Source: Deltaproteobacteria bacterium | GTDB taxonomy: Bacteria; Desulfobacterota; Desulfarculia; Desulfarculales; Desulfarculaceae | NCBI GenBank assembly: GCA_020444205.1 | Contig: JAHLLJ010000019.1 | Coordinates: 1 to 42,036, forward strand | Reading direction: 5' to 3' | DNA length: 42,036 bases | Shown: in pieces, positions 1-42,036 of the stretch | Position numbering within the stretch: the first letter of the stretch is position 1 | Layout of the letters: every line of letters begins with the position of its first letter | Made by a program: the position numbers and the translations under genes | The notes under the pieces: model-generated | The model's database searches: none | The model's input: only the letters and a program-made list of their open reading frames with translations | Told to the model about the DNA's origin: nothing

Positions 1-498
1 ATCCCCCTGCCCGTGGAAGCGGTGTGGCCCCATCTGGCCGGGGTGGGCGGCCGCCGGGGCTGGTATTTTCAGACCTGGCTGTGGAAGCTGCGCGGGGCCA
101 TGGACAAGCTCGTCGGCGGGGTGGGTCTGGGCCGGGGACGCCGCAACTCCGGGGAGTTGTTGGTGGGCGAAGCCCTGGACTTCTGGCGGGTGCTGGCCGT
201 GGAGCCTCCCCACCGGCTGCTGCTTCTGGCTCAGATGAAGCTGCCTGGCCAGGCCACCCTGGAGATCACCCTGACGCCCCAGGGAGAAGCCGCCTGCGAG
301 GCGCGCATGGTGGCCGGCTTTTTGCCCAAGGGCCTCATGGGCCTGGCCTATTGGTACGGGGTATGGCCCCTGCACCACTGGGTGTTCCAGGGCATGCTGC
401 CCGGCCTGGCCCGCAACGCGGGCGCCCCGCCCGGCGGTCCGGCCCAGCCCTTTGATCCCGATGATCCCAAAGCCTGTCATTTGCCAGCAGCCCATTGA
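1..498 (+). CDS. DUF2867-domain protein, 3' part (5' end outside window)
   Basis: The reading frame is open from the first base and ends at TGA 496-498. The GTG at 13 is probably internal, so only the C-terminal ~165 residues are seen. The run GWYFQTWLWKLRG, then LVGGVGLGRGRR, then ALDFWRVLAVEPPHRLLLLAQMK (given here in parts) and GLAYWYGVWPLHHWVF are typical of DUF2867, a START-like module usually fused behind an NAD(P)-binding short-chain-dehydrogenase-type domain in bacterial proteins of about 480 residues. That N-terminal dehydrogenase-like domain would lie upstream of the window. The function of the family is not established. The gene ends 70 bp before the tolC-like gene on the same strand; co-transcription is possible but not shown. 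Confidence 0.75.
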   Translation: MPLPVEAVWPHLAGVGGRRGWYFQTWLWKLRGAMDKLVGGVGLGRGRRNSGELLVGEALDFWRVLAVEPPHRLLLLAQMKLPGQATLEITLTPQGEAACEARMVAGFLPKGLMGLAYWYGVWPLHHWVFQGMLPGLARNAGAPPGGPAQPFDPDDPKACHLPAAH

Positions 499-568
499 CC
501 GCGACCATCTGTGCAAATATGCTTTAGCCCAACACGACAGCGGTCCCCATGGGCCGGGAGGTTGGCCG

Positions 569-1885
569 ATGACTAGGGTATGGTGCGGGGTGGTTTTGTT
601 GGTGGGCCTGTTGTGCCTGGCGGCCTTTCCGGCAGCCGGGGCGGAGCAAGAGCTTACCCTGGGCGGGGCGGTATCCCTGGCCCTTGAGCAAAACCCCACC
701 CTGGAGGCATACCGCCAGGAGGTGGCCCAGGCCGAAGGGAGGGTGACCCAGAGCACCTCCCGCTGGTGGCCCCAGCTCACCGGCTCGGCGGGCTACAGCC
801 GCAACTACAGCGAATCTTCGCGCATCGCCTCCCTAGAGGGCTCCAGCAGCGACTCTTACAACTACTACCAAACCGACCTGGCGGTTACCCAAAAGATCTA
901 CGACTTCGGACAGACCGGAGGCAAGGTGGAAGCCAGCCGTCAGGAACTTTCCGCCAGCCGCCACGACCTTGTCACCCAGCGGGAAAAGGTGGTTCTGGAG
1001 GTCAAGGCCCAGTACTTCGAGGTGCTCAAAAACCAGCACTTGGTCAAGGTGGCCAATAAAACCCTGGCCTCCCAGGCCAAGCACGTGGAGCAGGCCAAGG
1101 GCTTTTACAACACCGGCCTGAGGCCCAAGATCGACGTCACCCGGGCCCAGGTGGACCTGGCCAACGCCCGCCTGGCCCTGATAACCGCCCAGTACAACCG
1201 CCGCAAGGCCCGCGTGGCCTTGGAAAAGGTGATGGGCAAGCGTCCTTACCCCGGCGACTACACCCTGGCCGACATCAAGATAAGCCCTCCCCTGCCGCCC
1301 AGGCTGCCGCCTTTGGTGGCCGAGGCACTGAAGCAGCGGCCCGAGGCCTCCAGCCTACAGGCGGGCATCCAGGCCGCCCAGGGACGCCTCACCTCGGCCC
1401 AGGGCGGCTATTGGCCCAGCTTTGACGCCGGAGCCGACTATGAGTTGGCCAATGCCGACTTTCCCCTGGACAAGGGGTGGAGCGCCGGAGTGTTTTTAAC
1501 CTGGCCCCTGTTCTCGGGCTTTTTGACCAAGGGCCAGGTGAACGAGTACCGGGCCCAGGTGCGTCAGCGCCAGGCCCAGCTAAAGGAACTGGAGCTGAGC
1601 ATCTCCGAACAGGTGGAGCAGGCCTGGCTGGTGCTCAAGGAATCGGCCGAGCGCATAGAGGTGGCAGAGACCGCGCGCATCAACGCGGAGGAGAACTTCC
1701 GCCTGGCCCAGGGGCGCTACGAGGCGGGTGTGGGCGACGCCATCGAGTTCACCGACGCCCAGGTGAGCCTGTTCGATGCCCGCAGCGCGGTGGTCAGGGC
1801 CCGCTACGATTACTTGCAGGCCTTTGCCGCCCTGGAGCGGGCTATCGGCCGCCCGCTTGCCGCCAGCCGGGTAGCTTCGCGCTAG
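569..1885 (+). CDS. TolC-family outer membrane efflux protein
   Basis: The product is a 438-residue TolC/OprM-type outer membrane factor, forming the trimeric exit duct of tripartite efflux or type I secretion systems. An upstream in-frame ATG at 452 exists, but ATG 569 is preferred: GGGAGG lies at 556-561 with a 7-nt spacer and the product then begins with a normal signal peptide (MTRVWCGVVLLVGLLC, cleavage near AAGA-EQEL). The mature protein begins with the usual LTLGGAVSLALEQNP helix and shows the internal duplication of the family: two OEP repeats, the second starting near LVAEALKQRPEA. Periplasmic helices are rich in Ala, Gln and Glu. No membrane-fusion or RND partner is in the window, so the substrate cannot be told. 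A dispersed repeat begins 3 bp after the stop. Confidence 0.9.
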   Translation: MTRVWCGVVLLVGLLCLAAFPAAGAEQELTLGGAVSLALEQNPTLEAYRQEVAQAEGRVTQSTSRWWPQLTGSAGYSRNYSESSRIASLEGSSSDSYNYYQTDLAVTQKIYDFGQTGGKVEASRQELSASRHDLVTQREKVVLEVKAQYFEVLKNQHLVKVANKTLASQAKHVEQAKGFYNTGLRPKIDVTRAQVDLANARLALITAQYNRRKARVALEKVMGKRPYPGDYTLADIKISPPLPPRLPPLVAEALKQRPEASSLQAGIQAAQGRLTSAQGGYWPSFDAGADYELANADFPLDKGWSAGVFLTWPLFSGFLTKGQVNEYRAQVRQRQAQLKELELSISEQVEQAWLVLKESAERIEVAETARINAEENFRLAQGRYEAGVGDAIEFTDAQVSLFDARSAVVRARYDYLQAFAALERAIGRPLAASRVASR

Positions 1886-1888
1886 TTA

Positions 1889-2010
1889 CCGGCTTCGCCA
1901 GCCAACGGCATACTGCGTTGCCGGCTGCGCTCGGGCCTCGACGTAGGCTTGGCTACGCCTCCGGCCCTCGCTCACCGGACGCCTTGTCTGCCGCCGCCTG
2001 GCTGTGCCGG
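1889..2010 (+). repeat. Dispersed ERIC-like repeat, copy A
   Basis: This 122-bp intergenic element begins CCGGCTTCGCCAG 3 bp after the TAG stop of the tolC-like gene and ends CCTGGCTGTGCCGG. The two ends are imperfect inverted repeats of each other. The centre contains the arms GTAGGCTTGGCTAC at about 1939-1952, so the whole unit can form a long interrupted hairpin. Related units lie at 2674, 4198, 20633, 25326, 25604 and 30153. No ORF with protein-like character is inside. Confidence 0.85.
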
Positions 2011-2033
2011 GAGCAATTGTTTAAATGAGAAGC

Positions 2034-2612
2034 TTAATGCTTAGGTTCCGCAGGCGCGCTATAGGGATCGACTAAGTTGCCGCGGCTGTTGCTTTGCACT
2101 TTGGTTGGGCGAAGCGTGACCTGCTCACCAGGCTTCAGATTCAAGGCAAAGGTCTGGTCCACCAGCACGGTGGTGATGGGCCAGTAGGTCCACCCCTCGC
2201 GCACCCCCACGCTGGCGTGCACAATCAGGCGCAGGGTGCGCTTGCCCGGCGGAGCCAGGAACACCGTGTCGCGCACCAGCCGGGGGGTGCGGATCACCTT
2301 AAGCTCCTGGGGCGGGTCCGGCCGCAGGGGCACATTGCGCCCATCTTGGACCAAGTACAGGCCCCAATCCCAGCTGGTGTATTCGGTGGTGTCGTCGAAT
2401 TGATTGAACAGGCTGCGGTCTTCTTTTAGGTCCACCAACACCCGCACCCTGGCCGGATTTGGGCCGGGCTTGGCGGTGCCCGCCGTGGCGCAGGCCAGGG
2501 CGCCCAGGGCCAGCAGCAACAGCAGCCCGGCCGCCGCGCCCCGTTTTAGAGTGCGGCGCTGATACGCCCCAGGTTCCTTGCCGAGATTGCCCGCTATTGG
2601 CTCACGCCTCAT
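2034..2612 (-). CDS. Hypothetical lipoprotein, family with the gene at 16860
   Basis: I do not recognise a named family. From ATG 2612 the product has 192 residues, with a basic stretch (RRTLKRG), a hydrophobic core and a plausible lipobox ALGALAC, so it is probably a lipoprotein. Upstream in-frame ATGs exist, but the frame there runs back through a dispersed repeat (2674-2736), so the longer form is unlikely; the SD for 2612 is weak and the start is uncertain. The mature part shares ordered motifs with the lipoprotein at 16860-17336: PGPNPARVRV, a WDWGLYLV strand, LVRDTVFLAPPGK, and a final LVDQ...LKPGE segment. It is probably a small beta-rich envelope protein. It lies downstream of the serine-rich lipoprotein on the same strand, separated by repeat copy B. 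Confidence 0.6.
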   Translation of the reverse strand: MRREPIAGNLGKEPGAYQRRTLKRGAAAGLLLLLALGALACATAGTAKPGPNPARVRVLVDLKEDRSLFNQFDDTTEYTSWDWGLYLVQDGRNVPLRPDPPQELKVIRTPRLVRDTVFLAPPGKRTLRLIVHASVGVREGWTYWPITTVLVDQTFALNLKPGEQVTLRPTKVQSNSRGNLVDPYSAPAEPKH

Positions 2613-2673
2613 TGACCACGATACCTTCATCCAAGAAGCATCCGCACTCCTCGGCTTGGCCGACGCCTGCTCG

Positions 2674-2736
2674 CGGCACAGCCAGGGAGCGGAAGGCGAT
2701 GCCGCCAACGCAACAAGCCGCTTCCTGGCGAAGCCG
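2674..2736 (-). repeat. Dispersed ERIC-like repeat, internally deleted copy B
   Basis: This short copy keeps both termini. On the minus strand it starts CGGCTTCGCCAGGAAG one base after the TGA (2740-2738) of the neighbouring lipoprotein gene, and ends CCCTGGCTGTGCCG. The middle palindrome is missing, leaving about 63 bp. The flank at 2651-2670 also looks repeat-derived. Confidence 0.65.
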
Positions 2737-2737
2737 A

Positions 2738-3436
2738 TCAATAGAACCAGGGTCCCCAATCATCCATGGGATCCAGATAATCGATATCCATGCTGAAGCG
2801 GTGGACCTTTTCCACCCCGTTGCTCACGATGGGCATGAGCACGGTTAGCTGGTTGGGGTAGTCTCCCTGGGCGATCTGAGGATCGGTGAGCGGGGCCAAC
2901 AGCCATTGGCCGTCGCGCTTTAACTCCCGGGCCGGCTGCAAATCATCCTCAATGGTCTGGCCTGGGCCTACCCTGGTGGGAGTCAGCTTGCTCATCGGCG
3001 ACCAAAGCGGCACGCCCTGGTGGGCCACGTGGTATTTGTAGCCCTGGGTGTTCACATAATAAGTGTTGGCCCAGTCGATGGTAATGGGCCCGTTGGTTTC
3101 GTTTTTAAGCTTCATCTCAAAGCTGAAGGTGCGGTCGGTGTCGATGCGCAGCCGCACCTTGATGTTCCCACTGCTCACGTCGCCACCGCTACTGCCGGAA
3201 CTGCTGTCACTGCTGCCGCCGCTACTGCTGCCCCCACCGGCGCTGCTGGTGTAGCTCCATTGGCTTAGCCCGGTGCCGTAGGTGACCGCCGCCATGGGGA
3301 AGGTATCCAGGGCCATGGTGGACTCGTCGCGGTAATATTCCGCCGCGGATGGGCCTCCAGCGCAACCGTAAATGGTGGCCAAGAGGATGAAAAATAGCAG
3401 GGGCAGACCCAAACCGGCGACAGACGAAGTGCGCAT
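2738..3436 (-). CDS. Hypothetical Ser/Gly-linker lipoprotein
   Basis: No family recognised. ATG 3436 is chosen over the longer frame (to 3535) because it gives a clean lipoprotein signal, MRTSSVAGLGLPLLFFILLA then TIYGC, and has GGAG about 10 nt upstream. The product is 232 residues. Next come a short N-terminal segment and a low-complexity Ser/Gly linker (about residues 64-88: GGGSSSGGSSDSSSG and similar). After that is a beta-rich C-terminal domain beginning NIKVRLRIDTDRTFSFEMKL that resembles an intracellular/extracellular Ig-like fold (KNETNGPITIDW), ending in an aromatic-rich tail (DDWGPWFY). The architecture suggests a lipid-anchored domain on a flexible tether at an outer or inner membrane surface; the role is unknown. 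Confidence 0.6.
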   Translation of the reverse strand: MRTSSVAGLGLPLLFFILLATIYGCAGGPSAAEYYRDESTMALDTFPMAAVTYGTGLSQWSYTSSAGGGSSSGGSSDSSSGSSGGDVSSGNIKVRLRIDTDRTFSFEMKLKNETNGPITIDWANTYYVNTQGYKYHVAHQGVPLWSPMSKLTPTRVGPGQTIEDDLQPARELKRDGQWLLAPLTDPQIAQGDYPNQLTVLMPIVSNGVEKVHRFSMDIDYLDPMDDWGPWFY

Positions 3437-3531
3437 AAACCAATAGCTCCATAGAATATTTCCGGCACAACACCGGGTTATCCCTTTTAGCATGTTTTGG
3501 GGGCCGTGCCCATACGTCAGCAGACGCGAAA

Positions 3532-3569
3532 TCAAAAATAAGGGCCCATCCCCTTTGGGGGGCGGGCCC
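3532..3569 (-). terminator. Rho-independent terminator after hsp20
   Basis: On the minus strand, about 24 bp past the hsp20 stop, GGGCCCGCCCC pairs with GGGGATGGGCCC around a short loop, followed by TTATTTTTG. This is a classical intrinsic terminator and separates hsp20 from the lipoprotein genes downstream. Confidence 0.75.
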
Positions 3570-3592
3570 GGTAATAGTGGGCTGAGGAGTTG

Positions 3593-4039
3593 CTAGCCGG
3601 CCTTTACCTCGATGGTCTTGCTGGCGCTTTTGGCGGCCTTGGGAAGCTGCACCTCCAAAACGCCGTCCTTGTGGCTGGCCTTAAGCTTTTCCACGTCCAC
3701 TTCCTTGGGCAGACGTACGCTACGGCGAAAGCTGCCGAAGCGGCGCTCGATTACGTGGTAGTTGCCCTTGTCCTCTTCGCGCTCCTCGCGTTTCTCGCCG
3801 CTCAGGGTGAGCACGCCATCGTTGTACTCCACGTTGATCTCTTTGGGCTTGAGGCCCGGCACCTCGGCGCTTACCTCAAAGGCATCTTCGGTTTCCTTCA
3901 CATTGACCGCGGGCATGAATGCGCTTTGGGTGGTTTCGCCGGATTGGCCGGTGTCGAAGAAACGGCTGAAAATATCGTCAACCTCCCGGCGAAGGCGGTT
4001 GACTCCCCGAAACTGCGGGTAAGGAATCAGATAGGTCAT
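3593..4039 (-). CDS. Hsp20/alpha-crystallin small heat-shock protein
   Basis: This is a 148-residue ATP-independent holdase chaperone. After an N-terminal arm (about 1-40, with RREVDDIFSRFF) comes the alpha-crystallin domain (about 43-135). It shows the usual MPAVNVKETEDAFEVSAEVPG opening (cited in full only as family landmark) and the GVLTLSGEKREE strand, and ends with the hallmark GVLEVQLPK. The C-terminal tail SASKTIEV carries the I-x-V anchor used for oligomer assembly. A strong SD (AAAGGAGGGGG) sits just before ATG 4039. It stands alone, with an AT-rich upstream region and a terminator at 3532-3569, so it is probably a single-gene stress transcript. No CIRCE element (TTAGCACTC-N9-GAGTGCTAA) was seen upstream. 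Confidence 0.95.
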   Translation of the reverse strand: MTYLIPYPQFRGVNRLRREVDDIFSRFFDTGQSGETTQSAFMPAVNVKETEDAFEVSAEVPGLKPKEINVEYNDGVLTLSGEKREEREEDKGNYHVIERRFGSFRRSVRLPKEVDVEKLKASHKDGVLEVQLPKAAKSASKTIEVKAG

Positions 4040-4108
4040 CTTCCCCCTCCTTTGTGGGTTTGTTGATAAATAACAGCATGATATATACTGCCTATATTTA
4101 TAAAGTTA

Positions 4109-4140
4109 ATCCGGGGGCAAGCGGTTGCAAGCCCCCGGAT
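4109..4140. terminator. Strong GC hairpin between repeat array and hsp20
   Basis: ATCCGGGGGC (4109-4118) and GCCCCCGGAT (4131-4140) form a perfect 10-bp stem with a 12-nt loop. The + strand side is followed by CAAATTTTTT, as in an intrinsic terminator, although no + strand gene lies upstream. On the minus strand it follows cysK and the repeat array and is followed by a weaker TTAACTTTAT. Its likely role is to insulate hsp20 from cysEK read-through; the orientation makes this uncertain. Confidence 0.5.
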
Positions 4141-4197
4141 CAAATTTTTTAAGGCGATTTTTCAGCCCGAATATTTCCTGCGGGTGAAGCTGGCGAC

Positions 4198-4657
4198 GCA
4201 GCCATGCGAGGTCTGGCAAAACAACCGGCACAGCCAGACGCAGCAGGGCAAGGCGACCCAAAGCTTGGGCTGCCAAGGGTGTTTCAACGGGAGCCTCCAA
4301 GGCGGGTGAAGGCTCTCTCGTTTTCGACCCGCGTTGCCGCCAGCGGCACGTTGGGCGAACGAGGGCCGCAGGCGTAGTCTGCCTACGCCGAGGAGGCGAG
4401 CGCCGCCCGCAACGCAGCCATGCGGGGTCTGGCAAAACAACCGGCACAGCCAGACGCCGCAGGGCAAGGCGACCCAAGGCTTGGGCTGCCAAGGGTGTTT
4501 CAACGGGAGCCTCCAAGGCGGGTGAAGGCTCTCTCGTTTTCGACCCGCGTTGCCGCCAGCGGCACGTTGGGCGAACGAGGGCCGCAGGCGTAGTCTGCCT
4601 ACGCCGAGGAGGCGAGCGCCGCCCGCAACGCAGCCATGCGGGGTCTGGCGAAGCCGG
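4198..4657 (-). repeat. Tandem 216-bp variant of the dispersed repeat (copy C)
   Basis: Two near-identical 216-bp units (4198-4413, 4414-4629) and a partial third (4630-4657) lie directly after cysK. The landmarks GCAGCCATGCG at 4198, 4414 and 4630, and GGCGGGTGAAGG at 4301 and 4517, fix the period at 216; only a few mismatches separate the units. The element shares its termini (CCGGCACAGCCAG and TGGCGAAGCCGG on the + strand) and the core GCGTAGTCTGCCTACGC with the other copies, but carries about 90 extra bp. Reading from cysK, the CCGGCTTCGCCAG end starts 1 bp after its TGA. The long minus-strand frames here only reflect the duplicated repeat. Confidence 0.85.
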
Positions 4658-4658
4658 A

Positions 4659-5591
4659 TCAGTCCAGATACAGCTCCGTGGACTGGTAGCGCTCGCCGGT
4701 GCTGGGCAGCACGGTCACTATGGTCTTGCCCACGTTTTCCGGCCGTCTGGAGAGCTGCCAGGCGGCCCAGGCCGCCGCGCCGGAGCTTATGCCGCACAGC
4801 AGGCCCTCGTGGCGGGCCAGCAAACGGGCGGTGTCCATGGCCTGGTCGTTGGTCACGGTAATCACCTCGTCGATGATCTCGCGGCTCAGCACCTCGGGCA
4901 CAAAGCCCGCGCCGATACCCTGTATCTTGTGAGGTCCGGGCTTGCCGCCGCTCAGGACCGGGCTGTCCGCCGGCTCCACGGCCACGGCCTTGAGTTCGGG
5001 CTTTTGGCTCTTCAGGTACTCACCCGCCCCGGTGATAGTGCCCCCGGTGCCCACTCCGCACACCAAAATGTCCACCGCGCCGGCGGTGTCCTGCCAGATC
5101 TCGGGGCCGGTGGTGTTGCGGTGGATGGCCGGGTTGGCCGGGTTGGCGAACTGGTTGGGCATGAAGGCCTTGGGGCTCTCGGCCAGAATCTCCTGGGCCT
5201 TGTCGATGGCCCCCTTCATGCCCCCCGCCGCCGGGGTGAGCACCAGCTCGGCGCCCAGGTGCTTGAGCAGCTTGCGCCGCTCGAGGCTCATGGACTCGGG
5301 CATGGTCAAAAGCAGACGGTATTTTTTTACCGCGCAGACAAAGGCCAGGCCTATGCCGGTGTTGCCGCTGGTGGGCTCCACGATGAGGGTGTCTGAGTCT
5401 ATCTTGCCCTCTGCCTCGGCCGCGCCGATCATGGCCACCGCGATGCGGTCCTTTACCGAGCCCAGGGGGTTCTGATACTCCAGCTTGGCCACCACTGGGG
5501 CCACCATGCCCTCCAGGCAGTTTTCGCTCAGTAGCACCAGGGGGGTGCCTCCCACCACGCGGATGATGTCGGGGTTGATGCTGGTGGTCAT
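4659..5591 (-). CDS. cysK: Cysteine synthase A (O-acetylserine sulfhydrylase)
   Basis: The 310-residue PLP enzyme converts O-acetylserine plus sulfide to cysteine. The Schiff-base lysine is K47 in [11 protein letters not shown]. The phosphate- and substrate-binding loop TSGNTGI follows near residue 74, and the glycine-rich [15 protein letters not shown]-phosphate loop lies near 178. The C-terminal SSGAAAWAA contains the conserved Ser near the pyridine nitrogen. Length and motifs are typical of CysK rather than cystathionine beta-synthase, with no CBS domain. ATG 5591 overlaps the cysE stop (ATGA), so the two are translationally coupled and could form the cysteine synthase complex. In a sulfide-producing organism it would capture internal sulfide. 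Confidence 0.95.
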
Positions 5592-6562
5592 GCTTTTTCC
5601 TTTCCGGGCCGCCTGGAGCCCACGTATACCAGTTCAGGCTTTTCCGCGAACACCTTGGTGTCCGGGGGTACTGATTCGGTTAGCCACACATTGCCCCCTA
5701 TCACGCTGCGCGCCCCCACTACGGTTTGACCGCCCAGGATGGTGGCCCCGGAGTAGATGATCACGTTGTCCTCGATGGTGGGGTGGCGCTTGGCCCCCCT
5801 CAGGCTCTCCACCTCCTCCTTGGACAGGGACAGGGCTCCCAGGGTGACCCCCTGATACAGGCGCACGTTGTCGCCGATCTGAGTGGTTTCGCCCACAACC
5901 ACCCCGGTGCCGTGGTCGATGAAAAAGCTTTTGCCTATCTCGGCCCCGGGATGAATGTCTATGCCGGTGCGGGCATGGGCGTACTCGGTCATCATACGGG
6001 GCAAAATGGGCACGTCCAGGTGGCGCAGAAGATGGGCCAGGCGGTAAACGGTGACCGCGAACAGACCGGGATAGGAGAAGATGATCTCATCCACTCCGCC
6101 GCTGGCCGGGTCGCCCTCTTGGGCAGCCAGCACGTCCAAGGTGAGCATGCGGCGGATCTCCGGCAGGCCCCGCACGAACTCCAAGGCGCCGCGCTGGCCC
6201 CGTTCGCCGCATAGAGTGCAACTCAGGTCGTGGCGAAAGCAATCGTGGCGCACCGCCCAGGTTATCTGGTCGGCCATCAAGGCGTAGAGCTTGGTGAGCA
6301 CCATGCCCATGTGGTACTCCAGATTGACTTCCTCGATTTTATGGCCGTCGAAGTAGCCCGGAAACAGCGCCTTGCGGGACTTGGCCACTATTTCCACCAC
6401 CGCCTCCTGGCTGGGCAAGGGCACCGAGCTTATGTGTTCGAAACATTGCTTGGTGCCGCAGCTGGCCACCAGCTCGTTGACTACCGCGGGCAAGTGCTGG
6501 TGCAACTCCTGGGACAGCTCCTCTTCCAGCTTGCAACTATCCTCCTTGACAGGATCAGCCAT
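5588..6562 (-). CDS. cysE: Serine O-acetyltransferase (EpsC-type)
   Basis: This 324-residue protein makes O-acetylserine from serine and acetyl-CoA, the committed step of cysteine synthesis. The C-terminal half is the left-handed beta-helix hexapeptide-repeat domain, with [20 protein letters not shown] and [20 protein letters not shown] as the active-site coils (catalytic Asp/His pair in IDHGTG). An alpha-helical N-terminal domain of about 180 residues is longer than in E. coli CysE and resembles the EpsC/SrpH type. It has a cysteine cluster, C108, C115 and C118 ([15 protein letters not shown]), that might bind a metal or act as a redox site; this is inference. AGGA precedes ATG 6562 at a usable distance. 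It is first gene of a two-gene operon with cysK. Confidence 0.93.
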
Positions 6563-6630
6563 AGCCGCGTCCTTTCCTCTCCCCAGAGGGATTAGCAGGC
6601 GTTGTGAATTTTCAGGATAGCACAGGAGCC

Positions 6631-7455
6631 CTACTCGGAGGAGACACCCCGGATCAGGTACTTACGGGCCACGTTCTGCCAGAGCTTACACTCGGGCTCC
6701 AGACCGTGGATGGTGGGGCCGGCGGCCACCTGCCGCAAGAGCTGTTTGGCCTTGGCGTCGTAGCCTTCGTGGTGATACAGCTCGGCCAGGTACAGGTGGT
6801 TTAGCCAATAGTGGGGACCGCGGTCAATGGCCTGCTTGTAGTGCTCTTCGGCCTTGTCGTTGTCCCCGCCGATGAAAAAGGGCAGCTTGCTGTAGATGCG
6901 GCCCAATACCCGATCGGCTCCGCCGTGGCAGTAGGTGGGGTCCAGGGACAAGAGCAAGCGCATATTGGCCCTCGCTTGCTTGACCAGGCTCAGGGCCTCG
7001 GTAATGGGGGCCACGGTGGCCAGCATTCCCTGGCCCACGCCCAACCAATACACCGGTCCGGGGTCGTTGGGATGAGCCTTGCGGGCCTGTTGGGCCACCT
7101 CGATCAGCTCGCGGTAATAGGGCTCTGCCTTGGAGTCTTCGGCCTGGGCCCCTATCCACACCAGCAGTTCGCACAGCTTTAGGGAGCAGCCCAGGTCTTG
7201 CGGGGTGTAGGTGAGGATTTCGCGGTACGCCTCGGTGGCCCTGGCAGCCACATCCAGGTCGGCGCGCTGCTCATAAAAGGCCTGGGCCTGGGCGGCTAGC
7301 TGCACCGGCACATCCTGGGCCCGCGCCCAGGAACCACCGCCCGCCAGCAGGGCCACAACCATGGCCGCTACCATCCAGCGGACTGGTAAATCATGACTGG
7401 ATTTATGAATGCACCAACCCAAAACGGACCTCGCGAAGTTGGGACCGCGAATCAT
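6631..7455 (-). CDS. TatT-like TPR protein (TRAP transporter T-component family)
   Basis: The 274-residue protein has helical repeats with spacing and motifs of the TatT/T-component family (PF16811 type): [20 protein letters not shown] followed by a [12 protein letters not shown] turn and [20 protein letters not shown]. These proteins are periplasmic trimers associated with some TRAP-type transporters. A signal anchor lies at about residues 27-46 ([15 protein letters not shown], ending WARAQ). The true start could be the ATG at 7374, which would give a normal signal peptide; neither start has a clear SD. No TRAP permease or P-component is nearby, so a transport role is only by family. It is transcribed with the same polarity as the membrane protein upstream. 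Confidence 0.7.
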
Positions 7456-7500
7456 ACTTAAACTAAAATTTTACTCTCATGGTTGGGGGGGTCAAGCACT

Positions 7501-8154
7501 TTAAAACATGCCGCTCACCGACCAGGCGAAGGCGAACTGGCCGCCATAGTAAAGGGGCAGCCCCATCAGGCGGTTGTCCCAGCCCGGCTTTTTAAAACGG
7601 TCGCGGGCCACGCACAAGTCGCTGAAATAAAAAGCCAAGGCTCCGCCAAAAATGAGCCAGGCCGGCTGCCGGGGCAGAGCCAGGTTGAACACCGCCGCCT
7701 CGGCGGCCAAGAGCATCAGGGTAATAACCACCACATAGGCCAGCACCGGCGCCAGCATCTTGCCCAGGCTGGGGCGCAGCCACAAGAAGACCAGGCCACT
7801 CACCGCGCAGATGGCCAGGAAACCGGGGCGGAACCAGCCGCTGGGACTGGTGAGCCCGGCAAAGGCGATCACATAGGCTATGTGGCCCAGGAGAAAGGAC
7901 ACCAACCCGGCCTTGAAGGGAGCATCGCCCTTGAGGGCCAGGAAAACGTCGCCTATGAGCCCCAGGATCAGGCCAATGAGCACCAGGTAAAAATAAGAGG
8001 ACTGGGCATGGGGCAGCACCAGGGCGCTCAGAACGAACAGGGCCGACAGGGGAGCCTTGAAAGCCAACACCCGCCCGGGCCGCTGCTCGCGCTCGGCCCA
8101 GAGCAGGCCCGGCAAAAGCAGGACAGCGGGTATCAAAAGATAGGCTGCGGTCAT
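7501..8154 (-). CDS. YhhN/TMEM86-family membrane protein (lysoplasmalogenase-like)
   Basis: This 217-residue, almost entirely hydrophobic protein has about eight transmembrane segments. The conserved family residues are in LIGLILGLIGDVFLA (the G-D-x-x-L motif on helix 3) and LLGHIAYV, plus a C-terminal ALAFYFSDLCVARDRF. The D of GDVFL, the H of LLGH and the SD of FYFSDL match residues taken as catalytic in human TMEM86B lysoplasmalogenase. Bacterial members are mostly uncharacterised but may cleave vinyl-ether lysolipids. That would be sensible for an anaerobe with plasmalogens, though this is inference. The short gap to the TatT-like gene (about 45 bp) suggests co-transcription. Confidence 0.8.
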   Translation of the reverse strand: MTAAYLLIPAVLLLPGLLWAEREQRPGRVLAFKAPLSALFVLSALVLPHAQSSYFYLVLIGLILGLIGDVFLALKGDAPFKAGLVSFLLGHIAYVIAFAGLTSPSGWFRPGFLAICAVSGLVFLWLRPSLGKMLAPVLAYVVVITLMLLAAEAAVFNLALPRQPAWLIFGGALAFYFSDLCVARDRFKKPGWDNRLMGLPLYYGGQFAFAWSVSGMF

Positions 8155-8229
8155 AATCCCCCTCCCAGGTCACGGACGCTGGGCCAATGTAGCACGCCTG
8201 AGAGGGGATTGTAAGGCCGGGGCACGGCG

Positions 8230-8682
8230 TTAGTAGACCCGTTTTTTGAAGCCGTTGTTGTATTCCATGCACATGTGATACTTCTGGGACACCTCGCTCA
8301 GCTCATGCAGTAGGCGCTTTTTCTCCTCCGGGTCATGGCACTGTTGCAGGTGCTCTTTAATCTCTTCCATATCCCGTTTCAGGCGCACCTCTTCGGGTAG
8401 GAAACCGCTGCTTTTTAGCATGTGGTAGGCGGTGCGCAAATGCTCGGGGGTGTCTGCGTACGCACTGAGGTCAAAGGGTTGCCCCTGGCCGGGCAAGTTC
8501 TTGAACTGGCCCTCCATCTCAGCCTGTTTGATCTTGAGGTCGATCAAAGTTTCTCTGGTCACGGGGGGCTCGCGCCTTTGGCTGGGGTGGGTTTTGGCAT
8601 CGTATTGCGCCCTCACCTGGCGGCGATGCATCTCCCCCCCAAAGCGGGCGGCATTCAGCTTGTCCAGCTTGTCGTTTTGCAT
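8230..8682 (-). CDS. DUF1992 (DnaJC28 conserved-domain) protein
   Basis: The 150-residue product carries the DUF1992 signature: an IDLKIKQAEMEGQFKNLPG helix, the GQGQPFDLS loop, and then LRTAYHMLKSSGFLPEEVRL. The domain is shared with the eukaryotic J-protein DNAJC28 but here has no J domain. Its molecular role is unknown. ATG 8682 is chosen over ATG 8721 because GAGGGAAG lies upstream at a usable distance and homologues start near the NDKLDKLN segment. The C-terminal third is charged and probably helical (KRDMEEIKEHLQQ). It is followed after 75 bp by the YhhN gene. Confidence 0.8.
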   Translation of the reverse strand: MQNDKLDKLNAARFGGEMHRRQVRAQYDAKTHPSQRREPPVTRETLIDLKIKQAEMEGQFKNLPGQGQPFDLSAYADTPEHLRTAYHMLKSSGFLPEEVRLKRDMEEIKEHLQQCHDPEEKKRLLHELSEVSQKYHMCMEYNNGFKKRVY

Positions 8683-8853
8683 GATTCGCTTCCCTCGGGT
8701 CGCGGGAGATAGATTGTGCATATTTTCCCATATAAGCCCGACACTGACCAGGGAATTCGTCTAAAGCACAAGACAGCCGCTTTTGGCTGTTCGTCATATC
8801 CATAACCACCGACGCCGTAACGTATAATTGACCTAACTGTGGCCCGTTTACCC

Positions 8854-8894
8854 TACCAAATGGTATGCGCATACAATGCGCCTACATTTTGGTA
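8854..8894. repeat. Long imperfect palindrome (ACCAAAT family)
   Basis: Arms 8854-8872 (TACCAAATGGTATGCGCAT) and 8876-8894 (ATGCGCCTACATTTTGGTA) match at 16 of 19 positions around a 3-nt loop. The outer ends carry the same TACCAAA/TTTGGTA words as the palindrome at 9111-9151. It could be a regulatory-protein site or a cruciform. Confidence 0.6.
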
Positions 8895-9110
8895 GTCTCC
8901 TATTTTGTAGTCTTTCAACCCCGTCCAACGGCCAGGCAGCGGCACAATCCAGCAGCGTGGCGTTACGCCGCAGCTGGAGCTAATTTTAGTTAAAACATTG
9001 TTTTTATGTATTATTTTATTATATACCATCACGGCGCAGGGCTATGGGTCGCCGCCACACGCCGCGTGGCTTGCCTAGCGGCCGGGCTCCGCCATATTTT
9101 TAAAATACCC

Positions 9111-9151
9111 ACCAAATAGTAGAATAGCTCCAAATTAGCCTACTATTTGGT
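9111..9151. repeat. Perfect 11-bp inverted repeat (ACCAAATAGTA)
   Basis: ACCAAATAGTA (9111-9121) and TACTATTTGGT (9141-9151) are perfect inverted repeats separated by 19 bp. They lie about 100 bp upstream of the candidate sigma-54 promoter of amtB, the usual range for an enhancer-binding activator. The sequence does not match the NtrC consensus TGCACC-N5-GGTGCA. Confidence 0.6.
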
Positions 9152-9248
9152 ATCTTTTATTTTTACATTTTTGCAGTAATTTCAGCCCTTGCAAGCAATA
9201 TTGCCGTGTTGGCGGGCTCTTAGGCCGCATCGCCATTGCGAGTAAAAG

Positions 9249-9265
9249 TTGGTATGGAGCTTGCG
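9249..9265 (+). promoter_or_regulatory. Candidate sigma-54 (-24/-12) promoter of amtB-glnK
   Basis: TTGGTAT, then GGAGC, then TTGC puts the GG and GC doublets at the spacing of the sigma-54 consensus TGGCAC-N5-TTGC, with CAC changed to TAT. It lies about 100 bp upstream of the amtB start. Nitrogen-controlled amtB-glnK operons commonly use this sigma factor, so sequence and context agree; activity is untested. Confidence 0.5.
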
Positions 9266-9367
9266 TAAGTGCCCCCCGAGGAATAGTCGCGCCGGTTTGG
9301 GGCCGTGGTGGCCCGGGCCTGGGGAGTGGGCTCCCGGCATAACAATCTATCGTGTGAGGAGGGAATC

Positions 9368-10591
9368 ATGGCCAACCTCAACACGGGCGATACCGCCTGG
9401 TTGTTGGTCTGTTGTTCGCTGGTTCTGCTGATGACTCCGGGGCTGGCCTTTTTTTACGGCGGCATGGTGCGCCGCAAAAACATTTTATCCACCCTGACCC
9501 TGAGCTATGTATTCATGGCCTTGATCGGGGTGCAGTGGCTCTTATTCGGCTACTCCCTGTCCTTTGGCAAGGACATCGGGGGGCTCATCGGCGGGCTCAA
9601 CTTTCTGGGGTTTTTCAACGTGGGCGCCGCGCCCAACCCTGACTACAGCTCCACCATCCCCCATCAGCTTTTCGCCTCCTACCAGATGATGTTCGCCGTC
9701 ATCACCCCGGCGCTGATCACCGGGGCCTTTGTGGAGCGCATCCGCTTCAAGTCCTTTTTGCTCTTCGGCATAGCCTGGGCCACTTTGGTCTACGACCCCC
9801 TTTGCCACTGGGTGTGGGGCGCGGGAGGCTGGCTCAGGGAGATGGGCGTGCTGGACTTTGCCGGAGGCACCGTGGTGCACGTGGCCGCCGGTTGCTCGGC
9901 CCTGGCCTTTGCCATGGTCATAGGGCCCCGCAAGGGCTTCGGCCACATCCCCATGGAGCCCAACCACATCCCCTACACCGTCTTGGGGGCCGGCCTGCTC
10001 TGGGTGGGCTGGTTCGGTTTCAACGGCGGCAGCGCCCTGGCCGCCAACGGGGTGGCGGTCAACGCCCTTTTGGCCACCAACACCTCCGGGGCCGCCGCCG
10101 GGCTGGTGTGGATGCTGCTCTCCTGGCTGGACGGCCGCCCCTCCACCCTGGGCCTGGTCACCGGCATGGTTGTGGGCTTGGCCGCAGTCACCCCGGCCTC
10201 GGGCTTTGTCTCGCCCATGGCCGCCCTGGTCATCGGAGCGGTGGCCGCGCCTATCAGCTACTACACCATCCGCTTCCGCGAGCAGCGGGGCCTGGACGAG
10301 TCGCTGGACGTGTTCGCCTGTCACGGCATGGCCTCTACCTGGGGCATGCTCGCCACCGGCCTGTTCGCCTCCACGGCCATCAACCCCGGCGGGGCCGACG
10401 GCCTGTTCCACGGAAACCCCTCCCAGTTGGGAGTGCAGATTTTGGCCACGGTGGTCACCATGATCTTCTCCTTTGGCATAACCTATATATTGGCCAAGGC
10501 ACTGAATATGAGCATCGGGCTCAAGGTGAACCTGCAAGAGGAAGAAGTTGGCCTTGACATCAGCGGCCATGGTGAACGAGCTTATTCTTAG
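9368..10591 (+). CDS. amtB: Ammonium transporter (Amt/MEP/Rh family)
   Basis: This 407-residue inner membrane channel protein imports ammonium. It has about 11 transmembrane helices and the Amt landmarks: FFYGGMVRRKNIL near residue 28 and YDPLCHWVWGAGGWL near 142. It also has DFAGGTVVHVAAG with H171 and DVFACHGMASTWG with H319, the twin pore histidines. ATG 9368 (GTGAGGAGGGAATC upstream) is preferred to the upstream in-frame start at 9305. There is no signal peptide, and the start is only a few residues before the first helix, as in many short Amt proteins. It is followed 23 bp later by the P-II gene that would gate it, with a candidate sigma-54 promoter upstream. Confidence 0.95.
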   Translation: MANLNTGDTAWLLVCCSLVLLMTPGLAFFYGGMVRRKNILSTLTLSYVFMALIGVQWLLFGYSLSFGKDIGGLIGGLNFLGFFNVGAAPNPDYSSTIPHQLFASYQMMFAVITPALITGAFVERIRFKSFLLFGIAWATLVYDPLCHWVWGAGGWLREMGVLDFAGGTVVHVAAGCSALAFAMVIGPRKGFGHIPMEPNHIPYTVLGAGLLWVGWFGFNGGSALAANGVAVNALLATNTSGAAAGLVWMLLSWLDGRPSTLGLVTGMVVGLAAVTPASGFVSPMAALVIGAVAAPISYYTIRFREQRGLDESLDVFACHGMASTWGMLATGLFASTAINPGGADGLFHGNPSQLGVQILATVVTMIFSFGITYILAKALNMSIGLKVNLQEEEVGLDISGHGERAYS

Positions 10592-10614
10592 GAGGGATAA
10601 GGGAGGTCTGACTC

Positions 10615-11010
10615 ATGCTAAAGAAGATTGAGGCCATCATCCGCGAGGATAAGCTCAACGATGTAAAGGACGCCCTGAACGAAATCGGCATTCGGGGCAT
10701 GAACGTGTTTGAGATCCGCGGCCAGGGCCGCCAGGGCGGCATCACCCTGGCCGGGCGCTCGGGCACCTATCAGGTGGACATGCTGCCCAAAATGCAGCTC
10801 AACATCATCTTGAGCGAAGACAACGTGGACGAGACCATCGAAGCCATCCTGGCCGCCGGACGCACCGGCAACGCCGGGGATGGGCTCATCTTCGTGTACC
10901 CGGTTGACGAGGTGGTGCGCATCCGCACCGGCGAGCGGGGGCACGAGGCGGTGATGTATCCCGGCGACATCGACGAACGCAAAGGCCGGGGCAAGGCCAA
11001 GGCTTCTTAA
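10615..11010 (+). CDS. glnK: P-II family nitrogen regulator (GlnK/GlnB-like)
   Basis: The 131-residue cytoplasmic trimer senses ATP/ADP and 2-oxoglutarate and usually blocks AmtB by its T-loop. The first strand (MLKKIEAIIREDKL), the B-loop (RTGNAGDGLIFVYPV) and the C-loop (VVRIRTGERG) are intact. The T-loop is not canonical: in place of GHTELYRGAEYVVDFLPK it reads GGITLAGRSGTYQVDMLPK. Y52 is retained near the usual uridylylation position, but Tyr46 is absent and the spacing differs by one residue. The C-terminus has an added charged tail (DIDERKGRGKAKAS). GGGAGGT precedes ATG by 7 nt. It forms an operon with amtB and is followed by an intrinsic terminator. Confidence 0.92.
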   Translation: MLKKIEAIIREDKLNDVKDALNEIGIRGMNVFEIRGQGRQGGITLAGRSGTYQVDMLPKMQLNIILSEDNVDETIEAILAAGRTGNAGDGLIFVYPVDEVVRIRTGERGHEAVMYPGDIDERKGRGKAKAS

Positions 11011-11037
11011 AAACCGAATATTGCATAGCTAAGGCGG

Positions 11038-11069
11038 GGCGGGACCGTATGGTCCGGTCCCGCCTTTTT
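11038..11069 (+). terminator. Rho-independent terminator of amtB-glnK
   Basis: GGCGGGACC (11038-11046) pairs perfectly with GGTCCCGCC (11056-11064) around a 9-nt loop, followed by TTTTT. It lies 28 bp after the glnK stop. Confidence 0.9.
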
Positions 11070-11144
11070 GCCCCCGTCCGCCGCCAGGGGTAGACTAAGT
11101 CTTTCACCAGCGAACCTGAACTACGTTTGGAAGCAGCGGCGATT

Positions 11145-11948
11145 ATGGAAGCTATCATCCCCTGGTTGGTCTTCGCGGCGGTGGGCGCCTTCAGCGGCAC
11201 CTTGGCCGGGCTGTTGGGCGTGGGCGGCGGCATCGTCATCGTGCCGGCGGTGGTCTTCTATCTGGAGGCGGCGAACCTCGCGCCGGGCAATGTCTTGCAC
11301 ATCGCCTTGGGCACCTCCCTGGCGGTGATCGTGTTCACTTCCATCAGCAGCTTTCGGGCCCACCACAAGCGCGGCGCGGTGGAGTGGCCCATCGTGGCCC
11401 GCATCACCGGGGGCATCCTGGTCGGAACCTATCTTGGCTCCTGGGTGGCCGCCCAGCTTTCCACCCGCTTTTTGGCCGCTTTTTTCGTGGTATTCCTCTA
11501 CCTCGTGGCCCTGCAGATGCTGCTGGAAGCCCGGCCCAAGCCCAGCCGCCACGTACCCGGCTGGACCGGCACCAGCCTGGTGGGCCTGTTCATCGGCGGG
11601 GTCAGCGCCTTGGTGGGCATCGGCGGCGGCTCTCTTAGCGTACCCTTCATGACTTGGTGCAATCTGCCCATCCACCGGGCCATAGGCACTTCGGCGGCCA
11701 TCGGGCTGCCTATCGCCGTGGCCGGGGCGGCGGGCTACATCGTCAACGGCTGGGCCGAGCCCGGCCTGCCCGCCCACAGCCTGGGCTTCATCTACCTGCC
11801 CGCCCTGGCGGGCATTGCCGTGGTGAGCGTGCTTTTCGCCCCCCTGGGGGCCCGCCTGGCTCATCGCCTGCCCACCGGCCCCCTAAAAAAGACCTTCGCC
11901 ATATTCCTCATCCTGGTGGCCACCAAGATGCTGCTGGGGCTTTTCTAA
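11145..11948 (+). CDS. TauE/SafE-family sulfite/anion permease
   Basis: The 267-residue inner membrane protein has about eight transmembrane helices and the family's internal duplication. Two glycine-rich motifs, GLLGVGGGIVIVPAVVF (about residue 22) and ALVGIGGGSLSVPFMTW (about 155), mark the starts of the two halves. Members export sulfite, sulfoacetate or related organosulfur anions, or import them; the substrate cannot be read from the sequence. ATG 11145 is chosen; an in-frame TTG lies 18 bp upstream. It is a single gene after the glnK terminator, followed by the mscS-type gene 74 bp later on the same strand. Confidence 0.9.
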   Translation: MEAIIPWLVFAAVGAFSGTLAGLLGVGGGIVIVPAVVFYLEAANLAPGNVLHIALGTSLAVIVFTSISSFRAHHKRGAVEWPIVARITGGILVGTYLGSWVAAQLSTRFLAAFFVVFLYLVALQMLLEARPKPSRHVPGWTGTSLVGLFIGGVSALVGIGGGSLSVPFMTWCNLPIHRAIGTSAAIGLPIAVAGAAGYIVNGWAEPGLPAHSLGFIYLPALAGIAVVSVLFAPLGARLAHRLPTGPLKKTFAIFLILVATKMLLGLF

Positions 11949-12022
11949 ATAGTATTCCACCGCTTGTGCCCACGGCCGGAGTGTTCGTATACTTAAAATC
12001 GAACCCCTGCCTGGGATGAGCC

Positions 12023-13711
12023 ATGAAATTCCTGACTGTTTTTCTGTTGGCCGTGCTCCTGTGCCTGCCCTTGGCGCACACTCCCGTCCGCGCTCAGGAC
12101 AAGCCCCCCACCCTCAAGCAGGTGATCGCGCCCGAGCAGAAGGCCAAAAAGGCCAATGGTAAGCCAGACGAGGCCGCGCCCCAAGCCAAGCCTCCCCAGG
12201 CCTCTGACGCCAATGAGTCTCCCCGCTCGGTGCTGGTCGCTTTTGTTCAAGCCGCCCGGCGGGGTGATTACAAGGCAGCGGCCGAGTACCTGGACCTGAG
12301 CGCCATTCCCCCAGATCGTCGGGAGGAGCTGGGCCCCCGCCTGGCCTATCGCCTCAAGGCGGCCGGAGCCCGCAAGCTATGGTTGGAGCTGGAGGCCCTG
12401 AGCGCTGACGCCCGGGGCAACCTGGCCGACAACCTGCCCCCGGACCTGGAAAAAATCGGAAGTATAAGCACCCCGCAGGGCAGCGTGGACCTCACCCTGC
12501 ACCGGTTGCGCGGCCCAAAAGGCCGCTATCTCTGGCGCTTTACCCCGCGCACCGTGTCCCAGATAGATTTACTCTATCAGCACCACGGCCACGGCCTGCT
12601 GGGCGAAAAGCTCACCGAGTATTTACCCGACCGCTGGATATTGGGCATGCAGCTTTGGCAATGGGCCGCCATGCTCATACTCATCGTATTATGCTACCTG
12701 GCCGCCTGGCTGCTCACCGCAGTGGTGGAGCGGCTATTGGCCCGGCGGGCCCAGGGCATCAGTGCTATGGGTCGGCATATGCTGCGGGGTCCTTTGCGCC
12801 TACTGGTGGCAGCCCTGTTGTTCACCTGGTGGGTGGATGTGGTGGGGCCGTCCATGACCCTGCAGGCAATCATGAAAGGCCACACCGTCCTGCTGCTTGC
12901 CCTGTTGTGGTGCCTGGTGGTCCTGGTGGACCTGTCCGTGGAGCGTTTGACCCTGCATATGCACGATGTGGGCAACCAGCAGAGCACCGTGCTGCTCAAG
13001 CCGGTGGGCACCATAGTCAAGGTGCTGTTGGTATTAACCTTCGGCATGGTCTGGCTGGACAACCTGGGCTTCAAGGTGACCACCATCCTGGCCAGCTTGG
13101 GAGTGGGCGGCCTGGCCGTGGCCCTGGCCGCGCAAGACACCTTGAAAAACTTCATCGGCAGCATCGTCATCCTGCTGGACAAGCCCTTTAGGGTGGGTGA
13201 ACGCATCGTGGTCAAGGGCCACGACGGCTTTGTGGAGGAGATCGGCCTGCGTTCGGTAAAGCTGCGCCAGTTGGACGGGCACCAGGCGGTGGTGCCCAAC
13301 GAGCTGGTGGTAACGGGCGACGTGGAAAACATCGGCCGCCGCCCCCACATCCGCCGCCTGAGTTTTCTGGGCATCGCCTACGACACACCTCCGGAAAAGG
13401 CGCAAAGGGCGGTGGAGATCATCCAGGAGATTTTAACCGATCACGAGGGCTCCCAGCCGGACATGCCCCCCAGGGTTTATCTGAACGAGTTCAGCGAACA
13501 CGCCCTGCAAATTATGATGATCTACTGGTACCACCCCGCCGACTTTTGGGCCTTCCAGGCCTTCAATCAGAAGGTGAACCTGGAGATCATGCGCCGTTTC
13601 GCGGCCGAAGGCATCCGCCTGGCCTACCCCACCCGCACCGCCTTCCTGGCATCCGACCCCGAGCGCCCCCTGCGGGTGGAAACCGTGCCCAGCGAGACTA
13701 GCCCAGATTAA
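12023..13711 (+). CDS. MscS-family mechanosensitive channel with periplasmic N-domain
   Basis: The 562-residue protein starts with a signal peptide (MKFLTVFLLAVLLCLPLA, cleavage near VRA-QD). Next come a low-complexity linker and a periplasmic alpha/beta domain (about residues 65-180, SVLVAFVQAARRGDYKAAAEYL). Several transmembrane helices follow, then the MscS core (about 355-530). The pore-lining TM3 (LGVGGLAVALAAQDTLKNF) and the beta-domain start LDKPFRVGERIVVKG are well conserved. Such channels release solutes on hypo-osmotic shock. GGGATGAG lies just before ATG 12023. Its last 14 bp overlap the 3' end of the convergent CaCA gene. Confidence 0.93.
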   Translation: MKFLTVFLLAVLLCLPLAHTPVRAQDKPPTLKQVIAPEQKAKKANGKPDEAAPQAKPPQASDANESPRSVLVAFVQAARRGDYKAAAEYLDLSAIPPDRREELGPRLAYRLKAAGARKLWLELEALSADARGNLADNLPPDLEKIGSISTPQGSVDLTLHRLRGPKGRYLWRFTPRTVSQIDLLYQHHGHGLLGEKLTEYLPDRWILGMQLWQWAAMLILIVLCYLAAWLLTAVVERLLARRAQGISAMGRHMLRGPLRLLVAALLFTWWVDVVGPSMTLQAIMKGHTVLLLALLWCLVVLVDLSVERLTLHMHDVGNQQSTVLLKPVGTIVKVLLVLTFGMVWLDNLGFKVTTILASLGVGGLAVALAAQDTLKNFIGSIVILLDKPFRVGERIVVKGHDGFVEEIGLRSVKLRQLDGHQAVVPNELVVTGDVENIGRRPHIRRLSFLGIAYDTPPEKAQRAVEIIQEILTDHEGSQPDMPPRVYLNEFSEHALQIMMIYWYHPADFWAFQAFNQKVNLEIMRRFAAEGIRLAYPTRTAFLASDPERPLRVETVPSETSPD

Positions 13712-14741
13712 AGCTGTATTGCAGGACCAGATAGACCAGGTAGATGCCCAGAATCCAGATCCCCTGCCAGCGCTTGAACCAGCCGTCGGTGTTCATGCGG
13801 ATGAACAGGCGGAAAGAGTAGAGGATCAAAAGCATGGCCGGGAAGTGGAAGCTGTAGAAGTTGGGCGGCACCGTGAGGGGACGGGCCACCGCCGCCGCGC
13901 CCACCACGAACAGGCAGTTGAGCACATCCGCGCCCACCACGTTGCCCACCATAATCTGGGGCTGGCGCTTTTTTACCGCGCTGATGGCGGTCATCAGCTC
14001 GGGCAGGCTGGTGCCAAAGGCCACCAGGGTGGCGGCGATCACGTCCTGGGGCACCCCTACCCGGGCCGCGCCCTCGGCGGCGGTGGGCACCAGCAGGCGG
14101 CTGCCTACGACGACCCCCAACAACCCCAGCAAGGTAAAGCCCAGGGATTTGCCCAGACCCCAGGGTTCGTCGTCATCTTCGTCTGCCTCGTCCACCAGGC
14201 CGCTCTGGCGGGCCCAGCGGTAGGACATGTACAGATAGCCCAGCAAAAGCACCAGGAACAGGGCTCCCACGCCGCGGCCCAGCATTGGCGCTTCCGGGCT
14301 TTGCCATAGGGCCAAAAGGGCCAGGAGCACCAGCAGGGTGGCTGCCCCCACCTGCACCCAACCAGTGCGGTTGAGGATGTAGCGGCGTACCGGCACCCGG
14401 CTGATGAGGCACATGAGCCCGAAGATGAGCCCGGTATCGCAGATGATGGAGCCCACGCCGTTGCCCAGGGCCAGGCCGGGATTGCCGGTCCAGGCGGCCA
14501 TGACGCTTACGAACATCTCCGGGGCGGTGGTGCCCAGGCTGACGATGGTGGCCCCGATGACGATGCGGGGCAGCCCGGTGCGCCGAGCCAAGGCCACCGC
14601 GCCGTCCACCATGAAATCCGCGCCCTTGGACAGCACCACGATGCAGGCTATCAGCAGCAGAAGCAGGCCCCAGACCGGCAGGCCGGCCGCCATTTGCTCC
14701 AGCACTTGGTCGCTGGTCAGGTAGTGCAGTATGTCGCCCAA
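13698..14741 (-). CDS. Calcium/sodium antiporter (CaCA family, YrbG-like)
   Basis: The 347-residue inner membrane protein has ten or so helices in two homologous halves. Each half carries the alpha-repeat signature: GATIVSLGTTAPEMFVSVMA (about 63) and AATLVAFGTSLPELMTAI (about 235). The Glu residues in APEM and LPEL are the ion-binding acids. An acidic cytoplasmic loop (DEADEDDDEPWG) separates the halves. The family exchanges Ca2+ for Na+ or K+ across the membrane. It converges on and overlaps the MscS gene by 14 bp, so both transcripts run into each other. No terminator is visible between them. Confidence 0.92.
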   Translation of the reverse strand: MGDILHYLTSDQVLEQMAAGLPVWGLLLLLIACIVVLSKGADFMVDGAVALARRTGLPRIVIGATIVSLGTTAPEMFVSVMAAWTGNPGLALGNGVGSIICDTGLIFGLMCLISRVPVRRYILNRTGWVQVGAATLLVLLALLALWQSPEAPMLGRGVGALFLVLLLGYLYMSYRWARQSGLVDEADEDDDEPWGLGKSLGFTLLGLLGVVVGSRLLVPTAAEGAARVGVPQDVIAATLVAFGTSLPELMTAISAVKKRQPQIMVGNVVGADVLNCLFVVGAAAVARPLTVPPNFYSFHFPAMLLILYSFRLFIRMNTDGWFKRWQGIWILGIYLVYLVLQYSFNLG

Positions 14742-14884
14742 GGTGCTATCCGCCGCCTTTCACCAGGAGCCTCGCCCCGCCAAACCGGGGTCCATAGCTC
14801 AGGAGGCAGCTTACCATGACCCGAGGGGGCGGCCAAAAAGTGCCGGGCGTTTTGTGCGGAAAAAATTTTCAGCGGTCCGCGGGG

Positions 14885-15223
14885 CTAATCCTCGGGTGGG
14901 CAGCGCACCCAGCCCATGACCTCCAGGCAGGATTCCATGCTCCAAGAGGTTGGCCCTTTTTCATAGGAGTTGCCCAGGGAGTCCTTGAGGTATTTTTGGC
15001 GGTCCTTGACCTTTTGTTTGCAGATTTTTATGGCCTTGTCCAAATCCACCCGGCCCTGGGGCACCCAGCGATAGCACCAGCCTTCGTACTGATACTCGTA
15101 ACTACGGGGGTCGGGGCTATCCAGGCCGCTGGTGTCGCTGGTTCCGCAGGCGCTGAGGCCAAGCATAAAAAAACCCGCTACCAGAGCCGCGTAAAAAAGC
15201 CGATGGCAAGGGCTGGAACGCAT
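14885..15223 (-). CDS. Small hypothetical lipoprotein
   Basis: The 112-residue product has a basic N-terminus, a hydrophobic stretch (LFYAALVAGFFML) and a lipobox GLSAC at about residue 26, so it should be lipid-anchored after cleavage. The mature part is about 87 residues, with four further Cys (in GWCYRW, IKICKQK, ESCLEV and VRCPPE) that could make two disulfides in the periplasm, and a basic central helix (KVKDRQKYLKDS). No known family recognised. It stands alone between the CaCA gene (14742) and a non-coding stretch. Confidence 0.6.
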   Translation of the reverse strand: MRSSPCHRLFYAALVAGFFMLGLSACGTSDTSGLDSPDPRSYEYQYEGWCYRWVPQGRVDLDKAIKICKQKVKDRQKYLKDSLGNSYEKGPTSWSMESCLEVMGWVRCPPED

Positions 15224-15527
15224 GGCTGGGTTGACCTATCTCCGATTAAAGAATATGGCGCGCTGGCTTACGCACCATATTTAGAAAAATACCACAAAAG
15301 CGCCTCGACCAGCCAAATTACCGGCACGTCGCACCGTTGTGCCTCTTTTAGCCCTTTTGCTCGCTTAGATGTGGCGGTGTCGCCACCCTCTGGTTTAAGA
15401 TGCCTCCAATGGGGGACCGTGCCTACCTGCCACAGCACAAGACCATTGACCCTGCCTAGCTTTGTTCCAGGCTGCTGATCAGCCAAGAAAAAAAGAACCA
15501 TCCGGGTGAGCAACGGGAGGAGCCTAA
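15224..15527. other. Intergenic region with hairpin and doubtful minus-strand frame
   Basis: About 300 bp of lower GC content. AATATGGCGCG (15252-15262) and CGCACCATATT (15271-15281) form an 11-bp stem with one mismatch. A minus-strand frame, 15501 to 15268 (77 codons), has protein-like composition (QVGTVPHWRHLKPEGGDTA, CDVPVIWLVEALL), and its stop falls in the hairpin loop. It lacks a clear SD, and a 13-base word (GATGCCTCCAATG) is shared with 18422-18434, so I regard it as a possible remnant of a repeated sequence rather than a gene. The last bases carry the SD of the amidohydrolase gene. Confidence 0.4.
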
Positions 15528-16676
15528 ATGAAGCGTAGGGATTTTTGCAAGCTGATGGCCGCCGGCGCCGCGGGCATGATGATAAACGGCCTGCCTTGGC
15601 CCTCCACGGCCAGGGCCGACGACGACGCCTGGACCAAGTGGTTCTGCGACAATGCCCCGCCCCAGCCACCCAAGTTCGCCATGACCGACGCCCACTTTCA
15701 CTTTTATAACTTTATCGCCCACACCGATGGCGCCCAGGCCCTGATCCAGGCCATGAACGCCAACAAAGTGGAGCACATCATGTTCTCGGGCATGCCGCTG
15801 GTGAAAAAATGGGACAGGCAAGACCAGCGCGCGCCGGTCTACTACCTGGACAACAACAGCCGCGCCTACTGGTACAGCGCCACCGACCTGCTGATCGCCC
15901 GGACAGTGCTGTATAAGATTCCGCCCAAGGACAGGTATCGCTTCCATCCGTTCATTTGCGGGGTTAACGGCACGGACCTATACGCCGTGGAGCACGTCAA
16001 GCGCATGCTGGACGAGTACGGCGACCTGTGGCACGGTGTGGGCGAGCTCTTCGCCCATCGCGACGACCTTACCAACCTCACCTATGGAGAAACCGCCCGG
16101 GCCGACCATCCGGCCCTGATGCGCATCTACGAGCTGGCCGCGCACCACGACCTGCCGGTGGTGCTGCACAGCAACGTTTCCTCCCGCGGGCTGGCCGCCA
16201 AGCTCTTGTACTGGCCGGAAGTGGAAAACGCCCTTACCCGCAACCCTCAAACCAGGTTCGTCTGGGCCCACGCGGGGCTGAGCCGGTATTTCCAGGCCAT
16301 CGACCAAGCCAAGTACACGGCCAAGCTGGGGGCGTTATTGGAAAGGAGCCCCAACCTGCACATCGACCTCTCCTGGTTGGCCTTTGAAAACTACGTGGCC
16401 CCGGACCCGACCCAGGGACCGCTCAAATGCTGGCTCGACTTGATCGGCTCCTTCCCCGAGCGCTTCATGATCGGCTCCGACAGCATTGGGGAGTTCAGCT
16501 ACGACAAACTCAACTGCCGAAGCTGCGCGCACAACCCTTCCGGCATGAAATACGCCTTCAACATGCGCAAGTACTGGGTGCTCCTGGCGGCCCTGCCGCC
16601 ACGACAGGCCCGCATGGTCGGCCGGGACAACTTCCTCAAGCTGCTTCCGGCGCGGGTGAGGAAAAGCCCGGCCTAA
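15528..16676 (+). CDS. Tat-exported amidohydrolase (amidohydrolase_2 type)
   Basis: The 382-residue protein begins MKRRDFCKLMAAGAAG, a twin-arginine signal (RRDFCK), with cleavage near STARA-DDD, so it is exported folded, probably with its metal bound. The mature part is a TIM-barrel metal hydrolase: HxH (H56, H58 in DAHFHFY), a central Glu and His (GVGELFAHRD), VVLHSNV, WAHAGLS, and a late acidic position in FMIGSDSIG. The set matches PF04909 amidohydrolases and decarboxylases. The substrate is unknown. GGAGG lies before ATG. A GC hairpin (16691-16712, GGCGGCG with CGCCGCC) follows the stop but lacks a T-run. The following lipoprotein gene on the same strand may be co-transcribed. Confidence 0.82.
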   Translation: MKRRDFCKLMAAGAAGMMINGLPWPSTARADDDAWTKWFCDNAPPQPPKFAMTDAHFHFYNFIAHTDGAQALIQAMNANKVEHIMFSGMPLVKKWDRQDQRAPVYYLDNNSRAYWYSATDLLIARTVLYKIPPKDRYRFHPFICGVNGTDLYAVEHVKRMLDEYGDLWHGVGELFAHRDDLTNLTYGETARADHPALMRIYELAAHHDLPVVLHSNVSSRGLAAKLLYWPEVENALTRNPQTRFVWAHAGLSRYFQAIDQAKYTAKLGALLERSPNLHIDLSWLAFENYVAPDPTQGPLKCWLDLIGSFPERFMIGSDSIGEFSYDKLNCRSCAHNPSGMKYAFNMRKYWVLLAALPPRQARMVGRDNFLKLLPARVRKSPA

Positions 16677-16859
16677 ACCAACGGCTCTCCGGCGGCGTGG
16701 TGCACCGCCGCCCCAGACAGGCCAGTTGGTCCCGGGGAATGCCGCCGTGGACGCCGTCTCCTCCAGGGCACACCCCAGCATTGTCTTTTACGACCCAGCG
16801 GGCAGGCGTTATCATGAAGACGTAGCGAGGCAAACAAACTTTCAGATGAGGAAGTCCCC

Positions 16860-17336
16860 ATGCGGCATGCAATGTCCATATTTAAAAAAGGCCTGGTCTG
16901 GACGATCTTGGTCCTGCTTTTGGCTACGGCCACCGGGTGCGGCAACGTCTACTTGGACCCGGGACCGAATCCGGCCAAGGTCAGAGTGAAGCTCTGGGCC
17001 AAGGTGCCGGAGAAGCTTAAAAAGTATCCCGGCGAGTGGATCTATTGGGATTGGAGCCTTCGCCTGGTGGTGCCCAAGGGGGCCTACCCAATGGTCAAGC
17101 CCACCGTGCCCCAGGACTTCAACACCATTCCCAACACCAATCCCCTGGTGCGCGACACCACCTTCCTGGTCCCGCCGGGCAAGCACAAATATTTGCTGGA
17201 GGTCTATGGTTATGCCATCCGCCAGCGGGGCGAGCACTCAGGGCCCAAGGTTCTCACCGACTTGGTGGATTATATAACACTGGACTTGGCGCCGGGCAGC
17301 ACCAAGGTGATCGAGCGCCGGGTGGGCGGCCAATAG
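16860..17336 (+). CDS. Hypothetical lipoprotein, paralogue of the gene at 2034
   Basis: The 158-residue product has a basic start, a hydrophobic stretch (GLVWTILVLLLA) and a lipobox ATGC at about residue 27, so it is predicted to be a lipoprotein. The mature part opens YLDPGPNPAKVRVKL and has WIYWDWSLRLVVPKG, then NPLVRDTTFLVPPGKHKYLL and LVDYITLDLAPGST. These occur in the same order as in the lipoprotein at 2034-2612. The pair defines a small family I cannot name. GAGGA sits 7 nt before ATG 16860. It lies between the exported amidohydrolase and the ExeA-like ATPase, which is convergent. Confidence 0.65.
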   Translation: MRHAMSIFKKGLVWTILVLLLATATGCGNVYLDPGPNPAKVRVKLWAKVPEKLKKYPGEWIYWDWSLRLVVPKGAYPMVKPTVPQDFNTIPNTNPLVRDTTFLVPPGKHKYLLEVYGYAIRQRGEHSGPKVLTDLVDYITLDLAPGSTKVIERRVGGQ

Positions 17337-17389
17337 GAGCCAAGCCGGATTTTTTATGAAGGCCGTATGGCCTTGGTGAAATATCCGTC

Positions 17390-18262
17390 CTAAGCCCTGG
17401 GTGGGGCGGGACCGAAAACCAGGTCCAAAAGGGCGTCGATTTTCTCCTGAGAGTCCGGCCACCCGACCTTTGCGGCCTGTTCAAGGCCCACCGGCCCGCC
17501 CGCGGGCTCATGCTTAGCCGGGGCGGGTTTGGGGGCCTCTTCCTGGGCCTTTATCCGCTCGCCCAGCGCCTCCAGCTTGGCTCCGGCCAAACGGTGCATT
17601 TCCTGGGCGGGCCGGTTGTCGAAATAATCTATGCCCTCTTTGGAACGCGGGCCCCTGCGGCGCTCGCCAACCGGCGGCAAGGCGTCGCTGGGCGAAGCCA
17701 GGCGGCGGAAGCGGCGCAGGTTGTGCTTGAGGTTGGTGGCGCCCATGGCCTCCAGGGTGCGCAAAAACTCGGGCCTGGCCAAAAGAAAAATATTGAGCAC
17801 CCGGGGAGAGAACTGGTCTTCGTTGCCCAGCAGCTCAATCTCCCGGAGCATCTCCGGCCCCCAATTTTGCGCGCCGTCGATAACGACCAGGATTTTGCGC
17901 CCCTGGCGGCGATACTCCTGGATGACCTCCCGCAGGTCCAGCAGAAAGCGCGCCTTATACTGACAAGGCCCGGCCATTTGCAAGACCTCGTGCATGCGGC
18001 GGAAAAGCTCTATGGGCGTGGGGCACTGCTCGGCGCTCAAATGCACACAAGTCACTTCGGGGCTTAGGGCGGCTTCGAGCTCGGCAACCAATTGGGTCTT
18101 GCCCGAACCTGCCCGGCCCACCACCAGGGCCCAGCCTTCGCTTTGCTCTATGCTGTAGAGCAGCGTGGCCAGGGCTTCGCGGTGGCTGTCCTCCTTGATT
18201 TTTTGGACCGCCTCCGAGGCAGGGCCATTGGAACCGTTAACAGATGTGCTTTGCGCGCTCAA
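17390..18262 (-). CDS. ExeA/MuB-like P-loop ATPase with altered Walker B
   Basis: The 290-residue cytoplasmic protein has an AAA fold close to the ExeA/GspA N-terminal ATPase, also related to TniB/MuB. The Walker A motif is GRAGSGKT (49-56), and the Walker B motif is ILVVIDGAQNW (124-134). The usual ExeA form is IDEAQ; here the catalytic Glu is Gly130, which would slow hydrolysis if the alignment is right. FLLARPEFLRTLEAMGATNL resembles the sensor-1 region. After about residue 200 the sequence becomes a charged, Pro/Ala-rich tail (KPAPAKHEPAGGP) with no membrane segment or peptidoglycan-binding domain. No secretion or transposition genes are adjacent, so the role is open. It overlaps no neighbour. 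Confidence 0.7.
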   Translation of the reverse strand: MSAQSTSVNGSNGPASEAVQKIKEDSHREALATLLYSIEQSEGWALVVGRAGSGKTQLVAELEAALSPEVTCVHLSAEQCPTPIELFRRMHEVLQMAGPCQYKARFLLDLREVIQEYRRQGRKILVVIDGAQNWGPEMLREIELLGNEDQFSPRVLNIFLLARPEFLRTLEAMGATNLKHNLRRFRRLASPSDALPPVGERRRGPRSKEGIDYFDNRPAQEMHRLAGAKLEALGERIKAQEEAPKPAPAKHEPAGGPVGLEQAAKVGWPDSQEKIDALLDLVFGPAPPRA

Positions 18263-18581
18263 TGCTTGCTCCCAACAGTTGCAATCTCACCATCTTGTGC
18301 AGATGAAGCCGCGGCGCCGCTTGGGGTAGCGGGGCTTAAGGATAAAGGTGATTAATACGGTCACTATGATTTTCGCAAAACAACCGTAACTCAAACAACG
18401 CGATTCACGGCTGGGTAGAGGGATGCCTCCAATGCTTACCAGAGGTGCCCTGGTGTTTTATAATAAACATAGGGGTTAATTAGGCAGGAGCCCTACGTTT
18501 AATATTCTATAGTCTACCGTTTGACTAAACAAGTCTTGGAAATCAAACGGCTCTTGTCTTTTACCCGGGAGGAGACTTCCC
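18263..18581. other. Intergenic region upstream of the PAS kinase
   Basis: About 320 bp without a supported gene. A perfect inverted repeat, CCGTTTGA (18517-18524) and TCAAACGG (18543-18550), with an 18-bp gap lies 32 bp before the kinase start and could be an operator. An AT-rich stretch (TTTTATAATAAACAT, about 18455-18470) may hold a promoter, but I cannot place a convincing -35/-10 pair. The word GATGCCTCCAATG at 18422-18434 also occurs at 15401-15413. GGGAGGAG before ATG 18582 is the SD of the next gene. Confidence 0.45.
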
Positions 18582-20570
18582 ATGTCGGCAGACGAGGCCA
18601 CGCCGCAACAATTGCGCCGGGAGATAACCCGGCTGCGGGAGAGCCTGCGCCAGGCCCAGGAGCGGGGCGCGGGTGAGACCGATCCTCAGGAGGCGGACTT
18701 CCACACCCTGGCCCAGACCGTTTCCGCGGCTATTTTTATCATCCAAGGTGACAAATTCCTGTACATGAACCCTGCGGGCGAGCAGCTTTGCGGCTACAGC
18801 AAGGAAGAGCTCAAGGCGCTGCCCTTTTGGCAAATAATCCACCCGGATTTTCGCCAGATGGTCAGGGATCGGGGGCTGGCCCGGCAACAAGGGGAAGACA
18901 TCCCCGGTCATTATGAATTCAAGATAGTCACCAAGGACGGCACGGAGCGCTGGGCCGACTTCACCGCCGGAGTTATTCATCACAATGGGGAACCGGCGAT
19001 CCTGGGCACCGCCTTTGACATTACCGAGCATAAAAAGGCCCAGGATGAGATCAAGGAGTCGCGCAAGCGCCTGGCCGACATCATCAACTTCTTGCCGGAC
19101 GCCACCTTTGCCATTAACCGCGAGGGCCGGGTCCTGGTTTGGAACCGGGCTCTGGAAAACCTGACCGGCGTGAAGTCCGACTACATCCTGGGCAAGAACA
19201 ACTACGAACACGCCCTGGCTTTCTGGGACGAACGCCGGCCCATCCTGGCCGACCTGGCCATGGAATGGGACCAGACCTACGAGGACCGCTATCCCTTTGT
19301 GCAGCGCGAGGGGCACACCCTGATTACCGAGACCTTTGTGCCCAAAATCCCCGATCACGGGGCCTACCTCTGGGGCAAGGCCACGGCCCTTTTCGACTCC
19401 CACGGCAACATCGTGGGGGCCATTGAAACGGTGCGCGACGTCACCAAGCGCAAGAACATGGAAGAGGCCCTGCGCGCCTCGGCGGCCAAGCACCGGGCCT
19501 TGGTTCAGAGCCTGCCGGTGGGCATGATCTCGGTGGACCCGGAGTTCAAGATCACCGAGATAAACTCGCAGGGCGAAAAGATCCTGGGATACAAGCAAAA
19601 TGAAGTGCTGGGCCGCCCCTGCGGCGACGTGCTCAGGGCTGAGGTGTGTCACGGCAAATGCCCTATCCGGGGCTCCTTGAACCGAGGCGAGCCCACCGGG
19701 CCCATTGACACCACCTTCCTCACCAAGGACGGCGTGCGCAAGGCGGTGCGCCTTAGGGCTTCGGGGCTCTACGATCTGGAGGGCAGCCTGGTGGGCGGGG
19801 TGGAGATATTCCAGGACGTCACCGAGCTCAAGACCATGGAGCGCGAACGGGCCAACCTGGTGAGCATGTTCGCTCACGACATGAAGAGCCCCTTGGTGGG
19901 TATTCAGGGCTTTGCCTTGCGCCTGCTTAAGAAGGGCGACCAGAGCACCGCGGAAAAGCAGCAAAAGTATTTGGAGATCATCCGGCGCGAAGCCGCGCAG
20001 CTGGAAAAGATCATCAACGACTTCCTGGACTTCACCCGGCTGGAAACCGGCAACCTGAAGCTCAACTTCAGCGCGGTTTATCTGGACAAGGAGTTCCTGG
20101 AGCTGTGGGAGGCCTTCCAGCCCCGCTTTGATCAGGAGGAGGTGGGCCTCAGTATGGTGGGCACCGAAACCCTGCCGGTGATCCAGGGCGACGCGGCCAA
20201 CCTGCGCCGGGCTTTCACCAACCTGCTCGACAACGCGCTCAAGTATTCCGAGGCGGGAACCCAGGTGCGGGTGGAGGCCGAGGCGGCCGATGACACGGTG
20301 GTGCTGCGCTTCATCGACCAGGGAGCGGGCATCACCCCCGAGGAGTTGCCCTATATCTTCGACATGTTTTACCGGGCGGCCAGCCACGGCAAGCAACCGG
20401 GACACGGCCTGGGCCTGGCCGGGGTGGAAGCCATAGTTAAGGGCCATGGCGGACGGGTGATAGTTAGCAGCGAAATCGGCAAGGGCTCGGTGTTCAGCGT
20501 TATGCTGCCGGTGAACCAGCCCGAGGAAGACCCGGTGGTGGATCCCGGCTTGGAAAAGAGCATGGTGTAG
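18582..20570 (+). CDS. PAS-PAS-PAS sensor histidine kinase
   Basis: The 662-residue soluble sensor kinase has no transmembrane segment. After an N-terminal coiled coil (about 10-30) come three PAS domains: about 40-150 (AIFIIQGDKFLYMNPAGE), 165-290 (ATFAINREGRVLVWNRALE) and 300-415 (GMISVDPEFKITEINSQG). The third contains the CHGKCP pair of cysteines found in many redox-type PAS domains. The HisKA dimerisation helix carries H432 in MFAHDMKSPLVGI. The HATPase has the N box with N551 (FTNLLDNALKYSE), DQGAGI and the G2 loop HGLGLAG. It has no receiver, and no partner response regulator is adjacent. A fused output is absent, so it is probably an orphan kinase sensing an internal signal. GGGAGGAG supports ATG 18582. 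Confidence 0.93.
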   Translation: MSADEATPQQLRREITRLRESLRQAQERGAGETDPQEADFHTLAQTVSAAIFIIQGDKFLYMNPAGEQLCGYSKEELKALPFWQIIHPDFRQMVRDRGLARQQGEDIPGHYEFKIVTKDGTERWADFTAGVIHHNGEPAILGTAFDITEHKKAQDEIKESRKRLADIINFLPDATFAINREGRVLVWNRALENLTGVKSDYILGKNNYEHALAFWDERRPILADLAMEWDQTYEDRYPFVQREGHTLITETFVPKIPDHGAYLWGKATALFDSHGNIVGAIETVRDVTKRKNMEEALRASAAKHRALVQSLPVGMISVDPEFKITEINSQGEKILGYKQNEVLGRPCGDVLRAEVCHGKCPIRGSLNRGEPTGPIDTTFLTKDGVRKAVRLRASGLYDLEGSLVGGVEIFQDVTELKTMERERANLVSMFAHDMKSPLVGIQGFALRLLKKGDQSTAEKQQKYLEIIRREAAQLEKIINDFLDFTRLETGNLKLNFSAVYLDKEFLELWEAFQPRFDQEEVGLSMVGTETLPVIQGDAANLRRAFTNLLDNALKYSEAGTQVRVEAEAADDTVVLRFIDQGAGITPEELPYIFDMFYRAASHGKQPGHGLGLAGVEAIVKGHGGRVIVSSEIGKGSVFSVMLPVNQPEEDPVVDPGLEKSMV

Positions 20571-20632
20571 GCCCGGGGTTGCCGGAGCAGCCGGGGGCAG
20601 CTATCGGCCACCGGGCCAAGCCGCTCCCCAAA

Positions 20633-20882
20633 CCGGCACAGCCAGGGGGCCGAGAGCAAGGCGTCCGGCGAGTGCAGGCCACAGGCGTATTTTTTCTACG
20701 CCGAGGCCTAAGCGATGCCGGCAACCCAGATATCGGCCACCTGGCGAACCCGTCCCCCAAACCGGCACAGCCAGGGGGCCGAGAGCAAGGCGTCCGGCGA
20801 GTGCAGGCCACAGGCGTATTTTTTATACGCCGAGGCCTAAGCGATGCCGGCAACACAGCTATCGGCCACCTGGCGAAGCCGG
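20633..20882 (-). repeat. Dispersed ERIC-like repeat, tandem copy D (129-bp period)
   Basis: Two units with a period of 129 bp (landmark AAACCGGCACAG at 20630 and 20759) lie between the kinase stop and the solute-binding gene. Each has CCGGCACAGCCAG at one end, the core GGCGTATTTTTT...TACGCC, and CTGGCGAA at the other end; the second unit ends CTGGCGAAGCCGG (20870-20882), 5 bp from the TGA of the solute-binding gene. The fragment at 20577-20632 is a third, partial copy. Confidence 0.85.
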
Positions 20883-20887
20883 CATGC

Positions 20888-21673
20888 TCAGGGCAGATAG
20901 CGCTCCTTAATTCTCTGCAGCTCTGATCCCGAGGTGAGAGCCAGACCCTTGTTGATGATGGACAGCAGCAGGGCATTGCCCTTTTTCACCGGCATGGCCA
21001 GGTCGTTGCGCTCCACCACCGCGTTGCCCTGTACCCAGGAAATCTTGTCTCCCAGCCCCAATCGGTTGCGCCAGTAGAGCATGACCGGGTCGTCCATGAC
21101 CGCGGCTTGAATGTGGCCCTGGCCCAAGGCCATCACGCAGGCCTTGTAGGAGTCAAAGAGCATAGGGGTGATGTGGTTCTTGAGCAGCACCGCCGCGCCG
21201 GAGTCGTTTTTGACCGCTCCCACCTTGGTGCCGGACAGGCTCTCCAGGCCGGAGATTCCCGGTGCCTGGCTGCCCACGAAAACGGCGGTGGTCACCGGAT
21301 AAAACGGTTCGCTGAAGTCCAGCACCTTGCGGCGAAAAGCCAGGGGGAACATGCCGGTGCTGGAGTCCAAGGCCCCGGAAACCAGGCTTTCCAGCTCCTT
21401 TTCGTCGCTCAAGGCTTCGAAGCGCACCTCAAAGTCCAGCTTTTCGGCCATGGCCCGCCAAAGGGCCGGGCAGATGCCCTCGGCCTTGCCGTCCGCCCCC
21501 ATAAAGGAAAAGGGGTGATAGGTGAGGTCCGCCCCCACCATCACCGGGCCGTGCTCTTTCAACCAGGCCCGCTCCTTGGAAGTGAGCGGGTCCTGCTGGT
21601 CCAGGCTGCCGCAGGCGGCGGCCAAAAAGGCCAGGGCCAACAAGAGCGCAAGCGACCGACCGGTCTTTTTCAT
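20888..21673 (-). CDS. Family 3 solute-binding lipoprotein
   Basis: The 261-residue product has a lipoprotein signal (SLALLLALAFLAAAC) and then a type 3 periplasmic binding domain. Landmarks are the first strand GPVMVGADLTYHPFSFMGADG, EGICPALWRAMAEKLDFEV, LDFSEPFYPVTTAVFVGSQ, and a conserved hinge near LGQGHIQAAVMDDP. The opening segment LTSKERAWLKEHGPV is typical of binding domains that also occur as sensors in two-component kinases. It may bind an amino acid or carboxylate. Its ATG overlaps the stop of the 2-oxoacid oxidoreductase beta gene (TGATG), so it is translated with a cytoplasmic redox enzyme rather than an ABC permease, which is unusual. Confidence 0.82.
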   Translation of the reverse strand: MKKTGRSLALLLALAFLAAACGSLDQQDPLTSKERAWLKEHGPVMVGADLTYHPFSFMGADGKAEGICPALWRAMAEKLDFEVRFEALSDEKELESLVSGALDSSTGMFPLAFRRKVLDFSEPFYPVTTAVFVGSQAPGISGLESLSGTKVGAVKNDSGAAVLLKNHITPMLFDSYKACVMALGQGHIQAAVMDDPVMLYWRNRLGLGDKISWVQGNAVVERNDLAMPVKKGNALLLSIINKGLALTSGSELQRIKERYLP

Positions 21674-22530
21674 CAGCAGTAGCTTTCCAGAACTTTTTGC
21701 ATGGCCTCGTAATCCACCTCTTGCTTGGCCAAGGGGCCGTTTTCCAGCACCGGGAAATAGGAATCAAAGGCCGGGCGGTCGTTGGTGTAGATGACACCGA
21801 TGGGGATGCGATCGCCGAACTCGTAGCTGAGCTTTATGGCCGCGTCCCAGTCGGACGGATCGTGCTCTGTTTCCTCCCCCAGCTTGTACACCCTCTCCTT
21901 ATACCACTTGAAGGTGTTGAGTTTGTTGAAGGAAACGCAGGGCTGCAAAATATCCACCAGCGACAGGCCTGGGTGGGCCATGGCTTGTTTTATCAGATCG
22001 GCCAAATGCTCCACCTCCCCGGCAAAGCCCCGGGCCACAAAGCCCACGTGCATGCTCACCGCCACGGCCACCGGGTTAAAGGGATAGGAGTGCACCCCGG
22101 TGGGTTGGGCCTTGGTGTGCATGCCTTCCATGCTGGTGGGGCTGGCCTGGCCCTTGGTCAGACCGTAGACTTGATTGTCATGGGCCAGCATGGTCACGTC
22201 CACGTTGCGCCGAAGCGCGGCCAGGAAATGGTTGCCGCCCTCGCCGTAATTGCAGCCATCGCCGCTGGTGGCGATGATCTTCAGTTCCGGGTTGGCCAGA
22301 CGCGCCCCGGTGGCCGCGGGCATGGAACGGCCGTGTAGGCCGTTGAAGCAGTTGCAGCGCAGGTAATGGGGGGTCTTGGCTGCCTGGCCGATGCCGCTGA
22401 CCAAAAGAATCTGGTGCGGCTCCAGGCCGCTTTCGGCCAGGGCCTGGATCAGGGCCTTGCGGATGGAAAAGTTGCCGCAGCCTGGGCACCAGGCGGTTTC
22501 AAAGTCTCCGTAGTCTTTTATATCAACCAT
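21673..22530 (-). CDS. 2-oxoacid:ferredoxin oxidoreductase, beta subunit
   Basis: The 285-residue TPP-binding subunit is of the pyruvate/2-oxoglutarate/2-oxoacid:acceptor oxidoreductase family. The N-terminal WCPGCGNFS motif and the TPP/Mg2+ motif (SGDGCNYGEGGNHF, then HDNQVYGLTKGQASP) are diagnostic of KorB/OorB-like enzymes. LQPCVSFNKLNTFKW matches the C-terminal KorB motif. There is no fused ferredoxin domain, so electrons leave via a separate ferredoxin. The CoA-dependent oxidative decarboxylation of a 2-oxoacid, probably 2-oxoglutarate or a branched-chain oxoacid, is inferred from KorAB similarity. It lies 19 bp after the alpha subunit and is coupled to the following lipoprotein gene. 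Confidence 0.93.
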   Translation of the reverse strand: MVDIKDYGDFETAWCPGCGNFSIRKALIQALAESGLEPHQILLVSGIGQAAKTPHYLRCNCFNGLHGRSMPAATGARLANPELKIIATSGDGCNYGEGGNHFLAALRRNVDVTMLAHDNQVYGLTKGQASPTSMEGMHTKAQPTGVHSYPFNPVAVAVSMHVGFVARGFAGEVEHLADLIKQAMAHPGLSLVDILQPCVSFNKLNTFKWYKERVYKLGEETEHDPSDWDAAIKLSYEFGDRIPIGVIYTNDRPAFDSYFPVLENGPLAKQEVDYEAMQKVLESYC

Positions 22531-22549
22531 GATCGCCTCTCCGCTTAGC

Positions 22550-24232
22550 CTAGCTGGCCAGCTGGCGCAGGATGTATTCAGGGGTTAGGTTAAGGCCGTC
22601 GTAGCGCCCGATAAAGCGTTGGGCGGTGACCCCCGCCTCTTTTTTGAGCAGCCCGGCGAACTGGCCGGTGGCGTTGCTTTCGATCACCACCAGTTGGCCC
22701 GCCTTATTAAAGCGCTCAAGAAACTGCTCGGGGACCAGGGGCCACACCTGGCTGAAGTGGCAGGTGGCCACCTTGTCACCCTCCTCGCCCAGGCGCCGGG
22801 CCGCCTCGGCCACCGGGCCTTGGCTGGAGCCCCAGCTCACCAGCAGGTGGTCCGCGTCCTCGGGGCCGGTGAACACCGGGGGCTCCACCTCGGCGCACAG
22901 ACCCTTTTGTTTGGTCAGGCGTTTGTCGTTCATGCGCACCCGCAGCTCCAGGTCCTCGGTGATGTGGCCCTGCTCGTCGTGCTCGTCGCTGTCAGCCACC
23001 ACCAGCTCCGGCCCCAGGCCCGGCAGCCGCCGGGGAGAAATGCCGTCATCGGTGATCTGGTAACGTTGGTACTCCTCGCCCTCGGCCCCGCCCCCGCCGG
23101 GACGCACCGGCTCCAGACCGCTGAGGTCAAAGGGTACCAACGCCCTTAGGCTGTCGGCCATGAACTGGTCAGTGAGGATGAACACCGAGGTCTGGTACTT
23201 CTCGGCCAAGTGCAGGGCCCGGTAACCGGCCTCAAAGCACTGCTTCACCGACCCGGGGGTGAGGATGGCCCGGGGGAACTCGCCATGGCCGCCGTGCAGG
23301 GCGAACAAGAGGTCCCCCTGCTCGGTGCGGGTGGGCAGGCCGGTGGCCGGGCCGGGGCGCATGGCAAGGGCGATGACCAGGGGGGTCTCGGTCATGCCCG
23401 CCAGGGACACGCCTTCGGTCATAAGGGCGTAACCCCCTCCGCTGGTGCACACCAGGGCCGGAGCCCCGGCATAAGAAGCGCCCAAAGCCATGTTCACCGC
23501 CGCGATCTCATCCTCGGCCTGCTCGTAGACCACCCCCATCTCCTCGGCATGGGAGATCACGGTCAGGGCAATGGCCGTGGAGGGGGTCATGGGGTAGAAG
23601 GCCAGGAACTTGAGCCCTCCGGCCAAGGCTCCCAAAGCGATAGCCTGGTTGCCCCCCAACATCATGCGCGGGCCGTCGTGCTCGCCGGGTTGGGGCGGCT
23701 TAAGGGCGTGCTCCTGCCCGGAGGCCCACTCAAAAGCCTTGTTCAGGGCCTGGCGGTTTTCCTCCACCACCTTGTCGCCCTTTTTCTTGCCGATGGCCGC
23801 CTCCAAGGTCTGGGCCACCAGCTCCAGGTCCAGGCCCAGCAAGTGGGACGCCACCCCCAGGGCCACGGTGTTCAGGTAGCGCTTGTCGGCCAAGTCTTCG
23901 TAGGGCACGCCCAGGCACGGGGCCTGACCGCAACTTAGTCCGGTGTCGGCCACTACCGCGGAATCGGAGTTTAGCTCCTCGGCATGGCGGTCCAGGGTCT
24001 CCTGGTTCAAGGCCACCAAAAGATCAACCCCCTCGCAAGGGCTGTCCAACTCTTGGGGAGAAAAACGGATGGTAAAGGTGTTGTGCCCGCCCCGCACCCG
24101 TGACATGTAATCCTGGGTCACCAGAATGTGATAGCCGCTTTTGACCAGCGCCTTGGACAAGACCTGGCCCATGGTGACCAAGCCCTGGCCCGCCTCGCCG
24201 CCAATCATCAAATTCATGCTGCCTTGGGACAT
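22550..24232 (-). CDS. 2-oxoacid:ferredoxin oxidoreductase, fused gamma-alpha subunit
   Basis: The 560-residue protein joins a gamma domain (about 1-185, GGEAGQGLVTMGQVLSKAL and SRVRGGHNTFTIR) to an alpha domain (about 190-560). The alpha domain starts MLGGNQAIALGALAGG, with FYPMTPSTAI, then AEDEIAAVNMALGASYAGA and TSGGGYALMTEG, which form the pyrimidine end of the TPP site. This fusion is the common KorA form. ATG 24232 is chosen because AAAGG lies 7 nt upstream; the frame extends to 24271 without support. First gene of an operon of three (alpha, beta, solute-binding lipoprotein). A GC-rich hairpin in its leader is noted separately. Confidence 0.93.
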   Translation of the reverse strand: MSQGSMNLMIGGEAGQGLVTMGQVLSKALVKSGYHILVTQDYMSRVRGGHNTFTIRFSPQELDSPCEGVDLLVALNQETLDRHAEELNSDSAVVADTGLSCGQAPCLGVPYEDLADKRYLNTVALGVASHLLGLDLELVAQTLEAAIGKKKGDKVVEENRQALNKAFEWASGQEHALKPPQPGEHDGPRMMLGGNQAIALGALAGGLKFLAFYPMTPSTAIALTVISHAEEMGVVYEQAEDEIAAVNMALGASYAGAPALVCTSGGGYALMTEGVSLAGMTETPLVIALAMRPGPATGLPTRTEQGDLLFALHGGHGEFPRAILTPGSVKQCFEAGYRALHLAEKYQTSVFILTDQFMADSLRALVPFDLSGLEPVRPGGGGAEGEEYQRYQITDDGISPRRLPGLGPELVVADSDEHDEQGHITEDLELRVRMNDKRLTKQKGLCAEVEPPVFTGPEDADHLLVSWGSSQGPVAEAARRLGEEGDKVATCHFSQVWPLVPEQFLERFNKAGQLVVIESNATGQFAGLLKKEAGVTAQRFIGRYDGLNLTPEYILRQLAS

Positions 24233-24261
24233 CAGCTTGCCTTTCCGCAAAAGAAAACACC

Positions 24262-24282
24262 ACCCGCCCAAACGGGGCGGGT
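24262..24282 (-). promoter_or_regulatory. Leader hairpin upstream of the 2-oxoacid oxidoreductase operon
   Basis: ACCCGCCC and GGGCGGGT form a perfect 8-bp stem with a 5-nt loop, 30 bp before the ATG of the gamma-alpha gene. On that strand it is followed by GGTGTTTTCTTTT. If the promoter lies further upstream, in the 160-bp gap shared with the divergent propeller gene, this could be an attenuator or an RNA-stability stem. Confidence 0.4.
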
Positions 24283-24433
24283 CGCTGCTGGTTGCTGTTT
24301 ATATGGTAGCAAAGGGCGGGAGGCCACTCCAATAGCGGCGATGGGTTGGTTGCCGCGGGAGCGATTATGTGGGAATCTTCTAGCATGAGGCCCACGCCGG
24401 GCCGCAGTTAATACGCCCAGGAGGGTTAGTCCT

Positions 24434-25324
24434 ATGAAAAATCTATTGGCCGTTTTGTTGGCCCTCGCCCTGTTGGTTGGTTTCACCCCGGCCTTTGCCG
24501 CTTGGCAGGTGGTCTCCCAGAAAATCCTGCCCGGCTCGGGCCATCCCGAGTCGGTGGCTTATGATGCTCAGGGCCTGAACCTGTACATGAGCAACTTCGG
24601 TGAAGCCTTCAAGCCCACCCTTAAAGACGGCAAGGGCTTCATCAGCAAGATTGACCTGAAGGGTAAGGTCGTGGAGGCCAAGTTTTTACCGGGCCCGGGG
24701 GACAAGCTCAACAAACCCAAGGGCTTGTGGGTCGATAAGGGCCGCTTGTGGGCCGCGGACATAGACTCGGTTTGGTGCTTTGACCTAAAGAGCAAAAAGG
24801 GCCGGCGCTTGGCCCTGCCCCAAGCCAAGTTTGCCAACGACGTTGCCGTGGCTGATGGCAAGCTATACGTCAGCGACACCAGCGGCGGGCGCGTATACCT
24901 GGTGCAACCGGCTGATTTTCTTGAGGCCGAGCCCAAAGTACGGGTGATGATCAGCCCCACCGGCTTCCACCCCAACGGCCTGTGGCCCGCGCCGGGCGGC
25001 GGGGTAATCATGGCCGCCAAGAAGGACTTGGGCGGTCCCGGCGGGCTCTACCAGGCCCGCGACGTGGGGCAGATGACCCAGATACGCCCTGATCTCGGCA
25101 GGTTGGACGGGGTGGCCATGCTAAAGGACGGCTCCTACCTTTACACCGACTGGGCGGGGCATGGGTTGTTCCTCTTGAGCGGTGGCGGGGAGCCGGTGAA
25201 GCTGGCCGGCGGGTTCAAGGGCCCGGCCGACTTTGCCCTGGTGCCCCAGGGCAAGGGTTACCTGGTGGTGGTGCCGGACCTAGTCACCGGCGAGGTGCAT
25301 CTCATAGAAATAGCAGATAAGTAA
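24434..25324 (+). CDS. Exported SMP-30/NHL-like beta-propeller protein
   Basis: The 296-residue product has a signal peptide (MKNLLAVLLALALLVGF, cleavage near AFA-AWQ). The rest is repeated beta-sheet blades with an alternating aromatic-glycine pattern: HPESVAYDAQGLNLYMSNFG, then KPKGLWVDKGRLWAADID, FANDVAVADGKLYVSDTSGG, HPNGLWPAPGGGVIMA and LDGVAMLKDGSYLYTDW. This fits the SMP-30/gluconolactonase or NHL six-bladed propeller group. Such proteins bind ligands or hydrolyse lactones in the periplasm. The metal-site residues of gluconolactonase (Glu, Asn, Asp) are plausible in HPESVA, FANDVA and YVSDTS. GAGGGTTAGTCCT precedes the ATG. Divergent from the 2-oxoacid oxidoreductase operon; a dispersed repeat begins 1 bp after its stop. 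Confidence 0.7.
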   Translation: MKNLLAVLLALALLVGFTPAFAAWQVVSQKILPGSGHPESVAYDAQGLNLYMSNFGEAFKPTLKDGKGFISKIDLKGKVVEAKFLPGPGDKLNKPKGLWVDKGRLWAADIDSVWCFDLKSKKGRRLALPQAKFANDVAVADGKLYVSDTSGGRVYLVQPADFLEAEPKVRVMISPTGFHPNGLWPAPGGGVIMAAKKDLGGPGGLYQARDVGQMTQIRPDLGRLDGVAMLKDGSYLYTDWAGHGLFLLSGGGEPVKLAGGFKGPADFALVPQGKGYLVVVPDLVTGEVHLIEIADK

Positions 25325-25325
25325 G

Positions 25326-25478
25326 CCGGCTGCGCCAGGCGACCGATAACCGCATCGACGGCTTCGCCAGTCACCGGCATACGGCGTTGCTGGCCGCGCT
25401 TAGGCCTCGACGTAGCTTAGGCTACGCCTCCGGCCTTCGCTTGCCAGGCGCCTTGTCTGCCTGCGGCTGGCTATGCCG
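25326..25478 (+). repeat. Dispersed ERIC-like repeat, copy E1
   Basis: The element begins 1 bp after the TAA of the propeller gene with a degenerate CCGGCTGCGCCAGG. A second, better end (CGGCTTCGCCAG) lies at 25359, and it finishes CGGCTGGCTATGCCG at 25478. The central GTAGCTTAGGCTAC is a palindromic core. The two nested left ends suggest an internal duplication of about 33 bp. It faces copy E2 in opposite orientation, about 125 bp away. Confidence 0.8.
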
Positions 25479-25603
25479 ATTTTTAGTGCCAACCGGGTCC
25501 TGGATGTGGCTGCCAGTAATCGCCTAATCTGCTTCTTAGAAGCCTCTTTAGCGGCCCCAAAGCTTGGGTCGTTTTATCTTAGGGAGGCTAGAGAAACGGA
25601 TCT

Positions 25604-25758
25604 CCGGCACAGCCAGGTGGGCGAGAGCAAGGCGTCCGGCGAGCGCAGGTCGCAGGCGTATTTTTATATACGCCGAGGCCTAAGCGATGCCGGCAACGCA
25701 GCTATCGGCCGCCTGGCGAAGCCGGCAACGCAGTATGGCGGCGCCTGGCGAAGCCTGG
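25604..25758 (-). repeat. Dispersed ERIC-like repeat, copy E2
   Basis: On the minus strand this copy begins CAGGCTTCGCCAGG a base or two after the TAG of the hdrB-like gene. It has a second nested CCGGCTTCGCCAGG end at about 25712-25725 and ends CCTGGCTGTGCCGG at 25604. E1 and E2 are in inverted orientation, each belonging to the 3' end of its own gene. The intervening 25479-25603 is unique sequence without a supported gene. Confidence 0.8.
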
Positions 25759-25759
25759 C

Positions 25760-26632
25760 CTAATCTCGCCGCAGGAAGCTGATGAGATACTCGCCATTGG
25801 GCGTATTGCGGTCCAAAGCCACATCCTTGGCCGTTAGGCCCATGCTCAGGCCCAAAAGCTGGGGATAGAGCACCGGCCCCTCTATGAGCTCCCGCTGGGG
25901 AGGCGGCCCGGCTAGGGAGTAGGCCCATTCGGCCTGCATCTGGCTGTAGGCGCAGGCGATCACCAGGATGTCCGCCTTGGCCTCGCGGGCCTCGCTTAGC
26001 CGCCGCCGGATGGTGGCCAGGGCCAGATCCTCGTTGCGCTCGCGCACCGGTGCCCCGCAACAGCTCAGGCGACCGGCCCAAGGCACTGGCGTGGCTCCGG
26101 TAACCTCCACCAAATCGTCGATAAGGTGCAAATTGCTGGGGTCGTCGAAATGGGTGACCTCGCTGGGGCGCACCGCGTGGCAGCCGTAGAGGATGGCCGC
26201 CCGGAGCAGCTCATAGGGCCTTTTCACCCGGCTTTGCAGCTCGGTCATGCCCACGTCGTCGTGCATCACCTGCAGAATGTGGCGCACCTTGAGGGTGCCC
26301 TGGTAGTTCAGGCCCTCGGCCGCCAACTCGGCGTTGACTTCCTTGGTCAGCTCGGGGTTTTCGGCTAAAAACTTCTGGGCCCGCTTTAGCGCCCCGAAGC
26401 AGCACTTGCAGGGGGTGGTGATGTTCAGCCCTTGGGCCTCGGCCAAGGCCATGCCCCGGGCGGCGGAGAGCATGTAGGAGCGGAAATACAGGTGGCGCAT
26501 GGGGTAGCCGCAGCAGGGGAACTCCAGGTCCACCAGCTCCACCCCCAGCTCGCCCAGCACCCGGCGGGTGGCGGTTTCATAGTGGGGCACATAGTAGGGG
26601 ATCTTGCATCCCAAGAACAGAGCGTATTTCAT
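25760..26632 (-). CDS. HdrB-family heterodisulfide-reductase-like subunit
   Basis: The 290-residue protein has two CCG (PF02754) domains. The first contains FPCCGYP and CKCCFGALKRA; the second has GCHAV (about residue 150) and LSCCGAPVRERNE. This is the noncubane [4Fe-4S] site pattern of HdrB, which reduces or forms disulfides in heterodisulfide reductases and related enzymes. ATG 26632 overlaps the stop of the upstream cytochrome b/Fe-S gene (ATGA), so the two are translationally coupled and probably form a complex. The disulfide substrate in this non-methanogen is unknown; menaquinone-linked thiol/disulfide chemistry is a plausible inference. Confidence 0.88.
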   Translation of the reverse strand: MKYALFLGCKIPYYVPHYETATRRVLGELGVELVDLEFPCCGYPMRHLYFRSYMLSAARGMALAEAQGLNITTPCKCCFGALKRAQKFLAENPELTKEVNAELAAEGLNYQGTLKVRHILQVMHDDVGMTELQSRVKRPYELLRAAILYGCHAVRPSEVTHFDDPSNLHLIDDLVEVTGATPVPWAGRLSCCGAPVRERNEDLALATIRRRLSEAREAKADILVIACAYSQMQAEWAYSLAGPPPQRELIEGPVLYPQLLGLSMGLTAKDVALDRNTPNGEYLISFLRRD

Positions 26633-28293
26633 CAGCAACTCTCCCCTTGCCCCTGCCGGGCGGCGGCCAGGCTGCGTAGCTCATAGAGCACGTCGGCCAC
26701 CTTGACTCCCTGGGGGCAGGCCTCTTGGCAGCGGTAGCAGGTGAGGCAATACCAGGTCATGCGCGCGCCCAGGGCCTCGTCTGACAGGCCCAGGCCCAGG
26801 CTGTGCATGATCTGGTGGGGCAAAAGGTCCAACTCTTCCTTGGGGTTTTCATAGGAGAAGACCACCGGGCAGGAGTTGGAGCAGGTGGCGCAACGGTAGC
26901 AGTTGCGGAAGGTACCCGACTGCACCGAAAGGCCCAGCTCTTTTTGGAACTCACCGCTGCTCACCCTAAAGGGAGTTGCCTTGCGGCTGGAGCTGGCCGA
27001 CTCGCCCGCCTTATTGGCCACCGTACGGGTGGTGGGGCCAAAGCCGACCTCCTCCAGGTCGTCCTTCATGGCGAACCAAAGGTCTTGCAGGTTGATGCCC
27101 ACCGGGCACAAGCGGGTGCAGCGCAGGCAGCTGGTGCACATATAGGACCCTTGGCGCATCACCTTGAGCATCTCGCCGTAATCGGTCTTGCCCCTGGCCA
27201 GGCGGCCCAGGGCTATGAGCTTCTCGGAGGGCAATACGGTGAGGTTGGGCACGTGCTTTACCGCTTCAGCCACCGAGCAGTGCACCGAACAGGCTCCGCA
27301 ATGGGTGCACACGTCCAGCTCCAGGGCCCGCACCATGGCCTTGGCCGCCGGGTCCATCTCTTCCCGGGGCACGGCCACCCGGATCATGAGCAGCAGCGGC
27401 CCGGTGAAGATGTGCAAGAACTTGCTAAAGGGCAAAATGGCCAGCCCGGCAAAGGCGGCCAGAATGTGAATGTACCAAAGCCAGGCCACGGCCTGAATGT
27501 CGTCCAGCCATCCGGCCATGGGGGCCATGAGCCGCGACAAGGGCCACGAGGCAAAGGCCCACTGGGGCATGTCGTGGCAGTCCAGGCAGCTATCCTCGTG
27601 CAGCGCCATGCCTTGGTCCATGAGCTCGTCGCCCGGCGGAACCTCACCCTCGGGGAAGACCACGCCGTAATGCTCGCGCCACACCTGGCCCAGGGCGGCG
27701 CGGTCGTTGTCTTCCGAGAGCATGCCGTATTCTTCGATCATGGAATCAAAGGTGCGCACACTGATGATCTTGGCCCCTTCCAGGGCAAAGCCCGAGAGAA
27801 CCAGCAGGGCCAGGATGCCCAAGGCGGCCCTGTCGGCCCAGTGGGTGGTGCGCCGGAGGCCGGGCAGGCGCAAGCGCCGCCATATGGCCATCACCGCGCC
27901 CGCCAGGAGCATCACCCCAAACAGGTTGCGCAAGAATAACCAGGGGTTGAGGGTGGCGGTGAAGTTGGGGATGATCAGCGGGCCCAGGGCGTGCAGGAAT
28001 ATGAGCCCCATCATGCCCCAAAAAATGAGCATGTGAGCCGCCCAGGCCCAGCGGCTGTGGGTCAGGCTGCGGCGCTGGAACAGACCGTCCAAGACCAGAG
28101 CCGCCAGCATGGGCCCGGCCCGGCGGCTGCTCAGGGCTTGGCCCAGCCCCTTTAAGGAGGCGCTAAGTCTTTGGGCAGGGGTGTAGTTTCGCGATTCAGG
28201 CCCGATGGAGGTTTTCAGCCAGCGTCCCAGCTTGTAAGCCAGGCCCAAGGCCAACAGGGCCAGGGAGATATATAAGACCAGGTCAAAGAACAT
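26632..28293 (-). CDS. Membrane cytochrome b / c-haem / double-HdrC fusion
   Basis: The 553-residue protein starts at ATG 28293 (GGAGG 8 nt upstream; the frame extends to 28314 without an SD). Order: membrane helices of a NarI-like cytochrome b (about 1-300, with candidate haem b His 87, 101, 276 and 294), and inside it a hydrophilic loop (about 175-265) with one c-type haem motif, CLDCH (236-240). Two HdrC-like modules follow, each with two CxxCxxCxxxC clusters: C329/332/335/339 with C386/389/392/396, and C465/468/471/475 with C516/519/522/526. The c-haem loop should face the periplasm and the Fe-S half the cytoplasm. It would thus wire quinone and a periplasmic haem to the coupled HdrB-like subunit. 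The family is related to DsrMK/TmcBC-type complexes, but this combination is unusual. Confidence 0.85.
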   Translation of the reverse strand: MFFDLVLYISLALLALGLAYKLGRWLKTSIGPESRNYTPAQRLSASLKGLGQALSSRRAGPMLAALVLDGLFQRRSLTHSRWAWAAHMLIFWGMMGLIFLHALGPLIIPNFTATLNPWLFLRNLFGVMLLAGAVMAIWRRLRLPGLRRTTHWADRAALGILALLVLSGFALEGAKIISVRTFDSMIEEYGMLSEDNDRAALGQVWREHYGVVFPEGEVPPGDELMDQGMALHEDSCLDCHDMPQWAFASWPLSRLMAPMAGWLDDIQAVAWLWYIHILAAFAGLAILPFSKFLHIFTGPLLLMIRVAVPREEMDPAAKAMVRALELDVCTHCGACSVHCSVAEAVKHVPNLTVLPSEKLIALGRLARGKTDYGEMLKVMRQGSYMCTSCLRCTRLCPVGINLQDLWFAMKDDLEEVGFGPTTRTVANKAGESASSSRKATPFRVSSGEFQKELGLSVQSGTFRNCYRCATCSNSCPVVFSYENPKEELDLLPHQIMHSLGLGLSDEALGARMTWYCLTCYRCQEACPQGVKVADVLYELRSLAAARQGQGESC

Positions 28294-28605
28294 AGGGCGG
28301 TCCTCCGAATCCACGGAAATTTGCCGGTCAAGCCGCCCTTAAAACAGGCGTGCCCGCCGACGCTTCCCAGGCTTGGAGCCGTCCACCCTCAGGGCCGCGC
28401 CGCCTTATCTCCCCGGCGTATGGCCCGCTCTCCCAGTTCCCGGTCTGAGAAGCCTAAAGCCCACTCGGCCGATATGCTTTTACTATAGCATTTTTACCAT
28501 CGGCCAAAACAAGCAGTCGCCGGTTGACTACCGGCGACCTATGGTTCCAAATATAGACACGTAATGGGCTTTTTGCCACCATGGGAAAAAAGGAGGTTAA
28601 ATGAT
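28294..28605. other. Divergent intergenic region with two hairpins
   Basis: About 310 bp between the membrane Hdr pair and the DJ-1 gene. GGCCGAT (28467-28473) and ATCGGCC (28499-28505) enclose an inner ATGCT/AGCAT stem at 28474-28491. Further on, GTCGCCGGT (28516-28524) and ACCGGCGAC (28530-28538) form a perfect 9-bp stem with a 5-nt loop, just upstream of the DJ-1 SD (AGGAGG at about 28591). Neither has a clear terminator T-run; either could be an operator or leader element. No gene seen. Confidence 0.5.
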
Positions 28606-29124
28606 ATGCCCCTTTCAGGTAAGAGCATAGCGATTTTAACGGAAGATTTGTTCAATGAATTCGAGTTCATATACCCTTTCTACCGGCTCCAGGAAGCTGG
28701 GGCGGCGGTAACGGTGGTGGGCAGCGGCGGCGGGATGACCTATCGCGCCAAAAGCGGTTTGGCCATTGTAAGCGACAAGGGCAGCGGCGAGGTGAGTGCT
28801 GGGGATTTCGACGGCCTGGTGATTCCCGGCGGCTACGCCCCGGATCATATGCGCCGCCACAAGGCCACGGTGGATCTGGTCAGGGACATCTTCACCGCGG
28901 GCAAGCCGGTGGGCGCCATCTGCCACGCCGGGTGGATGTTGGCCTCGGCCGAGGTGCTCGAGGGCAAGCGCTGCACCAGCTTTTTCGCCATCAAGGACGA
29001 CCTGGTGCACGCCGGGGCCCTTTGGGAAGACGCCGAGGTGGTGCAGGACGGCAACCTGGTGACCAGCCGCACTCCGGACGATCTACCCGCCTTTATGAAG
29101 GCCTACATCGCCGCCTTTAACTAG
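28606..29124 (+). CDS. DJ-1/PfpI-family protein (class I glutamine amidotransferase-like)
   Basis: The 172-residue protein shows the DJ-1/PfpI fold: first strand KSIAILTEDLFNEFEF, LVIPGGYAPDHMRR, and the nucleophile elbow AICHAGWML with C106 and H107. This matches the PfpI-type Cys-His pair; the acidic partner may lie in FNEFEF. Members act as glyoxalase III/deglycase, chaperone or protease; none can be assigned from sequence. ATG 28606 is chosen because AAAGGAGG lies about 9 nt upstream; the in-frame ATG at 28564 lacks an SD. It precedes trmB closely on the same strand. Confidence 0.88.
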   Translation: MPLSGKSIAILTEDLFNEFEFIYPFYRLQEAGAAVTVVGSGGGMTYRAKSGLAIVSDKGSGEVSAGDFDGLVIPGGYAPDHMRRHKATVDLVRDIFTAGKPVGAICHAGWMLASAEVLEGKRCTSFFAIKDDLVHAGALWEDAEVVQDGNLVTSRTPDDLPAFMKAYIAAFN

Positions 29125-29166
29125 GTGGGCTGGGCGCGGGGGCCCGTCTCTGCTATTATCGCCGCC

Positions 29167-30099
29167 ATGACCGCGCCTTACTTGTCACTAAAGCCCCTGG
29201 TGCCCTGGCGGGAGCTTACCCGGCCCATTGCCTGGGACCAGATATTCGGGCGCCACGCGCCCCTGGAGCTGGAGATCGGCTGCGGCAACGGCGAGGTGCT
29301 GGCCCGCCGGGCCGGGGAGCGGCCCGGGGTCAACCTGGTGGGCCTGGACCTGGACTGGGTCTCGGCCCGGCGCACCCTCAGGCGCATCAACCTGGCTGGC
29401 CTGGACAACGCCAAGGTGGTGCAGGCCGAGGCGGCCCTGGGCCTGGAGCGGCTATTTACCCCCCAGAGCCTGGCCGGGGTATGGTGCCTGTTTCCCCGGC
29501 CCTGGCCCAGCCCCAAGGACGTGCGCCACCGTCTTTTCTCGGCCCGCTTTATGCGCCTGCTAAACAGCCGCCTGGCCCCGGAGGCATCCTGCCGCTTGGT
29601 CACCGACTACAAGCCTTTTGCCGACTGGGTGCGGGGCCAGGTCCCCGGCACGGGCCTGGAGGGGCAGTGGCGCGAGATACCGCCCACGGTGAAGAGCAAG
29701 TACGAGCGCAAGTGGCAGGACCAGGGGCAGCAGATATTCTATGAGCTGACCCTGGTCAAGCGCCAGCACATTGCCTGGCCCACCCCAGAGGAGCCCAAAT
29801 TGCATTACCCCCACTTTGACAAGCTCAACCCCGAGGCCCTGACCACCTGGGAGGATTGGGGCGAGATAAGCGTGCTGTGCAAGGATGTGATCCACGACCG
29901 CGAGGCCGAACGGGCGCTTTTGCGCATGGTGGTGCTGGAAGATGAGTTGGAGCAGGCCTTTTATTTGGAGATGCTTCCCCGGCCCGAAGGGGGCTTTCTG
30001 GTGCGCCCCGCCCCGGGCTGCGGGGTGCTGCCCAGCCTGGGGGTGCAGCGGGCCTTGGAGGTGGCGGCCCAACGTTTGGGCGCGGACAGCCCAACCTAA
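29167..30099 (+). CDS. trmB: tRNA (guanine-N7)-methyltransferase, TrmB type, with C-terminal extension
   Basis: The 310-residue protein begins at ATG 29167 (SD weak; the frame also opens at GTG 29125). The class I SAM fold has motif I ELEIGCGNGE, VGLDLDWVSA, VVQAEA, and the TrmB catalytic segment WCLFPRPWPSPKDVRHRLFS. The canonical form is F-x-DPWPK-x-x-H-x-KRRL; here the Asp of DPW is Arg, and the KRR run is degenerate. TDYKPFADWV follows. About 100 residues beyond the normal TrmB length form a second segment (LNPEALTTWEDWGEISVL to the C-terminus), as in some thermophile TrmB with tails. It probably modifies G46 of tRNA, but the changed motif leaves room for another target. Confidence 0.78.
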   Translation: MTAPYLSLKPLVPWRELTRPIAWDQIFGRHAPLELEIGCGNGEVLARRAGERPGVNLVGLDLDWVSARRTLRRINLAGLDNAKVVQAEAALGLERLFTPQSLAGVWCLFPRPWPSPKDVRHRLFSARFMRLLNSRLAPEASCRLVTDYKPFADWVRGQVPGTGLEGQWREIPPTVKSKYERKWQDQGQQIFYELTLVKRQHIAWPTPEEPKLHYPHFDKLNPEALTTWEDWGEISVLCKDVIHDREAERALLRMVVLEDELEQAFYLEMLPRPEGGFLVRPAPGCGVLPSLGVQRALEVAAQRLGADSPT

Positions 30100-30152
30100 T
30101 ATCCGGCAGACCCACCCCCAAAGGTCTACCTTCGCGGGGATCGACTGCATAC

Positions 30153-30275
30153 CCGGCACAGCCAGCGACCGGCAGACAAGGCGCCTGGCAAGCGCAGGCC
30201 GGAGGCGTAGTTTTAGCTACGTCGAGGCCTAAGCGAAGCCGGCAACACAGTATGCAGGTGGCTGGCGAAGCCGGC
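30153..30275 (-). repeat. Dispersed ERIC-like repeat, copy F
   Basis: On the minus strand the element starts GCCGGCTTCGCCAGCC directly after the TAA of truD, with no gap, and ends CTGGCTGTGCCGG at 30153. The centre is GTAGCTAAAACTACG (about 30207-30221). It is 123 bp long and separates the convergent trmB and truD genes. Confidence 0.85.
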
Positions 30276-31337
30276 TTAGTCGCTTTCAGGCAAGTCGGTC
30301 TCGCTCTTCATGAACTCCCTAAGCAACACCGTGGCGTAGGAGCCCTTGGGCAGGACGAAGCTGAACACCAAGCCTTCGGGGTTCTCGGCAATGCCCAGGC
30401 CTTCCACCCTCAGGCGGCCCACCCGGCGGCTGCCCATGAGGCCCGATTTTTTGAGCGCCGCCTGATCCACCTCTTCCTCTTCCAGAATTTCCCGCTCAAA
30501 GGAAGCGGCGGGCTCGTTGGGCCAGCGCATCTTCTTGCCGAACATGGGTCCGGTATAGGTGATCTGCCCCGCGTCCAAACGGGGCTGCTCCTGGGCCGCG
30601 TCGTCGGTGGTGAACATGCCCCCGGTGTCGGTCTTCTTGGCCAAGTCCCCGCCCACCAAACGGGCAAAATCGCCCCGCTGCATACGCCGGGCCAGCCAAG
30701 CATTGAACAGAGCCGCTTGCCAGGCGTTCAGCAGCAGTTTGCGCAGCCACTTGTCCCGGGGCCCGCGGCTCAAAAGGGCCCGGCGGCCCTGGGCCGCGTT
30801 GTCGCCCTCGCGGCCAAAGCGCTGGCTGCCGTAAAAATTGGGCAGGCCACGCTGGTTTATGGCCTCGGCCACAGCCTGGGCCGCTTGCAAGGCGCCGTCT
30901 TGCACCCCGGTCACCAGGATGGTGAAACGGTTGCCCAAAAGGTGACCGGTCTTGAGCTTGTTTTGGTGGCGGCCGGCCTCCAAGACCTCTACCGGCAGCT
31001 CGTCTTGAATGCGTTGGGCCGCCTGCTGGGGGGCGAGGCTGTCCAGGGGCAGGGAAAAGCTTTGCACCGCCTTGGCCTGCTTGTCCTTGAGCCCGGCAAA
31101 GCCCACGTCCCGTGGGGACAGGTCAAAAACCTGGGCCAGGCGGTCGGCCAGAGAACGGGTGGTCATGCCCTCGCGGGAGATGCGCAGATACAGGTGGGGG
31201 CCCACCCCCTCGGGCATGTACAGGGGCAGCTCTTCCACCACGAAGTGGGAGGGCTCGGCCTTGATGGCCCCGCCCACCCCGGACAGGTCCGGGGTGATGA
31301 AAGGAGGCGGCCCCATTTCGCTGGGCAGGGGGCTCAT
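30276..31337 (-). CDS. truD: tRNA pseudouridine synthase D
   Basis: The 353-residue protein makes pseudouridine at tRNA position 13. The TruD-specific motif is present as VGFAGLKDKQAKAVQ, with the catalytic Asp in GLKD, and PNFYGSQRFG and NRFTILV are family landmarks. The N-terminus SHFVVEELPLY is the usual start of the fold. The TRUD insertion domain lies roughly between residues 150 and 290. ATG 31337 overlaps the stop of the photolyase gene (ATGA), so both are translated as a pair. A dispersed repeat follows the stop with no gap. Confidence 0.93.
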   Translation of the reverse strand: MSPLPSEMGPPPFITPDLSGVGGAIKAEPSHFVVEELPLYMPEGVGPHLYLRISREGMTTRSLADRLAQVFDLSPRDVGFAGLKDKQAKAVQSFSLPLDSLAPQQAAQRIQDELPVEVLEAGRHQNKLKTGHLLGNRFTILVTGVQDGALQAAQAVAEAINQRGLPNFYGSQRFGREGDNAAQGRRALLSRGPRDKWLRKLLLNAWQAALFNAWLARRMQRGDFARLVGGDLAKKTDTGGMFTTDDAAQEQPRLDAGQITYTGPMFGKKMRWPNEPAASFEREILEEEEVDQAALKKSGLMGSRRVGRLRVEGLGIAENPEGLVFSFVLPKGSYATVLLREFMKSETDLPESD

Positions 31338-32866
31338 GCCTCTCCCCTTCCCTTGTACTTTTCCAGGTATTCGGTGAGCCTGAGTTTGCGCCGGGTGTTG
31401 GCGGTGGTCATGTAGCGCACCTTGCCGAACACCGGCCGCTCGGTCCAGGGATGGTCAAAGCGGCCCAATACCCAGAATATGCCGCAGATGGAGTTGGGGT
31501 CGCGGCCGTCCAGGGCATAGCGGTCGTTGAGCTCCAACATGGCCGCCAGGGCCAGCTTGGACGAGCTGCTCCAGGCCAGGATATTTTTGCCCCAGAGCAT
31601 GCGCAGGTAGTTGTGGATCACTCCTTCGCGCAAAAGCTGGCGCTGGGCCGCGTTCCACAGGGTGTCGTGGGTCTGGGCCTTGCGCAATATCTCCCGGCCG
31701 TACACATAGGAGCGCTCGTCCTCGGCGTGTTTGGCCAGGGTCTGAATGGCCCATTCGGGCAAAGAGTTGTACTGGCCGTAATCGTTGGGCCGGTACTTGC
31801 AGAAGTTGTAGCCCAGCTCCCGCCAAGTGACCAACTGGTCCAAAAAGGTTTCCGCCCCGGGGCTCATGCCCCACCAGCCTTCGCGGCGGCCCTGGGCTCC
31901 GGAGCCCAAATGGCCCGGCGACCAACCCTCGGCCTCGGCCACCTCGGCGAATACCTGGTGAGGGGATATATGCCCAAAGTGCAGATAGGGGCTGAGCCCG
32001 CTGGTGGCCTGGGCGTCGGGATGGCGGCACCCGTCGGCGTAGCGCAGGCGGCCGTCATCCACAAAGTGGGCCAGTCGTTCACTCGCCGCCTTCGGGCCGC
32101 CGGGGATCGGCGAGGGAGCCACGTCGTGGTCCAGGGGCAGCAGGGCCAGGGAATGGGGCGAGGCGGACAGCAGGGCCGCACTGGCCGGGCTCCAGCGTTT
32201 GGTTATCTCGCCGGCCAAACGGGCCTTGCCCGGCAGCGGTTTTTCCAGGGGATCGGCCTGGGGAGGCTCGGCCAGGTGCACCGGCAGCAGACGTTGCAGG
32301 ATGCGCCTGAAGGCATGGGCGCTGTTGTACTCATGACCTCCGGCGCATATGGGCAGCAGGCCGCAGGAGTCCACCGCCTCCAGGCGAACCTTCAGCTTGC
32401 CGCCGGCCGCCTCCACCATGCGAGGCAGGAAAAAGGCCGGAAACTGGTCGGTAACCACCAGGCAGGCATCGGCGGCCATGGCCTGGAGCAGGCCCTTGCC
32501 CTCGCCCGGCGCGCGCTCCACATAGGGGTGGTAACGCACCCCCTTTTGCTTGAATGCCTCTTGGTTGTCGGCCATGCCTTGCAGGATGAAGGCGTGCAGC
32601 CGATCCGAGGCGTAGGGGTAGTCTACGCGCAAGGCTTCCAACACCACCAGGGGCTTGCCCAACTGGCGGGACATGTCCGCCGCCCGCTCCAGGCCGTAGT
32701 TGTAGGCCGCGCGGCGGGCGCAGATCATCCAGTAGAGCACGTAGCTCCCATCGGGATTTATCCGGCGGTCGTTCACCGCCCTTATGCGGGTCTTGGGTAC
32801 TGGCACGTATTCCTCCGGAAGCCATAGCTTAGGCCATGGTGGGCCTGGGGGCAAGAGCGTTGACAT
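31334..32866 (-). CDS. phr: Class II CPD photolyase
   Basis: The 510-residue flavoprotein repairs cyclobutane pyrimidine dimers by blue light. Class II features: the N-terminal alpha/beta domain (YVLYWMICARRAAYNYGLE), the FAD-binding helical domain with GLSPYLHFGHISPHQV, then FLDQLVTWRELGYNFCKY, and the terminal HNYLRMLWGKNILAW and DPNSICGIFWVLGRFDHPW. The Trp dyad of the class II electron path should lie in these last segments. Its presence in a presumably anaerobic organism suggests exposure to light in sediment or water. ATG 32866 abuts an inverted repeat shared with the divergent DUF523/DUF1722 gene. It is followed by truD, translationally coupled. Confidence 0.94.
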   Translation of the reverse strand: MSTLLPPGPPWPKLWLPEEYVPVPKTRIRAVNDRRINPDGSYVLYWMICARRAAYNYGLERAADMSRQLGKPLVVLEALRVDYPYASDRLHAFILQGMADNQEAFKQKGVRYHPYVERAPGEGKGLLQAMAADACLVVTDQFPAFFLPRMVEAAGGKLKVRLEAVDSCGLLPICAGGHEYNSAHAFRRILQRLLPVHLAEPPQADPLEKPLPGKARLAGEITKRWSPASAALLSASPHSLALLPLDHDVAPSPIPGGPKAASERLAHFVDDGRLRYADGCRHPDAQATSGLSPYLHFGHISPHQVFAEVAEAEGWSPGHLGSGAQGRREGWWGMSPGAETFLDQLVTWRELGYNFCKYRPNDYGQYNSLPEWAIQTLAKHAEDERSYVYGREILRKAQTHDTLWNAAQRQLLREGVIHNYLRMLWGKNILAWSSSSKLALAAMLELNDRYALDGRDPNSICGIFWVLGRFDHPWTERPVFGKVRYMTTANTRRKLRLTEYLEKYKGRGEA

Positions 32867-32894
32867 GCCCTATTTATCCCCCTGAAAATAGGGC
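32867..32894. promoter_or_regulatory. Inverted repeat in the phr / YbgA-like divergent gap
   Basis: GCCCTATTT (32867-32875) and AAATAGGGC (32886-32894) form a perfect 9-bp inverted repeat with a 10-nt centre. It fills most of the 42-bp gap between two divergent starts, touching the phr ATG. Its size and location suggest an operator for a dimeric regulator, or a leader hairpin controlling phr translation. Confidence 0.55.
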
Positions 32895-32908
32895 AAAGAG
32901 AGGTGGCT

Positions 32909-33877
32909 ATGACCAGACACGCCCGGCCCGAAGTGGTAGTAAGCAAATGCCTGGGTTTTGAGGCCTGCCGTTGGAACGGGGAGATGATTCACGAGGATTT
33001 CGTGGACCTTCTGGAGCCCTGGGTAGGCTGGCATCCGGTGTGCCCGGAAAAGGCCATAGGCCTGGGGGTGCCCCGGGACCCCATTCGCGTGGTGGAGGTC
33101 AAGGGCCGCCCCCGTTTGTTGCAGCCGGCCACCGGCCGCGACTGCACCAAGGAAATGCTGGCCTTCAGCAACGAGTTTCTAGGCGGCCTCAACCTGGTGG
33201 ACGGTTTTCTCTTAAAAAACCGCTCTCCTTCCTGCGGTCCCCTGGACGTGAAAATCTACTCCAGCCTCAAACCGGGGGCCTCGTCCCGGCGCGGCCCGGG
33301 CATATTTGGCGGCGAGGTGATGCGCCGCTTTCCCCTGATGGCCGTGGAGCATGAGGGCCGTTTGCACAACTTCATCCTGCGCGAGCGCTGGCTTACCCGC
33401 TTGTTCACCCTGGCTGATTTTCGCCAAACCACGGCCAGGGGCGGCATGGGGGCCCTGGTGAAGTTCCACAGCCGCCACAAGCTGTTACTCATGGCCTACA
33501 ACCAGCATCAGCTAAGGCTCATGGGCCGCCTGGTGGCCAACCCTGAAAAACGCCCGGCCTCCGAGGTGATCGTCTCCTACGGCGAGCACTTGGGCAAGGC
33601 CCTGGCCCGCTCGCCCAGCGCGGGCCAAGTGATCAACGTGCTCATGCACGCACAGGGGTACTTCAAGAAGCAGCTAAATGCAGCGGAAAAGGCCCTGTTC
33701 CTGGAGACCCTGGACAAGTACCGCGCCAAAAAGCTGCCCCTGTCCGTAGCCCAGGCCCTGCTGCGCTCCTGGATCGCCCGCTTTGGCTCGGACTACCTGG
33801 CCGGACAGAGCTTTTTCGCGCCCTACCCGGAAGAGCTCATGGAAATAAGCGATTCGGGCAAGGGCCGGGATTACTAG
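32909..33877 (+). CDS. DUF523-DUF1722 protein (YbgA-like)
   Basis: The 322-residue protein has an N-terminal DUF523 domain (about 1-155), with cysteines in SKCLGFEACRWNGE, HPVCPE, GRDCTKEM and NRSPSCGPLD that could bind a metal or Fe-S cluster. A C-terminal DUF1722 domain (about 180-310) has LVKFHSRHKLLLMAYNQHQL and a conserved VLMHAQGYFKKQL. The pair is the usual YbgA-type architecture. In E. coli ybgA lies beside phr, as here, and YbgA-like proteins have been linked to DNA photoproduct repair or tRNA thio-modification; the exact role is not certain. ATG 32909 has GAGAGGTGGCT just upstream and is preferred to GTG 32903. Confidence 0.88.
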   Translation: MTRHARPEVVVSKCLGFEACRWNGEMIHEDFVDLLEPWVGWHPVCPEKAIGLGVPRDPIRVVEVKGRPRLLQPATGRDCTKEMLAFSNEFLGGLNLVDGFLLKNRSPSCGPLDVKIYSSLKPGASSRRGPGIFGGEVMRRFPLMAVEHEGRLHNFILRERWLTRLFTLADFRQTTARGGMGALVKFHSRHKLLLMAYNQHQLRLMGRLVANPEKRPASEVIVSYGEHLGKALARSPSAGQVINVLMHAQGYFKKQLNAAEKALFLETLDKYRAKKLPLSVAQALLRSWIARFGSDYLAGQSFFAPYPEELMEISDSGKGRDY

Positions 33878-33895
33878 GCAGGACCGGCACCGCAT

Positions 33896-33930
33896 AAAAA
33901 AGCGCCCCTCCGGTTCGCGGCGGGGCGCTT
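33896..33930 (-). terminator. Rho-independent terminator after the cytochrome c3 gene
   Basis: On the minus strand, GCGCCCC pairs with GGGGCGC around a 13-nt loop and is followed by TTTTTT. It ends the Tmc-like operon, 24 bp after the cytochrome stop. The complementary strand has only a short T pair, so it is not a strong terminator for the opposite gene. Confidence 0.85.
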
Positions 33931-33953
33931 GCTGCAAGCTGTAAAACCTGGTC

Positions 33954-34355
33954 TTACTTCTTGGCCTGGGCTCCCTGGAGGTGGCAGTCGCCGCACATGA
34001 TGGGCCCGGTCTTGGGGGCCTTCATCTGAATGAGCTTCAAGTGGCAGCTCTTGCACTGCTGGTGAAAGGCCAAGGTGAGCGGGGTGGGGTTTTTAGCCGT
34101 GGCCGAGGGCTGGTGACACTCGGCGCACTTGGCCTCCCCGCCCCCCTGGTTGGCCATGAACTTGTCATACTCGTGGTGACAGGTGGTGCACTCGTATATC
34201 TCCGAGTGCTTGCCGTGGCTGAACACCACCGGCGGCCGGTCCTTGAGGCCCTGTTCGGCGCTGGATATGGTCATCACGTCTTCCTGGCCCAGCACCATAG
34301 GCGCGGACAGGGCCAACGCGATGGCCACGGCCAAGAATGTCATCAAATACTTCAT
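33954..34355 (-). CDS. Tetraheme cytochrome c3 (TmcA-like)
   Basis: The 133-residue protein has a signal peptide (MKYLMTFLAVAIALAL, cleavage near VLG-QED) and four CxxCH haem sites: CTTCH, CAECH, CKSCH and CGDCH. Extra His in SHGKHSE, CHHEY and AFHQQ are the likely distal ligands for bis-His haems, as in class III cytochromes. It is a periplasmic electron carrier. ATG 34355 has GGAG 8 nt upstream. It lies 135 bp after the HdrD-like gene and ends at a terminator, consistent with the cytochrome partner (TmcA-like) of the Tmc complex. This gene order (membrane subunit, Fe-S protein, cytochrome) reverses the tmcABC order recalled from Desulfovibrio. Confidence 0.88.
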   Translation of the reverse strand: MKYLMTFLAVAIALALSAPMVLGQEDVMTISSAEQGLKDRPPVVFSHGKHSEIYECTTCHHEYDKFMANQGGGEAKCAECHQPSATAKNPTPLTLAFHQQCKSCHLKLIQMKAPKTGPIMCGDCHLQGAQAKK

Positions 34356-34490
34356 GAAGCTACTCCTCACCATCACCAACCCCGCACCGGCCCAGCGGCC
34401 CGCTCACCTACCTCTTCACAGCCGGCCGTCATTTAACAACGGCCCAGCCGTCAAGTGGTCCTTAAGAAAAGAAGCGAAGGCTTCGGCAGT

Positions 34491-35930
34491 TTAGCTACCC
34501 TGAACCTCGCCGCCCTCTTCAATGGCTCCCTCTTCCACCGCCTCCTTGGCTTCTTGTTCAGCCTCGAAGGCCTCTTCCTCGTCCTCCTCGGGCGGGATCA
34601 TGCTCTCGGGGATCTCCATGATTTCGGTAATGATCTCTTTGAACGACACGACTTTCACCCCCAGTTCGTATTCCTTGTTAAGGTCGTTGATCTGGTCGAA
34701 GCAGTTGTGGCAGGGCACGATAACGTGGGTTGCCCCGGTGGCCCTGATCTGCTCGGCCTTGATCTTGCCGGACTCCATGCGCCGCTTTTTGTAGGGCGGG
34801 CCCATGGGGATGAATCCCCCGCCGCCGCCGCAGCAGTGGTTGTGCTCGCGGTTGGGGGTCATGTCCACGAAATCCTCGCAGAGCATGTTCACCAACTCGC
34901 GGCCGATGTCCCACAGCCCACCGTTGCGGCTGACGTTGCAGGGGTCCTGATAGGTGACCTTATGCTCGAACTTGTGTTTGAGCTTGATCTTGCCGTCGCG
35001 CATGATGTTGCGGAACAGCTCCACCGAGTGGATGACCGGCACCGGAGGCTTGCCTCCGGGGATGCCCACCCAGTAGGGTCCCTCGAACTTGGCCGAGCGG
35101 TAGGCGTGGCCGCACTCGGTGATGACGATGTTCTTGACCCCCAGCTCCAGGGCCTTGTCGTACATGGCCTTTACCGGAATGGTGGCCACGGCCCGGTCGC
35201 CGGCGAACATGGCCAGGTTGGTGCTGTCCCAGCCGGTGCTGGGCACGGTCCAGTCCAGACCGGCGATGTGAAAGATCTCGGCGGCCATGCCCAAGTCCTG
35301 GGGATAGTACATGGGCTCGCGGGGGTTGACCGTGTACATGTACTCTGCCCCCTGTTTGTCCACCGGTATTTCCAGGCCATGCACCTCCTCGCCGTACTCC
35401 TCGGCCATCCAGTCGCAGGTCTCGACCCAGTCCTCGGTGGCCATGGCCATCTGGTTGCCGGAAGTGCGGATGTTTTCGGTGGTGCGGGCCAGGCCGTCGG
35501 GCACCACCCCCTGGGAATAGCACACCGCCCGGGCGGTGGCGATCATGGTGGCGATGTCGATGCCAAAGGGACAGTACATGGAGCAGCGGCGGCAGGCGGT
35601 GCATTGGCCCCACACCACCTCCTTGCACTCTTCCAAAAACTCGCGGGTCACCTCGCCCTTGGCCTTGTACATCTTGCCGATGGAGTTGATGGCCTTGTAG
35701 GCCGGGCTCAGCTTGGGGTCCTTGTCCTTGGCCAAATAGAAAAAGCAGCTCTCGGCGCAGAGCCCGCAGCGGGAGCAGATGCTCAACCACATACGCATGC
35801 GCGCGCCCTCGTTGGCCGCCAGAATGGTCTTTATCTTGCCCACGTCCACCGGCTTGGGGGCCTCGGTCTCCGGGGAAGCCGCGGCGTTTTCCTGGGCCTC
35901 GTCCGCGGCCTTCTGGGCTTCTGCCGTCAT
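34491..35930 (-). CDS. HdrD-like Fe-S/CCG protein (TmcB-like)
   Basis: The 479-residue cytoplasmic protein has a low-complexity N-terminus, then two [4Fe-4S] motifs (C52/55/58/62 in ICSRCGLCAESC; C110/113/116/120 in CTACRRCSMYCP). Two CCG domains follow, with ITECGHAYRS, DPCNVSR, HNHCCGGGGGF and VPCHNC as landmarks, the noncubane-type cluster sites of HdrD. The acidic C-terminal tail (EDEEEAFEAEQEAKEA) is unusual. Relatives are TmcB and DsrK, which take electrons from a membrane cytochrome and act on a disulfide. It shares an operon with the NarI-like and cytochrome c3 genes, so TmcB-like is the best call over DsrK, which normally travels with DsrJOP. Confidence 0.9.
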   Translation of the reverse strand: MTAEAQKAADEAQENAAASPETEAPKPVDVGKIKTILAANEGARMRMWLSICSRCGLCAESCFFYLAKDKDPKLSPAYKAINSIGKMYKAKGEVTREFLEECKEVVWGQCTACRRCSMYCPFGIDIATMIATARAVCYSQGVVPDGLARTTENIRTSGNQMAMATEDWVETCDWMAEEYGEEVHGLEIPVDKQGAEYMYTVNPREPMYYPQDLGMAAEIFHIAGLDWTVPSTGWDSTNLAMFAGDRAVATIPVKAMYDKALELGVKNIVITECGHAYRSAKFEGPYWVGIPGGKPPVPVIHSVELFRNIMRDGKIKLKHKFEHKVTYQDPCNVSRNGGLWDIGRELVNMLCEDFVDMTPNREHNHCCGGGGGFIPMGPPYKKRRMESGKIKAEQIRATGATHVIVPCHNCFDQINDLNKEYELGVKVVSFKEIITEIMEIPESMIPPEEDEEEAFEAEQEAKEAVEEGAIEEGGEVQGS

Positions 35931-35970
35931 GAATAAGCTCCTGTTGTTAAGTTGAGTTCCTTACTTAACC

Positions 35971-36636
35971 TCACCAGACCCTTGCCCCGCGGCGAGTTCC
36001 AAACTCATAGCCAATGGCCGAGCGGCTGGCAAAGAAGAGCACCATGTGGGCCAGCTTGGAGAACGGCAGCACGATCAACAGAACTTCGCTGAGGAAAATA
36101 TGCAGGTTGAGCATGAGCCCGTAGGGGCCGTATTGATTGAAGGCCAGCCAGCCGGTGACGAATGGGGCCAAGGCTAACAGGACCACGGTGTAGTCCCAGG
36201 CGCTGGTAAGGATACGCACCTCGGGCCGGGCCAGGCGGCGAACCAAAAAGAACACCCCACAGGCAATGACCACCACACAGGCCCAGTCGGAAACCGCGTC
36301 GGGCAGGCTGGGCAGGCTCCAACCCCAGGCCTCCTGGAAAAGCATGTTGTGGGCACCCAAAAACAGGGGCACCCCGATCCAGCAGATGTGGAACACCCAC
36401 ACCGCGGCGGTGAAAACAGGCTGGTTGCGGCTGGAAACGCTGGCCCAAGGCAGGACCCAATGAATGATCGAGCGCCAGGCCCAAGTTGCGTCCTTGAAAT
36501 CGTGCCAGGGCTTGTCGCGTTCCTGGCTGAGGCCAAAAAGCCAAGCCAGGCGCACGGCCAACCCGCCCACGAATATAATCACGGATATCCACAGAGCGGG
36601 CCCGGTAAGAAATTCGTAGAGACTATCCATGGCCAT
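35971..36636 (-). CDS. NarI-like cytochrome b subunit (TmcC-like)
   Basis: The 221-residue membrane protein has about five helices and resembles the gamma subunit of respiratory nitrate reductase. Candidate haem b His are in IIHWVLPW, VFHICWIG, LGAHNM, LNLHIFLS and KLAHMVLF. It should exchange electrons with menaquinone and pass them to the HdrD-like protein encoded 40 bp downstream. It is shorter than DsrM, which supports a Tmc-type rather than a Dsr-type complex. AGGA precedes ATG 36636. It is the first gene of the operon, and an inverted repeat lies about 100 bp upstream. Confidence 0.87.
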   Translation of the reverse strand: MAMDSLYEFLTGPALWISVIIFVGGLAVRLAWLFGLSQERDKPWHDFKDATWAWRSIIHWVLPWASVSSRNQPVFTAAVWVFHICWIGVPLFLGAHNMLFQEAWGWSLPSLPDAVSDWACVVVIACGVFFLVRRLARPEVRILTSAWDYTVVLLALAPFVTGWLAFNQYGPYGLMLNLHIFLSEVLLIVLPFSKLAHMVLFFASRSAIGYEFGTRRGARVW

Positions 36637-36736
36637 GGCGCAATCCTAACCTCCCCAGCCTGTGGAACCCAGCCAATACTCCGCCCGCGACTAGTGCGAC
36701 AAACCGTCAAAAGTCAGGGGAATGGGCAGAATCAAC

Positions 36737-36754
36737 AACCATAATGGTATGGTT
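36737..36754. promoter_or_regulatory. Palindrome upstream of the Tmc-like operon
   Basis: AACCATA and TATGGTT flank a 4-bp centre, a perfect 7-bp inverted repeat lying about 100 bp before the NarI-like start. It has the form of an operator for a dimeric regulator. Confidence 0.4.
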
Positions 36755-36987
36755 AGCCCCATAAATAAGTCAAGGGCTATCTGTTCATCAATGCTGCAAA
36801 TTTAGACCTATAGGCCGTTTTATACCGCCCTTGAAACAGGGCTGTTTTCCCCTGATAAGCACCGTTGATTGGATCGAAGGTATTTCCCCGGCGGACAGCG
36901 GCCTTACCGGCGGCGGCACATCATATCTCGTTAATATACTATCAGTAACTATGAAATATTCCAGCGCGCCCGCCGCCCGTGATTGAC

Positions 36988-37017
36988 ATGACAGGCGTGG
37001 CGACCTACACATATAAT
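36988..37017 (+). promoter_or_regulatory. Sigma-70-type promoter of the GGDEF gene
   Basis: ATGACA (36988-36993; TTGACA with one change), an 18-bp spacer and a perfect TATAAT (37012-37017). The cyclase ATG lies about 50 bp further on, so transcription should start near 37024. A full TTGACA at 36983 has a 23-bp spacer, too long. Confidence 0.55.
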
Positions 37018-37068
37018 GAGATGTAGGCTCCTGCCCATGCCTCACAGCTTCACCCCTTGGAGCAAACA

Positions 37069-38043
37069 ATGGATGAGCGCACCCGCCACGAACCCCTTTC
37101 TTCCAACTGTTGGCTGGAGGTCCCGGACCTGAATGCGGTGGACCGCAATTCTCCGGCCAACATTCTATTGCTGGTCTCCAACCCCGAGGAGGGATCGCGC
37201 CTGACCAAGGTTCTCTCCGAAAAGGGCCATCAGGTGACCCTGGCCAACGATTGGGACGAGGCCTGGCGCAGGCTTAAGGATGCTTCGGACCTGGAGCTCA
37301 TCATCACCGACCTTGGTGAAAGCCATGAGCATCCCCTGGGCCCGGAAAACTACCTGGGCAGTCCCCACCTCCTGTCATCCATGCCGGTCATCGTGCTCTG
37401 CCGGGAAAACGACCTGACCCTGCTGACCAAAGAGTGGACCAGCGGGGCGGCGGATTTTTTGAGCCGCCCCTATGGCGACACCGAGGTTTTGGTGCGGGTG
37501 CGCCGGGCTTTGATCCAGTCGCGCACCATGCGCCTGTATCTCAGGGCCGCCCACCGCGATCCCCTGACCGGACTGTACAACAAGCGGGTTTTCGCCGAAA
37601 TGCTGCCCCGGGAGATGAGCCGCAGCACCCGCTATGGCGTGCCCCTGGGCCTTATTTTCGCCGACCTGGACCACTTCAAGCAGATCAACGACGCCCATGG
37701 CCACATCATAGGGGATCAGGTGCTCCAGGCCTTTGCCCGCCGCCTGTGCCTGTGGGTGCGCGAGGGCGACCTGGTGGCCCGCTACGGCGGGGAGGAGTTC
37801 GTGGTGCTGGCCCCGGGAGCCGGACTCAAAGGCATCAGCGTTTTGGCTGAGCGCATACGCCAGGCCATGGAGCGCCCCATCGGTACCGGGACCGGAGCGC
37901 TAACCGTGACCGTAAGTCAGGGCGCGGTGGTGTTCGGTGGCGAGGGGGACCTGTCCCCAGAGGATTTCGTGGACCAAGCCGACCAGGCCCAGTATCAGGC
38001 CAAAGCCCAGGGACGCAACCAGGTGGTGTTGGCGCAAGAGTAA
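37069..38043 (+). CDS. Diguanylate cyclase with degenerate receiver domain
   Basis: The 324-residue protein has an N-terminal receiver-like domain (about 28-150) and a C-terminal GGDEF domain (about 155-320) that makes cyclic di-GMP. The receiver starts NILLLVSNPEEGSRL and lacks the acidic pair after strand 1. IITDLGES may keep the phospho-Asp, but the conserved Lys is Arg in FLSRPYG, so phosphorylation is doubtful. The cyclase part has DPLTGLYNKR, the ADLDHFKQINDAHGH metal segment, and the active site GGEEF (240-244). An RxxD inhibition site (R231-EG-D234) lies 5 residues before it, so product feedback is likely. ATG 37069 has GGAG 7 nt upstream. Single gene with its own promoter. Confidence 0.93.
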   Translation: MDERTRHEPLSSNCWLEVPDLNAVDRNSPANILLLVSNPEEGSRLTKVLSEKGHQVTLANDWDEAWRRLKDASDLELIITDLGESHEHPLGPENYLGSPHLLSSMPVIVLCRENDLTLLTKEWTSGAADFLSRPYGDTEVLVRVRRALIQSRTMRLYLRAAHRDPLTGLYNKRVFAEMLPREMSRSTRYGVPLGLIFADLDHFKQINDAHGHIIGDQVLQAFARRLCLWVREGDLVARYGGEEFVVLAPGAGLKGISVLAERIRQAMERPIGTGTGALTVTVSQGAVVFGGEGDLSPEDFVDQADQAQYQAKAQGRNQVVLAQE

Positions 38044-38047
38044 CCCT

Positions 38048-38779
38048 CTACTCGGCTAGAGGGAGGCGGCGAACCAAGCGTATGCCGATAGGATTCACCT
38101 CGGCCCGCACCGCCACCAGCTCCACCCCGGCCTCCCGGGCCTGATGAAACAGCTTGGCATAGGTGGGGTCTATGTCCGTGGCCGGGCCCATGTAGGCCGC
38201 GTCGCCGCGCTGCACCACGTAGAGCATGGCCGCGTCGGCCCCCTGGGCCTTGAGCTGCATTAAGGTTTCAAAGTGCTTGGCCCCCCGGGTGGTAACCGAA
38301 TCCGGAAAACGGGCCACGCCCCCTTGCACCATGGTCACGTTCTTGACCTCCACGTACAGGGGGCCCTTAGCCCGCTCCACCACCATGTCCAGGCGGGTAT
38401 GAGCATTTACCTTTACCTCGCGGCGCACCGCCCGGGCCCCGGCGAATACCTTGAGTGCCCTTTCCTCGGCCGCCCGGGCCGCCAAAAAATTGGGGGCCAT
38501 GGTGTTCACACCCACCCAGCCGTTATTGATGTAGATCATCTCCCAGGTGTAGGGGGTGCGCCGCTTGGGGTTGCTGGCCCGGCTAAGGTACACCGGGGCG
38601 TCGTCTTCCAGGCAGGTGAGCATGGAGCCGGAGTTAGGGCAGTGGGCAGTGACCTTGCCGCCGTCGGCGAGTCGCACGTCGGCCAAAAAGCGCTTGTAAC
38701 GCTTTATCAAGCGGCCGGGCACCAGGGGCTGGTCAAATTCCAGATAGGCGCGGCGCAGGCGGACACCGGGCTTACTCAA
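38048..38779 (-). CDS. sfsA: SfsA family DNA-binding/nuclease-like protein
   Basis: The 243-residue product fits SfsA (usually about 235). Landmarks are LIKRYKRFLADVRL, then AHCPNSGSMLTCL, the SRASNPKRRTPYTWEM region, RLDMVVERAKGPLYVEVKNVTM (cited as two adjoining motifs) and ARFPDSVTTRGAKHFETL. It was first described as a sugar-fermentation stimulator, and the fold carries a PD-(D/E)xK nuclease core, with LDMVV and YVEVKN holding the catalytic acids and Lys. The long frame to 38917 overlaps the GH57 gene; a TTG start at 38779, overlapping the GH57 TGA as TTGA and with GGAG upstream, gives the right length. It may be translationally coupled to the glucan genes. Confidence 0.85.
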   Translation of the reverse strand: MSKPGVRLRRAYLEFDQPLVPGRLIKRYKRFLADVRLADGGKVTAHCPNSGSMLTCLEDDAPVYLSRASNPKRRTPYTWEMIYINNGWVGVNTMAPNFLAARAAEERALKVFAGARAVRREVKVNAHTRLDMVVERAKGPLYVEVKNVTMVQGGVARFPDSVTTRGAKHFETLMQLKAQGADAAMLYVVQRGDAAYMGPATDIDPTYAKLFHQAREAGVELVAVRAEVNPIGIRLVRRLPLAE

Positions 38780-40917
38780 CGGAGCTCCAAGGCAAGCTCG
38801 AAGTCCCAATCCCCGGCCCCGCCGGGCACCTCCCAAACAAAGGACAAGCTGCTGCCCTGGTAGGTGCGCTCCAGGCCGGACTCGGAGTTGGACACCGTCT
38901 CCACCGGGAAGTGCCACGCCGTGGCCGCTTTGGAGCAGGTCAGGTGCAGGCTGAAACGGTCGGTGGCGTTGACCAGGCTCATCTCGTCCACGCCGGTCAG
39001 CTCCCAGGCCTGGTCCAGGGGATGGGGGTGGCTCTGGAACTCCAGGCGCTTGCCCGGGTCAGCGGCCGATAGCAAGGTGAAGTTCAGCTCCACGGCCAGG
39101 CGGAAGGCCGGGGTGGCCGGGTCACTGGTCGTTAGGCGATAAGAGGCGGCCAGGCGGGGGCCGGGCCCCAAGCCAAAGCTCTTGGCAACTGCCAGGGGAT
39201 AGGGCCCGCCCGGCGCGAAGAGCTTGCTCACCCGCTCCAGGCTGCACCAGGCCTCCTCGCCGCGAGCCCCGCTGTCGAGCAGGGTAAAGGGCCCGGTGAC
39301 CAGGTCGCCCCACTCGCCGTAGTCGGGGCGTTGGAATTTTTCCAGGTCCGCCTTGGGGGCCAAAAGGTGGTCTTGGAAGCAGGCCCGGTCGTACCAGTCG
39401 TAGATCAGGTAGTCCTCCAGGCCTTCTTCCTTAAAGGCCACCCGGTCGTGGATGGAGGCCACGCCTTCGGCGGCCTCGGCCTCTTGGGCCTGGTCCTGGG
39501 CGGCCTGGGTCAGCTTTTCGTGGTAGGCCTCGAAGCGCCGGGTGAGGGTGTCGGCCAGGTTGAAGCGTTGGGCCCTAAGGTCCAACACGCTCACCGAGCC
39601 ACCGTAGGCAGGATGCACCACCGCGTCCAGGGCCGGGCCGGAGAGCACCACCTCGTCGTTGGAGTCGCGGTCCAAGTCCTCCACGGTGCAGGCGGCCCAG
39701 GGCTCCTTGCCATGGGCCTGCTTGTCGAGCAGGTCTTCGGCGGCGATGAGGTGCTCGTGTACCGCCTGGCGCAAATGGCCCAGATAAAGCCCGCCGAACA
39801 GGCCGTGCCAATAGGCGCAGTTGCACTGGGCCTGCATCAGGTGGTCGCGGGCCTTGTCCTTTTCGTTGGCCGCGGCCACCTTGTGGCTCACCCAGAGCAT
39901 GCGCTTGTGCATGAGGTTGGATTCGCGGTACTTGATGAGAAAGTTGTCCCACTGGCCGCCCCGCAGGAAGCGGCGCATCTTCTCAAAGCGGCCCTCTTGC
40001 TCCAGCTCGTGGATGATGTTCTCCAGCTCGGCGCTGGCCTCGGCGGGCAGGGCCCAGGTTAGCATCTCCTCGTAGGAGGCGGTGGGCGGGTAGACCCGAC
40101 CAGTGGCCGGATGAGAAGCCAAGAAATCGCTGGGCGTGGTGGTGGCCAGCCAGTCCGACGCCTCCAAAAGCTTTTCAAAAAAACGCACCAGCCAGCCCTT
40201 GCCAAATACCCACTCCCAGGTGTCGGGCCACAGGCCGAACTTTTCCATGTCATCGCCGTAGGTGGCGCAGGTGGCCCCGTGGGCGGCAAAGGCTTGGCCC
40301 AAAAAGTCCACGGTGCGCTCCGGCTCCTGAAAGGGAATGGTGTAGCGCAGTTGCTTGTGGGTGGGGAACAGGGCCAGGGCGTGGCCCTCGCGCTCGGTGA
40401 GGTGATAGCCGAACATGTCCTTCTCGGACAAACCCGCGTAGTAGAAGTGGGTGTCGTCCACCAGGGTGTATTTCAGCCCGGCCGGGGCCAGCTTGGCGGG
40501 CAGGGCGGGCTCCCAGATGCGCTCGGCCAGCCAAAAGCCCCGGGGCTCCTGGCCAAAGACCTGGCGGGTGGCCTGGCTCATCATGGCCACCTGGTCCAGG
40601 GCGTCGCGGGCCGGAATGGAGGCCAACAGGGGCTCGTAAAACCCGCCGGAGAGCATCTCCACCTGGCCGCGAGCCACCAACCCGGCCACGGTCTCGACGA
40701 GGTCCTGGTGGTTGGCCAGCATGTACTGCAACAAGGGGCCGGAAAAATGCAGGCCGCAGCGTATCTCCGGATAGGCGGCCAGGGCCTGCACCACCGGCTG
40801 GTAGCACTCGGCCACCGCCTTGGCCAGCACCCAGGGGAAGTTGCCCACCGGCTGGTGGGCGTGCAGCACCATCAACAGGTTCATCTTGCCGCTTTGGGCA
40901 TCGGGCGCGTCGCTCAT
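38776..40917 (-). CDS. GH57 4-alpha-glucanotransferase/alpha-amylase
   Basis: The 713-residue protein belongs to glycoside hydrolase family 57. The N-terminal barrel has LMVLHAHQPVGNFPWV and FYEPLLASIPARD. Nucleophile E132 lies in GFWLAERIWEP, corresponding to E123 of the Thermococcus litoralis enzyme, and an acid is in ATYGDDMEKFG (D222 or D223, likely counterpart of D214). Helical segments follow, and then a large beta-rich C-terminal region (about 440-713) as in 4-alpha-glucanotransferases (DUF1925/1926 type). It transfers or hydrolyses alpha-1,4-glucan, so storage-glycogen turnover is likely. ATG 40917 is preferred over frames to 41028, as it lies 5 bp after the previous gene stop and fits the family start. 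Confidence 0.9.
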   Translation of the reverse strand: MSDAPDAQSGKMNLLMVLHAHQPVGNFPWVLAKAVAECYQPVVQALAAYPEIRCGLHFSGPLLQYMLANHQDLVETVAGLVARGQVEMLSGGFYEPLLASIPARDALDQVAMMSQATRQVFGQEPRGFWLAERIWEPALPAKLAPAGLKYTLVDDTHFYYAGLSEKDMFGYHLTEREGHALALFPTHKQLRYTIPFQEPERTVDFLGQAFAAHGATCATYGDDMEKFGLWPDTWEWVFGKGWLVRFFEKLLEASDWLATTTPSDFLASHPATGRVYPPTASYEEMLTWALPAEASAELENIIHELEQEGRFEKMRRFLRGGQWDNFLIKYRESNLMHKRMLWVSHKVAAANEKDKARDHLMQAQCNCAYWHGLFGGLYLGHLRQAVHEHLIAAEDLLDKQAHGKEPWAACTVEDLDRDSNDEVVLSGPALDAVVHPAYGGSVSVLDLRAQRFNLADTLTRRFEAYHEKLTQAAQDQAQEAEAAEGVASIHDRVAFKEEGLEDYLIYDWYDRACFQDHLLAPKADLEKFQRPDYGEWGDLVTGPFTLLDSGARGEEAWCSLERVSKLFAPGGPYPLAVAKSFGLGPGPRLAASYRLTTSDPATPAFRLAVELNFTLLSAADPGKRLEFQSHPHPLDQAWELTGVDEMSLVNATDRFSLHLTCSKAATAWHFPVETVSNSESGLERTYQGSSLSFVWEVPGGAGDWDFELALELR

Positions 40918-40922
40918 GAGGC

Positions 40923-42036
40923 TCACAGATCCAGGTTGAGGCGGCGGCCCAAGGTGGCCAGCTCCGCGTTCAGGTTTTCCCGGCCCCGGCGTTGGGCCAG
41001 GCCGAAGACGATGTTCTGGGCTTGCCAAAGATTGGGCTCGAGCTCCAGGGCGTCGCTGAGGTCCATAATGGCTCCGCCACGCTCCAGGGCCTGGGGGTTG
41101 CTGGGGTCATCGGCCAGGGTGGCCACCTCGGCGCTGAGCGCCTCCTCAACCGCCCGGTTCACCCGGGGGCCTTCCAGGTCCAGGCCCAGCTCCCGGGCCT
41201 GGGATACTATCTCACCCAAACGGCCGGGGCTCAGCGAGCGCGAGTCGCCGCTGAGAAGCTGGATAAGCTCGCCGGCCAGAACCGACGAAGCCAGGGCCTC
41301 GAACAGCTTGGGCAAGGGCACGTTGATCTCCTGCAAAAAGCGCATGGTGTCCCGGTGAGTGTCGTAAAGGTTGCGGGCCAGGTCGAACTCGCTGGCCAAG
41401 GTGCGGGTGAGCATTTCCTGGGCCAGAGAGCGGCGCCCCTCCAGGAAAAGGTCGCCCAGGGTGAAGGCCTCGCCGCCCAGGTTCTTGGCCAGCAGTTCCT
41501 TGAGCCCCCTTTGGTCCAGCAGACGAAGCAGCGGCTCCACCGGCTTCTCCAAGGCGGTGGGGTCCCAGTCGTCGAGGTCGTAGGCCACCTGGGCCAAAAA
41601 CTCGTGGCCGCCGGGGTGCAGGGCCGCGTAGATGATCTGGTGGGGGCATCCCAGGCGGCGGTGGGTAACGCTCAGTTTGCCCCAGCTCAGGTCCAGGCCC
41701 AGGTTGGAGCGGTGGCGGTGGGCGCTGGGAACCAAGTCGTAAATGAACAGCTCTTCCGGCGGAGGCTCCTCGCCCATGACCCCGGAGATGGCTGCGTGGG
41801 CCGCCACCCGGCGCGGCCCCACCTTGGCCGGGGCCACCCGGCGTTGCCAGATATCAGCCCCGTCGCCCTCGCTGGCCAGGTTGCTCTTGCCTTTGGCCAA
41901 GATGGCTCTGAGCTCCTCTTCCCAGCCCCCGCCGTCAAGCTCATCGGCCAGTTGCAGGGCCCGGGCGGCGAAGCGTAAATTTTGCACCGCCTCGATGCCC
42001 GCCAGGTCGTCGAAGAACCAGGCGCAGCTGGTGGCC
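40923..42036 (-). CDS. GH57-family protein with DUF3536, C-terminal part (5' end outside window)
   Basis: The frame runs off the right edge; 371 codons are visible, and the GTG at 41987 is internal. The visible part starts SCAWFFDDLAGIEAVQNLRF, a DUF3536 landmark (the W-F-D-D-x-x-G-x-E motif), and continues through FAARALQLADEL to the C-terminal helices. DUF3536 follows a GH57 catalytic domain in proteins of about 800 residues; the catalytic half would lie beyond 42036. It is transcribed just ahead of the second GH57 gene, 5 bp apart, so the two probably act on the same glucan. Confidence 0.85.
   Translation of the reverse strand, partial: ATSCAWFFDDLAGIEAVQNLRFAARALQLADELDGGGWEEELRAILAKGKSNLASEGDGADIWQRRVAPAKVGPRRVAAHAAISGVMGEEPPPEELFIYDLVPSAHRHRSNLGLDLSWGKLSVTHRRLGCPHQIIYAALHPGGHEFLAQVAYDLDDWDPTALEKPVEPLLRLLDQRGLKELLAKNLGGEAFTLGDLFLEGRRSLAQEMLTRTLASEFDLARNLYDTHRDTMRFLQEINVPLPKLFEALASSVLAGELIQLLSGDSRSLSPGRLGEIVSQARELGLDLEGPRVNRAVEEALSAEVATLADDPSNPQALERGGAIMDLSDALELEPNLWQAQNIVFGLAQRRGRENLNAELATLGRRLNLDL

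Follow-up and report, generated by a model that had tools for sequence, protein, structure and literature searches.

REP and REPIN sequences are described as extragenic multicopy hairpins tagged by GTAG or CGTC, and REPINs carry compensatory changes (PMC3733652, PMC3116915, excerpted text). In the same excerpts, most REPs of P. entomophila and S. wittichi lie less than 20 bp from ORF 3' ends, and the ends of GTAG REPs often provide the TAG stop. ERIC sequences are of ~127 bp, intergenic and non-autonomous, form a long stem-loop, and have TA ends and a target duplication, as summarized in part of PMC2229807. A further intergenic, multicopy family was reported in 2009 from Geobacter, and also from Desulfotalea. 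In the excerpt of PMC2700814 this GRCGTAGCGCTGCTACGCC family is described as RNA elements, found for example in the 5' regions of some genes.

The element described here was noticed in a 42,036-nucleotide stretch of DNA from a member of the Desulfarculaceae (the window). We consider it likely to belong to a family of DNA hairpins that are mobile but non-autonomous, found in the Desulfarculaceae and similar to REP/REPIN and ERIC. Like REP/REPIN, it is a multicopy extragenic hairpin with compensatory pairing, and it resembles ERIC and other bacterial MITEs in size, location and fold. However, with 122 bp it is longer than the REP units of 20-40 bp given in the excerpts of PMC3733652 and PMC3116915. 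Unlike REP/REPIN it has one fixed end at a stop codon, and no GTAG (or GTGG/CGTC) foot is found at its ends, the consensus GTAG occurring only near the hairpin tip. The TA ends and target duplication of ERIC (PMC2229807, in part) are both missing.

The element in the window

Repeat finding recovered the family at the sites given in the original prediction, and CTGGCGAAGCCGG (up to 2 mismatches) had 16 matches in the window compared to 3.55 expected. One end of the element had been placed 0-5 bp past the stop codon at seven gene ends; the measured distances were 3, 0, 1, 5, 1, 2 and 1 bp (Table 1). While all places were recovered, several extents had to be revised: one copy is shortened (2674-2737), two sites are arrays (4180-4657 and 20598-20882), and the short stretch at 25326-25358 is a remnant before a full copy. 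Pfam backs six of the gene products named earlier (outer-membrane efflux protein, PLP enzyme, SBP_bac_3, NHL repeat, CCG domain and TruD); no Pfam match at E 1e-4 was obtained for the gene that ends at 2738.

Table 1. Copies of the element and associated features in the window
Feature	Position	Strand	Adjacent stop and gene
Full stand-alone element, gene-first orientation	1889..2010	+	3 bp past TAG (1883-1885), outer-membrane efflux (TolC-type) gene
Shortened copy	2674..2737	-	0 bp past TGA (2738-2740), uncharacterised gene
Degenerate MITE end, beside the 4180..4657 tandem array	4163-4180
Tandem array, 216-bp period, diverged copies	4180..4657	-	1 bp past TGA (4659-4661), PLP-enzyme (CysK-type) gene
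Tandem array, 129-bp period (two full copies, 20633-20753 and 20762-20882, and a partial copy)	20598..20882	-	5 bp past TGA (20888-20890), solute-binding protein gene (SBP_bac_3)
Proximal-end remnant	25326..25358	+	1 bp past TAA ending at 25324, NHL-repeat gene
Full element behind the 25326..25358 remnant	25359..25478	+
Full element of convergent CCG-domain (HdrB-type) gene	25604..25725	-
Partial proximal end, between the 25604..25725 element and the stop	25726..25757	-	2 bp from TAG (25760-25762)
Full element	30153..30274	-	1 bp past TAA (30276-30278), truD

The ~122 bp element is a near-palindromic hairpin composed of two near-complementary arms and a conserved inner core. Its ends read CCGGC or GCGGC on one side and GCCGG or GCCGC on the other. 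Pairing is preserved via changes on both sides at 11 of 35 pairs (20 copies). Across 126 aligned rows, examples of compensatory pairs were GC in 85 and CG in 20; CG in 56, TA in 26 and AT in 19; and GC in 72 and AT in 45. The outermost pair was complementary in 88 of 102 copies, despite being C-G in 53 and G-C in 32.

Known classes of elements were compared as well. Integron attC sites carry GTT/AAC in their outer core boxes and are linked to an integron integrase. The outer ends are CGGC...GCCG in the compared copies of the element, which had been chosen by these ends. In the window and 14 further loci, no match to a known Rfam RNA family overlapped an element. A BLAST search of plasmid and phage records with one copy gave no match. 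An intrinsic terminator combines a GC-rich hairpin with a T-tract behind it. Downstream of their distal end, the 66 stop-adjacent copies lack such a tract (at least 4 consecutive T in 6% of the first windows of 12 nt and in 3-9% of later ones), and the hairpin is therefore not an intrinsic terminator.

Position relative to stop codons across genomes

The model had at least 131 matches in the own genome, where 150 of 3,002 candidates were scored, and at least 93 listed matches in the single-contig relative G006, including 3 on the reverse strand at places already counted. These copy counts, and those for distant families, are minima. Among 40 genomes searched, eight of the own genus and one of another genus of the same family were carriers. 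The cultured Desulfocarbo indianensis has copies as well.

Stop adjacency was analyzed for stand-alone clusters flanked by called genes on either side, and the remaining clusters were dropped; genes were called by a home-made codon-usage script rather than a standard caller. In the own genome, the proximal end lay at most 15 bp past a same-strand stop in 51 of 71 clusters, compared to 8.8 expected and a maximum of 22 in 20,000 simulations. For a distance of at most 5 bp, 36 of the 71 were counted (3.7 expected). The distal end was found within 15 bp past such a stop in only 2 of the 71. Similar values were obtained for G006 (proximal 51/73, 8.2 expected; distal 1) and for the loci of named relatives, which overlap in part with G001, G004, G005 and G010 (proximal 10/17, 2.4 expected; distal 0). 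Given the motif excess and the random-placement simulations, chance or a reading artefact was rejected as the source of the observation. Both the close fit to stop codons and the fixed polarity noticed in the window thus hold genome-wide. The expected intergenic location was also confirmed, as none of 153 own-genome matches was contained in a called gene. Exceptions to the 15-bp rule amounted to 20 of the 71 own-genome clusters, and a reversed orientation was seen at tandem-gene sites (own genome 5/26, G006 6/24, named relatives 3/8).

Convergent gene pairs hosted 45 of 71 own-genome and 48 of 73 G006 clusters, whereas they made up 67 of 630 background gene pairs in G006 (14 of 54 stretches left out for low coding content).

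Probable mobility and competing explanations

Matching sites in relatives were either filled or empty. The truD site is filled in the own genome and empty in G005, G004, G007, G001 and G002; in G006, other DNA is present and no element. The truD element and ~65 bp of extra DNA next to its distal end lie between two genes which, in five relatives, have overlapping or almost touching stops. Because of this extra DNA, the insertion event was not clean. The site behind gene 29124 is filled in G004 and G005 and empty in the own genome, G006 and G002; this element is reversed, and its proximal end does not adjoin a stop. At the TolC-type site an apparent decayed end was present in G006 and none in G005, so that loss may explain some of the 'empty' sites. 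The number of copies, their tandem arrays and their presence or absence at matching sites support the earlier suggestion of a mobile element found at gene ends.

The flanks of 102 copies showed no target duplication: identity at mirrored positions was not in excess, with 1 isolated z of 3.6 among 64 position pairs. Beyond the stop codon, no target motif was found in the flanks of stop-adjacent copies. Since no other motif was detected, insertion alone does not account for the preference for all three kinds of stop. We propose that copies spread as folded hairpins without target duplication. An enzyme supplied in trans would recognise the folded hairpin through the conserved inner core, and the outer arms would be free to vary provided that pairing holds. 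They would be retained mostly where transcription units end, chiefly between genes in convergent arrangement, with the proximal end abutting the stop codon.

In the recommended search for a RAYT, a RAYT-type Y1 transposase (PF01797) was present in the carriers G002, G003, G005 and G007 and undetected in the other five of nine (G000, which is 82% complete, G001, G004, the single-contig G006 and G010). This counts against the mobile reading and against a RAYT as the mobiliser, and differs from GTAG REPs, which are RAYT-linked in the excerpts of PMC3733652 and PMC3116915. The family offers a clean, countable repeat that places a single fixed end by the stop, and the usual enzyme for such repeats often goes undetected in its carriers. 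With the mobiliser identified, ideas on the spread of REP- and ERIC-like repeats could be tested.

A functional 3'-UTR element, whose hairpin protects, matures or ends mRNA or separates convergent transcripts and is held by the stop through selection, appears quite unlikely. Position, single polarity and the strong enrichment between convergent genes would fit such a role, and according to work cited in the excerpt of PMC12306157, ribosomes are stalled by E. coli REPs that lie no more than 15 nt from a stop. However, deviations at paired positions were G-T in 153 and A-C in 140 cases (108:139 without the two G-T-richest pairs, p 0.056). Single copies therefore lack the G-U preference that a selected RNA would be expected to show, and decay alike on both strands. 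In addition, the T-tract is lacking and the element is missing at matching sites in relatives. The mRNA-stability or RNase III element of the original prediction gained no support from these data. Replication-coupled insertion, by which the hairpin enters the single-stranded lagging-strand template, would agree with the lack of a target duplication, and one orientation per replichore is then expected. Indeed, with dnaA at base 317 as reference, 78 of 90 stand-alone copies in G006 (61 of 73 clusters) were co-oriented with the fork, compared to 348 of 748 called genes. Convergent pairs make either strand available, and in G006 40 of the 48 elements located there run with the fork. Sites of other genomes followed the fork in 34 of 44 cases when mapping near a G006 element, but only in 16 of 27 when not (p 0.24). 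Convergent sites in other genomes gave 24/37 (p 0.10), 17/29 with both flanks mapped and 8/14 not near a G006 element. Same-contig pairs of the own genome were concordant in 16 and discordant in 17 cases, contig heterogeneity in G007 had a p of 0.12, and MITE-borne copies share the fork lean (6/7 in G006). Replichore polarity is strong in G006 and was not confirmed on independent data, and we regard replication-coupled insertion as unlikely.

Some copies of the hairpin sit within a separate 260-bp MITE, whose TA duplication is visible at two empty sites. This unrelated MITE may have picked up the copies that it now carries inside. The MITE-internal cores face either direction and served as an internal control, showing no stop adjacency of their own (4 of 36, 2.3 expected). 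Conversely, stand-alone copies might be worn-down forms of the TA-inserting MITE, its end giving the TAG stop and arm loss leaving the core near it. Of the 22 MITE-linked copies in the own genome that have an upstream stop, 8 had it at exactly 27 bp, matching the TAG in the MITE end, and TAG made up 36 of 57 adjacent stops compared to 124 of 270 in other genes (obtained by subtraction). Such an origin is nevertheless highly improbable: both core ends are sharp and mutually complementary, 13 adjacent stops were TAA and 8 TGA, MITE cores point both ways, and the 45-nt flanks of distant families show no such MITE end by eye. An autonomous MITE partner was rejected, as the sole TIR pair of more than 420 bp among the loci examined (1,300 bp, L063) consists of two MITEs flanking a gene. 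This gene is superoxide-dismutase-like, as identified by eye.

Similar cores in other families

A similar inner core with different self-complementary arms was found in five other families of the phylum. In an alignment of 14 copies, which included 3 window copies, outer pairs 1 to 5 were Watson-Crick in 13-14. Only 3 of 18 of these distant loci lay at most 15 bp from a same-strand stop, with gene calls from a script trained on very little sequence and one locus without calls; the stop rule is therefore shown only for Desulfarculaceae. The central palindrome GRCGTAGCGCTGCTACGCC of the Geobacter family matches the GACGTAGC...GCTACGCC centre of the element, the inner core having been compared by eye with the legend in PMC2700814. 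Compared by description only, the excerpt of that paper contains no stop-codon adjacency, polarity or arm covariation. The similar inner core suggests one overlooked superfamily, of which the 'short RNA elements' of Geobacter gave an early glimpse. We give a low probability to the wider proposal of a phylum-wide superfamily with a conserved inner recognition core, exchangeable self-complementary arms, a non-RAYT enzyme, a fixed end behind stops and replication-strand-dependent insertion.

Stop-adjacent hairpin repeats

The window is a complete contig (C120) of a draft genome of 4.44 Mb that is 82% complete. The original prediction of a repeat family with one end abutting the stop codon at seven gene ends was confirmed: related sequences were present at 7/7 ends, and in 7/7 the proximal, stop-facing end of the near-palindromic element lay 0-5 bp past the stop. 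Two of these sites are tandem arrays, one holds a shortened copy and one a remnant preceding a full copy. For the genome-wide search a covariance model was built from 20 copies. At least 131 places in the own genome matched this model (150 of 3,002 candidates scored), and the single-contig relative G006 contained at least 93 matches, at 90 places. When 153 own-genome hits were placed relative to the calls of a home-made gene finder, none was located inside a called gene. Of these hits, 109 stood alone and 44 had at least one of the two ends of a larger element, a MITE, close by.

As a null model, each stand-alone cluster was placed at random, in either orientation, within its own intergenic gap. 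The proximal end was found no more than 15 bp from a stop on the same strand in 51/71 stand-alone clusters of the own genome (8.8 expected), 51/73 of G006 (8.2 expected) and 10/17 clusters of further named relatives (2.4 expected). The distal end was that close to a stop in only 2/71, 1/73 and 0/17, respectively. Because stop adjacency was far above random placement and the distal end was rarely adjacent, the opposite outcome, copies with no preferred distance or orientation or mostly inside genes, does not describe this family. The exceptions are 20/71 own-genome clusters that miss the 15-bp rule and some tandem-gene sites with reversed elements (own genome 5/26, G006 6/24, named relatives 3/8). 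Where an element lies ~121-145 bp from the stop, it is mostly the second unit of a tandem array. Within the Desulfarculaceae the stop-codon rule is solid. TAG, TAA and TGA all occur as adjacent stops, TAG being somewhat favoured (36/57 vs 124/270 other genes, p 0.02).

Genomic setting and the larger MITE

Convergent gene pairs are the preferred setting and harboured 45/71 clusters of the own genome and 48/73 of G006, against a background of 67/630 gene pairs in sampled G006 stretches. No T-tract or common flank motif was found beside the elements. Some copies (in L125, L137 and L168) are followed distally by another short repeat, which is TTGTCGTTGCGAGGAGC-like.

Filled and empty sites were compared among relatives. 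The stops of truD and its convergent neighbour overlap or almost touch in G001, G002, G004, G005 and G007. In the own genome these genes are kept apart by the element, joined at its distal end by ~65 bp of additional DNA; in G006 the spacer is different DNA that contains no element. The methyltransferase gene next to the truD element is three codons longer in the window than in G005. Behind gene 29124 an element is present in G004 and G005 and missing in the own genome; it is reversed there, its proximal end facing away from the stop.

Some hairpin copies are located inside a ~260-bp element whose ends read TAGCCCGNATATTTCATG; the own genome has 59 matches to this pattern and none to its reversed form. 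The TA duplication of the ~260-bp element is visible against two empty sites in relatives, and its end is able to provide a TAG stop 27 bp ahead of the hairpin core. Cores within it had no stop adjacency of their own (4/36 vs 2.3 expected). The ~260-bp element is a separate MITE with the hairpin as cargo.

Coordinates of individual features
Feature	Sequence	Position	Observation
Tandem array	window	4180-4657	216-bp period, longer than one element; additional GC-rich sequence between units
Degenerate MITE end	window	4163-4180	at edge of the tandem array
Extra DNA distal to truD element	window	30088-30152	absent from five relatives
Pair of MITE copies, each with hairpin	L063	400-1780	flank a superoxide-dismutase-like gene (named by eye)
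dnaA	G006	317

Hairpin structure and taxonomic range

Compensatory changes on both arms were seen in 11/35 pairs among 20 copies and were more widespread in 126 aligned rows. The outermost pair was complementary in 88/102 copies despite switching between C-G and G-C. Deviations at paired positions in the 126 rows were about equally G-T (153) and A-C (140), in an alignment fitted to the covariance model and hence biased, if at all, towards G-U; without the two G-T-richest pairs the numbers were 108 and 139 (p 0.056). Since a selected RNA should favour G-U, whereas G-T and A-C were about equal, we infer from these alignments that the structure would matter when the family spreads and that individual copies decay.

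The 63 stretches retrieved by means of an exact fragment of the element were from Desulfarculaceae, Desulfarculus or Desulfocarbo, except one MAG labelled 'Proteobacteria'. Carriers made up 9/40 genomes, eight of the own genus and one from another genus in the family; the second sampled member of that genus (71% complete) had no element. A phylum scan of 297 genomes, with 12 candidates scored each, gave matches in at least 12, including at least seven genomes from five other families (E 5e-9 to 5e-7), five of these seven with more than one match. Common to the distant copies is the inner core CTGCGTTGC ... GACGTA-loop-TACGCC ... CGCCTTG, in variant forms; their outer arms differ from those here, yet pair. 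Only 3/18 distant-family loci had a stop on the same strand 15 bp away or less. Two distinct arm families coexist in genome G131 (L393-L396), which suggests that the arms change independently of the core.

Known families and replication-strand orientation

Passages of PMC3733652 describe REPs whose distance to the 3' end of a gene is under 20 bp, as well as TAG stops supplied by REP ends, and passages of PMC12306157 cite ribosome stalling by REPs within 15 nt of stops. According to an excerpt of PMC2700814, G. metallireducens has a 24-element family with the central palindrome GRCGTAGCGCTGCTACGCC, presented there as short RNA elements; Desulfotalea has sequences that resemble it. Among open-licence papers, searches for the family in Desulfarculaceae, for its central sequence and for repeats or MITEs at stops gave, going by titles and abstract openings, no other description of this family. 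The element lacks the GTAG foot and consistent RAYT presence of REPs and the TA duplication of ERIC, yet works like both. We read it as a new family, ordered to an unusual degree, that belongs to a kind already known: mobile DNA hairpins without coding capacity that lie at the ends of genes.

In G006, 78/90 stand-alone copies (61/73 clusters) were oriented in fork direction vs 348/748 called genes, as were 40/48 clusters in convergent pairs. When sites in other genomes were mapped onto G006, 34/44 of those close to a G006 element were fork-directed; independent sites gave no clear result (16/27). At convergent sites of other genomes the numbers were 24/37 overall and 8/14 among independent ones. 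Own-genome pairs on the same contig were concordant in 16 and discordant in 17 cases, and orientation heterogeneity among the G007 contigs was not significant. Replication-strand polarity, with copies in leading-strand orientation, is a lead, strong in G006 and unconfirmed at independent sites of other genomes. The stand-alone copies of G006 crowd near dnaA (47/90 within 0.6 Mb). This genome also has 24 ORFs of 263-268 aa with a weak DnaA-family match, which are probably IS21 IstB-type ATPases.
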